Of a stretch of DNA of 46,409 nucleotides, positions 1 through 46,409 are shown piece by piece (position 1 is the stretch's first letter; the number at the start of each line of letters is the position of its first letter). Where the stretch lies: assembly GCF_017471675.1 (NCBI RefSeq), contig NZ_JAFUSK010000003.1, positions 1-46,409 of the forward strand, given 5' to 3'. The notes under the pieces were generated by a model. The model made no database searches, was not told where the DNA came from, and worked only from the letters and a program-made list of their open reading frames with translations. The DNA is from Pseudobutyrivibrio sp. GTDB lineage: Bacteria > Bacillota > Clostridia > Lachnospirales > Lachnospiraceae. Both the position numbers and the translations under genes were made by a program.

Positions 1-91
1 ACCATCTTTCCATCCTCCCTGGTTTTAAAATCTTTCCATGGGAGATTATGAAGTATATCCCGCCAACTGCACCTATCGCTGTAAAGGTCAT
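1..91 (-). CDS. Partial hypothetical small protein, N-terminus only
   Basis: The frame opens with ATG at 91 and runs off the left edge after 30 codons. A GGAGG sequence (about 101-107) lies 11 nt upstream. The visible N-terminus is hydrophobic (about 14 residues rich in Ile, Gly, Val and Phe), then becomes basic (Lys, Arg), as in a small protein with a single membrane segment. No family is recognisable from so little. It starts just past a terminator hairpin, so it looks like a separate transcription unit or the next gene of a downstream series. Confidence 0.35.
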   Translation of the reverse strand, partial: MTFTAIGAVGGIYFIISHGKILKPGRMERW

Positions 92-124
92 AATATGTAA
101 GCCCTCCTTCCATGTTTTATACGC

Positions 125-159
125 AAAAAGGGATATCAGCATCTCTTGCCAATATCCCT
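125..159 (-). terminator. Intrinsic terminator downstream of rlmD
   Basis: Arms AGGGATAT (129-136) and ATATCCCT (152-159) form a perfect 8-bp stem. On the minus strand it is followed by a T run at 129-125. It lies about 180 nt beyond the rlmD stop, just after an open frame that ends at 171, and would end minus-strand transcripts from the rlmD side. Confidence 0.75.
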
Positions 160-340
160 ATTTAAAGCCATCATTCGATGGTATCCATATTCACTTTTAT
201 ATCCGGATTTTTTGTGTTCCCCGTCTCCAGTTCAAAAGCTACCGCCACGGTAATTTTCTGAATCAGGGTTTTTTCCTTGCGATTTTCCTCCACATAATTG
301 AAAGAGAAAAACTCGCAAAAGTGCGTAAATTCAAGGATTG
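160..340 (-). other. Gap after rlmD holding a start-less open frame
   Basis: On the minus strand, in a frame different from rlmD, an open reading frame runs from inside the rlmD 3' end through this gap and stops with TGA at 171-173, just before the terminator. It has no ATG with a ribosome-binding site; the only in-frame start is a GTG near 291 without Shine-Dalgarno. The last 40 codons read like real protein (alternating charged and beta-forming residues), but I recognise no family. It may be a gene remnant fused to the rlmD end or chance. Confidence 0.3.
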
Positions 341-1738
341 TCAGGTATTCTGCCTTGTTAGCAGAACCACAGTCTCCACATGATAAGTTCCAGGGAACAT
401 ATCAACGCAGGCCAAGCGGGTTACATGATAGCCGCGTGCCAGGAAGACTTCTAGGTCGCGGGCAAGGCTGGTTGGCTTGCAGGAGATGTAGACTAGTGAA
501 TCTACACCATAATCGATAATTTTGTCCAGGGCCTTTGGATGGATGCCGTCTCTAGGTGGGTCAAGGATGATGTAATCAGGCTTTTCTGAAATGTCATCAA
601 GAACCTTAAGAACATCGCCTGCGATGAAGTCGCAGTTATCAAGACCGTTGAGCTTGGCGTTTTCCTTAGCTGCCTCAACAGCTTCGGCGATGATTTCTAC
701 ACCTGTTACATGCTTTGCTGCAGGTGCGATAACCTGAGCGATAGTGCCTGTACCTGAATAAAGGTCGTATACTTCTGCTCCATCAGCACCAGCAGCAATG
801 AAATCACGTGCTGTACTGTAAAGCACCTCTGCTCCAAGTGAATTAGTCTGGAAAAATGAAAATGGTGTGATGGTAAATGAAAGACCAAGAAGCTCTTCCT
901 TAAACCAGCTTTGTCCGTAAAGCACCTCTGTGCCTTCGTCTGCTACCACATCAGCTTCTCTATCATTTTTGGTGTGAAGAATGCCAGTAAGCTTTCCTTC
1001 CCAATCCTGACATTTCAAAAGTGCCTGCTTCCATCCCTCTAAAAGAGCAAGCTCGTAGATTGATGAAATCTGTGTGCTGGTAACCAAATCTACTAAGATT
1101 TCACCTGTCTTTGTTGCCTTACGAACAAGCAGATGGCGCAAGTAGCCTTCATGTGTATTCTTGCGATAATATGGCTGCTTCGCATTTGCGAAGTAATCTA
1201 AAGTGATTGTAAGAACTCGACGCATATCTGTATCGATAATCTGACAACCATCTACTGTAACAACATCATAGAAGCTGCCCTTCTTGTGCATACCAAGTGT
1301 AAGTGGGCCGTCCTTTACCTCATCTCCGAATGAGAACTCCATTTTATTACGATAACCAAACTGCTTTGGGCTGGCTTTGATGCCTTCGTATGTGGCATTC
1401 CATACTTCTTCGCTGATGACAGGAGCCATTAAATCATGAATCATGCCCTCTTTCAGCTTTAGCTGCTCCTCGTAAGGAAGCGACTGATATGTACATCCAC
1501 CGCATTTACCATAATGTACACAATAAGGCTGCTCCATTTCCATAGGAGATGGAACATCTAGGGAAAGAAGATTTCCCTGGGCCTTTTCTTTTGAACTCTT
1601 TTTAACTCTTACTGAAACAGTCTGACCTGGCAACACGCCCTTAACGCGAAGACGGTCGCCCTCGGCTGTTTCTATTATACCTTTGTTAGGGAAAGAAACC
1701 TTTACTACTTTTCCCTGAACTATTTCACCGCGTTTCAT
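341..1738 (-). CDS. rlmD: 23S rRNA (uracil-C5)-methyltransferase, RlmD/RumA family
   Basis: SAM-dependent methylation of a uracil C5 in 23S rRNA. About 464 residues. An N-terminal TRAM domain (about residues 1-60) is followed by a [4Fe-4S] cysteine cluster (Cys-x5-Cys-Gly-Gly-Cys, around residue 80). The SAM-binding segment is DLYSGTGTIAQ, then LDPPRDG, and the catalytic cysteine lies in YISCKPTSLARDL near the end. I start at ATG 1738 (MKRGE) rather than the upstream ATG at 1780, because the 14 extra codons are translated from a palindromic repeat. That repeat's edge supplies GAGGTG just before the chosen ATG. It follows pcrA by 54 nt and is probably co-transcribed. The 3' end of this gene is a known integration site for ICEs in other Firmicutes, but no integrase is seen here. 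Confidence 0.93.
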   Translation of the reverse strand: MKRGEIVQGKVVKVSFPNKGIIETAEGDRLRVKGVLPGQTVSVRVKKSSKEKAQGNLLSLDVPSPMEMEQPYCVHYGKCGGCTYQSLPYEEQLKLKEGMIHDLMAPVISEEVWNATYEGIKASPKQFGYRNKMEFSFGDEVKDGPLTLGMHKKGSFYDVVTVDGCQIIDTDMRRVLTITLDYFANAKQPYYRKNTHEGYLRHLLVRKATKTGEILVDLVTSTQISSIYELALLEGWKQALLKCQDWEGKLTGILHTKNDREADVVADEGTEVLYGQSWFKEELLGLSFTITPFSFFQTNSLGAEVLYSTARDFIAAGADGAEVYDLYSGTGTIAQVIAPAAKHVTGVEIIAEAVEAAKENAKLNGLDNCDFIAGDVLKVLDDISEKPDYIILDPPRDGIHPKALDKIIDYGVDSLVYISCKPTSLARDLEVFLARGYHVTRLACVDMFPGTYHVETVVLLTRQNT

Positions 1739-1740
1739 AT

Positions 1741-1790
1741 ACACCTCATCAGTCAGCTGACGCTGACAGCTTCCCCTCAAGGGGAAGCCT
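1741..1790 (+). repeat. Short palindromic repeat R1 (CTTCCCCTCAAGGGGAAG family)
   Basis: Copy of a family beginning ACACCTCATC, followed by a GTCAGC..GCTGAC hairpin and then GCTTCCCCTCAAGGGGAAGC. Other copies are at 9880-9932 and 39707-39822, with a divergent relative at 27352-27464. Here it fills nearly the whole pcrA-rlmD gap. On the minus strand its edge reads GATGAGGTGT and lies directly before the rlmD ATG. The T run follows on the plus strand, so it should not terminate the minus-strand operon. Confidence 0.75.
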
Positions 1791-1791
1791 T

Positions 1792-4113
1792 TTATACTTT
1801 CTTTAATTTTGCGAAGGAAGCGAACATCTTCTTCACGCCGACGCCGTCGAAGTCTACGGTGACTTCGTAGTCGCGGCCTTCGTCGATGATGTCCTTTACT
1901 GTACCTTCTTTAAATTTGATATGGCTGACTCTGTCGCCGATGCCATATTCCAATTCTGATTTTTCTATCTTAGTTCCGTTTTTGTTGGCAACTGCGGTAG
2001 TGGAACTTCCTACCGTATATACGTTAGTCTTAAATGTATCACGTACTGAGCGCTTGTTATCGCCATAGCTTGTGGCGATGGCTGGGCCTCTGCCAGAAGG
2101 CTTTTGATACACAGAGTATTCTCCAATAGGAGTGCTTGAATAATCCTCCATAGGCTTTGGTTCCCAAAGATTGCCTTTGATTAAATCCTCAGGTATTTCC
2201 TTAACGAAGCGGGAAATCTTGTGGAACTGAGTCTCACCACGAATCATACGCATACGGGCAGCAGTCATAGTAAGATGCTCTCTAGCTCGGGTGATTCCAA
2301 CATAGACAAGACGGCGCTCCTCTTCTAATTCTGAATCGGCTCCGCCACCGTCAAAGATAGCGCCCTGACCTGGGAATAGGCCATCTTCCATACCCGCCAT
2401 GTATACCCGTGGGAATTCAAGACCCTTAGCACCGTGAAGTGTCATGAGCACAACATAGTTATCGCTTTCTTCATAGCTGTCTATATCAGCAACAAGAGCA
2501 ACATCCTCTAAGAAGCCTGAAAGTGTAGGCTCTTCATCGTCGTCTCTGGCATCCTTTTCGTAGGCTACGGCCTTTGTAAGAAGCTCGTCGATATTCTCGA
2601 TACGAGCCTTGGCCTCATCTGTGCCCTCTGCTCTAAGCTCAGCCACATAATCTGTCTGGTCTAGGATTTCCTCTACAAGGGATGATACAGATTCCTCTGT
2701 TGCAATCTTTCTGAGCTTTTCGATTAAATCTGTGAAGCCCTTAATCTTAACTGCAGCCTTTCCGATAGATGGAATATCATTGGCGTGAACAAGTGCCTCA
2801 TAGAAATTAAGACCATGCTCCCTGGCGTAATCTGACACCTTTGCAATGGATGTGGCACCAATACCACGCTTTGGAATATTGATGATTCGCTGCACAGCAA
2901 TATCATCTGCCCCGTTATCAACTGTCTTAAGATATGCAAGCACATCCTTGATTTCCTTACGGCTGTAGAAATTAACACCGCCCACAATTTTGTAAGGAAT
3001 GCCCTCGTAAATCATCTTTTCTTCTATAAGACGAGACTGGGCATTGGTACGATAAAGGATTGCGCAGTCCCTGTAATCTGCCTCACCCTTGCGGACAAAG
3101 CCTGCTATGTTGCTGGCAATGTAGCTGGCCTCCTCATAAGCGCTGTCGAATTGCTGGAACTGAATCTTATCACCAGCCTCCTCCTCTGTCCAAAGAGCCT
3201 TTTCCTTACGGCCTTCGTTATTTGCAATGACTGCATTGGCAGCATCCAGGATATTGCCTGTACTACGATAATTCTGCTCCAGCTTTATAACGTGAGCCGC
3301 TGGAAAATGCTGTTCAAAATTCAAAATATTATAAATATCAGCTCCACGGAACTTGTAAATAGACTGGTCATCATCACCTACAACACACAGGTTCTGAGCT
3401 CCGCCTATAAGCAAGCGAACAAGCTCAAACTGTGCCGCATTGGTATCCTGATACTCATCCACCATGATGTATTTGAACTTGTCATTATAGTACGCCCTAA
3501 CTTCTCCATCCAAACGAAGAAGCTCAACAGTCTTCATAATCAAATCATCAAAATCAAAGGCATTGTTCTGACGAAGACGAGCCTGATATTCCCTGTAAAC
3601 AGATGCTTGACGTGTCATATTATAATCACCCATGGCACGATTGGTAAATTCCTCAGGACCGATTAATTTGTTCTTAGCATCAGAAATAACATTTAAAAAT
3701 GTACGTTCCTTAAACTGCTTAGTATCTATCTGAAGATATTTGCAAATATCCTTCATTAGGGTCTTGCAATCATCTGTATCGTAAATGGTGAAATTGGTGC
3801 TGTAGCCCTGACCAAGTCTCTCGCAAAATCTTCTCAGGATTCTTACACAAGATGCATGGAATGTAGCAACCCACACCCCATCTGAACCAAAGCCTACTAT
3901 ATTATCGATACGCTCGCGCATCTCACGTGCGGCCTTGTTAGTGAAGGTGATGGCCATGATATTATATGGCATTACCCCACGCTCTATTAAATAAGCAACA
4001 CGATGTGTAAGCACCCTGGTCTTACCAGAACCGGCACCAGCCAGGATAAGCACTGGACCATCGATAGTCTCAACACCCTCACGTTGCCTGTCATTTAACA
4101 TACTTAAATCCAT
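1792..4113 (-). CDS. pcrA: ATP-dependent DNA helicase PcrA/UvrD family
   Basis: SF1A 3'-5' helicase for nucleotide excision repair and clearance of recombination intermediates. About 773 residues, somewhat longer than typical Firmicute PcrA. Motifs in order: Walker A GAGSGKT (about residue 27), ITFTNKAA, VDEYQDTN, GDDDQSIYKFRGA, LEQNYRST, TLHGAKGLEF and VYVGITRARE. The C-terminal extension ends in a Tudor-like segment (GIGDRVSHIKFKEGTV). A start is possible at TTG 4128, but ATG 4113 gives the conventional N-terminus DLSMLNDRQREGV; neither has a strong Shine-Dalgarno. It lies between a DUF1836 regulator gene and rlmD on the same strand. Confidence 0.95.
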   Translation of the reverse strand: MDLSMLNDRQREGVETIDGPVLILAGAGSGKTRVLTHRVAYLIERGVMPYNIMAITFTNKAAREMRERIDNIVGFGSDGVWVATFHASCVRILRRFCERLGQGYSTNFTIYDTDDCKTLMKDICKYLQIDTKQFKERTFLNVISDAKNKLIGPEEFTNRAMGDYNMTRQASVYREYQARLRQNNAFDFDDLIMKTVELLRLDGEVRAYYNDKFKYIMVDEYQDTNAAQFELVRLLIGGAQNLCVVGDDDQSIYKFRGADIYNILNFEQHFPAAHVIKLEQNYRSTGNILDAANAVIANNEGRKEKALWTEEEAGDKIQFQQFDSAYEEASYIASNIAGFVRKGEADYRDCAILYRTNAQSRLIEEKMIYEGIPYKIVGGVNFYSRKEIKDVLAYLKTVDNGADDIAVQRIINIPKRGIGATSIAKVSDYAREHGLNFYEALVHANDIPSIGKAAVKIKGFTDLIEKLRKIATEESVSSLVEEILDQTDYVAELRAEGTDEAKARIENIDELLTKAVAYEKDARDDDEEPTLSGFLEDVALVADIDSYEESDNYVVLMTLHGAKGLEFPRVYMAGMEDGLFPGQGAIFDGGGADSELEEERRLVYVGITRAREHLTMTAARMRMIRGETQFHKISRFVKEIPEDLIKGNLWEPKPMEDYSSTPIGEYSVYQKPSGRGPAIATSYGDNKRSVRDTFKTNVYTVGSSTTAVANKNGTKIEKSELEYGIGDRVSHIKFKEGTVKDIIDEGRDYEVTVDFDGVGVKKMFASFAKLKKV

Positions 4114-4197
4114 AACTATTAATTCCAATCTTTAACTAATTCGAAAATTTGTTCTGAATAATTCTATCATATAAAAATCATTCTATCTATATAATCC

Positions 4198-4833
4198 TTA
4201 GTTTTCCTTTGGATTTTCTTTAGTACTATTTTCTTCCTTCTCTTCACCCTTTGAATCACGACCTGCCACAAACTGTTCAATCATCATCTTTTTAACAAAT
4301 ACATCGAAAGCAAGCTCGCAGATAAATGTGAATTCCTGCAGCTCTGCCCTAGATTCCTCATCCTGATCTAAGAATGCTTCCTTACTAAGATTGTACTTTC
4401 GGATAATGTCCTTTGTAACATCATTGGCAACCTTGCTTTCGTAGCCAACCATAGCGGAATAAATATCGTAAAAGCCAAGCCCCTCATCTACTCCAAAATA
4501 TCTCTCATTAATTGGATCTAGAATATTCTTAATATCCTTCATGGAAAGGAAGTTCTTCAGATAATATATAAAAATCAGATTAAGCATGTGGTCCCTGGAA
4601 TATTTCTTTTTCTCAGGCGATGGCAAAATCTGATTCTTAGTGTAGTTGTTAATCATGGTCTTGGTCATTGCCTTGTCCTCAGTGGCCTCACGCACAGTAC
4701 CAAGCTCCTGGTCAAGGAATGTAAGCACCTGATCCATATACAAATCTATATTAGGAATATCCTTTGGATGGACATAATCTATCTCTGCCAATTGATGTAA
4801 AATATTGCTTAGTCTTTTCTTTGTGCTGTCCAT
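4198..4833 (-). CDS. DUF1836 family putative MerR-like transcription regulator
   Basis: A 211-residue soluble protein. The central part (about residues 55-150: TKTMINNYTKNQILPSP, then YSRDHMLNLIFIYYLKNFLS) matches the DUF1836 family, whose N-terminal half resembles a MerR-type winged helix. The C-terminal 25 residues are a low-complexity Glu/Lys/Asn tail. A strong GAGGAGGG ribosome-binding site lies 4 nt before ATG. Target and ligand are unknown. It precedes pcrA by 84 nt on the same strand and may be co-transcribed with it. Confidence 0.75.
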   Translation of the reverse strand: MDSTKKRLSNILHQLAEIDYVHPKDIPNIDLYMDQVLTFLDQELGTVREATEDKAMTKTMINNYTKNQILPSPEKKKYSRDHMLNLIFIYYLKNFLSMKDIKNILDPINERYFGVDEGLGFYDIYSAMVGYESKVANDVTKDIIRKYNLSKEAFLDQDEESRAELQEFTFICELAFDVFVKKMMIEQFVAGRDSKGEEKEENSTKENPKEN

Positions 4834-4851
4834 ACTCCCTCCTCAAATTAA

Positions 4852-4886
4852 GCAAAAAAATAAGATGTAGTCTCAAAAACTACATC
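4852..4886 (-). terminator. Intrinsic terminator after yerC-like gene
   Basis: GATGTAGT (4864-4871) and ACTACATC (4879-4886) pair perfectly. On the minus strand the stem is followed by TTA and a run of seven T (4860-4854). It ends the YerC-like transcript and isolates the DUF1836-pcrA-rlmD unit. Confidence 0.85.
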
Positions 4887-4922
4887 CTACATTTTATCAC
4901 AATAATTATGCTATTTAAACAA

Positions 4923-5210
4923 TTACTGACTGATTCTCTTAAGCACCATATCATATCCATCATTACCATAGTTAAGAGCACGGTTAACACGGCTGATAGT
5001 AGCTGAGCTGGCACCTGTTTCGTCAGCGATATCCTGATATGTGCGCTCCTCTCGAAGCATTTTAGCAACCTCGAATCGCTGCTTCATAGCGACCATCTCG
5101 TTTACGGTACATAAATCTTCAAAAAACTCGTAGGCTTCCTCTACGGTTTCAAGACTAAGAATAGCTCTCAAAAGCTCGTCCATTTCTGCTGTTTCAAGTT
5201 TCTTGTTCAT
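4923..5210 (-). CDS. YerC/YecD family TrpR-like DNA-binding protein
   Basis: A 95-residue protein of the TrpR/YerC-YecD family. A helical N-terminus (MDELLRAILSLETVEEAYEFFEDL) leads to a helix-turn-helix (YQDIADETGASSATISRVNRAL, about residues 57-78). These proteins are thought to be transcription repressors. The gene is monocistronic: a terminator follows, and asnA's terminator precedes it about 150 nt upstream. GGAG lies about 11 nt before ATG. Confidence 0.85.
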   Translation of the reverse strand: MNKKLETAEMDELLRAILSLETVEEAYEFFEDLCTVNEMVAMKQRFEVAKMLREERTYQDIADETGASSATISRVNRALNYGNDGYDMVLKRISQ

Positions 5211-5354
5211 TATAATATACTCCTATTGATTCCTCGTTTAATATGCGATTATTCTAATGGAACTTTATAATCTAAAAAAACACAGAATTACACACAGTTC
5301 GTTCTGTATGAATTCAGTTTAGCACATTAAAGTTTTAAAGTAAAGAACCATAAA

Positions 5355-5392
5355 TAAAAAAACACAATAAAATGGCCCTAAAAAAGGGCCAT
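5355..5392 (-). terminator. Intrinsic terminator of asnA
   Basis: ATGGCCC (5372-5378) and GGGCCAT (5386-5392) form a GC-rich 7-bp stem with a 7-nt loop. On the minus strand it is followed by a T-rich stretch. It lies about 50 nt after the asnA stop. Confidence 0.88.
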
Positions 5393-5439
5393 CTGCTATT
5401 TTACGCTAAAGCACTAAAAAAGTAAAGCATAATTTTATT

Positions 5440-6450
5440 TTATAGAATTGTAACACCTCTATCGCCAGCATATTTAATATCTTCCTCAGGCCAGAAAGAA
5501 CACTGAACCTCACCAATATGGCACTTGCGAAGGAAGAACATACAGATACGGCTCTGTCCAATACCACCGCCAATTGTATATGGAAGCTTCTTTTCAAGAA
5601 TTGCCTTCTGGAATGGAAGTGAAGCTCTATCCTCGCAGCCAGCCTTTTCAAGCTGACTCTTAAGGCTATCCTCATCCACCCTGATTCCCATAGAAGAAAG
5701 CTCAAGTGAAATATCATCAACTGGATAATACACAATGATATCTCCATTTAACTGCCAGTCATCATAATCAGGAGCACGGCCATCATGCTTCTGACCTGAC
5801 TCAAGCAAATCACCAATCTTCATAAGGAAAATAGCACCATATTCCTTGGCAGCTTCATACTCTCTCTCACTGGAAGAAAGATTAGGCCATCTATCCTCAA
5901 GCTCCTGAGTAGTAATAAAATGAATCTCCTCTGGCAAAATGCACTGCACATAATCATAGGCGTTTGCAATGTATTTTTCTGTAACACGAAGTGCTGCATA
6001 AACACTCTTTACGTACTTCTTAAGAGTCTCCTCATTCCTATCAGCTTTTTCGATTATACACTCCCAGTCCCACTGATCCACATAAATAGAATGAATATTA
6101 TCAGTGTCCTCGTCACGACGGATTGCATTCATATCTGTATAAAGGCCTTCGCCCACATTGAAGTGGTATCTACCAAGCGCCATTCTCTTCCACTTAGCAA
6201 GTGAATGAACAACCTCTACCTCTTTATCACCCTGCTCCTTCACACCAAAGGCAACTGGGCGTTCCACACCATTCAAATTATCGTTAAGACCTGACTCTGG
6301 CTCAACAAATAGTGGAGCCGTAACACGATGAAGATTAAGCTCCGCTGTAAGCTGTGCCTGGAAGAAATCCTTCACCTTCTTAATAGCAATCTGTGTCTCT
6401 TTCAAATCAAGTGCCGAAGCATATCCATCTGGAATGTATATCTTGCTCAT
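5440..6450 (-). CDS. asnA: Aspartate--ammonia ligase (asparagine synthetase A)
   Basis: Converts aspartate, ammonia and ATP to asparagine, AMP and PPi in the cytosol. The 336-residue length is typical of AsnA, a class II aminoacyl-tRNA-synthetase-like fold. Recognisable blocks: an N-terminal QIAIKKVKDFFQ helix, the LFVEPESGLNDNLNGVERPV loop, HSLAKWKRMALGRYHF, MNAIRRDEDTDNIHS, VDQWDWE, and C-terminal YTIGGGIGQSRICMFFLRK (motif 3). An AGGAGGAG ribosome-binding site precedes ATG. It lies downstream of asnS on the same strand, separated by 420 bp of structured repeats. If co-transcribed, it comes under the asnS leader peptide, so charging and synthesis of asparagine would be controlled together. 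Confidence 0.95.
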   Translation of the reverse strand: MSKIYIPDGYASALDLKETQIAIKKVKDFFQAQLTAELNLHRVTAPLFVEPESGLNDNLNGVERPVAFGVKEQGDKEVEVVHSLAKWKRMALGRYHFNVGEGLYTDMNAIRRDEDTDNIHSIYVDQWDWECIIEKADRNEETLKKYVKSVYAALRVTEKYIANAYDYVQCILPEEIHFITTQELEDRWPNLSSSEREYEAAKEYGAIFLMKIGDLLESGQKHDGRAPDYDDWQLNGDIIVYYPVDDISLELSSMGIRVDEDSLKSQLEKAGCEDRASLPFQKAILEKKLPYTIGGGIGQSRICMFFLRKCHIGEVQCSFWPEEDIKYAGDRGVTIL

Positions 6451-6469
6451 ATTCTCCTCCTATGTCAAA

Positions 6470-6612
6470 TCCGCCGACCGCCAAGTGTTCCGTGCTCCCG
6501 CAGGGCACCCTCCATACCTAACCATGGGAGCCCGCCGGCGTGGGCACCCACCCATGGTCAGGCATGGCGCCCCCCTGCTCGCGCTTACCAAGGTTATGAT
6601 GTCGGCTTGGGT
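6470..6612 (-). repeat. Structured intergenic element, subtype C (copy C1, truncated)
   Basis: On the sense (minus) strand it ends ..GGTCGGCGGA 20 nt before the asnA ribosome-binding site. Basal arm GCCGAC pairs with GTCGGC. The core carries the subtype-C blocks GAGCAGG and CCTGCGGGAGC, but its apical hairpin is unique: ACCATGGG pairs with CCCATGGT, with GCCC/GGGC inside. This replaces the AAGGGAACC hairpin of the other copies. The expected 5' TGAG end is missing where it meets the inverted element at 6620, suggesting truncation by that neighbour. Confidence 0.75.
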
Positions 6613-6619
6613 TATTAAG

Positions 6620-6781
6620 TGAGTAATCATTGAGTTGAGACATACATGTCTTTCTAAAGACCTTAAAGTGCCGTCCCTACTTAGGTGGTGCAACGCAGCA
6701 CCTTACGTAGGGCAACGAGCACGACATGAGCGAAAGCGTGTCTTAGAAAGATATGTATGGGTCAGCGAAAATGATTACGGA
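6620..6781 (+). repeat. Structured intergenic element, subtype B, inverted (copy B3)
   Basis: Read on the plus strand it starts TGAG and ends CGGACTA, like the minus-strand copies. Basal arms TAATCATT and AATGATTA pair at the ends, and GACATACAT with ATGTATG further in. The core repeats the B1/B2 layout with different bases: GTGC pairs with GCAC, followed by GGCAACG. The inner hairpin has CCCTAC..GTAGGG arms, and a small GC-GAAA-GC hairpin sits in TGAGCGAAAGCG. It is the only copy opposing the surrounding genes, which suggests it can move. Confidence 0.8.
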
Positions 6782-6792
6782 CTACAGTGGGA

Positions 6793-6832
6793 AGAACTGC
6801 CATTGAAGATTGCCTACGGCAATGGCAGTTCT
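6793..6832. repeat. Perfect 13-bp inverted repeat between asnS and asnA
   Basis: AGAACTGCCATTG (6793-6805) pairs perfectly with CAATGGCAGTTCT (6820-6832) around a 14-nt loop. There is no T run on either side, so it is not an obvious intrinsic terminator. On the minus-strand transcript it follows the hairpin at the asnS stop codon and could protect or process the mRNA. Confidence 0.7.
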
Positions 6833-6836
6833 GGGC

Positions 6837-6872
6837 AATCAAATTCACACATGTTCATGTGCGAATTTGATT
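6837..6872 (-). repeat. 17-bp hairpin beginning in the asnS stop codon
   Basis: AATCAAATTCACACATG (6837-6853) pairs with CATGTGCGAATTTGATT (6856-6872) around a 2-nt loop, with one mismatch. The sense-strand stem begins within the stop codon TAA of asnS. No U tract follows, which argues for an mRNA 3'-end or processing structure rather than a terminator. Confidence 0.7.
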
Positions 6873-8271
6873 ACAGATCGCAATTACCTACGGTACGTGG
6901 GAATGGGATGACGTCACGGATGTTACCCATTCCTGTGAGGTACATTACGCAGCGCTCGAAGCCGAGTCCGAAGCCTGCATGACGAGAGCTACCGTATTTA
7001 CGAAGGTCAAGGTAGAACTGGTAGTCCTCTTCCTTAAGGCCGCATTCTTCCATTCTCTTGATGAGTACATCGTAGTCGTCCTCACGCTGAGAGCCACCGA
7101 TGATTTCTCCGATACCAGGAACGAGGCAGTCCATAGCTGCTACTGTCTTGCCGTCATCGTTGAGCTTCATATAGAAGGCCTTGATTTCCTTTGGATAATC
7201 TGTAACGAATACAGGCTTTCCAAAAATCTTTTCTGTTAAGTATCTTTCGTGCTCTGTCTGTAAGTCACAGCCCCAAGATACCTTGTAATCGAATTCGTCG
7301 TTGTGCTTCTCAAGCTCAGCAACAGCATCTGTGTATGTGATGCGTCCGAAATCAGAAGTAGCAACGTGATGTAATCTATCAAGAAGTCCCTTGTCGATAA
7401 AGCTGTTGAAGAATTCCATCTCCTCTGGAGCATGCTCTAATACGTAGTTGATGATGTACTTAATCATATCCTCTGCAAGTTCCATATCATCCTCAAGATC
7501 AGCGAATGAAATCTCTGGCTCAATCATCCAGAACTCTGCTGCATGACGAGTTGTGTTAGAGTTCTCAGCTCTAAATGTAGGACCAAATGTGTAGATGTTC
7601 TTAAATGCCTGTGCGTATGTCTCACCGTTAAGCTGACCAGAAACTGTAAGGTTTGTAGCATGGCCGAAGAAATCCTGTGAGAAATCTACCTTGCCATCCT
7701 CAGTCTTAGGGATGTTGTTAAGGTCCATTGTTGTAACCTGGAACATCTCGCCTGCGCCCTCACAGTCGCTTCCTGTAATAAGTGGAGTGTGAACATATAC
7801 GAAATCACGCTCCTGGAAGAACTTGTGAATAGCATATGCGCAAAGAGAACGAACGCGAAATACTGCCTGGAATGTGTTTGTACGTGCACGAAGATGTGTC
7901 TGTGTACGAAGGTATTCCATTGTATGTCTCTTTGGCTGGATTGGATAATCTGGTGTAGATTTTCCTTCAACTACAACCTTTGTAGCCTGAATCTCAAATG
8001 GCTGCTTAGCCTCTGGTGTAAGCACTACTGTACCTGTTACGTATACAGCTGCACCTACGTTAAGGTGACGAACCTCGTCAAAGTTATCAATCTTATCCTG
8101 GTTGAAAACTACCTGCACTGGATTAAAGAAAGTACCATCTGCAAGTACTAAGAATCCAAATGTCTTTGAATCACGCATGTTGCGAACCCAACCAGAAACA
8201 GTTACTTCCTTATCTCCATATTCTTTGAAGTTTCTAGAAAGAGTTCTAATATCTGTTGTTTTAACACTCAT
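6871..8271 (-). CDS. asnS: Asparaginyl-tRNA synthetase
   Basis: Class IIb synthetase charging tRNA-Asn; 466 residues, normal for AsnRS. The N-terminal OB-fold anticodon domain (about residues 12-110, [18 protein letters not shown]) is followed by the catalytic core. Class II motif 2 is the [21 protein letters not shown] block; motif 3 is [22 protein letters not shown], ending [11 protein letters not shown] start at ATG 8271 (MSVKTTD), which has GAGGAGA 6 nt upstream, not at the ATG at 8286, which lies within that ribosome-binding site region. Expression is probably controlled by the Asn-rich leader peptide and alternative hairpins at 8306-8465. asnA lies downstream. Confidence 0.96.
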
Positions 8272-8305
8272 ATCTTTTCTCCTCACTAATTATTAGCAAT
8301 AAATT

Positions 8306-8377
8306 AGCCCCATCAAACTTGCGCTTGATGAGGCTTTCTAATTCTTACATATTTGAACAATCTTCAAATCTCATCAA
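8306..8377 (-). promoter_or_regulatory. Attenuator with mutually exclusive hairpins in the asnS leader
   Basis: In the transcript, segment 1 (UUGAUGAG, 8377-8370) can pair perfectly with CUCAUCAA inside segment 2 (8335-8325). Segment 2 can instead pair over 11 bp with segment 3 (UUGAUGGGGCU, 8316-8306). A small AUUUGAA/UUCAAAU hairpin (8369-8351) sits between 1 and 2. Segment 1 begins 11 nt after the leader-peptide stop codon. A ribosome finishing the leader would cover it and favour 2:3, while one stalled on Asn codons would leave it free and favour 1:2. The tract after 2:3 is only moderately U-rich (AAUUUAUUGC), so whether 2:3 terminates transcription is uncertain. Confidence 0.7.
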
Positions 8378-8387
8378 CACAATAAAA

Positions 8388-8465
8388 TTAAATCCCCTGA
8401 TTATTATTCACGGAATTATTGTTATTATTGTTATTGAGATTATTAAGCATAGATGTAAATGCCAT
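8388..8465 (-). CDS. Asparagine-rich leader peptide of asnS (25 aa)
   Basis: A 25-codon ORF with 12 asparagine codons (AAT/AAC): a pair, an uninterrupted run of seven, and a run of three near the end. ATG at 8465 is preceded by AAAGGGGA with 5 nt spacing. The start is about 20 nt from the predicted transcription start of a near-consensus promoter (8493-8521). The ORF lies directly upstream of asnS and of a pair of alternative hairpins. This is the arrangement of amino-acid attenuation leaders such as those of trp, his or pheST: low Asn-tRNA charging would stall the ribosome and relieve attenuation of asnS. No T-box consensus is visible. Confidence 0.8.
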   Translation of the reverse strand: MAFTSMLNNLNNNNNNNSVNNNQGI

Positions 8466-8492
8466 GATTGTCCCCTTTCTTTATTTGAGTAA

Positions 8493-8521
8493 AGTATAGT
8501 TATTTACGTTTTTAATGTCAA
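8493..8521 (-). promoter_or_regulatory. Sigma-A promoter of the asnS leader
   Basis: On the minus strand, TTGACA (8521-8516), a 17-nt spacer and TATACT (8498-8493) give a near-perfect vegetative promoter. Transcription would start around 8486, about 20 nt before the leader-peptide ATG. It overlaps the divergent promoter of the DUF4317 gene. Confidence 0.85.
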
Positions 8522-8524
8522 CCC

Positions 8525-8553
8525 TTGCCTTAGTTTTTTTTCATATTTATAAT
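8525..8553 (+). promoter_or_regulatory. Sigma-A promoter of the DUF4317 gene
   Basis: TTGCCT (8525-8530), a 17-nt spacer and TATAAT (8548-8553). Transcription would start near 8560, about 30 nt before the ATG at 8590. The -35 regions of this and the asnS promoter lie side by side. Confidence 0.8.
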
Positions 8554-8589
8554 GTAGGTTATGCAGTATTTAGATTAGGAGAAGAATCA

Positions 8590-9813
8590 ATGAATAAAAA
8601 AGAAGTAAATGAAATAAAGCGACGTTTTAAAAAGGATTCCGTCAACTTTGACAAGATGGTTGGCTGTTATGTAGATGCTAACAAGGAAATGGTTCTTACA
8701 TTTAAAGAGACCTTCCTTAATCTTGAGGATGAGGAATTTCATAAATATCTGGAGATTGCCAACAAAGCCATGTCTGGAACTATTGGAAACAATCTTTTAG
8801 AGCTTCCATTTGACCCAGAATCAGAAATAGAAGGAAGCGGTCACGATTTACTTATGAGGCTTCGTGAGACGGGCCTTCAGGACGAGAAGCTTCTTATTGA
8901 ATACTATAATCGTATTATTGAGTCTTATGATTATGTTGGAAACTATCTAATTGTATTGTTCCATGACACTTACGATGTTCCTATGAAGACTAGCGATAAC
9001 CTGGCATTAGATGAATCTGAGGAAGTGTACGAATACATCATCTGTGCTATCTGCCCTGTTCAGCTTTCTAAGGCAGCACTTGGCTACCGTGAGCAGGAAA
9101 ATCGCATTGGCGCAAGAGATAGGGATTGGGTTGTAGGCCCTGTTGATACTGCATTTACATTCCCTGCTTTTACAGACCGTTCCACTGATTTGCATGCATG
9201 CCTTGCATACACTAAGAACACTAAGGAGCCTCATGTTGAGTTCTGGGAAAACTGCATCGGCTGCGGCACACGTAAGACTACCACACAAAAGAAGAACGCA
9301 TTTAACAATATGCTTAACCAGGCTCTTGGAGAAGAGACTGACGAGACTCTTGAGACAAAGCTTGATATCCAGCAGAACCTATCAGATTTCATCACTGTAG
9401 AGGCAGAGCGCTTAGGACCTGAAGAGCCTATTATATTAGAGCCACAGGATGTTGCAAATATCCTTACAGATTCTGGACTTTCTGATGTGAAGGTTGAAAA
9501 GATTCAGGCTAATTTTGAAAACTATTTTGAAGAGCAGCTTCCACTTGCAGAGGAAATCTTAGATGAAAAAGCTCTTAAGAATAATGAAATCAGAGTTGAA
9601 AAAAATGTGCTTAAGGAACGTGTTGTTGACCTTACTAAGCAGCTTAAAGAAGCCACAGGAGAAACAGCCGATGGCAAGATACCTGACATTGTTGTAAAAG
9701 TATCTGAAAGCAAGGCTGCAGATGTTACTACAGCTTATGTAGACGGCAAGAAATGTGTATGTGTTCCAATTGAACCAGATGAGACATTTGTGCTCAATGG
9801 CGAACAGATATAA
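8590..9813 (+). CDS. DUF4317 family protein
   Basis: A 407-residue cytosolic protein of the DUF4317 family common in Lachnospiraceae; function unknown. The N-terminus (KKEVNEIKRRFKKDS.NFDKMVGCYVDANKE) is the family signature. A central acidic and aromatic region (YEYIICAICPVQLSKAALGY) is followed by a Glu-rich C-terminal half with a coiled-coil stretch (EILDEKALKNNEIRVEKNVLKERVVDLTKQLKEA). I start at ATG 8590, with AGGAGA 7 nt upstream and a promoter at 8525-8553. The in-frame ATG at 8515 lies before that promoter. It is divergent from asnS and convergent with marR. Confidence 0.85.
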   Translation: MNKKEVNEIKRRFKKDSVNFDKMVGCYVDANKEMVLTFKETFLNLEDEEFHKYLEIANKAMSGTIGNNLLELPFDPESEIEGSGHDLLMRLRETGLQDEKLLIEYYNRIIESYDYVGNYLIVLFHDTYDVPMKTSDNLALDESEEVYEYIICAICPVQLSKAALGYREQENRIGARDRDWVVGPVDTAFTFPAFTDRSTDLHACLAYTKNTKEPHVEFWENCIGCGTRKTTTQKKNAFNNMLNQALGEETDETLETKLDIQQNLSDFITVEAERLGPEEPIILEPQDVANILTDSGLSDVKVEKIQANFENYFEEQLPLAEEILDEKALKNNEIRVEKNVLKERVVDLTKQLKEATGETADGKIPDIVVKVSESKAADVTTAYVDGKKCVCVPIEPDETFVLNGEQI

Positions 9814-9841
9814 AAAAACCTTCTCATTAAATGAGAAGGTT
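9811..9841 (-). terminator. Intrinsic terminator for the fab operon end (minus strand)
   Basis: AACCTTCTCATT (9817-9828) pairs with AATGAGAAGGTT (9830-9841). On the minus strand the stem runs into seven T (9818-9812). It lies beyond marR and would end the long fatty-acid operon. The stem is also transcribed just after the DUF4317 stop codon, but lacks a T run in that direction. Confidence 0.75.
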
Positions 9842-9879
9842 AATGCGCAGTATACTGATGAAGCGCTTATGTTGAAAAA

Positions 9880-9932
9880 CACCTCATCAGTCACCTGCGG
9901 TGACAGCTTCTCCTCAAGGAGAAGCCTTTTTA
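9880..9932 (+). terminator. Palindromic repeat R2 acting as plus-strand terminator
   Basis: Same family as the repeat at 1741: ACACCTCATC, a GTCACC..GGTGAC hairpin (9890-9904), then GCTTCTCC-TCAA-GGAGAAGC (9906-9925) followed by CTTTTTATTT. The stem change (TTCTCC/GGAGAA instead of TTCCCC/GGGGAA) is compensatory. It probably terminates DUF4317 transcripts in the convergent gap. Confidence 0.8.
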
Positions 9933-10391
9933 TTTATCTAACTCATCAAGGTGAGGAATTGCAACCTCGCTCATAAGCTCGTTAGACATATCCTCTAAGA
10001 TATGGTTGAGTGTTGCGATTTCTTCCTTAGAGAAGTGTTCCTCAGAACGATCTGCAACTGTGCTAACATAGCCTGTTGAAAGATTGAGATAATCAAGATA
10101 CTTATCTGTAACGTGTAGGTGGAACTCTCTTCTATCTGTCTGAGACTGTACCTTCTGCAAATATCCTTTTTCAATCAAGCAAGCAACCTTATAAGCTGCG
10201 TTTGGTGATGAAATGCCGATGAAATCAGCAAATTCTTTAACTGTAGGATTGTTCAAGCAATATATAATTTCTACGCAAAATAATTCAACTATAGTAAGTG
10301 ATGTCTCTCTTGAATGTAGCTTGTTAAACATCTCCTGATAAAAATGAATTTTGAATTTGGTATAAACCTCTGTAAGATTTTTTTCTAACAT
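9930..10391 (-). CDS. MarR family regulator, likely FabT-like
   Basis: A 153-residue winged-helix protein of the MarR family. Helical N-terminus; HTH around residues 50-75 (TVKEFADFIGISSPNAAYKVACLIEKGYL); wing with the family's D-R pair (QSQTDRREFHLHVT); C-terminal dimer helices. It is the last gene of the fatty-acid operon, 53 nt after fabZ. A MarR protein inside a FAS II cluster is the FabT arrangement known from streptococci, where acyl-ACP helps repress fab genes. Assignment to FabT is inferred from context. Candidate operators lie at the acpP promoter (19995-20090). Confidence 0.8.
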   Translation of the reverse strand: MLEKNLTEVYTKFKIHFYQEMFNKLHSRETSLTIVELFCVEIIYCLNNPTVKEFADFIGISSPNAAYKVACLIEKGYLQKVQSQTDRREFHLHVTDKYLDYLNLSTGYVSTVADRSEEHFSKEEIATLNHILEDMSNELMSEVAIPHLDELDK

Positions 10392-10444
10392 TTTTGACTC
10401 CTAACTTTCTTTAACTTTATTACCTACAGAATATCATACTCAAT

Positions 10445-10873
10445 TTATTCGCCAATGGCAAAGGAAATTTCAGCTTTTGCAACAATTTTTTCATCGATTG
10501 TGGCAATAGCCTCCCCAAACCCTACTGGTCCTTTCCTTGCTGTAAGGGTGCATTCGAGGTTTAAAACATCACCAGGTTCCACCTGTCTTTTAAACCTCGC
10601 ATTCTTGATACCGCCAAAGAACGCAAGCTTACCTTTATTTTCCTCTTCCGTTAAAAGTGCAACTGCACCTACCTGAGCCAGTGCTTCTATAATTAGAACA
10701 CCAGGCATAACAGGATGTCCAGGAAAGTGGCCCATGAACTGCATCTCATTAGCTGTAACGCACTTGATGCCCTTAGCATACTTACCTGGTTCACACTCTA
10801 CCACCTTATCCACCAAAAGAAATGGATAGCGGTGTGGCAATATTTCTTGAATTTGAGAATTACTTAACTGCAT
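10445..10873 (-). CDS. fabZ: 3-hydroxyacyl-[ACP] dehydratase FabZ
   Basis: Removes water from (3R)-hydroxyacyl-ACP in FAS II; 142 residues, hot-dog fold. The catalytic histidine is in [14 protein letters not shown] (about residue 49) and the catalytic acid in the following EALAQ helix. The N-terminal [12 protein letters not shown] block is diagnostic. The ribosome-binding site GGAG lies 7 nt before ATG, immediately after the CGGACTA end of repeat A1. Two tandem structured elements separate it from fabF. No FabA/FabN-type isomerase is seen in the window. Confidence 0.95.
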
Positions 10874-10885
10874 ATAAACTCCTAG

Positions 10886-10969
10886 TCCGGTGTTACATAC
10901 ACAATCATAAATATAATCCGTCGCGAGATTGGCTCCTTGATTATATTTATAATTGTGTATTACACCTCA
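10886..10969 (-). repeat. Structured intergenic element, subtype A (copy A1)
   Basis: An 84-bp element between fabF and fabZ. The sense strand begins TAGATGAG and ends CGGACTA, and the fabZ ribosome-binding site follows directly. The basal stem is about 30 bp; for example ATAAATATAATC (10909-10920 region) pairs with GATTATATTTAT. The loop CAAGGAGCCAATCTCGCGAC is identical in its tandem neighbour A2, although the stems differ. Confidence 0.85.
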
Positions 10970-10983
10970 TCTAAACTCCATAG

Positions 10984-11067
10984 TCCGGTGTTACGTAAAC
11001 AATCATTAACACAATCCGTCGCGAGATTGGCTCCTTGCTTGTATCAATAATTGTTTACTACGCCTCA
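10984..11067 (-). repeat. Structured intergenic element, subtype A (copy A2)
   Basis: Second 84-bp copy, 14 bp from A1 and in the same orientation. Stem bases differ from A1 on both arms and largely keep pairing: A1 ACACAAT/ATTGTGT becomes A2 AAACAAT/ATTGTTT. The 20-nt loop is unchanged. It begins about 10 nt after the fabF stop codon. Confidence 0.85.
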
Positions 11068-11077
11068 TCTAAATTTC

Positions 11078-12316
11078 CTACGCTTCGTATTTACGAAGTA
11101 CGATTGATGCGTTGTGGCCGCCGAAGCCGAGGGCGTTGGAAAGGGCCACTTTGATGTCGGCCTTGCGTCCGATGTTTGGGACGATATCAAGGTCGCAGGC
11201 TTCGTCTTTTTCAAGGTAATTGATAGTAGCTGGTACGAATCCATCCCTAAGGGCAAGTGAGGTAATAATGCCCTCTACGGCACCTGCTGCACCAAGAAGA
11301 TGGCCTGTCATTGATTTGGTTGAGCTTACCATAAGCTCATACGCATGGTCACCAAAGGCCTTCTTAATAGCCAGCGTCTCACCGGCATCGTTTAGGCTTG
11401 TTGATGTACCATGGGCATTGATGTAATCAACATCTTCCATCTCAAGCCCTGCATCCTTCACTGCAAGAGCCATGCACTTAGCGCCGCCCTCGCCCTCTGG
11501 ATTAGGAGCTGTGATATGATAAGCGTCACAGTTAGCACCATAACCAATTATCTCAGCATAAATCTTAGCACCACGAGCTTTGGCATGCTCTAATTCCTCA
11601 AGTACCAATATGCCGGCACCCTCCCCCATTACAAAGCCATGTCTTTCCTTATCAAATGGGATAGATGCTCTATTAGGATTTTCGCTTGTACAAAGCGCCT
11701 TCATAGACTGGAATCCACCAATAGCAAGGGGCATTACTACACCTTCAGCACCACCGCAAACCATAATATCCTCATAATCATCTCTGATACGATGGAATGC
11801 ATCACCTATGGCATTGTTTGAGCTGGCACAAGCTGTTACAACACATGTACACATACCCTTAAGACCATACATAATTGCAATCTGACCTGCTGCCATATTA
11901 CTGATAGACATTGGGATGAAGTATGGAGAAATCTTGCCATAGCCCTTTTCCTCCCCCTTGCCATGCTCCTCAGCGATGGTAGATAGGCCGCCGATTCCTG
12001 ATGAAACAATGCAACCTACTCTATCTGCATTTTCCTTATCCATCTGAAGACCTGAATCTTCAAAGGCTTCCTTTGCAGCAGCACAGGCATACTGTGTGTA
12101 CACATCCATACGTCTTGCCTCTTTTGGGCCAATAACCTCTGCCGCGTCAAAATTTTTCACTTCCCCAGCGAGCTTAACTTTCAAGTCACTTGTATCAAAA
12201 TGTGTTATAGGGCCGATTCCACATTTACCTGCCTTTACAGCATCCCATGTAGCCTCCACATCGTTTCCAAGGGGATTAACCGTTCCCATGCCAGTGATAA
12301 CAACTCTTCTTTTCAT
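11078..12316 (-). CDS. fabF: 3-oxoacyl-[ACP] synthase II (FabF)
   Basis: Condensing enzyme that extends acyl-ACP with malonyl-ACP; 412 residues. The Cys-His-His triad is visible: nucleophile in VVTACASSNNAIGD (about residue 163), His in NAHGTSTSLND, and His in STKSMTGHLLGAAGAVE. The N-terminal VVITGMGTVNPLG is typical of KAS II. The ATG comes 1 nt after the fabG stop, with GGAGGA inside the end of fabG, so the two are translationally coupled. Confidence 0.96.
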   Translation of the reverse strand: MKRRVVITGMGTVNPLGNDVEATWDAVKAGKCGIGPITHFDTSDLKVKLAGEVKNFDAAEVIGPKEARRMDVYTQYACAAAKEAFEDSGLQMDKENADRVGCIVSSGIGGLSTIAEEHGKGEEKGYGKISPYFIPMSISNMAAGQIAIMYGLKGMCTCVVTACASSNNAIGDAFHRIRDDYEDIMVCGGAEGVVMPLAIGGFQSMKALCTSENPNRASIPFDKERHGFVMGEGAGILVLEELEHAKARGAKIYAEIIGYGANCDAYHITAPNPEGEGGAKCMALAVKDAGLEMEDVDYINAHGTSTSLNDAGETLAIKKAFGDHAYELMVSSTKSMTGHLLGAAGAVEGIITSLALRDGFVPATINYLEKDEACDLDIVPNIGRKADIKVALSNALGFGGHNASIVLRKYEA

Positions 12317-12317
12317 T

Positions 12318-13043
12318 TTACATTCCTCCAGTTACCTCTACCACCTGACCAGTGATATATGAGGCTTTCTCAGATGCCAAAAACTCTACAACATTTGCCA
12401 CATCCTCTGCCTGACCAAATCTATTAAGAGGAATGCGCTTTAGATAATCTTCCTTTACATTCTCTGGAAGCTCATCTGTCATAGCAGTCTGAATAAATCC
12501 AGGGGCAACGGCATTTACCCTAACTCCCTTAGCACCATATTCTCTTGCAACTGACTTGGTAAATCCGATAAGACCAGCCTTACTTGCAGCATAATTTGCC
12601 TGACCAGCATTGCCCTGTACACCTACAATAGATGTGATGTTAATGATGCTTCCATTTCTATTTTTCATCATGTCCTTGATTGCAGCCTTAGTACAAAGGA
12701 ATGTACCCTTAAGATTAATATCAACCACCTTTTCAAAATCCGCCTCGGACATTCTTATCAACAAGCCATCCTTAGTAACACCTGCGTTATTAACAAGCAC
12801 ATCCACAGGTCCAAGCAGGCTCTTAACCTGGGCAAACATCTCACTTACCTCTGCCTCACTTGAAACATCAGCCTTAATATACATAGCCTGAACACCATGC
12901 TTCTTACAAAGCTCGATCGTTTCCTGGGCTGCGCTTTCATTTCCTGAATAACAGATAGCGATATTGAAGCCTGCCGATGCAAGCTTCTCAGCTATTACTC
13001 TTCCTATTCCACGGCTTCCGCCTGTAACTAGTGCAACACTCAT
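12318..13043 (-). CDS. fabG: 3-oxoacyl-[ACP] reductase FabG
   Basis: NADPH-dependent reduction of 3-oxoacyl-ACP; 241 residues, classical short-chain dehydrogenase. Cofactor motif TGGSRGIGR at the N-terminus, VNNAGVTKDG in the middle, catalytic Ser in INITSIVG and YAASKAG (Tyr, Lys) near residue 150; ends ITGQVVEVTGGM. Its ATGA overlaps the fabD stop codon by 4 nt. Confidence 0.96.
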   Translation of the reverse strand: MSVALVTGGSRGIGRVIAEKLASAGFNIAICYSGNESAAQETIELCKKHGVQAMYIKADVSSEAEVSEMFAQVKSLLGPVDVLVNNAGVTKDGLLIRMSEADFEKVVDINLKGTFLCTKAAIKDMMKNRNGSIINITSIVGVQGNAGQANYAASKAGLIGFTKSVAREYGAKGVRVNAVAPGFIQTAMTDELPENVKEDYLKRIPLNRFGQAEDVANVVEFLASEKASYITGQVVEVTGGM

Positions 13044-13993
13044 GCGCCTAACTCCTTTACCGTATTTTCGAAGTCCTCAACAGAATCGATTGAATACACC
13101 TTTACATCATCCACTGTCTTATTTATAAACTTACTAATTGCCTTACCTGGTCCAATTTCGATAATAGTATCTACACCTGCATCTACCATATACTTAATTG
13201 AATCCTCCAGATAAACAGATGACTGAACCTGCTTTTCCAGAAGTGTAGGAATATCTTCCCCGTCATTCTTTTCTCTTCCAAGGCAATTGAACACCACCTT
13301 TGACTGCTCTTCATTAAAGGAGATATTCTTAAATTCCTCTGCGAGCTTATCTCCTGCAGGCTTCATCAGCGATGTATGGAATGGTCCACTTACCTTTAGT
13401 GGCACAATTCTTTTTGCTCCAGCCTCTTTAAGATATGCGCTAGCCTTATCAACAGCCAAAGCATCACCAGAAATTACAATCTGACCAGGGCAATTAAAAT
13501 TAGCAGCCTGAACAATCTTCTCACCCATAAGCTCTGCATTAGCCTTACCGCAGCACTCAAAAACTGTCTCTCTATCTGCACCCATTACAGCTGCCATCTT
13601 TACATCCAATCCCTCGGAAGCCTCTGCCATGTACTTACCTCGCTTTGCGATAAGCTCCATAACATCTTCCTCATTGATTGTACCTGCCTCATACAATGCA
13701 GAATACTCTCCAAGGCTAAGACCACATGTATAATCAGCTGTGATTCCTGCCTCCCTCAAAAGCTTAGTAACGCCGATTGCGAAAGCCACCATAGCTGGTT
13801 GAGTATACTTAGTCTGAGACAACTGCTCCTCTGGACCCTCAAAACACAGCTTGGCGACATCCATATCAGTTACCTTCTTTACAGCCTCAGTAGCCCCATC
13901 AAAGGTCTTTCTAAAGCTGTCATACTTTTCATAAAAATCCTGGCCCATTCCCACTCTTTGAGAACCCTGGCCTGCATAAACAATTCCTAACAT
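13040..13993 (-). CDS. fabD: Malonyl-CoA:ACP transacylase FabD
   Basis: Transfers malonate from CoA to ACP; 317 residues. AGQGSQRVGMG at the N-terminus, nucleophile in GLSLGEYSALY (Ser about residue 94) and catalytic His in VSGPFHTSLM (about residue 204). The ATG is preceded by AAAGGT and, 25 nt upstream, by the CGGA end of repeat B1. The stop codon overlaps fabG. Confidence 0.95.
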   Translation of the reverse strand: MLGIVYAGQGSQRVGMGQDFYEKYDSFRKTFDGATEAVKKVTDMDVAKLCFEGPEEQLSQTKYTQPAMVAFAIGVTKLLREAGITADYTCGLSLGEYSALYEAGTINEEDVMELIAKRGKYMAEASEGLDVKMAAVMGADRETVFECCGKANAELMGEKIVQAANFNCPGQIVISGDALAVDKASAYLKEAGAKRIVPLKVSGPFHTSLMKPAGDKLAEEFKNISFNEEQSKVVFNCLGREKNDGEDIPTLLEKQVQSSVYLEDSIKYMVDAGVDTIIEIGPGKAISKFINKTVDDVKVYSIDSVEDFENTVKELGA

Positions 13994-14009
13994 ATTCTCA
14001 AACCTTTAA

Positions 14010-14167
14010 TCCGCCTGTACTATCCAAGCTATAAAAAATTATCATTCGCCCCGCTTGCGCTCATTGCGTAACGTTGCCACACTAAGTTCGCGTAAGCGCT
14101 CACTAAGTGTAGACGTTACTCGAAGGGCTCATTGATAACTTTTTATAGCTTGGCTAGTTCAGGCTCA
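14010..14167 (-). repeat. Structured intergenic element, subtype B (copy B1)
   Basis: A 158-bp element between fabK and fabD. The sense strand starts TAGATGAG and ends CGGA. Basal arm CCAAGCTATAAAAA pairs with TTTTTATAGCTTGG. Core: TTATCA/TGATAA, GCCC/GGGGC, GTAACGT/ACGTTAC, an ACACTTAGT..ACTTAGTGT hairpin, and a GC-GCAA-GC mini-hairpin in TGAGCGCAAGCGG. The core is nearly identical to B2 at 15144; the basal arms are unrelated. Confidence 0.88.
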
Positions 14168-14194
14168 TCTAACCTTTCATAAATATCTAATTAT

Positions 14195-15130
14195 TTACAG
14201 TTCAATCGACGCGGCTTTAGATAGACACGTCTTGGCGCCGGTGACCATTTCGTCTAATATTTCTACTACGGGACGGATGGCGGTGAGCTGACCGCATACT
14301 TGGCCGGACATTACTGAGCCGCGAATCATGTCGCCATCGCATACAGCACGGCGAAGACCGCCAAGGGTGATGTGCTCTAGCTTTTCTCTATCAGCGCCCT
14401 CTGCCTCAAGCTTCAAATACTCGCGGGCCATTTCGTTTTTGATGATACGAACTGGTGCACCCTGAGAGCGTCCTGTTACTGTAGTGGCATTATCCTTTGC
14501 CTTAATCAGTGTCTGCTTATAGTTTTCGTGTATTGGGCATTCTTCTGATACAAGCAGGCATGTACCTACCTGGACACCGCAAGCACCTAACATCATAGCT
14601 GCGGCCATCTGCTTGCCACTGGCAATACCGCCTGCTGCAATAACTGGCACATCCACTGCTGCAACTACCTGTGGAAGCAATGTCATGGTAGTCATATCTC
14701 CTACGTGACCACCTGATTCGCCACCTTCTGCAATAACTGCATCAGCGCCAGCCCTAACCATAATCTTGGCAAGTGCTACAGAAGCTACTACAGGGAATAC
14801 CTTAGCTCCCATTTCTTTCCAAGCCTTCATAGACTTGCCAGGGTTACCTGCTCCTGTTGTTATAAACTGAACCTTTTCTTCCACTAGCATCTTAGCTATG
14901 TTATCCACATCAGGATTCATAAGCATCAGATTCACGCCAAAAGGCTTATCAGTCTTGCTCTTACATATTCTTATTTGTTCACGCAAGCTTTCGGCGTCCA
15001 TACCGCCGCTTGCCACTAGTCCAAGGGCGCCTGCATTAGAACACGCTGCGGCGAATTCACCTGTAGCTATGTTCGCCATTCCACCCTGAATTACACTATA
15101 TTTAGTTCCTGTCAAATCTCTAAGTTTCAT
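14195..15130 (-). CDS. fabK: Enoyl-[ACP] reductase II (FabK, FMN-dependent)
   Basis: Last reduction step of FAS II; FMN-dependent TIM-barrel enzyme of the nitronate monooxygenase-like family; 311 residues. Typical blocks are YSVIQGGMANIATGEFAAA, FGVNLMLMNP, FITTGAGNPG, VIAEGGESGGHVGDMTTM and VIAAGGIASG. FabK replaces triclosan-sensitive FabI; no FabI or FabL is present in the window. It lies between fabH and fabD, flanked on both sides by subtype B elements. GAGG lies 7 nt before ATG. Confidence 0.95.
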   Translation of the reverse strand: MKLRDLTGTKYSVIQGGMANIATGEFAAACSNAGALGLVASGGMDAESLREQIRICKSKTDKPFGVNLMLMNPDVDNIAKMLVEEKVQFITTGAGNPGKSMKAWKEMGAKVFPVVASVALAKIMVRAGADAVIAEGGESGGHVGDMTTMTLLPQVVAAVDVPVIAAGGIASGKQMAAAMMLGACGVQVGTCLLVSEECPIHENYKQTLIKAKDNATTVTGRSQGAPVRIIKNEMAREYLKLEAEGADREKLEHITLGGLRRAVCDGDMIRGSVMSGQVCGQLTAIRPVVEILDEMVTGAKTCLSKAASIEL

Positions 15131-15143
15131 ATATACCTCTAAG

Positions 15144-15301
15144 TCCGCATATGTCTATCTAGAATTAAAAAATTATCATTCGCCCCGCTTTCGCTCATTA
15201 CGTAACGTTGCCACACTAAGTTCGCGCAAGCGCTCACTAAGTGTAGACGTTACTCGAAGGGCTCATTGATAACTTTTTAATTCTATCTAGTCATATGCTC
15301 A
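15144..15301 (-). repeat. Structured intergenic element, subtype B (copy B2)
   Basis: A 158-bp element between fabH and fabK. The core almost matches B1, except that the mini-hairpin loop is GAAA instead of GCAA (both GNRA). Basal arms CATATGACTAGATAGAATTA and TAATTCTAGATAGACATATG are complementary to each other, not to those of B1. The sense strand starts TGAG and ends CGGACT, 6 nt before the fabK ribosome-binding site. Confidence 0.88.
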
Positions 15302-15362
15302 TTTAAATATTTTACGTACCTATGTAATCCACCTACGTATTTACGTATTACGCTTCTACGGA

Positions 15363-16292
15363 TTACATCTCCACCACCACGGCGCCCCAGGTGCGGCCGG
15401 CACCGAAGGCGCAGATAAGGACTTTGTCGCCTGGTTTGATGCGGCCTTCTTCAAAGGCTTCGTCTAGGGCTAAGCCTACGCTTGCGGCGGAAGTGTTACC
15501 ATATTTTTCTATATTTACGATGAATTTATCCATTGGCTGCTTTACCTTTTTGGCTATGGATTCGATAATACGAAGGTTAGCCTGGTGCATTACATAATAA
15601 TCAATATCATCGTAAGTAAGGCCTGCATCCTTTACCACCTGTTCTATTACCTTTGGCACTGTGGCTACGGCAAATTTGTAAGTGCCCTGACCATCCATGT
15701 GGATATAGCCATTTGGTGTTTTGATGTTAATCATTTCTTCATCACCATCTACACCTATCACTGATGTATACAGCTTGTCTGACAGTTCTACCACTGCAGC
15801 TGCTGCACCATCACCAAACAATACACAGGTGCCTCTATCGGTCATATCCATTTTTTTCGATAAAACCTCGGCTCCAATTAGCAATCCGTATTTCTCTTTT
15901 CTTGCCATCATCAACGCCCTAATTGTTTCAAGGCCAAACACAAAGCCGGAGCAGCCAGCCCCAAGGTCAAAAGCAATAACATCCTTCTTAAGCCCTAACC
16001 TGCCCTGTATTAAGCATGCTGCCGATGGCGAATAATAGTCGGCTGATACGGTACATACGATTACAACACCAATATCATCTTTATTAATATTAGCTCTCTC
16101 GATTGCAGCCCTAGCGGCCTGCTCTGCTAACATGGTGTGATTTTCTCCATCGCTTACGTGATGTCTCACACTCATGCCGGTTCTTTGTTTAATCCATTCA
16201 TCGCTTGTATCAACAATCTTTGCCATGTCATCGTTGGTTACTTCCCTTTTTGGCACGGCCTTTCCTGTTGCTAGTATTCTAATTCCAGTCAT
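15363..16292 (-). CDS. fabH: 3-oxoacyl-[ACP] synthase III (FabH)
   Basis: Initiates fatty-acid synthesis by condensing acyl-CoA with malonyl-ACP; 309 residues. Catalytic Cys in FDLGAGCSGFVFGLE (about residue 112), His in YYVMHQANLRII and Asn in EKYGNTSAASVGLAL; ends GAGRTWGAVVVEM. ATG directly abuts the accA stop codon (TAAATG). It links the acetyl-CoA carboxylase half of the operon to the elongation half. Confidence 0.96.
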   Translation of the reverse strand: MTGIRILATGKAVPKREVTNDDMAKIVDTSDEWIKQRTGMSVRHHVSDGENHTMLAEQAARAAIERANINKDDIGVVIVCTVSADYYSPSAACLIQGRLGLKKDVIAFDLGAGCSGFVFGLETIRALMMARKEKYGLLIGAEVLSKKMDMTDRGTCVLFGDGAAAAVVELSDKLYTSVIGVDGDEEMINIKTPNGYIHMDGQGTYKFAVATVPKVIEQVVKDAGLTYDDIDYYVMHQANLRIIESIAKKVKQPMDKFIVNIEKYGNTSAASVGLALDEAFEEGRIKPGDKVLICAFGAGRTWGAVVVEM

Positions 16293-17093
16293 TTATACAA
16301 CTTCCATTTCTTCTACAGATGAAGCATTTACTCTAGCCTCATCGAAGTATCTAAATTTTTCATATCTGTCCACTGTTAGCTCGTCAGCTGAAAGCTTATC
16401 AAGCTCCTTTAGCGCTGATGAAATCTGTTTATCAATAGCCTTAAATACATCAGCTTCCTTGATGATTCCATCAATCACCCCAAATTCATACAAATCCTTT
16501 GCTGTAAGCTTCATCACCTCGGCAGCCTCATCACGTCTGGCACTGTCATGCCACAGGATAGATGCGAACCCCTCTGGTGATAGCACAGAATAGATTGCAT
16601 TTTCTAACATGTACACCTTGTTTGCCACTGCTATGCCAAGGGCACCACCACTGGAACCCTCACCTGTTACAATGGAAATCACTGGTACCTTCAAAGCACT
16701 CATTTCAGCAAGATTTGCGGCAATGGCCTGAGCCTGTCCGTACATTTCTGCCTCAAGTCCTGGATAGGCACCTGGTGTATCTACAAATGTAATAATAGGT
16801 CTTGAAAACTTTTCTGCCTGCTTCATAAGCCTAAGAGCCTTACGATATCCTTCCGGCCCTGGCATACCGAAATTGCAAGCCATGTTTTCCTCTACAGTGC
16901 GTCCCTTGCGATGACCTAACACTGTTACTGGTCTCCCGTGAAAAAGAGCGATTCCGCCGTAAATGCTTCCGTCCTCTTTTCCAAGGAAATCTCCCTTTTG
17001 TTCGAAGAAATCGGTAAATAGATTGTCTACATAATCAGTAATCTTTGGTCTATCCTTATCTCTGGCGATAAGAACCTTTTCTATAGCACTCAT
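16293..17093 (-). CDS. accA: Acetyl-CoA carboxylase carboxyltransferase, alpha subunit
   Basis: Carboxyl transfer from carboxybiotin to acetyl-CoA, together with AccD. 266 residues, shorter than the E. coli protein (about 319) but usual for Clostridia. Conserved blocks: GHRKGRTVEENMACNFGMPGPEGYRKA, ITFVDTPGAYPG, VISIVTGEGSSGGALGIAV and YSVLSPEGFASILW. It begins 3 nt after the accD stop and its stop directly abuts fabH, so it sits deep in the operon. Confidence 0.95.
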   Translation of the reverse strand: MSAIEKVLIARDKDRPKITDYVDNLFTDFFEQKGDFLGKEDGSIYGGIALFHGRPVTVLGHRKGRTVEENMACNFGMPGPEGYRKALRLMKQAEKFSRPIITFVDTPGAYPGLEAEMYGQAQAIAANLAEMSALKVPVISIVTGEGSSGGALGIAVANKVYMLENAIYSVLSPEGFASILWHDSARRDEAAEVMKLTAKDLYEFGVIDGIIKEADVFKAIDKQISSALKELDKLSADELTVDRYEKFRYFDEARVNASSVEEMEVV

Positions 17094-17095
17094 AG

Positions 17096-17884
17096 TTACC
17101 TCCCTTCATACACGTTTTTATGAAGCATCAGAATCTTTGCTAACATCTCTTTCATGTCTTCTCTTCTGACGATTGCATCCACAAAACCGTGTTCCTGCAA
17201 AAACTCTGCTCGCTGGAAGCCCTCTGGAAGCTTCTGTCCGATTGTTTGCTCAATAACTCGTGGGCCTGCAAATCCTATCAAAGCCTTAGGCTCTGCAAGT
17301 GTGATGTCACCAAGCGTTGCAAAGCTTGCACTAACTCCACCTGTGGTTGGATGAGTAAGTACTGTAATGTACAAGCCTCCCTCATCCTTAAATTTCTTAA
17401 CTACTGCACTGGTCTTTGCCATCTGCATAAGGCTTAGGATTCCCTCCTGCATTCTGGCGCCACCACTGGCAGTAAATACAATAAATGGCAAATGCTTCTC
17501 TCCAGCATATTCCAATGCTCTGCAAAATGTCTCACCAAGCTCCATTCCCATTGATGCCATCATGAACTTCTTATTCATTACAGCAAGCACGCAAGGCATT
17601 TTTTCTATTTCACATTCGCCGGCTATTATTGCATCGTGACAATTATTTTCTTTTCTAAGAGCTTCCTTCTTTTCCACATATCCCTCAAACTTAAGTGGAT
17701 TTGTTTCTGGAAAATCAAATTCAAACTCCTTGAAAGTTCCTTCGTCTGCAATATCCTTTATCCTGTCAAAAGCATCATATTCCTTTACCGGCTTTATGGC
17801 AGGTTCTAGCAGCTCAGTAGGATTTTCACGCAAGTCCTTGTATCTATTAAATTTGTTTTTTCTTTTATCTACTACACTTGTCAT
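17096..17884 (-). CDS. accD: Acetyl-CoA carboxylase carboxyltransferase, beta subunit, lacking the zinc ribbon
   Basis: Partner of AccA; 262 residues. The crotonase-fold core is intact: FTASGGARMQEGILSLMQMAKT, VLTHPTTGGVSASFA, DITLAEPKALIGFAGPRVIEQT and LPEGFQRAEFL. The N-terminal four-cysteine zinc ribbon usual in bacterial AccD is absent: the first 60 residues contain no cysteine and begin with a basic stretch (KRKNKFNRYKDLREN). The start is fixed by the TAATG overlap with the accC stop, so this is not a start-calling artefact. Confidence 0.93.
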   Translation of the reverse strand: MTSVVDKRKNKFNRYKDLRENPTELLEPAIKPVKEYDAFDRIKDIADEGTFKEFEFDFPETNPLKFEGYVEKKEALRKENNCHDAIIAGECEIEKMPCVLAVMNKKFMMASMGMELGETFCRALEYAGEKHLPFIVFTASGGARMQEGILSLMQMAKTSAVVKKFKDEGGLYITVLTHPTTGGVSASFATLGDITLAEPKALIGFAGPRVIEQTIGQKLPEGFQRAEFLQEHGFVDAIVRREDMKEMLAKILMLHKNVYEGR

Positions 17885-19266
17885 TATTCTTCCTCATCAG
17901 CCACTGCCTTGTCCCAAGCCAATATTTCATCCAAATGATTCTCGATAAAGCTTACATTGTAATTGCCCTTAACAAAATCCGGATGATGAAGTAACAGATA
18001 ATCAAAATCTCCGTTAGTGGTAATTCCATCTGTTACCAGCTCAAGCAAGGCTCTTCGCATTCTGCGGATTGCCTCTAATCGGGTAGGTGCATGTACAATG
18101 ATTTTTGCCATCATAGAATCGTAAAATGGACTAGTTTCATACCCGTTGTATAATAGGGTGTCCACTCTAACCCCTGGACCACCTGGAATATTCAAAAATG
18201 AAATCTTTCCGGTGTTTGCCATAAATCCCTTGGCAGGATCCTCAGCATTGATTCTACATTCCATTGCATGTCCCCTAAGGCTTACATCCTTCTGACGTAG
18301 CTTAAGTGGCTCATGAAATGCTATTCTTATCTGCTGCTTGATTAAGTCGATTCCTGTAACAGCCTCGGTAACACCATGCTCTACCTGAATACGAGTGTTC
18401 ATTTCGATGAAATAGTAATGATTCTTCTCATCAAGGACAAACTCTACTGTTCCAGCGTTGGTATAGCCTGCCGCCTTTGCAGCTGCCACCGCCGCCTTAC
18501 CCATTGCCTTACGCAAGTCATCATCTATAAACATGCAAGGGCTTTCCTCGATAAGCTTTTGGTTCTTACGCTGAATAGAGCAATCACGCTCTCCTAAATG
18601 TATTACATTGCCATGCTCATCTGCCAAAATCTGAAATTCGATATGGCGAGGATTAAGCACCAGCTTTTCCACATACATCTCATCATCATTGAAGCAGGCA
18701 ATTGTTTCTGCCTTGGCCTCTTCATAAAGCTTCTGCAAATCTTCCTTGGCGTACACCCTTCTCATGCCTCGGCCACCGCCTCCGGCAGATGCTTTGATAA
18801 GCACTGGATAACCAATCTTTTTTGCTATCTTTTCCAGTTCCTTGTAATCCTTTACTGGTCCATCTGAGCCAGGAACTACAGGTACTCCTGCTTTCATCAT
18901 CATCTTTCTTGCAGCTGCCTTGTTACCTAGGGCATCCATGGCCTCTGGTGTAGGGCCGATAAAAACGATTCCCGCCTCATTGCACTTACGTACAAAATCA
19001 GAATTCTCTGATAAGAAACCAAATCCAGGATGAAGGGCATCGCAACCAGTTACCTGGGCTGCTGTTATGATTGCATCCATGTTTAAGTAGCTATCTGCTG
19101 CTCTAGCAGGACCAATGCAAATGCTTTTGGTTGCAAGCTTTACATGTAATGAATCCTTGTCAGCTGTGGAATATACTGCAACAGCTTCAATATTCATTTC
19201 CATACATGCCCTGATGATTCTTACTGCTATCTCGCCACGATTAGCTATCAATATTCTCTTAAACAT
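17884..19266 (-). CDS. accC: Acetyl-CoA carboxylase, biotin carboxylase subunit
   Basis: ATP-dependent carboxylation of biotin on AccB; 460 residues. N-terminal ILIANRGEIAVRIIRAC, ATP-grasp glycine loop KASAGGGGRGMRRVY, catalytic blocks FIEMNTRIQVEHGVTEAVTGIDL and RINAEDP. The C-terminal tail (DKAVADEEE) is acidic. It starts 2 nt after the accB stop, and its stop overlaps the accD start by 1 nt. Confidence 0.96.
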   Translation of the reverse strand: MFKRILIANRGEIAVRIIRACMEMNIEAVAVYSTADKDSLHVKLATKSICIGPARAADSYLNMDAIITAAQVTGCDALHPGFGFLSENSDFVRKCNEAGIVFIGPTPEAMDALGNKAAARKMMMKAGVPVVPGSDGPVKDYKELEKIAKKIGYPVLIKASAGGGGRGMRRVYAKEDLQKLYEEAKAETIACFNDDEMYVEKLVLNPRHIEFQILADEHGNVIHLGERDCSIQRKNQKLIEESPCMFIDDDLRKAMGKAAVAAAKAAGYTNAGTVEFVLDEKNHYYFIEMNTRIQVEHGVTEAVTGIDLIKQQIRIAFHEPLKLRQKDVSLRGHAMECRINAEDPAKGFMANTGKISFLNIPGGPGVRVDTLLYNGYETSPFYDSMMAKIIVHAPTRLEAIRRMRRALLELVTDGITTNGDFDYLLLHHPDFVKGNYNVSFIENHLDEILAWDKAVADEEE

Positions 19267-19268
19267 TT

Positions 19269-19748
19269 CTAGTCTCCTATGAGAAACAGTGGGTCTTCAA
19301 ATCCAACCACATCCTGATTCTTTACATAGATTTTTTTAATCACGCCATCCTTTGGTGCAGTTATTTCGCTCATCATCTTCATTGCCTCTATCAGACAAAG
19401 AATCTGACCTTCCTTAACAGTGTCACCTACCTGAACATAAGCACTGGCTTCTGGTGTAGGTGCTGCATAGAAAACTCCTACAAGTGGAGCTAGCACCTTT
19501 GTTCCATCTGCATCTTCCTTAGGCTCTTCAGCCTCTGTGGTAGATGCTGCTGGTACTGGCTGTGCCGCCTGTGCGCTAGCCTGTGGCATTGCCACTGGAG
19601 CTGCCTGTGCAACTGGTGCTACAGAAACTGCCACTGTTTCAGATGGCTTTTTAAGCTTGATATTTACACCATCCTGTTTTAGTGAAAAATATGAGCTTTC
19701 ACTTTCATCAAAAGCTTTTAAAAGCTCTTTAATCTCTTTTAATTCCAT
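19269..19748 (-). CDS. accB: Biotin carboxyl carrier protein of acetyl-CoA carboxylase
   Basis: Carries biotin between AccC and AccA/AccD; 159 residues. N-terminal helical domain, then an Ala/Pro/Gln-rich linker (about residues 42-80), then the biotinyl domain. The biotinylated lysine is in CLIEAMKMMSEI (about residue 123). It lies directly downstream of acpP. Its need for biotin connects this operon to the bioY/bioB pair at 27505-29188. Confidence 0.95.
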   Translation of the reverse strand: MELKEIKELLKAFDESESSYFSLKQDGVNIKLKKPSETVAVSVAPVAQAAPVAMPQASAQAAQPVPAASTTEAEEPKEDADGTKVLAPLVGVFYAAPTPEASAYVQVGDTVKEGQILCLIEAMKMMSEITAPKDGVIKKIYVKNQDVVGFEDPLFLIGD

Positions 19749-19750
19749 GA

Positions 19751-19975
19751 TTACTTATGTGCCTCAAGATAATTTACGATGTCTGCAACTGTTTTGATGT
19801 TTTCCATAGCTTCTTCTTCGATTGTGATGCCAGTCTTTTCCTCAACTGCAAGTGAAAGCTCTACAGCATCTAATGAATCTGCTCCTAAATCATCAAAAAG
19901 ATTTGCCTCCATAGTTACCTTGTCAGCTGCACAGCTAAGTGTGTCAATAATTACTTCCTTAACAATTTCAAACAT
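19751..19975 (-). CDS. acpP: Acyl carrier protein
   Basis: A 74-residue acidic four-helix ACP; the phosphopantetheine serine is in FDDLGADSLDAVELSL. I start at ATG 19975 (MFEIVKEV), which follows AAAGGAGA by 7 nt. The in-frame ATG at 19993 lies upstream of that site and adds only six unlikely residues. It is the first gene of the FAS II operon. Confidence 0.95.
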   Translation of the reverse strand: MFEIVKEVIIDTLSCAADKVTMEANLFDDLGADSLDAVELSLAVEEKTGITIEEEAMENIKTVADIVNYLEAHK

Positions 19976-19994
19976 AATTTTTCTCCTTTGCATT

Positions 19995-20090
19995 TTTAAC
20001 TAAATCTGATTAGCTAAATATTTTTATTTAACACTCTATATAATAACCATTTCTGTTTCAATGTCAATATTCTAAATAAATATTTTTAGA
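19995..20090 (-). promoter_or_regulatory. Promoter of the FAS II operon with two candidate operators
   Basis: On the minus strand, -35 TTGACA (20067-20062) and -10 TATTAT (20045-20040), 16 nt apart. Two AT-rich palindromes bracket it. TCTAAATAAATATTTTTAGA (20071-20090) lies directly upstream of the -35. An inverted repeat TTTAGCTAA/TTTAGTTAAA (19995-20018) lies between the transcription start and the ribosome-binding site. They are plausible binding sites for the MarR/FabT-like protein at the operon's end; that link is inference. Confidence 0.6.
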
Positions 20091-20105
20091 TAAAATTTCT
20101 CAGTA

Positions 20106-20144
20106 CTAAAAAAACTGTAGACACCATATTTCTGGTGCTACAGT
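20106..20144 (-). terminator. Intrinsic terminator of the LXG toxin module
   Basis: ACTGTAG (20114-20120) and CTACAGT (20138-20144) pair, with CACC/GGTG inside. T runs occur on both strands (20113-20106 on minus, 20143-20149 on plus), so it can work in both directions. It separates the toxin module from the FAS II promoter. Confidence 0.88.
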
Positions 20145-20220
20145 TTTTTCGTTTTATTTCCTGATAAACAGGCTAAATTACTCTATTTTTATATTTTTTG
20201 AGATGATACAAAGCGATTAT

Positions 20221-20616
20221 CTATTTGTTTTGAAGTTCTCTTTCATAAGCTAATGCATTCGCCAACTCAATCTCTAATGATGAAATACTCGATTTGCATG
20301 AATTAATCTTTTCCTCAAGTCTATAAATTACTGCATTCAAATCCGATAATGCATTATCAATATCATCCAAATATTTTGATAAACTATTAGATATTGAATA
20401 TTGATAATCTATCGCTTCTTCATGCAGTTTACCCTTCCATTTGTTATCTGAGCTTATATCGTACATGTCATTCCATTCCTTAATATCATGATCAATACTG
20501 TTGGAATTTGAAATAATATCAGATTTCATCATTTTAATTTCATTAATGTTGCTTTCATATGTTCTTATTTGGGCATACAGTCCATCTATTTGATTCTGAA
20601 TATCTCTACTGCTCAA
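20221..20616 (-). CDS. DUF5082/YwqH-like small coiled-coil protein of an LXG module
   Basis: A 131-residue, almost entirely helical protein with no signal peptide. It has two long coiled coils (about residues 1-45 and 75-131) around a central W-K-G motif (NKWKGKLHEE, about residue 60). This resembles WXG100-type hairpins and the YwqH/DUF5082 proteins that accompany LXG toxins. Such partners bind the LXG domain and help deliver it to the type VIIb secretion system. Its ATG overlaps the upstream gene by 11 nt (translational coupling). It is the last gene of the module. Confidence 0.7.
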   Translation of the reverse strand: MSSRDIQNQIDGLYAQIRTYESNINEIKMMKSDIISNSNSIDHDIKEWNDMYDISSDNKWKGKLHEEAIDYQYSISNSLSKYLDDIDNALSDLNAVIYRLEEKINSCKSSISSLEIELANALAYERELQNK

Positions 20617-20917
20617 TATTAATCGTCCCTCTTCTAACTCTTATGTTTTCCGCTACGGCTCTATCTGTTTCAACAATATCCTCTTTAAGTTGATTAAGCC
20701 TATCTACAAGTATTTCAGATGACTGCATTTGATACTTCTTTGTTAATTCACAAACTCTATCAGCTCTATGAGATAAAAACTCCTCTATTGCTGTGCCTTT
20801 AGTGTCCTCATAAGCTAGAAAGTCGTTATCGTTTAAAATACAGTCTGTTGCAGCAGCTTTAATGTTTCCAACAATAGAGTCATATCTTTCCGTTTCTATT
20901 GATACTTTATTTTTCAT
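20606..20917 (-). CDS. DUF5344/SACOL2603-like WXG-type partner of an LXG toxin
   Basis: A 103-residue helical protein (KYDSIVGNIK-like N-terminus, central helix with ILVDRLNQLKEDIVETDRAVAENIR). Size, helicity and position next to a DUF5082-like gene fit the DUF3130/DUF5344 (YwqI) group of LXG chaperone partners. It overlaps both neighbours by 11 nt. Family membership is judged from pattern and context, not from a database search. Confidence 0.6.
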   Translation of the reverse strand: MKNKVSIETERYDSIVGNIKAAATDCILNDNDFLAYEDTKGTAIEEFLSHRADRVCELTKKYQMQSSEILVDRLNQLKEDIVETDRAVAENIRVRRGTINIEQ

Positions 20918-21413
20918 TCATTTTTTCCTTCAAATATTCAGCTATCTCTGTACGACCATATTGACGGGCATATTCATATGCGTCGCAGTTTTCTATACTT
21001 CCTATCTTATAGCTAGCTTTATAATCTATACCATTTTCAACTAAAAATTTAACAATATCAAAATGTCCATTATATATTGCTGCAAATAGCGGATTCTTTG
21101 CTGCTGTACTAACATCTAGTATAGCTCCATTTTGAACTAATAATTTAACTACTTCCAGATGTCCTTCAAATGCTGCACTTTCCATAGGACCACCTTCTGA
21201 AATACCACAACTTTTATTTACATCTATTCCAGATTCTAAAAAAAATTTTACTAAATCAATTTGTCCTAAATCAGCTGATACTTCTAACCATGTCCCAAAT
21301 GGAGTCTCAATTGTCAGTAATTCTTTATTTTTTTTTATTAATTTTTTTACAGATTGAATATTACCTTGCTTAATTAATTGTCTCATTTTTTTTATTGATT
21401 CTTTATTATCCAT
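20907..21413 (-). CDS. Ankyrin-repeat protein, probable immunity protein
   Basis: A 168-residue soluble protein with about four ankyrin repeats: WLEVSADLGQIDLVKFFLES, MESAAFEGHLEVVKLLVQNG, NPLFAAIYNGHFDIVKFLVENG and YEYARQYGRTEIAEYLKEK. It follows the LXG toxin gene by 14 nt, the usual place of an immunity gene. Ankyrin proteins are a known immunity class in polymorphic toxin systems. It would neutralise the AHH nuclease domain; that pairing is inferred. Confidence 0.75.
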   Translation of the reverse strand: MDNKESIKKMRQLIKQGNIQSVKKLIKKNKELLTIETPFGTWLEVSADLGQIDLVKFFLESGIDVNKSCGISEGGPMESAAFEGHLEVVKLLVQNGAILDVSTAAKNPLFAAIYNGHFDIVKFLVENGIDYKASYKIGSIENCDAYEYARQYGRTEIAEYLKEKMNEK

Positions 21414-21427
21414 ATTTTATCTCTCCT

Positions 21428-23407
21428 TTATTTTATTAAACTAGCGTTCTTACCATATTTTTTTAAAGCCTTTACTATTTGTTCATAATCTCCTCCCATA
21501 TCATCTATGCATTTTAAACCGTCCACAACTTTTTCAAGTGATACTGTCGTATGCTGCCCTACTACACCCCTAGGCGCCCATACAATATTCTCCTGCCCAA
21601 CTATCGGATCTATACCATATTCTCTTAAAATCCTCTGTCCCTCTTTTACTAACTCTTGCTGCCTTCCCTTTAGCCCAGTTTTAAATAAAATATGATGCGC
21701 ATGAGGATCATACATTCCTTCTGGCGGCTCGCCTACTATATTCCTTAAATACTTTCCAAAGTTGATACTCTTCATTGTACTTTCATATTCTTCAGTTATA
21801 CCTAGTTCACCAACTTTAACACATAGCTCACTAATTTCCTCTTTAGAAAACTCACCTCTTTGAATTGCCAATCTAAGGGTGCGCATTTTTTCAGCGTCAA
21901 TATTGCCAGCTGTATCTACGATTCCATCTAAATATATATCTGTTTTACTTATAGATTTTACAACATTCTCAGCTTCTACATCTACTTCAACAGTTTCTAC
22001 GCCACTAAGTAATTCTCCAACCTTTGCTATGCCAGCACTTGCCATAATTATGCCAGTTATATATCCTGAATCCTCATACCAATCACCTATTGTATTTGTG
22101 TCTATCTTAACTGACAACTCCTCAACAATTACAGCTTTCATAGTTTTAAGACGCTCCGTCATTTCATTTATGTCGCGTCTTAAATCTTCATGCAGATTCT
22201 TTAAACCATTGTTTTTTATGTAATTAGCAACTGAAATCAGACTGTTTTCTTCACTATCCCTTGCTTTTAAAATATCTTTAGGTATTGATAACAAGCCTGT
22301 TCCAACATCTACTATTCCCTTTTGACAGCCTTTATAAAATCGTTTTCTATAATCAGTGGCGATATCATAGACTTTTGCATACTCACTGTTCGGACAAAGC
22401 TTTGTAGGTAAATACATTGCTATAAACAAGGGTTCAAAATGCAATGCATTAATATCAAATACTATATCGGAACTATTATTATATTCAATATCTATTAATT
22501 TGTTAGCATACTTATGTATCCCCTTACCAAATGTATCAAATAATGTAGCAATGTACTTTGCCCCTTCCCTAAAACTCATTCCTATAGCAACATCAACACT
22601 AAATTTGCTTTTCAAGATTTTATAAAATGGACTGTTTATTAAATTTCTGATTTTATCATTTGATGAACATTCTAGCCAATTAAATACTGTACCAAATAAA
22701 GTCTCATCTATAATGCTACCATTAATGATATAATCAATATATTGAGTCGTTAAATTATAATCATTTATTAACACATCATATTTATCAAGCAACTCACATA
22801 ACCTTGATATTTTCAAGTCAACATTATCAAGATATCCGTCTAAATCCATATTCTTTGCATAGATAATCTCTTCATCATCAAAATCTTCAAATTTCTCTAT
22901 ACATTTATTTATATGTCCCTTGTTGTAGTTTACTCCTATTAAGTCTTCAAAAGCGTTCTCTACAACTGTTGAATCTGGCTGAGTAATTGGATAAATATCT
23001 CCATATCTTAATTGTGCAATTCTTGCTATCTCTGTTATATTTGAAGCGTGTTCTTTATACTGTTTATATTTTTCATAATATTCATCATGTATCACTTCTA
23101 AGATTGGTATACTAATTCTTGCATAGTCTGACGAATCGACTTTTTCCTGGAATGTTCCTAGCATATGCAGATATAATTGCATTAAATATTTTTGAGACTC
23201 AACTACATCATCTAGTAATTGTATTTCCACTTCATTGAGTAGTCTTTTTGCAGCATCTGCTGCATCACCATCAAATGTTTCATTATCTATAAAAGTGTTA
23301 TATGCATTTCTAAGATTATCTGCTTTTATCATAAAGCTATTACCTTGTGAATCCAGACAATCTAAATATTCTATAACTTTTTGACTATCGAAACTCTTAG
23401 CGGACAT
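21428..23407 (-). CDS. LXG-type polymorphic toxin with C-terminal AHH nuclease domain
   Basis: A 659-residue protein. The N-terminal about 230 residues are helical and LXG-like (FDGDAADAAKRLLNEVEIQLLDD), as in type VIIb-secreted toxins. A middle region contains VGTGLLSIPKDIL and a Gly/Ala-rich hydrophobic stretch near 470 (GIIMASAGIAKVGELL). The C-terminal about 95 residues carry the AHH signature: DPHAHHILFKTG (about residue 567), a helix with REYGIDP, then the ENIVWAP..GVVGQHT block of this HNH-superfamily nuclease. Likely a contact-dependent DNase. The promoter is at 23489-23516 and an AAGGAAA site precedes ATG. Secretion genes are not in the window. Confidence 0.78.
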   Translation of the reverse strand: MSAKSFDSQKVIEYLDCLDSQGNSFMIKADNLRNAYNTFIDNETFDGDAADAAKRLLNEVEIQLLDDVVESQKYLMQLYLHMLGTFQEKVDSSDYARISIPILEVIHDEYYEKYKQYKEHASNITEIARIAQLRYGDIYPITQPDSTVVENAFEDLIGVNYNKGHINKCIEKFEDFDDEEIIYAKNMDLDGYLDNVDLKISRLCELLDKYDVLINDYNLTTQYIDYIINGSIIDETLFGTVFNWLECSSNDKIRNLINSPFYKILKSKFSVDVAIGMSFREGAKYIATLFDTFGKGIHKYANKLIDIEYNNSSDIVFDINALHFEPLFIAMYLPTKLCPNSEYAKVYDIATDYRKRFYKGCQKGIVDVGTGLLSIPKDILKARDSEENSLISVANYIKNNGLKNLHEDLRRDINEMTERLKTMKAVIVEELSVKIDTNTIGDWYEDSGYITGIIMASAGIAKVGELLSGVETVEVDVEAENVVKSISKTDIYLDGIVDTAGNIDAEKMRTLRLAIQRGEFSKEEISELCVKVGELGITEEYESTMKSINFGKYLRNIVGEPPEGMYDPHAHHILFKTGLKGRQQELVKEGQRILREYGIDPIVGQENIVWAPRGVVGQHTTVSLEKVVDGLKCIDDMGGDYEQIVKALKKYGKNASLIK

Positions 23408-23488
23408 TTTATTTTCCTTTTCATATTCTTTATCTTATTTGCTATATTCTTCTTCCCGTTATCTTTTATTAGAACATAGTAGTCAATC

Positions 23489-23516
23489 TGTATAATCCGC
23501 CAAACAGCTATGTAAA
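23489..23516 (-). promoter_or_regulatory. Promoter of the LXG toxin module
   Basis: Minus strand: TTTACA (23516-23511), a 16-nt spacer and TATACA (23494-23489). It leaves a 5' leader of about 75 nt before the toxin ATG. Nothing else stands out in the 23408-23637 gap apart from AT-rich sequence before the HD-GYP gene. Confidence 0.6.
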
Positions 23517-23637
23517 AAGTTACTCCATAAACATTTTTTATAATTTATGAACAATTCTATAATAATTTAGACATACTTTAATGTTAAAAATAAGATAGTG
23601 CTTTGTATGTATTTATTTTGAAATAGATAGGTTTATT

Positions 23638-24948
23638 ATGATTGAATTATTTCAGCTGTATTGGCCAAAGCTTATATCTGCCGCATGGTTCGCGTCACTA
23701 AATTTAATATTTCTTGCATTCTATGGTAAAGATAAGCGTTACATCATAGAAAGATTCATTAAACTATTTTTTGTTTCGCCTTCATTTGTTTCTATTATTG
23801 GTGAGCAATTAGTTATCCAGTTGTACAAAATCATTGTACTGGATTTTGGTTTTTCCGATTCTTATAATGTCATATTTATCATAATAAACATGACATTTGA
23901 TGCTATCTTTATAATCATCGGCGGAATGCTTTTTAGCCGTTTCACAAACATGAATAAATTTTTAGACGCCACGGTATACATGCAGTATGTGTGTATAGAG
24001 CGTCTTACTCTTATTGTTGCGATATCATATCCAGGTTATATCCTATGGTATGCTATTTTCCTATTAACCGTCTTTGTCACCTTGAGAAAGGATATGAATT
24101 TTGTTTTCCAGTCAACCTCTGTTAAGTGGAAAAACGTATTCCTTTATCTGGTCGGACTCTTCTACATCCTGGACTTACTCTATGCTGCATATTTCCTATT
24201 CCCAGAGCTTGGCACAGATGTTTTAAATGTTCAAAATGTTTTCTGGTTGGATTCAGTAGCAATGGTCAGCAGTCTGTTTGCACTTGGTTACGAAAAGATT
24301 GCTATTAGCGTTGCCAAGCAATACGATAAAAAACACGAATATTATGAAAAGCTTCAATCCAGCCAAGAAAATATCATCATAAAGCTCACGGAAATATCTG
24401 AGGCAAAATCTGGAGAAACAGGACAACACGTAAGAAGAGTGGCAGAGTACAGCAAATTGCTTGCCCGTACTATGAAATTGTCAGAAAACGAGGTTGAAAA
24501 TATTAAAATCGCTGCTATGATGCACGATTTAGGTAAATTACTAATCAGCCACGACATCATCGAAAAGAAGGGTGAGCTTACCGACGAAGAATACGAAATT
24601 ATGAAGGGTCATGCTCAATATGGTTGGGATATTCTGGCAAACTCTGAAGGTGAAATAATAGAAATGGCCCGCATTATTGCTTTAGAGCACCATGAACGTT
24701 GGGATGGTAAAGGCTACCCTCAGGGCCTTATGAAGAATGAAATATCTATCTATGCCCAGATAGTATCTGTTGCAGATGTTTTTGATGCCTTAACAAGTGA
24801 GCGTGCCTACAAAAAGGCCTGGGATTTGGAAACAGCAAAAAAAGAAATCATCCAGCAACGTGGCGAGCAATTCTCACCAACCGTTGTGGATGCTTTCGTT
24901 AGTTGCTTCGATGAAATTAAAGAAATCAAAGCTAAATATGTAGATTAA
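23638..24948 (+). CDS. Membrane-bound HD-GYP domain protein, likely c-di-GMP phosphodiesterase
   Basis: 436 residues. The first about 225 form six or seven membrane segments of unknown sensor type. A short linker helix (YDKKHEYYEKLQSSQENII) leads to an HD-GYP domain (about 250-430). Its motifs are GETGQHVRRV, MMHDLGK, KGHAQYG, EHHERWDGKGYP and VADVFDALTSERAYK. The metal-binding His/Asp residues and the HHERWDGKGYP signature are intact, so hydrolysis of cyclic di-GMP is likely. A weak AGGT ribosome-binding site precedes ATG. It ends 1 nt from the convergent ldh stop codon. Confidence 0.88.
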   Translation: MIELFQLYWPKLISAAWFASLNLIFLAFYGKDKRYIIERFIKLFFVSPSFVSIIGEQLVIQLYKIIVLDFGFSDSYNVIFIIINMTFDAIFIIIGGMLFSRFTNMNKFLDATVYMQYVCIERLTLIVAISYPGYILWYAIFLLTVFVTLRKDMNFVFQSTSVKWKNVFLYLVGLFYILDLLYAAYFLFPELGTDVLNVQNVFWLDSVAMVSSLFALGYEKIAISVAKQYDKKHEYYEKLQSSQENIIIKLTEISEAKSGETGQHVRRVAEYSKLLARTMKLSENEVENIKIAAMMHDLGKLLISHDIIEKKGELTDEEYEIMKGHAQYGWDILANSEGEIIEMARIIALEHHERWDGKGYPQGLMKNEISIYAQIVSVADVFDALTSERAYKKAWDLETAKKEIIQQRGEQFSPTVVDAFVSCFDEIKEIKAKYVD

Positions 24949-24949
24949 T

Positions 24950-25909
24950 TTAAACTGTAAAATCGATTGTATCAATTACTTCCTTAAGTGTTCTTGCTGA
25001 CTCCTGTAAAGCCTTAATCTCATCATCATCTAGAGAAATAGGTACCTTTGTCTCTAATCCGTCTGCTCCTACAATGGCTGGCATTGAAAGGCAAATATCT
25101 TCAATGCCATACTCACCGTGCATCATAGATGACACAGATAGAATTGAGCGCTCATCACGAACGATTACTTCGCATATACGTTTTACAGCAACTGCAACAC
25201 CATAGTATGTTGCATGCTTTCTCTTGATAATCTCGTAAGCAGCATTCTTTACACGGTCTGCAATAATCTTCTCGGATTCATCATGGTTAAAATGACCTCT
25301 CATCTCACAGAAATCATTTACTGGGATACCAGATACATTAGCACTTGAGAATGCAGCAATCTCACTATCACCATGCTCACCAATAATGAAAGCATGCACT
25401 GAGCGGCTATCAATTCCTAAATGCTCACCAAGCTCTGTCTTAAGACGGGCAGAATCAAGCACTGTACCAGAACCAATTACACGGTTCTCTGGCAAGCCTG
25501 AAAGCTTAAGTGCTGTAAGTGTGAGAATATCAACTGGGTTTGCCACAATAAGAAGGATTCCACCGAAATCTCTCTTTGCAATCTCAGGAATAATAGATTT
25601 AAAAATGCCTACATTCTTATGAACAAGGTCAAGCCTAGTCTCCCCTGGCTTTTGACCTGCTCCTGCAGTAACTACTACGATTGCAGCATCTGCAATATCA
25701 TCATAGTCTCCTGCGTAAATCTTAATTGGCTTAGTAAATGGAGTGCCGTGGCTGATATCCATAGCTTCTCCTTCTGCCTTTTCATGGTCCGCATCGATAA
25801 GAACCATTTCGGAAAACATACTGCTTTGTGATAATGCGAATGCGGTTGCAGAGCCAACAAAACCTGCACCAATTATCGCTACTTTTCTTGGGTTAACTTC
25901 TACTGCCAT
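24950..25909 (-). CDS. ldh: L-lactate dehydrogenase
   Basis: NAD-dependent reduction of pyruvate to lactate; 319 residues. Rossmann motif GAGFVGSATAFAL at the N-terminus and catalytic histidine in IIGEHGDSEIAAFS. The specificity loop is AGAGQKPGETR, where Gln (not Arg) at the key position favours lactate over malate. GGAGG lies 6 nt before ATG, directly after the end of repeat C2. No room for a terminator exists at its 3' end: the convergent HD-GYP gene stops one base away, so the transcripts must overlap. Confidence 0.93.
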   Translation of the reverse strand: MAVEVNPRKVAIIGAGFVGSATAFALSQSSMFSEMVLIDADHEKAEGEAMDISHGTPFTKPIKIYAGDYDDIADAAIVVVTAGAGQKPGETRLDLVHKNVGIFKSIIPEIAKRDFGGILLIVANPVDILTLTALKLSGLPENRVIGSGTVLDSARLKTELGEHLGIDSRSVHAFIIGEHGDSEIAAFSSANVSGIPVNDFCEMRGHFNHDESEKIIADRVKNAAYEIIKRKHATYYGVAVAVKRICEVIVRDERSILSVSSMMHGEYGIEDICLSMPAIVGADGLETKVPISLDDDEIKALQESARTLKEVIDTIDFTV

Positions 25910-25922
25910 TTACACCTCCTGG

Positions 25923-26084
25923 TCCGTTTGTTACGCATACAAGTTGCCTTATAGTGTTCCGTGCTCCCGCAGGTCACCTCCCATTGTGGTCAAGGGAACC
26001 TCCCTAAAGGGTTCCTCCTTAACCACATGGGCCCCCCTGCTCGCGCTCGCCAAAGTTGAGTACAACTTGTCTGCTACAAACTCT
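25923..26084 (-). repeat. Structured intergenic element, subtype C (copy C2)
   Basis: A 162-bp element between the fprA-like gene and ldh. Basal arms (TTTGTAGCAGACAAGTT and the complementary AACTTGTATGCGTAACAAA, imperfect) are unique to this locus. Core: GCAGG/CCTGC, CCCA/TGGG, then TGTGGT/ACCACA leading into an AAGG(GA)ACC..GGTTCC hairpin. The sense-strand end CGGACC is followed directly by the ldh ribosome-binding site; the other end reads GAAGAG in place of GATGAG. Confidence 0.85.
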
Positions 26085-26120
26085 TCTAATGATATAATTG
26101 TTAATATAATTTACCCCAAA

Positions 26121-27278
26121 TTAGCTCAATGCTGCTACGAGGGTATCGAGAGCAGATTCGGTTGAAGGATTTAGGGTGGATTTGATTGTTACTACGGGGT
26201 CGATGAACTCTAGGTTCTTCATTGGTTCTAGGATTGCTTTCATGCACTTAGCTGCCTGAGGAGCCCATGTGCCGTTTTCAACGAAGGCTACCTTGCGATT
26301 CTGGTAAGCCTTAGCTGTAAGATGATGTAAGAAATCCTGCATTGGTGGGAACAATCCACCATCATATGTAGCTGCAAGGCAGACCATCTTGTCATAGTAG
26401 AATGCTAAAGCTACAGCCTCTGACATGCTGTCTCTTGTAATATCGATAAACTGTGTCTTAACACCTGCCTGCTGCAGCTTTTCGTTGAGCTTAAGAGCAG
26501 CTTTCTTAGTGTTGCCATGAATAGAAGCTGATACAACAAGTACCCCCTCTTCCTCTGGCTTATAGCTACTCCATGTATCATAAAGGTTAATATAGTAACC
26601 TAAATTTTCTGTCAAGATTGGACCGTGCAGTGGACAAATTGTCTGTATATCAAGATTTGCAGCCTTTTTCAACAATCCCTGCACTGAAGCGCCGTACTTA
26701 CCCACAATATTAAGATAATATCTACGGGCTTCATCTATCCATGGTTCATCCACATCCAGTGCTCCAAACTTTCCGAAGCCATCTGCAGAAAACAGAATCT
26801 TTTCCTTAGATTCGTACTCCACCATTACCTCTGGCCAGTGCACCATAGGTGCCATCACGAATGTAAGCTCATGCTCACCTAAGGAAAGCTTATCCCCCTC
26901 AGCCACAACCTGCTTTCTATTTTCGAAAAGACTCTCGTCCATAAACTGTGCCATCATAGGAAATGTCTTGGCATTTCCAACAACTGTTGTATTTGGATAT
27001 TTCTCTAAAAATACCTTGATAGAACCTGCATGGTCTGGCTCCATGTGAGATACCACCAGGTAATCTACGTCTCGTCCAGCAAGCTCTACATCCAGGTTAT
27101 TGAGCCATTCATCTGTAACACGTGGATCTGCAGTATCCATAACTGCTACCTTCTCATCTAATATCACATAAGAATTATAAGATACCCCGTTTGGTACAGG
27201 ATATTGACTCTCAAACAAATCTATTGTCTTATCATTACAACCAATATATTTTATTGAATCAGAAATTTTAATTTCCAT
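26121..27278 (-). CDS. FprA-family flavodiiron protein (A-type)
   Basis: 385 residues: an N-terminal metallo-beta-lactamase-like diiron domain fused to a C-terminal flavodoxin domain. Diiron ligands are visible in VSHMEPDHAGS (H-x-E-x-D-H), APMVHWPEVM and CPLHGP. The flavodoxin FMN loop is SASIHGNTKKAA (about residue 255). These enzymes reduce O2 to water and/or NO to N2O, protecting anaerobes. There is no fused rubredoxin, so an external electron donor is needed. Upstream is bioY with its own terminator; downstream is repeat C2, then ldh. Confidence 0.92.
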   Translation of the reverse strand: MEIKISDSIKYIGCNDKTIDLFESQYPVPNGVSYNSYVILDEKVAVMDTADPRVTDEWLNNLDVELAGRDVDYLVVSHMEPDHAGSIKVFLEKYPNTTVVGNAKTFPMMAQFMDESLFENRKQVVAEGDKLSLGEHELTFVMAPMVHWPEVMVEYESKEKILFSADGFGKFGALDVDEPWIDEARRYYLNIVGKYGASVQGLLKKAANLDIQTICPLHGPILTENLGYYINLYDTWSSYKPEEEGVLVVSASIHGNTKKAALKLNEKLQQAGVKTQFIDITRDSMSEAVALAFYYDKMVCLAATYDGGLFPPMQDFLHHLTAKAYQNRKVAFVENGTWAPQAAKCMKAILEPMKNLEFIDPVVTIKSTLNPSTESALDTLVAALS

Positions 27279-27351
27279 CTATTTAAGCCCTCCTTACTCA
27301 TTCTACCTTTATCTTACCAAATACTGCTTGTATACTCTATTAAAAATTTGT

Positions 27352-27464
27352 GAAAAAAATAGCCTTCCCCCTCTGGGGTTGCTAGGCTCCAGTGGAGCCT
27401 GTTTAGCAACGACCGAGTCGGAAGGCGAGACAAGGTGTCTGCTTAGCAGACGGATGAGGGTCAT
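27352..27464 (-). terminator. Multi-hairpin terminator-like repeat after bioY
   Basis: Minus strand: CTCATCC, a GTCTGC-TAA-GCAGAC hairpin, then GCCTTCC paired with GGAAGGC around a long GTTGCTA..TAGCAAC stem (with AGGCTCC/GGAGCCT), ending in a run of seven T (27359-27353). It resembles the CTCATC..CTTCCCC repeat family at 1741, 9880 and 39707 but has a longer inner stem. It lies about 40 nt after the bioY stop. Confidence 0.78.
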
Positions 27465-27504
27465 CTATATATAACTCCGCATCTGTCTCTATCTTATTTC
27501 TATT

Positions 27505-28068
27505 TTACACTTCCATTATCTTCCTAAACGCCGGTATAATCTGTGCCACTACAATTGCCTTAACCAAATCAAGCAGAATAAATGGAACAAACCCTGTTAA
27601 AAATGCAGTCTTAAGATCATAGCTCATAGAATGCTGTAAATATAGCATACCAATTACATCGATAATAAGTACACCAATGATGCCACAGAGTGTGTACCAA
27701 ATTCTGTTATACTTCTTGCCACGGATAAGTGGAAGTACGATGAGTACAATAGGAAATGCCCATGTGTATGCCCCATAAGGTGCAATTAAATATCCAATTC
27801 CGCTACCACCACCGATGAATACTGGAAGTCCTACTACTCCAAGCAGGAACCATACTAATCCAATCAAGAATGATTCTGTAACTGGAAACAGAAGGGCAAT
27901 TAAGAAGATTACAAAATTCATAAGTGTAATCTTAGGTGCCATAGGAAGTGGTGTTGGAATACTAAGGTATGCTGATACACATAGAAGTGCCGCAAACAAT
28001 GCACATATTACCATACGCTTTGTAGAAAGCAGTTGTTTTGACTGTGGTTGATTAAAAGTGTTATCCAT
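27505..28068 (-). CDS. bioY: Biotin transporter BioY (ECF S component)
   Basis: A 187-residue membrane protein with about six helices. Family features are the MVICALFAALLCVSAYLSIPTP start, the PVFIGGGSGIGYLIAPYGAYTWAF loop and C-terminal LDLVKAIVVAQIIP. It is the substrate-binding unit of the biotin ECF transporter; the energising EcfA/EcfT genes are not in the window. The promoter -35 coincides with one half of a BirA operator. Divergent from bioB. Together they suggest uptake of biotin or a precursor for AccB. Confidence 0.93.
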   Translation of the reverse strand: MDNTFNQPQSKQLLSTKRMVICALFAALLCVSAYLSIPTPLPMAPKITLMNFVIFLIALLFPVTESFLIGLVWFLLGVVGLPVFIGGGSGIGYLIAPYGAYTWAFPIVLIVLPLIRGKKYNRIWYTLCGIIGVLIIDVIGMLYLQHSMSYDLKTAFLTGFVPFILLDLVKAIVVAQIIPAFRKIMEV

Positions 28069-28109
28069 TATATATATTTCTCCTTGTGTAAATTTTTTTA
28101 AGCATGTAT

Positions 28110-28184
28110 ATGATAATAAATCAGCTTTTATTTGTCAACCTTATCATTATTATAGGTTGACATTTCTCCGTTTTGATTTAAGAT
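28110..28184. promoter_or_regulatory. Divergent bioY/bioB promoters with a BirA operator
   Basis: TTGTCAACC (28132-28140), 14 nt, GGTTGACAT (28155-28163) matches the Firmicute BirA box (TTGTTAACC-N14/15-GGTTAACAA). For bioY (minus), TTGACA (28138-28133), a 17-nt spacer and TATCAT (28115-28110). For bioB (plus), TTGACA (28157-28162) and a weak TAAGAT (28179-28184). Each operator half contains the -35 of one promoter, so bound BirA would shut both genes when biotin is plentiful. Confidence 0.85.
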
Positions 28185-28228
28185 TATAAAAGTAACAATA
28201 GACTTATACACAAACGGAGAATAATAAC

Positions 28229-29188
28229 ATGGAAATCAAGGAGCTAACTAAAAGAATTATTGCTGGCGAAAATATTACAAAAGAAGAAGCCTTAGAGCTT
28301 GTGGACGCACCACTTGAGGAGCTTTGCGCTGGCGCTGACGAGCTAAGAAAACATTTTAACGGGGACGAATTTGATATGTGTGCCATCCTCAGTGTAAAGG
28401 GTGGACGCTGCTCAGAAAACTGCAAATTCTGTGCCCAGTCCAGCTGCTCTTCTGCTAACATCGAATCCTTCGCAGTAAGAGATGCAGACTATGTATCTGC
28501 TGACGCAAAGAAGTATGACGGAATTGGCGTTGCAAGATACTGTCAGGTATCATCTGGCCGTCGCCTTAACAAGGCTGAGATAAATCAGATTGCCGAAAAC
28601 ATTAAACGAATTGTAAAAGATACAGGGCTAAAGCCTTGCGTATCCCTTGGGCTTATTGATAAAGAGGATTTACAGTTACTTAAGGAAGCTGGCCTTCAGA
28701 GAGTTCACAACAATATTGAAAGCAGCCCAGAGTTTTTTAAAAATCTTTGCAGCACTCACACCACCGATGACAAAATTAAGGTAATGAAAATGGTTCACGA
28801 AGCCGGCTTAGAGCTTTGCAGCGGCGGTGTATTCGGTGTAGGCGAAAGCTGGGAAGACAGAATCGATATGGCATTTGCACTTACAGAGATTCAGCCTGAA
28901 TCAATCCCTATCAACATGCTAAAACCAATCAAGGGCACTCCTATGGAAGATAGAGATATGCTTTCAGAGGAAGAGCTTCGCAGAATAATTGCCATCTTCA
29001 AATTCATCCTGCCTAAATCATTTATCCGATTTGCTGCTGGCCGCGATGTACTAGAAGACTCTGGCATGAAATGCTTCACTGGTGGCGCCAACGCCACCAT
29101 CACCGGAAACATGCTCACCGTAAAGGGCGTTTCTATGGAAGAAGATTTGAAGAACATAAGAGAGCTTGGGTATAGATTGGCTGAATAG
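28229..29188 (+). CDS. bioB: Biotin synthase
   Basis: Radical-SAM enzyme inserting sulfur into dethiobiotin; 319 residues. The radical [4Fe-4S] ligands are in GGRCSENCKFCAQSS. The sulfur-donor [2Fe-2S] ligands are visible as Cys in ARYCQVSSG, Cys in LKPCVSLG, Cys in LELCSGG and Arg in FIRFAAGRDV. CGGAGAA precedes ATG by about 8 nt. bioA, bioD and bioF are absent here, so the cell may rely on imported dethiobiotin unless these genes lie elsewhere. The 3' end is folded into a perfect hairpin. Confidence 0.94.
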   Translation: MEIKELTKRIIAGENITKEEALELVDAPLEELCAGADELRKHFNGDEFDMCAILSVKGGRCSENCKFCAQSSCSSANIESFAVRDADYVSADAKKYDGIGVARYCQVSSGRRLNKAEINQIAENIKRIVKDTGLKPCVSLGLIDKEDLQLLKEAGLQRVHNNIESSPEFFKNLCSTHTTDDKIKVMKMVHEAGLELCSGGVFGVGESWEDRIDMAFALTEIQPESIPINMLKPIKGTPMEDRDMLSEEELRRIIAIFKFILPKSFIRFAAGRDVLEDSGMKCFTGGANATITGNMLTVKGVSMEEDLKNIRELGYRLAE

Positions 29189-29201
29189 CCAATCTATACC
29201 C
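29168..29201. terminator. Perfect 15-bp hairpin across the bioB stop codon
   Basis: GGGTATAGATTGGCT (29168-29182) pairs perfectly with AGCCAATCTATACCC (29187-29201) around GAAT. The stem covers the last codons and stop of bioB and ends 6 nt before the stop of the convergent restriction gene. There is no T run on either side. It may block read-through or stabilise both 3' ends, like the hairpin at the asnS stop. Confidence 0.6.
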
Positions 29202-29206
29202 AAACA

Positions 29207-32200
29207 TCAATTATCATATAGTTCATCTATTTTATTTTGCAGTGTACCTTCCTTCGCAAAAGGAAGTGCATCAACTTGCTTGAAATTATGCTTAGTTATT
29301 TCTACATCCTCGTCGAAACCTAATATAAAGCTAGTAGCAATTTTATATATTATTTCAGTAGGAGCTAAGCCGTAAACTTGCTTTTCAAATATATGCTTTA
29401 GCCTCTCATTCTTATCTGGGTACGCCTTCTTTAAGCCTTCACTTTGATACAATCGTTTTACTATTTCAGTAATATATAAACCAGACTTCATATACAAATC
29501 AATGAATGTCTTATCAGGATCATCAAAGCACCCTGGATTTTCTTCTTCCAGCATGTCAACCATACGCTTAACAACATCCTTTGGTGTATATATCTGATTA
29601 GTCTTTTGTGTAGGAATATAATCAAAAATATCCTCAACACTCTTTTCATCAAAATAATCAGCTAGTTTCTTTTTTAACCCAAGAAATTCCTTTACTGAAT
29701 CATCAAATACTACTGAATCAAACAAATGACCATTGAAATACCTTTTCTCTCCTGTTTCTGAATCGATATATTCTCCACCATCTCTTAAAAATCTAAATTG
29801 TTCGAGAGTGATACTTGTTACTTCTAAGAAGACTTTGTCTGGAATAATATTGTCAAATGTAGCAAGTGTTACCGAATCATCGCCATAGGCCATGAGGAAT
29901 GAAGGTATAGTCCTAGAGAAGCCTCTTAGATGGTCACGTACTCCGTCTTCTATTTCATCACGTTCTCGTTCCTTTACTTTTATCTCTATAGTTTTGGTTG
30001 TCTCTATTCTAGAATCATCCTCAAATTGTTCCATAACCTGTGACAATCCTGTCTTGAACTTTTCTTGAGCCTCCTGCTTCTTTTCAGCAAATTCTTTTTC
30101 GATTTCATCTGTACTTCTGCCAGTCTCATTTCTTGTTTGCATTGCCTCCATGCGGTCATGTTCAATGAGATTTTCTTCTATAGTATAGTTAGAGACTGCC
30201 TTTTCTACTATCCTATCTACATCAGCAATTAGCTTTGCCGACAACTGTTTTTCATCAGATTTTCTGAGAGTATCTCCATAATTATCTTTGGTGTCTTCTA
30301 CAATCGCATTTACGATAACATTTTTAGCATAATCTTTTATGACTTTTGCCATTTTTTTATTTCTGTCATTATCTGTTGCAATGTTTTCATCAATACATGT
30401 TTCAATAATGTCGTCTACTTCTTTTACTGCAACACGCTTCTCACCAAATATGTCTTTAGATAATCCAATTACATACTCATCTGATAACTGAACTTCTCCA
30501 TTTTCATCTAGGGATAAGTCCTTTTTAACTTCTTCTGTAAGCTTTACATTAGTCTTAGGTTCAGAAACTGCTGTAAACTGCTCTATGATATCCATAACTT
30601 CCCTTGGAGCAGAAAAGACATTGCCGATATTCTGAAATAGAAAGTTGCTCATAAATCCGCGACGTACAACTTCCACAGATTTTATCTTTCTAGGTATAGT
30701 GAGTACTGCCTCTGCATCCAGTTCTACAAGCTCGCCATCTTCATCCTCTCCAATAACTGGAAAGAAATTTAAAAGCTCTCTAATATTCTCTTTTCTCGCT
30801 TCAATGTCTCCACGACCTGCACTTGTATAGATAGATAAATCATTAGCAAACTCTTCAAATATTACTAAAGTTCTTGCTGGATCAAAATCAAATACATACG
30901 CATTTTCTTTGCGCTTAAATACCCCATCTTCATTAAACAGACATGGATTTTGCGCACGAAAAGCTGCCTGCATGTATAATGCAGGAGATTTAACATTAGA
31001 AAGCATTAACACAGCAGTCCACTCAGGTATGGTAATTCCTGTTGTAAGTTGCCCAACTGATAATGTTATTGTTTTTTCATACTTTTCGATTGCAGCTTTT
31101 ACCTTATCATAGGATTTTTCATTTTCATCATCGTCATCTATTTTGCCATCACCTGCTGCAAGTATAATCTCATATTCTGCAAACACTGGATGTTCTTTTA
31201 ATTTCTTTGCAAGGCATCTAGCACTATCTACCCTATCAAGCAGCCAGAATGTATGCTTTAACTCATCTCTTAATTCAGGTGTAGAAAACGGAAATTTCTT
31301 TTGTACTGTCAGCGCGTCCAGGAATTTATCTACTGAACTATCATGTACAAACTTCCCATTATTAGTGCTAAAGAACTCATTCAAATCAAATGCATACTCA
31401 ACAGTCTCTCCCTGAATTTCAATACCCTGAGACAATTCGTCCTTGATGATTTCACTCATCTGATAAGTATATAGATTAAGCTTTGGCAAGTTACTATATG
31501 GATTTTCATGTTCATCAGTCAAATCCCAATCTCTTTTTCGCTTTTGCTCATCTGCATAGGTGTAATTATAAATCGCTGACTCATCAAATTTATTATTGGC
31601 AAGAGCCTTAAATGGAGTACCTGATAGGTGCAATGTAAACTTTCTATTAATCTGGTCAAAAGCTACATCAGTCTTGTATGTATCTACACCTTCATGTGCT
31701 TCGTCTACTACAAGAACATCCCATACCATGCCCTTTGCTTTACTTATTTCTGCAAGCTTATCATACTGTCCACCGAAATATATTGAGCCTTTCATATCCT
31801 GAAGGCTTACAAATTCTATACAGCCTTTATCATCATCTCGAGATGCTTTAGTGTACTCATTTCTTGATAATACGCCGGGTCTCCCCTTAAGTGCTTCAAC
31901 CTCGCTAACAAAATAGAAGCCTGACTCTGTACCCATGAATTTCATATAATCTGAATACCATGAGTTAGCTATTGCTGGTCTATTTGTTACGATTAATACA
32001 GTAGACGCATTAACCTGCTTACAAAAATCATAAACAGCCAGTGTTTTTCCAAAACGAGGCTTAGCATTCCATAAGAATTCACCCTCGGCATTGGAATCGT
32101 GATATTCTTTTGTAAGACGTACTGCCTCCTGCTGCTCTGGGCGTAGTTGGTATGGAATTATCGCATTTACGGTTTTAAGAATTCCATGATTTTTCCTAAA

Positions 32201-32533
32201 GACATTAAATTTATCATTTGAATCTGGACCAGTTATTTTAAACCATTCATTATTCTTACCTTTCTCCTGTTCAACACCATCTTTCCTAAGGTAAGCATGA
32301 AAATCTTTATCAGTAAATCTTTCCTCTGTGCCATCATCAAATACTGCTCTTCCTTGCCACTCCAAGTTATATTCAATATCAGCAGTATGGGTTTGTTGCT
32401 CTATTCTTGTAATTACATCCTGCTCTGTATATCCTATCTTTGTCCACCCGTTATGACGAGCAACCTCTGGGGTGGTATAGGCATATATCATTGGAACAAC
32501 CTGGGTGGTTGATTTGATTTTTGGTGTAATCAT
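29207..32533 (-). CDS. GIY-YIG/SF2 helicase restriction protein ending in half an N6-methyltransferase
   Basis: 1108 residues. An N-terminal T5orf172/GIY-YIG-like nuclease domain (about 14-85: IYAYTTPE, WTKIGYT) is followed by an SF2 helicase: KPRFGKT (about 159), VVDEAHEG (277), LSGTPF (304), and motifs V-VI with TTGITIP and QAAFRAQNP. A long helical middle includes TRNETGRSTDEIEKEFAEKK. The last about 130 residues match methyltransferase motif X (NQIYTPKDVVKRMVD), a motif I variant (FIDLYMKSGLYITE) and VYGLAPTEIIY. The protein ends just before the motif IV that opens the gene upstream. AGGAGA precedes ATG. Likely the restriction/translocase subunit, co-transcribed with that methyltransferase gene. 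Confidence 0.85.
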   Translation of the reverse strand: MITPKIKSTTQVVPMIYAYTTPEVARHNGWTKIGYTEQDVITRIEQQTHTADIEYNLEWQGRAVFDDGTEERFTDKDFHAYLRKDGVEQEKGKNNEWFKITGPDSNDKFNVFRKNHGILKTVNAIIPYQLRPEQQEAVRLTKEYHDSNAEGEFLWNAKPRFGKTLAVYDFCKQVNASTVLIVTNRPAIANSWYSDYMKFMGTESGFYFVSEVEALKGRPGVLSRNEYTKASRDDDKGCIEFVSLQDMKGSIYFGGQYDKLAEISKAKGMVWDVLVVDEAHEGVDTYKTDVAFDQINRKFTLHLSGTPFKALANNKFDESAIYNYTYADEQKRKRDWDLTDEHENPYSNLPKLNLYTYQMSEIIKDELSQGIEIQGETVEYAFDLNEFFSTNNGKFVHDSSVDKFLDALTVQKKFPFSTPELRDELKHTFWLLDRVDSARCLAKKLKEHPVFAEYEIILAAGDGKIDDDDENEKSYDKVKAAIEKYEKTITLSVGQLTTGITIPEWTAVLMLSNVKSPALYMQAAFRAQNPCLFNEDGVFKRKENAYVFDFDPARTLVIFEEFANDLSIYTSAGRGDIEARKENIRELLNFFPVIGEDEDGELVELDAEAVLTIPRKIKSVEVVRRGFMSNFLFQNIGNVFSAPREVMDIIEQFTAVSEPKTNVKLTEEVKKDLSLDENGEVQLSDEYVIGLSKDIFGEKRVAVKEVDDIIETCIDENIATDNDRNKKMAKVIKDYAKNVIVNAIVEDTKDNYGDTLRKSDEKQLSAKLIADVDRIVEKAVSNYTIEENLIEHDRMEAMQTRNETGRSTDEIEKEFAEKKQEAQEKFKTGLSQVMEQFEDDSRIETTKTIEIKVKERERDEIEDGVRDHLRGFSRTIPSFLMAYGDDSVTLATFDNIIPDKVFLEVTSITLEQFRFLRDGGEYIDSETGEKRYFNGHLFDSVVFDDSVKEFLGLKKKLADYFDEKSVEDIFDYIPTQKTNQIYTPKDVVKRMVDMLEEENPGCFDDPDKTFIDLYMKSGLYITEIVKRLYQSEGLKKAYPDKNERLKHIFEKQVYGLAPTEIIYKIATSFILGFDEDVEITKHNFKQVDALPFAKEGTLQNKIDELYDN

Positions 32534-32572
32534 ATAATCTTCTCCTAATTCGAAACTATTAATACCTATTTT

Positions 32573-33580
32573 TTATTCCATAGGTTTGACATGTGTTTCA
32601 ATAAATTCAATTTCTTCTTCTGATAATCCGTATTTACGATATAGTTGCTGGTCAATCTCTGGTATTGACTTAGACCAATCGATATCGGAGGATGATGTGA
32701 AATCTTGGAGTGGGACGTATTTCCATTTTGGTGCTGGCATATCTTGCGTTATTTTTAGAACCCCCAACAATGCTCTACAGAATTTGCTATTAACATATTT
32801 ATTAGTATTATGTACAGCTTCTTCATTATCAAAACATCCTACGCTTATAAACGTTTGAGTATATCCCATACCTGGCTTCGAAATAGATGAAGGTCCCATT
32901 AATTCTCCAAATTCACCCATCCCGCTTGCCTTAGGTAATAATAACGTGTAACTATCTAACGTACCCGAAGAATCTTTTATGTAATCTTTTCTTATATATC
33001 TCAAAACTCTTTTTCCATTAAGCAATCCAATCATCCTAATATAATCCCTGTTATCTTCGGGTTTGTTTTCAAAGAAAATTTCTTCAAGATTAACAAAAGC
33101 ACTTGACCTAAGTCTATCAATCATTTTGGGATTCTCTATCTTCATTTTTTCTGTCAGTTGAAAGCTTAATGGCGAAGAAATAATTTCTTCCATTGACGCT
33201 TCTATTTTTGCATTTACTTTTTTTAGAATAGCATTAAGTTCATCATATTTTGTAAATATTCCTATACTCCCATAATCCTTGCTTTCGTCACGATAAGAAA
33301 CCACTACCCCACCTTTTATGTCTGTGTTATGAAAAACATTTTCACTTATAGGTTCGTAATACTTTATTTTAAAATGCATATCATTTAGCATTTTTTCATT
33401 CCATATTTTAGGAGTATAACCAGCATTAAATAAGAATCTAGCAGGTGTAATTAATTCTACTGCACCTGCAATTTTAAATGCTTCGTCCATAAATAAGTTA
33501 TATACTGGTGGTTTTCTTGTACTTTCACTATCTGTTTCCTCTTGGTATGGTGGATTACCAATTACATAATCAAACTTCAT
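32573..33580 (-). CDS. Eco57I-type N6-adenine methyltransferase half starting at motif IV
   Basis: 335 residues. The protein opens with FDYVIGNPPYQEE, the catalytic NPPY motif IV of gamma-class N6-adenine methyltransferases, preceded by a single Lys. The rest (VELITPARFLFNAG, then a probable target-recognition part with KWKYVPLQDF) follows the Eco57I family. SAM-binding motifs X and I are missing here but sit at the C-terminus of the next gene, so the enzyme appears split with the halves in swapped order. I start at ATG 33580, with GAGGGG 9 nt upstream; the ATG at 33613 lies inside operator O1. Confidence 0.85.
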   Translation of the reverse strand: MKFDYVIGNPPYQEETDSESTRKPPVYNLFMDEAFKIAGAVELITPARFLFNAGYTPKIWNEKMLNDMHFKIKYYEPISENVFHNTDIKGGVVVSYRDESKDYGSIGIFTKYDELNAILKKVNAKIEASMEEIISSPLSFQLTEKMKIENPKMIDRLRSSAFVNLEEIFFENKPEDNRDYIRMIGLLNGKRVLRYIRKDYIKDSSGTLDSYTLLLPKASGMGEFGELMGPSSISKPGMGYTQTFISVGCFDNEEAVHNTNKYVNSKFCRALLGVLKITQDMPAPKWKYVPLQDFTSSSDIDWSKSIPEIDQQLYRKYGLSEEEIEFIETHVKPME

Positions 33581-33607
33581 TTTTACATTCCCCTCGTAAT
33601 ATGTATT

Positions 33608-33796
33608 TGACATTCTGTAGATGTCATTATAAGCATTAATTTAGAGCCATACACAAAGTGGCTCTATGGCATCTAGTGAATGTCATTCTTGTTTTAAATT
33701 AATGACATCTCAGCAATGTCATTTTGAAATATAGGTTATGTCATTTCATACTTAAATATACCGCAAAATTTATCTTGTGACAATCAGTGAATGTCA
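33608..33796. promoter_or_regulatory. Four 19-bp operators between the divergent methyltransferase and XRE genes
   Basis: TGACATTCTGTAGATGTCA (O1, 33608-33626), TGGCATCTAGTGAATGTCA (O2, 33667-33685), TGACATCTCAGCAATGTCA (O3, 33703-33721) and TGACAATCAGTGAATGTCA (O4, 33778-33796). All fit TGACAT-N7-ATGTCA. O1 overlaps the TATAAT region of the minus-strand promoter and ends just before that gene's leader. O4 touches the AAGGAGG of the XRE gene. A plus-strand promoter TTGAAA-17-CATACT (33724-33752) serves the XRE gene. The XRE protein is the obvious candidate ligand. Confidence 0.85.
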
Positions 33797-33811
33797 AGGA
33801 GGATAATTGAA

Positions 33812-34051
33812 ATGTATAAAAATAAAGCATCTGATGGTTGGAATAATATTTGTGGACATAATGTAGCCACTTACAGACAACAATTAAGATATTCTCAAAA
33901 TGATTTAGCCGAAGAACTTCAAGTAATCGGCCTTGATGTCGATAAAAACGCTATCCAGCGTATAGAATGTGGAAAAAGATTTGTTACAGATATTGAATTG
34001 CAGTATTTAGCCAAGGCTCTTCACTGTGGCATACTTGATTTACTTAAATAA
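33812..34051 (+). CDS. XRE-family controller protein of the restriction locus
   Basis: A 79-residue helix-turn-helix protein (HNVATYRQQLRYSQNDLAEEL, then NAIQRIECGKRFVTDIELQYLAKAL). Size and position resemble C proteins of restriction-modification systems. I start at ATG 33812, with AAGGAGG 8 nt upstream; the ATG at 33791 lies within operator O4. It is divergent from the methyltransferase half. With six matching operators at its own, the methyltransferase and the 'subunit M' promoters, it probably sets expression of the whole locus and its own. Confidence 0.85.
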   Translation: MYKNKASDGWNNICGHNVATYRQQLRYSQNDLAEELQVIGLDVDKNAIQRIECGKRFVTDIELQYLAKALHCGILDLLK

Positions 34052-34081
34052 AAATATTCAGTACTGTTTGCCTATTAGTAA

Positions 34082-34128
34082 ATAAAATATTCCCTCTAAA
34101 TCTTATAAATAATAATAGATTTAGAGGG
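34082..34128 (-). terminator. Terminator at the 3' side of the DUF234 ATPase cassette
   Basis: CCCTCTAAATCT (34092-34103) pairs perfectly with AGATTTAGAGGG (34117-34128) over 12 bp. On the minus strand it is followed by AATATTTTATTT. It begins 8 nt after the ATPase stop codon and also lies downstream of the convergent XRE gene. A near-identical hairpin stands at the other side of the ATPase gene. Confidence 0.8.
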
Positions 34129-34135
34129 AGTATTT

Positions 34136-35575
34136 TCACATATGAAACAAATCATCCATAACAACTTCATTTTGGATAATACTACTGTATTCGTTCTTTT
34201 TAACACCATAGGTAGAAATCATTACCAGTTGAATTGATTCAGTACATTTTGTAGCCAGCTTAAAAGCTTCAATTTTATTCCTAAGGTTTAAATCATAGTC
34301 CTTTGTTATAGTGTATTGCCCATTTGAAAACTTGATTTCACAAATGGTAATCACCCTATCACCACGATGAATTAGTAAATCGATTTGTGCTCCTGAATCA
34401 ACTTCGCTATCCTTAGAACGCACAAACCAAGATGATTCCTCAGTGAGAACCCCTGATATTCCTAATTTATGTTTGATAGCAGGTATATGATCCCTACATA
34501 CTTGTTCAAATGTGAGTCCTTCCCATGCTCTACGTGATGGATTGTCTGTGGAATGACTCCAAAAATGTTCATCCTTACCATAATTATCCTTGATATATCG
34601 CATATAAAAGGCTGTGTAATAATCCCTCAATTGAAATATGGCATCCTTCTTTTTCTTTTTATAGTAGTTAGAAATACGAATAAATCCAGAAAGTTCGAGA
34701 TTTTTTAAAATCAAGCTTAGATCACCATTATTCTTGAGCTTAGTTTTTGTCACTAACTCAGCTCTGGTCATGCCACACCTTTTTCGACTAAGTGCATCCA
34801 CAACTTTTATATAATTCTCACTATTCGAAAATAAGGTGTTATATAAATGCTCAAACTCATCCCACAATTCGCCACCCTCAGCAAAAAATAGATTATCTAT
34901 ATTCTGTGAAAGTGATAGTTTAGCATTGAGCAGACTTAAGTAGTAAGGAATTCCACCCATAATCATATATAACCGAACAATATCATTTCTAGACCATCTA
35001 ATATTATGATTTATAAGATATTCTTCTACCTCGTACAGCTTAAAAGGTTTTAAAAACAACTTGCGAGTAAGTCGATTAAACAATCCGCCTTTATTATTTG
35101 CAATTTTTTCATCCATCCATGATGTAGCAGAACCGCTTACAATAAACACAAGATTATCCATGGTAGAAGCCCAGTCATTCCAAAACCACTCAAAGGTTGA
35201 TAAAAAGTCTGACTTAGGATTGTCGAGCCACGGTAGCTCGTCGAAAAATACCACCTGTTTTTCATCTGCTGGCAATAGCTCCAAATAATCTCGCAACCTT
35301 GAAAATGCTTCTCTCCAGTTGGTAGGAATATCCTGCATATTCTTAGATTTCCTATTAAGCTCTAAAGCAAAATTTTCCAACTGAACTTCTTTTTTCTTTC
35401 CATAGGTTCCTGTCAGTTTGAAGGCAAAGTTGTTGTTAAAATATTCATTAATTAGAAACGTCTTGCCAACTCTACGACGCCCATACACAACTATAAGTTG
35501 AGCCCTATCCGACTCCATGCATAAATCAAGCTTTTCCTGTTCTTCAATTCTTCCAATTATCTTCTTTTTTCCCAT
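34136..35575 (-). CDS. DUF234-type AAA ATPase with C-terminal PD-(D/E)XK-like domain
   Basis: 479 residues. Walker A is VVYGRRRVGKTFLINEY (about residue 30) and Walker B is VVFFDELPWLD; a sensor-like FIVSGSATSWM follows. A winged-helix region comes next (MTRAELVTKTKLKNNGDLSLIL). The C-terminal DUF234 part has GAQIDLLIHRGDRVITICEIKFS, the D..E-x-K pattern of a restriction-like nuclease. These 'archaeal ATPases' occur widely in genomic islands with unproven roles. No Shine-Dalgarno is visible before ATG. It lies inside the restriction island but is bounded by related hairpins at 34092-34128 and 35616-35654, suggesting a separately inserted cassette. Confidence 0.85.
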   Translation of the reverse strand: MGKKKIIGRIEEQEKLDLCMESDRAQLIVVYGRRRVGKTFLINEYFNNNFAFKLTGTYGKKKEVQLENFALELNRKSKNMQDIPTNWREAFSRLRDYLELLPADEKQVVFFDELPWLDNPKSDFLSTFEWFWNDWASTMDNLVFIVSGSATSWMDEKIANNKGGLFNRLTRKLFLKPFKLYEVEEYLINHNIRWSRNDIVRLYMIMGGIPYYLSLLNAKLSLSQNIDNLFFAEGGELWDEFEHLYNTLFSNSENYIKVVDALSRKRCGMTRAELVTKTKLKNNGDLSLILKNLELSGFIRISNYYKKKKKDAIFQLRDYYTAFYMRYIKDNYGKDEHFWSHSTDNPSRRAWEGLTFEQVCRDHIPAIKHKLGISGVLTEESSWFVRSKDSEVDSGAQIDLLIHRGDRVITICEIKFSNGQYTITKDYDLNLRNKIEAFKLATKCTESIQLVMISTYGVKKNEYSSIIQNEVVMDDLFHM

Positions 35576-35615
35576 GTATATATTTTATCAAAAAATTGTC
35601 GAAATGAAAATATAT

Positions 35616-35654
35616 CTCCTCTAAATCTCGTAAAAAAAGATAGTTTTAGAGGAG
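35616..35654. repeat. Inverted repeat at the 5' side of the DUF234 cassette
   Basis: CTCCTCTAAATCT (35616-35628) pairs with AGTTTTAGAGGAG (35642-35654) with one mismatch. Its arms share CCTCTAAATCT with the terminator at 34092. Together they bracket 1.56 kb holding only the ATPase gene. It could be an upstream leader hairpin or a remnant cassette end. Confidence 0.6.
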
Positions 35655-35736
35655 GCATGTAAAAATTGATATCTTGTTATGTTATTCATTACCCCATATT
35701 TTTAAGCCTATTTATATGGAAACTATTTCACGAAAT

Positions 35737-36642
35737 TTATCCCCTAATACTCTTATAAGTTATCACTGTTTTTTCTGTCCAGTCATATATCTTGCAATCG
35801 ACCTGCTCAGGCTCTGTATCATTTATACCTTGTTCATAGTCAAAGAAACTCATTTGATGAAATTCTTCTGTTGGTTTACCAAATGGTACTGTGCCTGTAA
35901 TCCCATCCATCTGCCAAAAATTCCAAACTATTATCTTTGTAATCTCATTTAGTTCTTTGGCAACTGGCTGTCTGCCCAATTTATCCAGCATATAATCAAC
36001 AAAGGTTGTAAGTAGATTGATTCTAGCGATTAACAGATTATCCCCTTGAAATTCATATCCATAAACACTTTTGAAAGCTTCATAAGTCCATTTCAACCAG
36101 TCTTTTTCATCATTAGCATTTTCCGCTACAACCCTAAGTTTTCGATCCAAAATACCAATGCGCTTTTCAATAGGTATTATCTCGCCTGTAGCTGCATCAT
36201 ATCTGGATACTATATAAGGAGCTTCCCCGCAAGTAATTTCTAATCGCTTGGATTTAACGTAGTCCTTCCAATCTTTTTCTGATGGAAAGTCTATTTTACC
36301 GACTGTGGTAGTCCATTTTTCACCATTCTCTATGTTAAATACATTTTCACGACCAAACCATTCTGCATCACAATGATTATTCATTTTATTACAAATCCAT
36401 GAAGGGGTAAAAACTTCCGCTTTCTTCCTGGTACGGTCACTTTGTACATTTAGAGCTTTCTCCACACGAGGACAAATTTCGTATTCTTTGCTATTTGAGA
36501 GAATGTATTTCTCTGTTATTTCATCTTTAGGATTACCAGTATATATATCTGTAGCAAAGATAATATTTTTTCCTGTGGTATTATCCTTTAGAAGTTTCTT
36601 TAATACATTATTAGTGGGATATTCTCGATAATTTATTAGCAT
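35737..36642 (-). CDS. Restriction 'subunit M'-like protein with motifs X and I only
   Basis: 301 residues, typical of the family annotated as restriction endonuclease subunit M. A methyltransferase motif X (KKAEVFTPSWICNKMNN, about residue 87) is followed by LEITCGEAPYIVSRYD (motif I-like) and VYGYEFQGDNLLIARINLL. No (N/D)PP(Y/F) is present, so it cannot methylate alone. The C-terminus has CKIYDWTEK. I start at ATG 36642 with AAGGAG 11 nt upstream; the ATG at 36672 lies inside operator O5. It likely joins the NPPY-containing protein or the helicase protein in one complex. The DUF234 cassette separates it from them. Confidence 0.75.
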   Translation of the reverse strand: MLINYREYPTNNVLKKLLKDNTTGKNIIFATDIYTGNPKDEITEKYILSNSKEYEICPRVEKALNVQSDRTRKKAEVFTPSWICNKMNNHCDAEWFGRENVFNIENGEKWTTTVGKIDFPSEKDWKDYVKSKRLEITCGEAPYIVSRYDAATGEIIPIEKRIGILDRKLRVVAENANDEKDWLKWTYEAFKSVYGYEFQGDNLLIARINLLTTFVDYMLDKLGRQPVAKELNEITKIIVWNFWQMDGITGTVPFGKPTEEFHQMSFFDYEQGINDTEPEQVDCKIYDWTEKTVITYKSIRG

Positions 36643-36666
36643 TGATATTAACACTCCTTGAGGCTG

Positions 36667-36720
36667 TGACATTCACAAGATGTCAATCTTGATAAAGCAA
36701 ATGACATCTTGTGGATGTCA
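36667..36720 (-). promoter_or_regulatory. Two 19-bp operators upstream of the subunit M gene
   Basis: TGACATTCACAAGATGTCA (O5, 36667-36685) and TGACATCTTGTGGATGTCA (O6, 36702-36720). The reverse complement of O6 differs from O5 at one base. They are centred 35 bp apart, nearly the O2-O3 distance (36 bp). O5 ends 12 nt before the AAGGAG of the gene. They belong to the same family as the four sites at 33608-33796. Confidence 0.85.
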
Positions 36721-36769
36721 TTTGTCACTTTTCAATATACCCCAAAGGAGTCATATAATCAATTTTAAA

Positions 36770-38194
36770 TTATTTCCCCCCTAAGCTCTTCTTCAAGAAC
36801 ACCACTAGGAATACCACTGCTGCAACTATTCCTACTGGATACGCAATAGCGGTGGAAAGGTTCAGGCACTCTGGTGCACAGAAGAAATAGGTAACAGATA
36901 CTGCGGACATGAATGTGGCAGGGATTGTTGTGAGCCAGTAGTTTTTGCCATTCTTGTATAGGTACATAGATGCTGTCCACAGTGCTATCATGGCAAGGGT
37001 CTGGTTAGACCAGCTGAAATATCTCCATACAACATTGTAATTAAGCTGGCTGATTAAAGCGCCGGCTCCCAGCAACGGGATACAAATAAACAGGCGGTTT
37101 TTATAGGATTTCTGATTAACGTTGAACCAGTCTGCAATAACAAGCCTTGCTGAACGAAAGGCTGTATCACCTGATGTAATAGGACATGCAATTACACCAA
37201 GCATTGCAAGAACTATTCCTACTCCACCCATTGTCTTGGTGCAGATATCATATACGCAGGCAGATTGCCCACTTGCTAGCATCTCGGTAAGTCCTGTGGT
37301 TAATCCCCCTGTTCTTTCGTAGACAGCACTTCCTGCTGCCGCCCAAATAAGTGCGATAATTCCTTCACTTACCATAGCTCCATAAAACACCATGTGACTT
37401 TCCTTTTCTGACTTGCAGCACCTGGCCATCAGTGGGGATTGGGTAGCATGGAAGCCTGAGATGGCACCACATGCAACTGATACAAACATCATTGGCCAGA
37501 TTGGTGTTTTATCAGGATGAAGATTTGCTAATTCTATTTCAGGGATAGTATATCCGTTAGTAAAAATACCTACAGCTACACCAATTGCCATTACTATTAG
37601 GCATATGCCAAACACTGGATAGAACTTTCCTATAACCTTATCAATTGGAATAAATGTTGCAATGAAATAATAGATTAAAACGATTGCCAGCCAAAAATAT
37701 GTGTTAGCTATTAAACCAGTACCACCCTGATTACCTATCAAAAGAGAAATCAATCCTGCGGGTCCTACAGCAAAAACAGTGCCAATCATCACAAGCAGGA
37801 CAACACTAAAGACGCGCATTATATTCTTCATAACCTTGCCAAGGTACATGCCGGTAAGCTCTGATACACTGGCTCCATCGTGGCGCATGCTCATAAATCC
37901 TACAGAAAAATCATGAACACCACCAGCAAGTATAGTTCCAAGTGTAATCCAAAGGAATACACTCGTACCCCACTGTGCACCTGCCAAGGCGCCGTATATA
38001 GGTCCAAGTCCTGCGATATTAAGAAGCTGAATCAAGAATAGCTTCCATCTAGGCATTACCACAAAATCTACCCCATCATTTATTCTTACTGCTGGGGTTT
38101 GCCGGTCATCAGGGCCATATATCCTATCAACCAGCTTACCATAGGTGAAATATCCTATAACAAGTACCACCAAACAAATCATAAAACTGAACAT
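36770..38194 (-). CDS. cstA: CstA family carbon-starvation/peptide or pyruvate transporter
   Basis: 474 residues with about 12-14 membrane helices. Family blocks: YGPDDRQTPA, MPRWKLFLIQLLNIAGLGPIYGALAGAQWG, GGVHDFSVGFMSMRHDGAS and CGAISGFHATQSPLMARC. E. coli homologues CstA and BtsT import peptides and pyruvate. I start at ATG 38194, with GGGGGTG 6 nt upstream; the TTG at 38209 is unlikely. It is a single gene with no matching regulator nearby. Its 3' end lies 50 bp from operator O6. Confidence 0.92.
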   Translation of the reverse strand: MFSFMICLVVLVIGYFTYGKLVDRIYGPDDRQTPAVRINDGVDFVVMPRWKLFLIQLLNIAGLGPIYGALAGAQWGTSVFLWITLGTILAGGVHDFSVGFMSMRHDGASVSELTGMYLGKVMKNIMRVFSVVLLVMIGTVFAVGPAGLISLLIGNQGGTGLIANTYFWLAIVLIYYFIATFIPIDKVIGKFYPVFGICLIVMAIGVAVGIFTNGYTIPEIELANLHPDKTPIWPMMFVSVACGAISGFHATQSPLMARCCKSEKESHMVFYGAMVSEGIIALIWAAAGSAVYERTGGLTTGLTEMLASGQSACVYDICTKTMGGVGIVLAMLGVIACPITSGDTAFRSARLVIADWFNVNQKSYKNRLFICIPLLGAGALISQLNYNVVWRYFSWSNQTLAMIALWTASMYLYKNGKNYWLTTIPATFMSAVSVTYFFCAPECLNLSTAIAYPVGIVAAVVFLVVFLKKSLGGK

Positions 38195-38279
38195 AAAATT
38201 CACCCCCAATACAACTTTAACTACCCTTATTCTATCCCTCTATGCCCCCAATTTTCAATAGTTGTCGTAAATCAAGAGG

Positions 38280-38312
38280 TAAAAAAAAGAGATATCACCC
38301 GAAGTGATATCC
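38280..38312 (-). terminator. Intrinsic terminator of the efp unit
   Basis: GATATCACC and GGTGATATC-type arms around a CTTCGG tetraloop (about 38291-38310). On the minus strand the stem is followed by TC and a run of eight T. It lies about 15 nt after the stop of the 66-codon gene. Confidence 0.9.
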
Positions 38313-38326
38313 CTTAGTAATCGTAC

Positions 38327-38527
38327 TTATTTAGAGAGACGTTCCACAATCTTATCAAGGGTTTCCTTAGGAACTGTGCCATCACGGTACAGCTGGTTAA
38401 TAGTGCTTTCACTACCAAGCAATGCTGTAGCGTCAAGCCAAGTGCCCTTTTGAAACTCTTCGTCAAAGACAGCAAATATTTTTCTGTTTTTTAAAAGCTC
38501 TGAAAGTGGGTATTCTCTGTAATCCAT
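38327..38527 (-). CDS. Conserved-looking 66-aa protein coupled to efp
   Basis: A 66-residue soluble acidic/basic protein (MDYREYPLSELLKNRKIFAVFDEEF, then WLDATALLGSESTINQLYRDG). I do not recognise a named family. ATG 38527 comes 1 nt after the efp stop (TAAATG), which implies translational coupling. A longer in-frame reading to 38662 overlaps efp and is discarded. A terminator follows, so efp and this gene form the unit. Confidence 0.6.
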   Translation of the reverse strand: MDYREYPLSELLKNRKIFAVFDEEFQKGTWLDATALLGSESTINQLYRDGTVPKETLDKIVERLSK

Positions 38528-38528
38528 T

Positions 38529-39086
38529 TTAAACTCTTGATAAGTACTCTCCTGTTCTTGTATCAATCTTGATTGTTTCGCCGTTCTCAACGAAAAGAGG
38601 AACGTAAACAACTGCGCCTGTCTCAACAGTAGCTGGCTTTGTAGCACCTGTAGCTGTATCACCCTTGAAACCTGGCTCTGTATCTGTAATCTGAAGCTCT
38701 ACGAACATAGGTGGCTCAACTGAGAAGATAGAACCGTTGTGTGAAAGCATCTTAACGATTTCGTTCTCCTTAACAAACTTAAGAGCATCACCAATCTGAT
38801 CAGCTGTAAGAGCTACCTGATCGTATGTCTCAACATCCATGAAGTTGTAAAGCTCACCATCATTGTAGAGGTACTGCATATCCTTACGATCGATACGAGC
38901 TGCTGGGAACTTCTCTGTAGGACGGAAAGATGTTTCTGTAACACCACCGTTCTTGATGTTCTTAAGCTTTGTACGAACGAAAGCTGCACCCTTACCTGGC
39001 TTTACGTGCTGGAATTCGATAACCTGATAAACCTGATTGTCCATCTCGATTGTCATACCGTTTCTAAAATCACCGGCTGTAATCAT
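38529..39086 (-). CDS. efp: Translation elongation factor P
   Basis: Relieves ribosome stalling at polyproline; 185 residues with the three beta-barrel domains of EF-P. The tip loop [14 protein letters not shown] carries the lysine (about residue 32) that is modified in many bacteria. The central OB domain has [15 protein letters not shown] and the C-terminus [32 protein letters not shown] lies 8 nt before ATG. Confidence 0.97.
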
Positions 39087-39241
39087 TATAAAATCCTCCT
39101 TTAATGACTCCTCTGAGCCTTCTAACCTAAATCATTTGGCAAATTGCCACACTTGTATACATGATTTTACCCTAAAATCTCATTCATTTCAAGACATTTA
39201 TATAATTAGAAGCTATGTTACGATAGATTTGGAGGTAAATT

Positions 39242-39691
39242 ATGGAAATCGAAAGAAAATTTTTAATAAAAGAATTACCCGATTTGGGGAAATATGATTA
39301 TGTAGAAATTGAACAGGGATACCTTTGCACTCACCCTGTTGTTAGAATCCGAAAAAAGAATGACAAGTACATCCTTACCTACAAGGGCAGCGGTTTGCTT
39401 GCCCATGAAGAGATAGAAGCTGCTCTTACTGAAGAGGCTTACAACCATCTAGCTGAAAAGATTGATGGCTATCTTATTACCAAGCGCCGATACCTGATTC
39501 CTCTTGACCCATATACTATCGAATTAGATGTATTTGCTGGTCACATGGATGGGCTGATTATGGCTGAGGTGGAATTTCCTACTGTGGAGGAAGCCGATGA
39601 ATTCACTGCCCCAGATTGGTTTGGGGATGATGTAACAAACGACCGCCGCTACCATAATTCTGAAATGATATTTGGGAATCCGTTGAAATAA
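39242..39691 (+). CDS. CYTH domain protein, probable inorganic triphosphatase
   Basis: 149 residues. The N-terminal ExExK signature (MEIERKFLI) is followed by the tunnel-fold strands EIEQGYL, VRIRKKNDKYILTYKG, KRRYLIP, IELDVFAG and MAEVEFP. Bacterial proteins of this size mostly hydrolyse tripolyphosphate; adenylate cyclase activity is less likely. TTGGAGG lies 7 nt before ATG and TATAAT-like sequence around 39200 could be its -10. It is flanked downstream by two head-to-head palindromic repeats. Confidence 0.88.
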   Translation: MEIERKFLIKELPDLGKYDYVEIEQGYLCTHPVVRIRKKNDKYILTYKGSGLLAHEEIEAALTEEAYNHLAEKIDGYLITKRRYLIPLDPYTIELDVFAGHMDGLIMAEVEFPTVEEADEFTAPDWFGDDVTNDRRYHNSEMIFGNPLK

Positions 39692-39706
39692 AATTATCAA
39701 AAATAG

Positions 39707-39822
39707 AAAGGCTTCCCCTCAAGGGGAAGCCGTCACCGCAGGTAACTGATAAGGTGTTCTACAGTTAATTACACCTCATCCGGCCTTTGGCCACCTTCCC
39801 CTCAAGGGGAAGGCTATCTTAT
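39707..39822. repeat. Two head-to-head palindromic repeats (R3, R4) in a convergent gap
   Basis: R3 begins GGCTTCCCC-TCAA-GGGGAAGCC (about 39710-39731) and continues GTCACCGCAGGTAACTGATAAGGTGT, reading outward. R4 begins ACACCTCATCCGG (39769), then GGCC..GGCC and CTTCCCC-TCAA-GGGGAAG, reading the other way. They are inverted copies of the family seen at 1741 and 9880, and probably terminate both the CYTH gene and the phosphorylase gene. Confidence 0.8.
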
Positions 39823-39826
39823 TTGA

Positions 39827-41467
39827 TTAAATAATCTCGTATTCAAGGCTTTCAAAATCAGCCTTAAGAGTGATGGTATCAGCTCCCTTAGTCCATGTAA
39901 AGGATGTAACTGAACCTTCGGTATTAATAGATAATTCACTGTCAAATCCAAATGCAGGATGTGTCTTTCTAAGGCGAAGCAATTCAATCTGCTTCTTTAC
40001 TACGTCCTTATTAAGGTCTGCTTCGATTTGGTCAAGTGAAAGATTGGTTCTGTTGATTTCCTTATGTCCACCTGCTCCAGCTCGCTTTACTGCTTCGTGG
40101 TCATTCTTTCCTGCAAACAAATCAAGATACCACACCTGTGGCTTACCTGGCATGAACATCTGAATTGCTCTGGCAAAGAGCATCTTCTTATCATCCTCAC
40201 CAAGTGCGCTATAGTAGGTAGCATTAACCTGATAGTACATATTCTTAGCACCGTGAAGATCCTTAACGAATCCTCCACGTGCAACTAAAGTATCGATAAG
40301 CTTTTGAATCTCAGACTCAGGCAATAGTCCCTTCAAATCCAAAAGAGGAATACCATCGTGGCAACCAAGCATGTTAACCACCTTAATATCCTTTTCAATC
40401 AATTCCTTAGCCCAATTAACAAGAAGTGAGCTATCATGATTTTCGATTGCATGAATAAGTAAGCCTGGAAGGAAGAAATCGTATGTCATGTAACCTTTGC
40501 TTGCTACAAGCTCGTAAATCTTCTCACCGTAGCTTGCGTGAATCTCTGGAAGGAGTGTGACCCCATTCTTATCTGCAAGCTCTCTAACCCTCTGAAGTAA
40601 ATCCCATGTACCTGGGTCATTCAAGAAGTTCTTCTCGCCTGGCTCCTTTGGTGCATAAGCAAATGCATCCAATCTGACGATTTTAGCTCCGTATGATGCA
40701 AGTGTCTTAAGAGTGTTCTCGTAGAATTCCCAAACAAGTGGAGATTTAATATTTAAATCCATCTGACCTAAATATCTACGGCTGCTCTCAAGCAAATCAA
40801 CTACAGCATCACGGTAGCTTTCATATTTACCAAGCTCTAAATCAGCCACTGCCTTACCCTCAGCAATCTGAGTGTTAACACAGTCTGCCAATCTAGAAGC
40901 TGCCACGTACTGGATGTCCATCTTCTCCATAAGGTCCTCAGCCTCAAGCTTCTTATAACGAACCTCCTGGTAGAATGTGTTCCAATATGGGACATTTCTT
41001 CCATCTGGGAAACGAACCATAAGAATTGGTAAGCCTGGCTTTCTGAAGAACATATCCTTGATATATTTCTCCTCAGGCTGAATATAACCAGCCTCTGTCA
41101 TTTCGCCGCAGCCTTCCCAGAATTTGTTCCAGTTGATAAAGAAATCCTTATACTTGGAATTCTCACCATTCTTAATAATATCCTGGAACTCCTTTGACAA
41201 TACAGATGCATGATTGAGAATGAAATCAAGCTTAAGATCAATGTCCATAGCCTTGATATCCTCGATTGCCTTGCGGCTACCCAATTCTTCATTGATGCCG
41301 TAATCGATAACCGAGAAGCCTCTATCTAAATCTGTATTAAAAATGCTAGGCAAGATATAGAATGACTCGAAGACATCCTTTAAATCTTCCTTGCTCAAAA
41401 CCTTTACAATATCATCAAGTGTGCCGCCCATAGAATCTGGGTAGGCATTTAACATAGGACCGTTCAT
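39827..41467 (-). CDS. GH13 subfamily 18 sucrose phosphorylase-like enzyme
   Basis: 546 residues. N-terminal LNAYPDSMGGTLDDI and DRGFSVIDYGINEELGS are characteristic of GH13_18. The catalytic nucleophile Asp is in IVRLDAFAYAPKEPG, the acid/base Glu in TLLPEIHASYG and the stabilising Asp in LGCHDGIPLLDLKG; LRKTHPAFGF comes late. Members phosphorolyse sucrose, sucrose 6'-phosphate or glucosylglycerate, and the exact substrate cannot be read here. GGAGG lies 7 nt before ATG. A P-loop kinase gene lies upstream across repeat C3, perhaps in one operon. Confidence 0.85.
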   Translation of the reverse strand: MNGPMLNAYPDSMGGTLDDIVKVLSKEDLKDVFESFYILPSIFNTDLDRGFSVIDYGINEELGSRKAIEDIKAMDIDLKLDFILNHASVLSKEFQDIIKNGENSKYKDFFINWNKFWEGCGEMTEAGYIQPEEKYIKDMFFRKPGLPILMVRFPDGRNVPYWNTFYQEVRYKKLEAEDLMEKMDIQYVAASRLADCVNTQIAEGKAVADLELGKYESYRDAVVDLLESSRRYLGQMDLNIKSPLVWEFYENTLKTLASYGAKIVRLDAFAYAPKEPGEKNFLNDPGTWDLLQRVRELADKNGVTLLPEIHASYGEKIYELVASKGYMTYDFFLPGLLIHAIENHDSSLLVNWAKELIEKDIKVVNMLGCHDGIPLLDLKGLLPESEIQKLIDTLVARGGFVKDLHGAKNMYYQVNATYYSALGEDDKKMLFARAIQMFMPGKPQVWYLDLFAGKNDHEAVKRAGAGGHKEINRTNLSLDQIEADLNKDVVKKQIELLRLRKTHPAFGFDSELSINTEGSVTSFTWTKGADTITLKADFESLEYEII

Positions 41468-41485
41468 TTTATTCCTCCATTAAAG

Positions 41486-41646
41486 TCCGCCTGCTATTCG
41501 GCAAACTGCTCCAAGTATTACATGCTCTCGGAAGCCATCTCCCATTTCAGTCAAGGGAACCTCCCTAAAGGGTCCCTCCTTAACTGAATGGGGCCCTCTT
41601 CCTCGCGCTTGCCAACACAATGACAGTTTGCTGTTTACCAGGCTCA
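41486..41646 (-). repeat. Structured intergenic element, subtype C (copy C3)
   Basis: A 161-bp element between the kinase and phosphorylase genes. The sense strand starts ATGAG and ends GGCGGACTTTAA, just before the phosphorylase ribosome-binding site. Basal arm AGCAAACTG pairs with CAGTTTGC-type sequence, unique to this site. The core hairpin base is TTCAGT/ACTGAA where C2 has TGTGGT/ACCACA, a six-position compensatory change. The AAGGGAACC..GGGTCCC top is shared. Confidence 0.85.
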
Positions 41647-41661
41647 TATAAATATTAAAAT

Positions 41662-42561
41662 CTACTTCATAAGCTCCTCGTACTGGGCGTACGATAGGAG
41701 TTCACCTGCTTTAGAAAGAATAATTTTTGCTTTGTGGGCCTGTGATTTTAAAAGGTTTTGCTCAATCTCTAGAACAAGCATGGTGAATGCGCTATCAGTT
41801 TTGCCATCGCGGTTTCTAGCTTTACGATGAGCTAGAGTTTCCTCTGGTGTACTGTTGAGAAGGATTGGAATATCCACGCCTTCGTAATTGTCGCTGTTAC
41901 CATGTGTCCATTCGATAACTAGAACTTTAACGTTCGTAAAATCAATCTGTTCATACCAAAGTTCAGAGTTGGTTCTACCCATTCTCTTAAGGTAGATTTT
42001 ATTCTGGCCAGACTTGAAAGCCTTTACAATACCAGACACTTCATCGAAATCAATTTCGTTCTTAGTGCCAAGGTAACCTGTAAGACCCTTGCGACCGCCA
42101 TCAATATAAGCCTGCGCCCATGGGCACTCACTTACATGAGCCTTGTCAGCATCAGTCTCCTCATCCTGCCATTTACGCAAGATTTCAAAATGCTCCATGC
42201 TTCCTTCGCCAGACTTAACTAAGTTTCTCACACCTTCGGTGCGGAAAATGCGAAGTCGCTCTGCATCGTTGTACATTGGAATACGTCTAGGATAGTTGTC
42301 GCCAGACATGGTGTAAGCACCAATGCCCTTTTCGTTCAGCATGTAGCTGATAAGAGATGCGGTCTCAGACTTACCTACTCCCGAACCGCCACAAACTGCG
42401 ATGACTGCTTTGCCATCCTTAGCAAGAACTTCATCAAGCTGACCCATAAGTGAGTCCATGATTACATTCGCCTTCTTAACGTGTTCCTCTCCTATTTCTA
42501 CCTTGTCACCTGGCATATCGCCATGTGGAATGTCTCTGTATTGTTTAAGATCAATAGCCAT
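41662..42561 (-). CDS. Uridine kinase-like P-loop kinase
   Basis: 299 residues. Walker A VIAVCGGSGVGKSETASL (about residue 60); a possible substrate region SGDNYPRRIPMYNDAERLRIFRTEG; VLVIEWTHGNSDNYEG (Walker B position); RKARNRDGKTDSAFTMLVLEIEQ near the end. It fits the broad uridine kinase/adenylylsulfate kinase-like group; the substrate is not evident. TAGGAGGA lies 7 nt before ATG. Pairing with a sugar phosphorylase suggests it may phosphorylate a sugar or glycerate product, but that is only inference. Confidence 0.7.
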   Translation of the reverse strand: MAIDLKQYRDIPHGDMPGDKVEIGEEHVKKANVIMDSLMGQLDEVLAKDGKAVIAVCGGSGVGKSETASLISYMLNEKGIGAYTMSGDNYPRRIPMYNDAERLRIFRTEGVRNLVKSGEGSMEHFEILRKWQDEETDADKAHVSECPWAQAYIDGGRKGLTGYLGTKNEIDFDEVSGIVKAFKSGQNKIYLKRMGRTNSELWYEQIDFTNVKVLVIEWTHGNSDNYEGVDIPILLNSTPEETLAHRKARNRDGKTDSAFTMLVLEIEQNLLKSQAHKAKIILSKAGELLSYAQYEELMK

Positions 42562-42607
42562 AATAATTTCCTCCTAATCACTAAAGATAAACATAAACAA
42601 CACTTCA

Positions 42608-42659
42608 TCATTATACATAAAAAAAAGAAATTACAAAATGCAATTTCTTTTTTTTATGT
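42608..42659 (-). terminator. Long AT-rich hairpin terminator with adjoining promoter
   Basis: ACATAAAAAAAAGAAATT (42615-42632) pairs perfectly with AATTTCTTTTTTTTATGT (42642-42659): 18 bp with T runs in both directions. It ends the binding-protein unit. TATAAT (42613-42608) follows directly on the minus strand and, with TTTTGT 17 nt upstream inside the hairpin, could be the promoter of the kinase gene. Confidence 0.75.
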
Positions 42660-42708
42660 AAATTACCGAAAAAACTGTCCAATTATACAAAACATATTAG
42701 TAATTTAG

Positions 42709-42867
42709 TCCGCTTTGTTTGTTAACAAGCATCCTAGTGTTTCATGCTCCCGCAGGCCACCTCCCATTGCAGTCAAGGGAACCTCCCTAAAGGGTCCCTC
42801 CTTAACTACATGGGGCCCTCCTGCTCGCGCTCGCCAACTATTTCTAGCTTGTTAACCACAAAGCTCA
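42709..42867 (-). repeat. Structured intergenic element, subtype C (copy C4)
   Basis: A 159-bp element directly downstream of the binding-protein gene. Sense strand TAGATGAG..CGGACTA. Basal arms AGCTTTGTGGTTAACAAGC and GCTTGTTAACAAACAAAGC pair with an internal bulge and are unique to this locus. The core has GCAGG/CCTGC and a partly mismatched TGTAGT/ACTGCA hairpin base. Unlike most copies it is not next to a ribosome-binding site: a terminator follows before the next gene. Confidence 0.85.
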
Positions 42868-42875
42868 TCTATTAC

Positions 42876-43877
42876 TTACATATAATTCTTCGCGTTGGAT
42901 GCGTCAACCTTTTCAAATGGTACCCAGATGGAGATACCGTCATCAGTGAGGCCCTCAAGACCTGCTGCGGTGCCTTTGGTTACAAGGGCTTTTACGCATT
43001 TGATAGCCATAGAGCCTTGGCCGGCGGCTGACTGGTATACTGTAAACTGCATCTTGCCATCTATGATTGACTGGCAGCCACCTACTGTGGCATCAACACC
43101 TACTACAGGGATTTTACTAAGGTCGTAGCCGTGGCTTGCCAAATAATCAGCTGCGCCAACTGCCATAGAATCATTGTTACAGAACACTGCGTCAAATGAC
43201 TGACCTGTTTTCTCAATGATTGCCATCATTTCTTTAGCTTCGTCCTCGCTCCAGTTTGCACTGTCATCAAATACTGTATTAACCTGCACTCCATTTTCTT
43301 TAAAGTATTTGTACACTGATACTGAACGTGCAATGGCAGCGTTATGTGTCAGCGGGCCACGGAGCATTACGACATTTATGCTGCTTGGTTTACCAAGGGC
43401 ATTCCAAACATATTCAGCCTGATAGGTGCCTGCATCCTGCTCGTAGCTGCTGACTACCATATATTTATCCTTCTCCAGGAACTCCTTATCAGGTGCACCA
43501 TTTACATAGATAATAGGAACATCGCCTGCTGCAACCTCAAGCTGAAGTGCAGTACTTCTATCAACTGGCAGACAAATAATTGCATTATATCCGCTACTTA
43601 CAGCTTCCTTTATCTGATTTACCTGGTCATTAACTGTATTGCAGCCCTCTCCAATGTCAAATGTAACACCCTCTGCTGCTGCATTCTCCTGAAGAGATTC
43701 TTTTAACAAAAGCTTAAAATCATCATCTGGTGGTGCTGTATAGAATACCTTAACACCCTTACCAGAGCCAGAACCGCCGCCACTGCTGCTACCGCAGCCT
43801 GTTAGCATCAGGCCTGTTGCCATAACGATTGTCAAAAGAAGTACTACCAGCTTTTTCATTCTATTATTAGCTCTCAT
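42876..43877 (-). CDS. Sugar-type periplasmic-binding lipoprotein
   Basis: 333 residues. Lipoprotein signal peptide with lipobox LTGC (Cys 28), then a Gly/Ser linker and a type 1 (RbsB-like) binding domain: [57 protein letters not shown]. The ligand is probably a sugar or similar small molecule. ATG overlaps the 3' end of the chemoreceptor gene by 11 nt, with AGGAGG 6 nt upstream. No ABC ATPase or permease follows; repeat C4 and a terminator do. This favours a sensing role with the chemoreceptor. Confidence 0.88.
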
Positions 43878-45891
43878 AATCGTCCTCCTTCACAATCTTA
43901 AACTGCTGTACATAATCTGTAAGAGTCTGGGATGTATTTGCCAGCTCGTGAGAATTGTCAGCCACATCCTGACTGCTTGCGGTAATGGACTGAGCCTGTT
44001 CTACCATGTGCTTAGAGGTCTCAAGGATTTCATCTGCACTAGCGGCCTGCTCCTCAGAAATAGCGGCTACGTTAGTAGATACCTCGTCAACCTTCTGTAC
44101 ATCCTGTATCATCAAATCAAGAAGCTCGTTTGACTTTTCAATATTCTTATAAATCTTATCGAATGTTTCAACTGCTGTACCAATTAATTCGCTGTTAGCT
44201 TCAATATTTCTTGCACTGTTTTCTGCCTGGGCAACAACAGAATCAATGGCCTTGCCTACATCATTGATAAGGCTTGCAATATTATCGGCACTATCTGCTG
44301 ATGTCTGAGCCAGCTTACCAATCTCTGTAGCAACTACCGCAAAGCCCTTACCTGCCTCACCAGCACGGGCTGCCTCAATAGATGCATTAAGTGAAAGAAG
44401 ATTTGTCTCATCGGCAATCTCTGCAATAAGTCCAACAATCTTTGTAATCTCTTCAGATGCCTTACCAACCTGGTTAATAGAATCAACCAAGGCATCGTTG
44501 CTGTTTTTGATTCCTTCCATGGCAATTGAAAGCTGCTCCATATCAGCACGTCCCTGCTTACTGATTTCAACAGTTTCCTTCATGCTTTCGTTAGCCTGAT
44601 CAGAATTCTCTCTTGTATCAGAAACAACCATAGCAAGAGTAGTAGCATTTTCTGCAATCTCATTAACTGCAAGGGCTAGCTCATCAACTGTATTCTTCAG
44701 ATTAACCATCGCATTTTCCTGTGACTGAGATGCATCAAACATATCCTTACTTACTCTATCACTGTTATCAGATTCCTGCTTTAGCTTATCAGACTCATCA
44801 CTGATGCTAGAAAGCATCTTACGCATAAGCACAACGAACCTTCCAACCTGTTCACCCATAACACCGATTTCGTCGTTAGATTCCTTAGCAACTTCAATAG
44901 TAAAATCACCATCGCTCATTGCTGAAATATTCTGGGTAATAGATGCGATTGGTCTTACAACACGTCCAATGATTACGCTAATCATAATAGTAATCAGCGC
45001 CACTGCAATGGCACCAACACCAAAAAGAATAAGACCAAGCTTTTGTATATCCGCAAGAATAATGCTATTAGCAATATAAGAAACAAGCACCCAGTTTGTT
45101 CCTGATATTTCACTAAACGCTACTGTATATCCGCTGATATCCTCAGTTGCATAATCACCTGCTGAAATCTTCTTGTATGCACCCTTGAGAATAGAATCAT
45201 TACTGCTATCACTAATTGTGGTTGATACCAGGCTATCATCTCTGTGGGCAAGAATCATCATATCATCTGTATCCACCAAAAATGAGCTGGCATTTTTCAT
45301 CTTTACTCCAGAATTAACGATGATAGTAATCTGATCCAATGTAACATCTGCTGCTGCAACCCTTATATCATCACCATTGCTTTTAATAATTCCCGATGCA
45401 GAAATTACATACTGACCATCAGCATTTTTATATGGTCTGCCATAAGCCATGTTTACACGTGACAGGCCTTCCTTAAACCATTGCTGCTCTGTTGGATTAG
45501 ATATAGAAATATCTGCACCATTTCCACAGAAAACCGCCCCGGTATTAGAAGCCACATATACACCATTAGGAGAATTAGTATTAGAACCCACATAAGAAGT
45601 CAGGTACTGTACCAAAACCTCGTCATCAGGCTGCATACCTTCAATTCCCTTTTTGACTGCGGCAAAATTCTCTAAGTTCTCACTTAACCATGAACTAATG
45701 TTATCTGCCTGATTTCCAATAGAACTTTCCAGGTAAGCCTGTGCCATCTCCTGCATCCTGTTTTTAGACAGCATCGAAGAAATCACTACCAGCACGATTA
45801 TCATAACAATAACAGCTGGAATGATTAGTAATAGAAGCTTGTCCTTAATCTTCCTTACTTTTTCCTTTTTCTCTTTTACTTGTTTTGCCAT
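43867..45891 (-). CDS. Methyl-accepting chemotaxis protein with dCache-like sensor
   Basis: 674 residues. The cytoplasmic N-terminus is basic and TM1 lies at about 18-45. An extracellular dCache-like domain (about 50-270: [40 protein letters not shown]) is followed by TM2 ([22 protein letters not shown]), HAMP, and a signalling domain with the hairpin tip [37 protein letters not shown] start at ATG 45891 (MAKQVKEK) with GGAGG 5 nt upstream. It is translationally coupled to a binding-protein gene, its likely ligand-delivery partner. Confidence 0.93.
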
Positions 45892-46182
45892 AGCATCCTC
45901 CATCGCAATATACAGCACGTACTACACGCATTATCTGAATTTTATCACTAATTTGTGTATTAAGTGTTACAAATCGCCCCTTCGTTAATTTTTATCTCAT
46001 TTTTTAACAAAAATTCGTATACCCTTCACTGATATACACAAATTTCAGGCTGTGGATTTAACCGCCTCCCGCCACGCCCCACTCCCAAGGCCAGCATAGC
46101 TATATCTTGCTGTGTCCGCCTTATGCATTAGACAGTGGCCCTAGCTAAGTGCATCATTGGAGATGAATTGCTGATTTTCTTA
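45892..46182. other. Upstream region of the chemoreceptor; no gene seen
   Basis: About 290 bp. The part next to the chemoreceptor is AT-rich and should hold its promoter, but I see no convincing hexamer pair. From about 46050 the sequence becomes more GC-rich and no coding frame, repeat element or clear hairpin could be supported. Confidence 0.4.
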
Positions 46183-46409
46183 ATGCCACAAACGAGCATA
46201 CGTCACGTGTCCTTTCACGGCTTTGACTATTCGAAGGCACTGAATGTATCTCACAGACACTTGGTGTGTTTCATAATAGCAGTGGCGGCAATATTTGTAT
46301 TAATTGCATTCATATTACATTCGCCAAGTAGAATTAAAAGCAGTTTTTGGATGTTTTCCTACCGGCTTCAAGCTCAGTCCTTTTCGCTATCAGCCTTGGG
46401 CTGCCGTCC
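46183..46409 (+). CDS. Possible partial membrane protein at the right edge
   Basis: An open plus-strand frame from ATG 46183 to the window end (75 codons, no stop). It predicts a hydrophilic start, a strong membrane segment (LVCFIIAVAAIFVLIAFIL, about residues 28-46) and a Ser-rich tail. The frame is open back to a TAG about 55 nt upstream. No ribosome-binding site precedes this ATG; a TTG at 46169 has GGAG 5 nt upstream. I recognise no family, and it could be chance. Confidence 0.25.
   Translation, partial: MPQTSIRHVSFHGFDYSKALNVSHRHLVCFIIAVAAIFVLIAFILHSPSRIKSSFWMFSYRLQAQSFSLSALGCR

Follow-up and report, generated by a model that had tools for sequence, protein, structure and literature searches.

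MITEs, ERIC and BOX are short, non-coding, dispersed elements that form hairpins. The elements reported here differ from these, as they are generally described, in having locus-specific terminal arms, so that the fold is kept and not the terminal sequence. REP elements are described as high-copy palindromes lying between unidirectional and convergent genes and plausibly transcribed (PMC3733652, in whose main text the words Firmicutes and Clostridi are absent), and REPINs as conserved at their ends and carrying compensatory changes in their spacers (PMC3116915). For sponge mitochondria, dispersed repetitive hairpin-forming elements have been described, which are apparently mobile and have no known mover (PMC2800124).

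We have analysed a stretch of 46,409 nucleotides from Pseudobutyrivibrio sp. (contig NZ_JAFUSK010000003.1; hereafter the window), together with other stretches of this genome (G000) and related genomes. Like REPs and REPINs, the elements found are high-copy intergenic hairpins and plausibly transcribed, and like the sponge elements they are dispersed and apparently mobile. Unlike REPs and REPINs, which are built on a 20-40 bp palindrome with an unpaired terminal GTAG tag, they are built on a nesting unit of about 88 nt, whose GTAG is internal and largely paired; their TGAG/CGGA ends are not inverted REPs, and their orientation follows transcription. In the sponge elements the stems are conserved and the loops vary, whereas here the loops are conserved and the stems vary.

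We consider it fairly probable that these are genus-specific small non-coding elements, apparently mobile and selected as folded RNA. If this is true, one bacterial genus carries an abundant RNA-structured element that is apparently uncatalogued, and the usual rule for mobile DNA is reversed, end stems being the least conserved parts and loops the most. The family would then be a large natural source of covariation data and would allow structure-directed insertion to be put to the test; it would also be relevant to how rumen bacteria punctuate their operons, the window's fatty-acid genes being one example.

The nine copies in the window

All nine hairpins of the preliminary description are present, and their bounds have been refined here. 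The description of one core shared by all has been replaced by several core types. A GC-rich class A core is found in C1 (6470..6606, minus strand; with a different apex), C6 (25920..26087, minus strand; canonical base, 37.9 bits with model R1), C7 (41482..41646, minus strand; core at 41510-41616 from repeat comparison, ends TGAG/CGGACTTT) and C8 (42706..42867, minus strand; canonical base, 27.1 bits with R1). C1 sits 5' of the AsnA gene (5440-6450, minus strand), and C6 precedes a lactate/malate dehydrogenase gene. A class B core is found in C4 (14007..14167, minus strand; 46.8 bits with R1), which has a canonical-type base with about 72 extra nt in its terminal loop, where the core lies (14032-14145), and in C5 (15140..15301, minus strand; core at 15166-15279). 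The two class B cores are 97% identical over 114 nt and are set in unrelated arms.

The short canonical-type elements C3a (10883..10969, minus strand; 51 bits with R1) and C3b (10981..11067, minus strand; 44.8 bits) stand in tandem, C3a immediately preceding a FabA-like gene; being 85% identical over a 98-nt repeat, they depart from the earlier claim that arms differ wholly between copies. C2 (6620..6784, plus strand) is a TGAG...CGGACTA hairpin with its own core and is antisense to both flanking genes, and the other eight copies are sense to their neighbours. C1 and C2 had been named as exceptions at the ends. C1 indeed has no 5' TGAG, its 3' CGGATT being kept, but the ends of C2 are intact (TGAG at 6620, CGGACTA to 6784), and the second copy with a damaged 5' end is C6 (AGAAGAG).

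A strict search for TGAG-stem...stem-CGGA, whose pairing rule is satisfied by four of the nine copies, gave 4 matches in the window, whereas each of eight controls with permuted ends gave none or one. Over all stretches searched, it gave 18 rows versus 4, 16, 6, 5, 8, 20, 4 and 2 in the controls. This detector is therefore indecisive by itself outside the window; that more than chance is at work is argued from the covariance model and from the control with the reversed pattern.

Covariation, strand and gene context

The canonical unit (TTTAGATGAG-stem-CGGACTA) is a rod whose internal loops are conserved and whose stems co-vary. Sixty-nine short sequences found by pattern, with pairing as no requirement, were reduced to 65 by merging near-duplicates, 28 further matches lacking a recognisable 5' arm having been excluded; since the patterns fix GCTTG, GTAA, CGG and one GA, one TA and one GC position, invariance at these positions is partly built in. 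In alignment A1 (44 of the 65, the remainder excluded by hand), 96.8% of 1319 cells are paired versus 76.4±0.7% after shuffling, and 22 of 30 pairs are doubly changed. The covariation score is 0.535 versus 0.148±0.009 for shuffled alignments (0/500) and at most 0.074 for slid structures, so that the short family covaries above both controls, as a structured RNA is expected to do.

Among the 11 closest pairs of short elements, single changes outnumber double ones (9 versus 2), and doubles dominate at larger distance. The claim that sequence had changed with pairing kept is upheld, but this has at least two sources and not one: in the short family compensation went step by step, and in the large copies near-identical cores are set between arms unrelated to one another.

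The sense-strand pair cells of all 65 short sequences (1938 in total) include 49 G·U, 8 A·C and 45 other cells, and folding energy is lower for the sense strand in 65/65 of them, a set which includes relatives and is statistically non-independent, so that the p-value of this comparison is optimistic. The same is observed in 40 of the 43 class A copies. Because of the G·U to A·C difference and the better sense folding of the short sequences, the folded molecule is probably RNA. Selection of the folded form, as previously proposed, is supported by the covariation and by the sense-strand G·U excess. Hammerhead and kink-turn motifs, in their commonly described forms, were considered for the UGAG/CGGA loop and dropped for lack of fit.

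Gene context was compiled for 44 matches of the model, obtained from 51 after manual removal of four weak matches, two antisense duplicates and an ortholog. Co-directional sense placement was found in 33 and antisense in 7 (p=4e-5), while 4 lie between convergent genes and 0 between divergent ones; divergent gaps make up 16% of the gap length (P(0 of 44)=4e-4), gap lengths being counted with the elements included and genes being simple longest-ORF calls. Elements often lie between a stop codon and the ribosome-binding site of the next gene, and the element end is at most 60 nt from the start codon in 25/44, the start codon being taken as the earliest one past the element that has a Shine-Dalgarno-like stretch, a rule favouring short distances. 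For class A, the bias is weaker (24 co-directional sense versus 8 antisense, p=0.007), and 4/43 copies were scored as lying between divergent ORFs, each with an upstream ORF overlapping the element itself. As judged from position, rods in mRNA would serve as intercistronic structure, for example as an exonuclease barrier or by uncoupling the translation of neighbouring genes; an intercistronic role would fit the absence of model matches from divergent promoter gaps.

Cores, orthologous sites and possible modes of spread

In 113 class A pairs with a core identity of at least 90% (93.5% on average), the arms are only 33% and 30% identical. When arm pairing within a copy is ranked against that between copies, it exceeds the 99th percentile in 17/43 class A copies and the 95th in 21/43, as measured in fixed windows which cut off part of the arms. 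Class A cores, class B cores and canonical units are found within element hairpins as well as within terminator-like hairpins, and nested units are seen both as canonical units within other copies and as the loop insert of C4. Since these hairpin modules lie within element hairpins, one copy can contain another. Elements occupy terminator-like hairpins at two terminator loci. At the first, G023 has a plain terminator-like hairpin between the same flanks; the stems of this genome and G041 differ despite a left flank 96.7% identical, so that the stem there need not be a shared pre-existing one.

Occupied and empty orthologous sites, from which the preliminary description had hoped to read an insertion footprint, were found, but a clean footprint was not. 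At the orthologous sites of genome G015, C3a and C3b are both absent and so is C5, the gap of C2 holds a similar core with other arms in the opposite orientation, and the counterpart of C6 is a short hairpin stub. The C7 site, compared in 13 of 14 listed genomes (G003 left out), is apex-deleted in G015 and has a short element instead in G041 and G006, while C8 is the same element in G015 and a stub in G041. Clean empty sites without a pre-existing hairpin are those of C3 and C5 in G015 and that at L025/L106. Target duplication at the outer ends (TAG...TAG) was not seen above shuffling at the one position and length covered, outer trinucleotides matching in 17/65 versus 13.8 expected. A minimal hairpin of the form NNN-GTAAC-NNN, bearing the element ends, was rejected as the state before insertion: the ends occur in 1 of 48 listed cases (G044, L063) and are missing, by eye, from the other 47. 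Scanning for end motifs that enclose an ORF, as those of an autonomous copy would, gave nothing convincing and was too loose, 141 of 243 5'-motif matches having no near partner and being mostly coding sequence.

We read these elements as a family of hairpins that are mobile and transcribed, nest within one another and behave much as REPs do; modules would enter at hairpin loops. The locus-specific complementary arms would be the stem of the host hairpin in the case of the large cores, and in the short units they would have arisen by compensatory change. A serious competitor, to which we give a little less than even credence, holds that only the cores of about 105-114 bp are mobile, inserting into the middle of whatever palindrome they meet, and that the arms are pre-existing target hairpins. 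Palindrome-associated insertion exists as a mode of transposition, and this explanation accounts for unrelated arms around cores of 90% identity or more, for the class B core of C4 and C5 with the C4 loop insert, and for the occupied terminator-like hairpins. It does not predict the differing stems of G000 and G041 at one terminator, and leaves the conserved TGAG/CGGA ends and the short-unit covariation unexplained; because the clean empty sites lack any hairpin, loop entry fails to explain the TGAG/CGGA copies there. More tentatively, units may enter the terminal loops of any transcript hairpin, whether a terminator or another copy, the hairpins thereby growing ring by ring. Such units would be recognised via their fixed purine-rich internal loops; because only structure and loops would be read, the arms may be any complementary sequence, and the sense bias would reflect entry into RNA or into single strands exposed by transcription.

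An ordinary MITE, moved in trans by a transposase and having diverged terminal inverted repeats as arms, is unlikely. It would be multicopy and variably present at orthologous sites as observed, and a common GCGGC/GCCGC arm is seen by eye in six of 43 class A copies; however, the conserved terminal inverted repeats of MITEs are not found, the arms being the least conserved part, the outer trinucleotides match little above expectation, and a G·U strand bias is unexpected for repeats read as DNA. We also think it distinctly unlikely that the cell wrote the arms by palindrome-templated repair, copying one flank onto the other. Locus-specific, complementary arms would be so explained, and at L196/L158 one arm is common to a nearly empty relative, but L158 resembles what a deletion would leave of an inverted copy, and not an empty site, close pairs of short elements show single-side changes first, often via G·U, and internal-loop mismatches persist uncorrected. 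A cis-regulatory leader RNA that does not move and is passed on vertically with each gene would agree with the RNA-like fold, the sense strand, the location before start codons and the sharing of C8 by G000 and G015; it is made very improbable by downstream genes unrelated to one another (fatty-acid genes among them in the window), by presence, absence and replacement at the same sites, and by tandem and nested copies. That these are REP/REPIN-type elements with a RAYT (Y1) transposase as their mover is hardly credible in spite of the high copy number, intergenic hairpin and GTAG within the unit, as there is no inverted doublet, GTAG is paired except for one base, and the search for a mobilising gene, made for one family (Y1_Tnp, PF01797) in this genome only, found 0 matches versus matches in 5/14 control genomes.

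Distribution

In viruses, 55 stretches matched the pattern, about the chance number by our estimate, and 0/55 were matched by the model; the class A pattern gave 0. No Rfam 15 family reached its gathering score in the window, in agreement with the earlier failure to recognise a known family, and the element is apparently uncatalogued. With relaxed Rfam settings, all matches in the window stayed below threshold, among them a microRNA hairpin match on C3a (30.1 bits versus a gathering score of 100) that was set aside as chance-looking, and seven other loci gave two sub-threshold matches, both off the pattern-matched element positions.

A spread through Lachnospiraceae had been anticipated; the family was found in 0/297 sampled genomes of other genera, in a survey of 299 genomes drawn from a larger group, with 13 candidates per genome scored under strict filters. 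Among the genomes sampled, it is found only in Pseudobutyrivibrio, where the end pattern occurs in 27/29 genomes and the reversed control in none of them. Pattern matches are numerous in G003, G014 and G016 and absent from G007 and G020. C7 as a query matched 19/25 genomes of the genus and 0/16 others. In this genome, stretches adding up to about 430 kb, partly picked for holding class A copies, gave 32 model matches, which extrapolates to a rough, upward-biased figure of about 200 copies per genome.

The canonical unit and its folded strand

Sixty-five distinct sequences of the canonical unit, a short hairpin of about 88 nt ending in CGGACTA, were extracted, and 44 of them were aligned. The consensus consists of TTTAGATGAG-NNN-GT, A opposite GTA, G-NNN-ACAAGC and a variable stem in the 5' part, AAGCGA opposite GAGCGG in the apical part, and GCTTGT-NNN-C, GTA and AC-NNN-CGGACTA on the return strand; some of these letters were set by the search pattern, which left the apical part and the NNN stems free. 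RNAalifold gave -40.6 kcal/mol, with double changes in 22 of 30 pairs. Pairing was found in 96.8% of 1319 alignment cells (76.4±0.7 after shuffling). The covariation in the arms proposed in the preliminary description was confirmed for these short units by a score of 0.535, against 0.148±0.009 for shuffled alignments (none of 500 equalled it) and at most 0.074 for slid structures; the shuffle control is inflated by relatedness of the sequences, in our judgement not by the observed margin.

The conserved fold is that of the sense strand: among the canonical units this strand had the lower energy in all 65 with RNA parameters and in 64 with DNA parameters, and the same held for 40 of 43 class A copies (those with a GC-rich core). 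The non-Watson-Crick cells of all 65 sequences were 49 G·U, 8 A·C and 45 others among 1938, and the excess of G·U over A·C has p=2.7e-8 under an assumption of independent cells, which they are not. In the 11 closest sequence pairs, nine changes were single-side and two double, and double changes prevail at larger distance. To judge from this pattern, a single folded strand has apparently undergone ordinary compensatory evolution.

Window copies and nesting

The window corresponds to contig C90 in a genome (G000) of 3.1 Mb and 92 contigs. By the window gene calls, all nine hairpins are intergenic, as originally described; the single shared core also described has given way to several core types. 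The class A core is carried by C6, C7 and C8, and by C1 with another apex, the 114-nt class B core by C4 and C5; C3a and C3b are of the short canonical type, and C2 alone has its own core. Eight hairpins lie on the minus strand, as do neighbouring genes, and C2 on the plus strand. C1 precedes the AsnA gene, C6 precedes a lactate/malate dehydrogenase gene, and fatty-acid-type genes (FabA-like, ketoacyl synthase, acyl transferase and nitronate-monooxygenase-type) surround C3, C4 and C5. Terminator-like CAGCTTCCCCTCAAGGGGAAGCC hairpins are a further repeat at 1767-1807, 9904-9944 and 39792-39832, followed by GTCA...TGACTGATGAGG at 9904 and in the relative G041.

Units are nested in one another. 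The covariance model of the canonical unit aligned C4 as a canonical element with about 72 extra nt in the terminal loop and found C6 and C8 via their canonical bases, making five of the nine window copies together with C3a and C3b. Shared cores have unlike arms (the complementary stem flanking the core): the class B cores of C4 and C5 are 97% identical and their arms different, and 113 pairs among 23 standard class A copies have a core identity of 90% or more (mean 93.5%) and arm identities of 33% and 30%, with a maximum of 59%. Of 43 copies, 21 had arms that paired with each other better than the 95th percentile of pairings across copies, and 17 better than the 99th; the fixed windows used truncate many arms.

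At the L007 terminator (contig C21 of G000, near 32027), a terminator-like hairpin contains class A in G000 and G015, a C3-type unit in G041 and G008, and a canonical unit in G016, where only the left flank is shared. The hairpin is plain in G023, with both flanks shared. It is plain as well in G021, G044, G014 and G043, and with less certainty in G003, all of which share the left flank alone; two more loci, in G006 and G001, share only the right. Relatives with nearly identical left flanks have wholly different terminator stems here, as if entire hairpins had been replaced. A second terminator has an element inside the hairpin in G041 and a plain hairpin with a partly different stem in G000, G015, G023 and G006. 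One element, at the C40 site, has kept its arms in four genomes, among which at least three different apices occur.

These sequence comparisons, the C40 site included, favour an entry of modules at hairpin loops. This is opposed by the empty C3, C5 and L025/L106 sites, where no hairpin is present, and by the L007 stems, which differ between G000 and G041 beside a left flank 96.7% identical. The elements would move between sites, with their entry directed to loops, and may act between cistrons on the decay or translation of mRNA. A search of G000 for the Y1 family found no such transposase, and no duplicated target trinucleotide was found at element ends.

Distribution, known elements and neighbouring genes

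The elements are spread within a genus. In G000, 33 matches to C7 were obtained, with some copies contributing two pieces each; of 41 genomes compared with this query, 19 had matches, all of them among the 25 of the genus and none among the 16 from other families of the order. The pattern GCTTGT-N-CGTAA-N-CGGA was present in 27 of 29 genus genomes and its reversed control in none, and a stricter pattern found 24 stretches in the genomes of 84,980 species, every one Pseudobutyrivibrio. The wide occurrence in Lachnospiraceae anticipated earlier was not borne out: in a sample of 299 genomes from the family, the short-unit model matched two, each of them a Pseudobutyrivibrio, with 13 candidates scored per genome under strict filters. 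In viral contigs, the model matched none of 55 pattern stretches.

The family agrees with no Rfam family at gathering score, as had been suggested, and relaxed searches gave sub-threshold matches only. REP/REPIN are nearest in behaviour (PMC3733652, PMC3116915), but differ in unit size, ends, tag and transposase. Sponge mitochondrial hairpin elements keep stems and vary loops (PMC2800124), the opposite of the Pseudobutyrivibrio hairpins. In searches of open-licence literature, which take in no subscription journals, none of the titles or abstract starts listed described these elements; a description may still exist elsewhere.

For 44 of 51 model hits (seven were left out; about 1 Mb of stretches), 33 were sense between co-directional genes, seven antisense (p=4e-5), four between convergent genes and none between divergent genes, whose gaps make up 16% of gap length (probability 4e-4). 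A start codon followed the element end within 60 nt in 25 of the 44, 20 of these at 8-20 nt. Among 43 class A copies, 24 were co-directional sense, eight antisense (p=0.007) and 11 other, including four whose divergent score stems from an ORF overlapping the element. On a contig of the relative G012 (its C1, distinct from copy C1), the pattern hits separate by strand, with all nine on the minus strand falling at 173-1154 kb and all four on the plus strand at 1632-1832 kb; this would be expected of copies that follow leading-strand genes or the direction of replication.

Turnover at orthologous sites

Orthologous sites differ in the presence and type of element. Among the 13 genomes listed for the C7 site, class A elements are found in G000 and G016, the same element with its apex deleted in G015, short elements in G041, G006 and G012, nested ones in G021 and G014, another hairpin in G043, a minimal stub in G044, and no element in G001, G018 and G019. 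The C8 site has one element common to G000 and G015, a different one in G006 and only TGAGCTTGTTTCGGACTA in G041. C3 and C5 are missing from G015, which also differs from G000 at C1/C2, C4 and C6. Comparing 266 loci all against all yielded 67 insertion/deletion events of every kind; the 60 listed include apex losses between direct repeats (e.g., GCTCCCGC/GCTCGCGC), clean presence/absence and events involving other repeats.

A different interspersed repeat, TGACTTCTTGTGGGCTACTTAAGG..., occurs at L012 (about 127 bp), with similar stretches in L087 and L024, and close relatives lack it there. Window stretches of about 20100-23530 and 29190-38330 have no long alignment to the orthologous contig stretch of G015, and both sides align. 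The C1/C2 block (6470-6784) is apparently inverted between G000 and G015 (L052): the flanking genes are the same, and its two members, a class A element and a C2-type core, differ in both order and strand.
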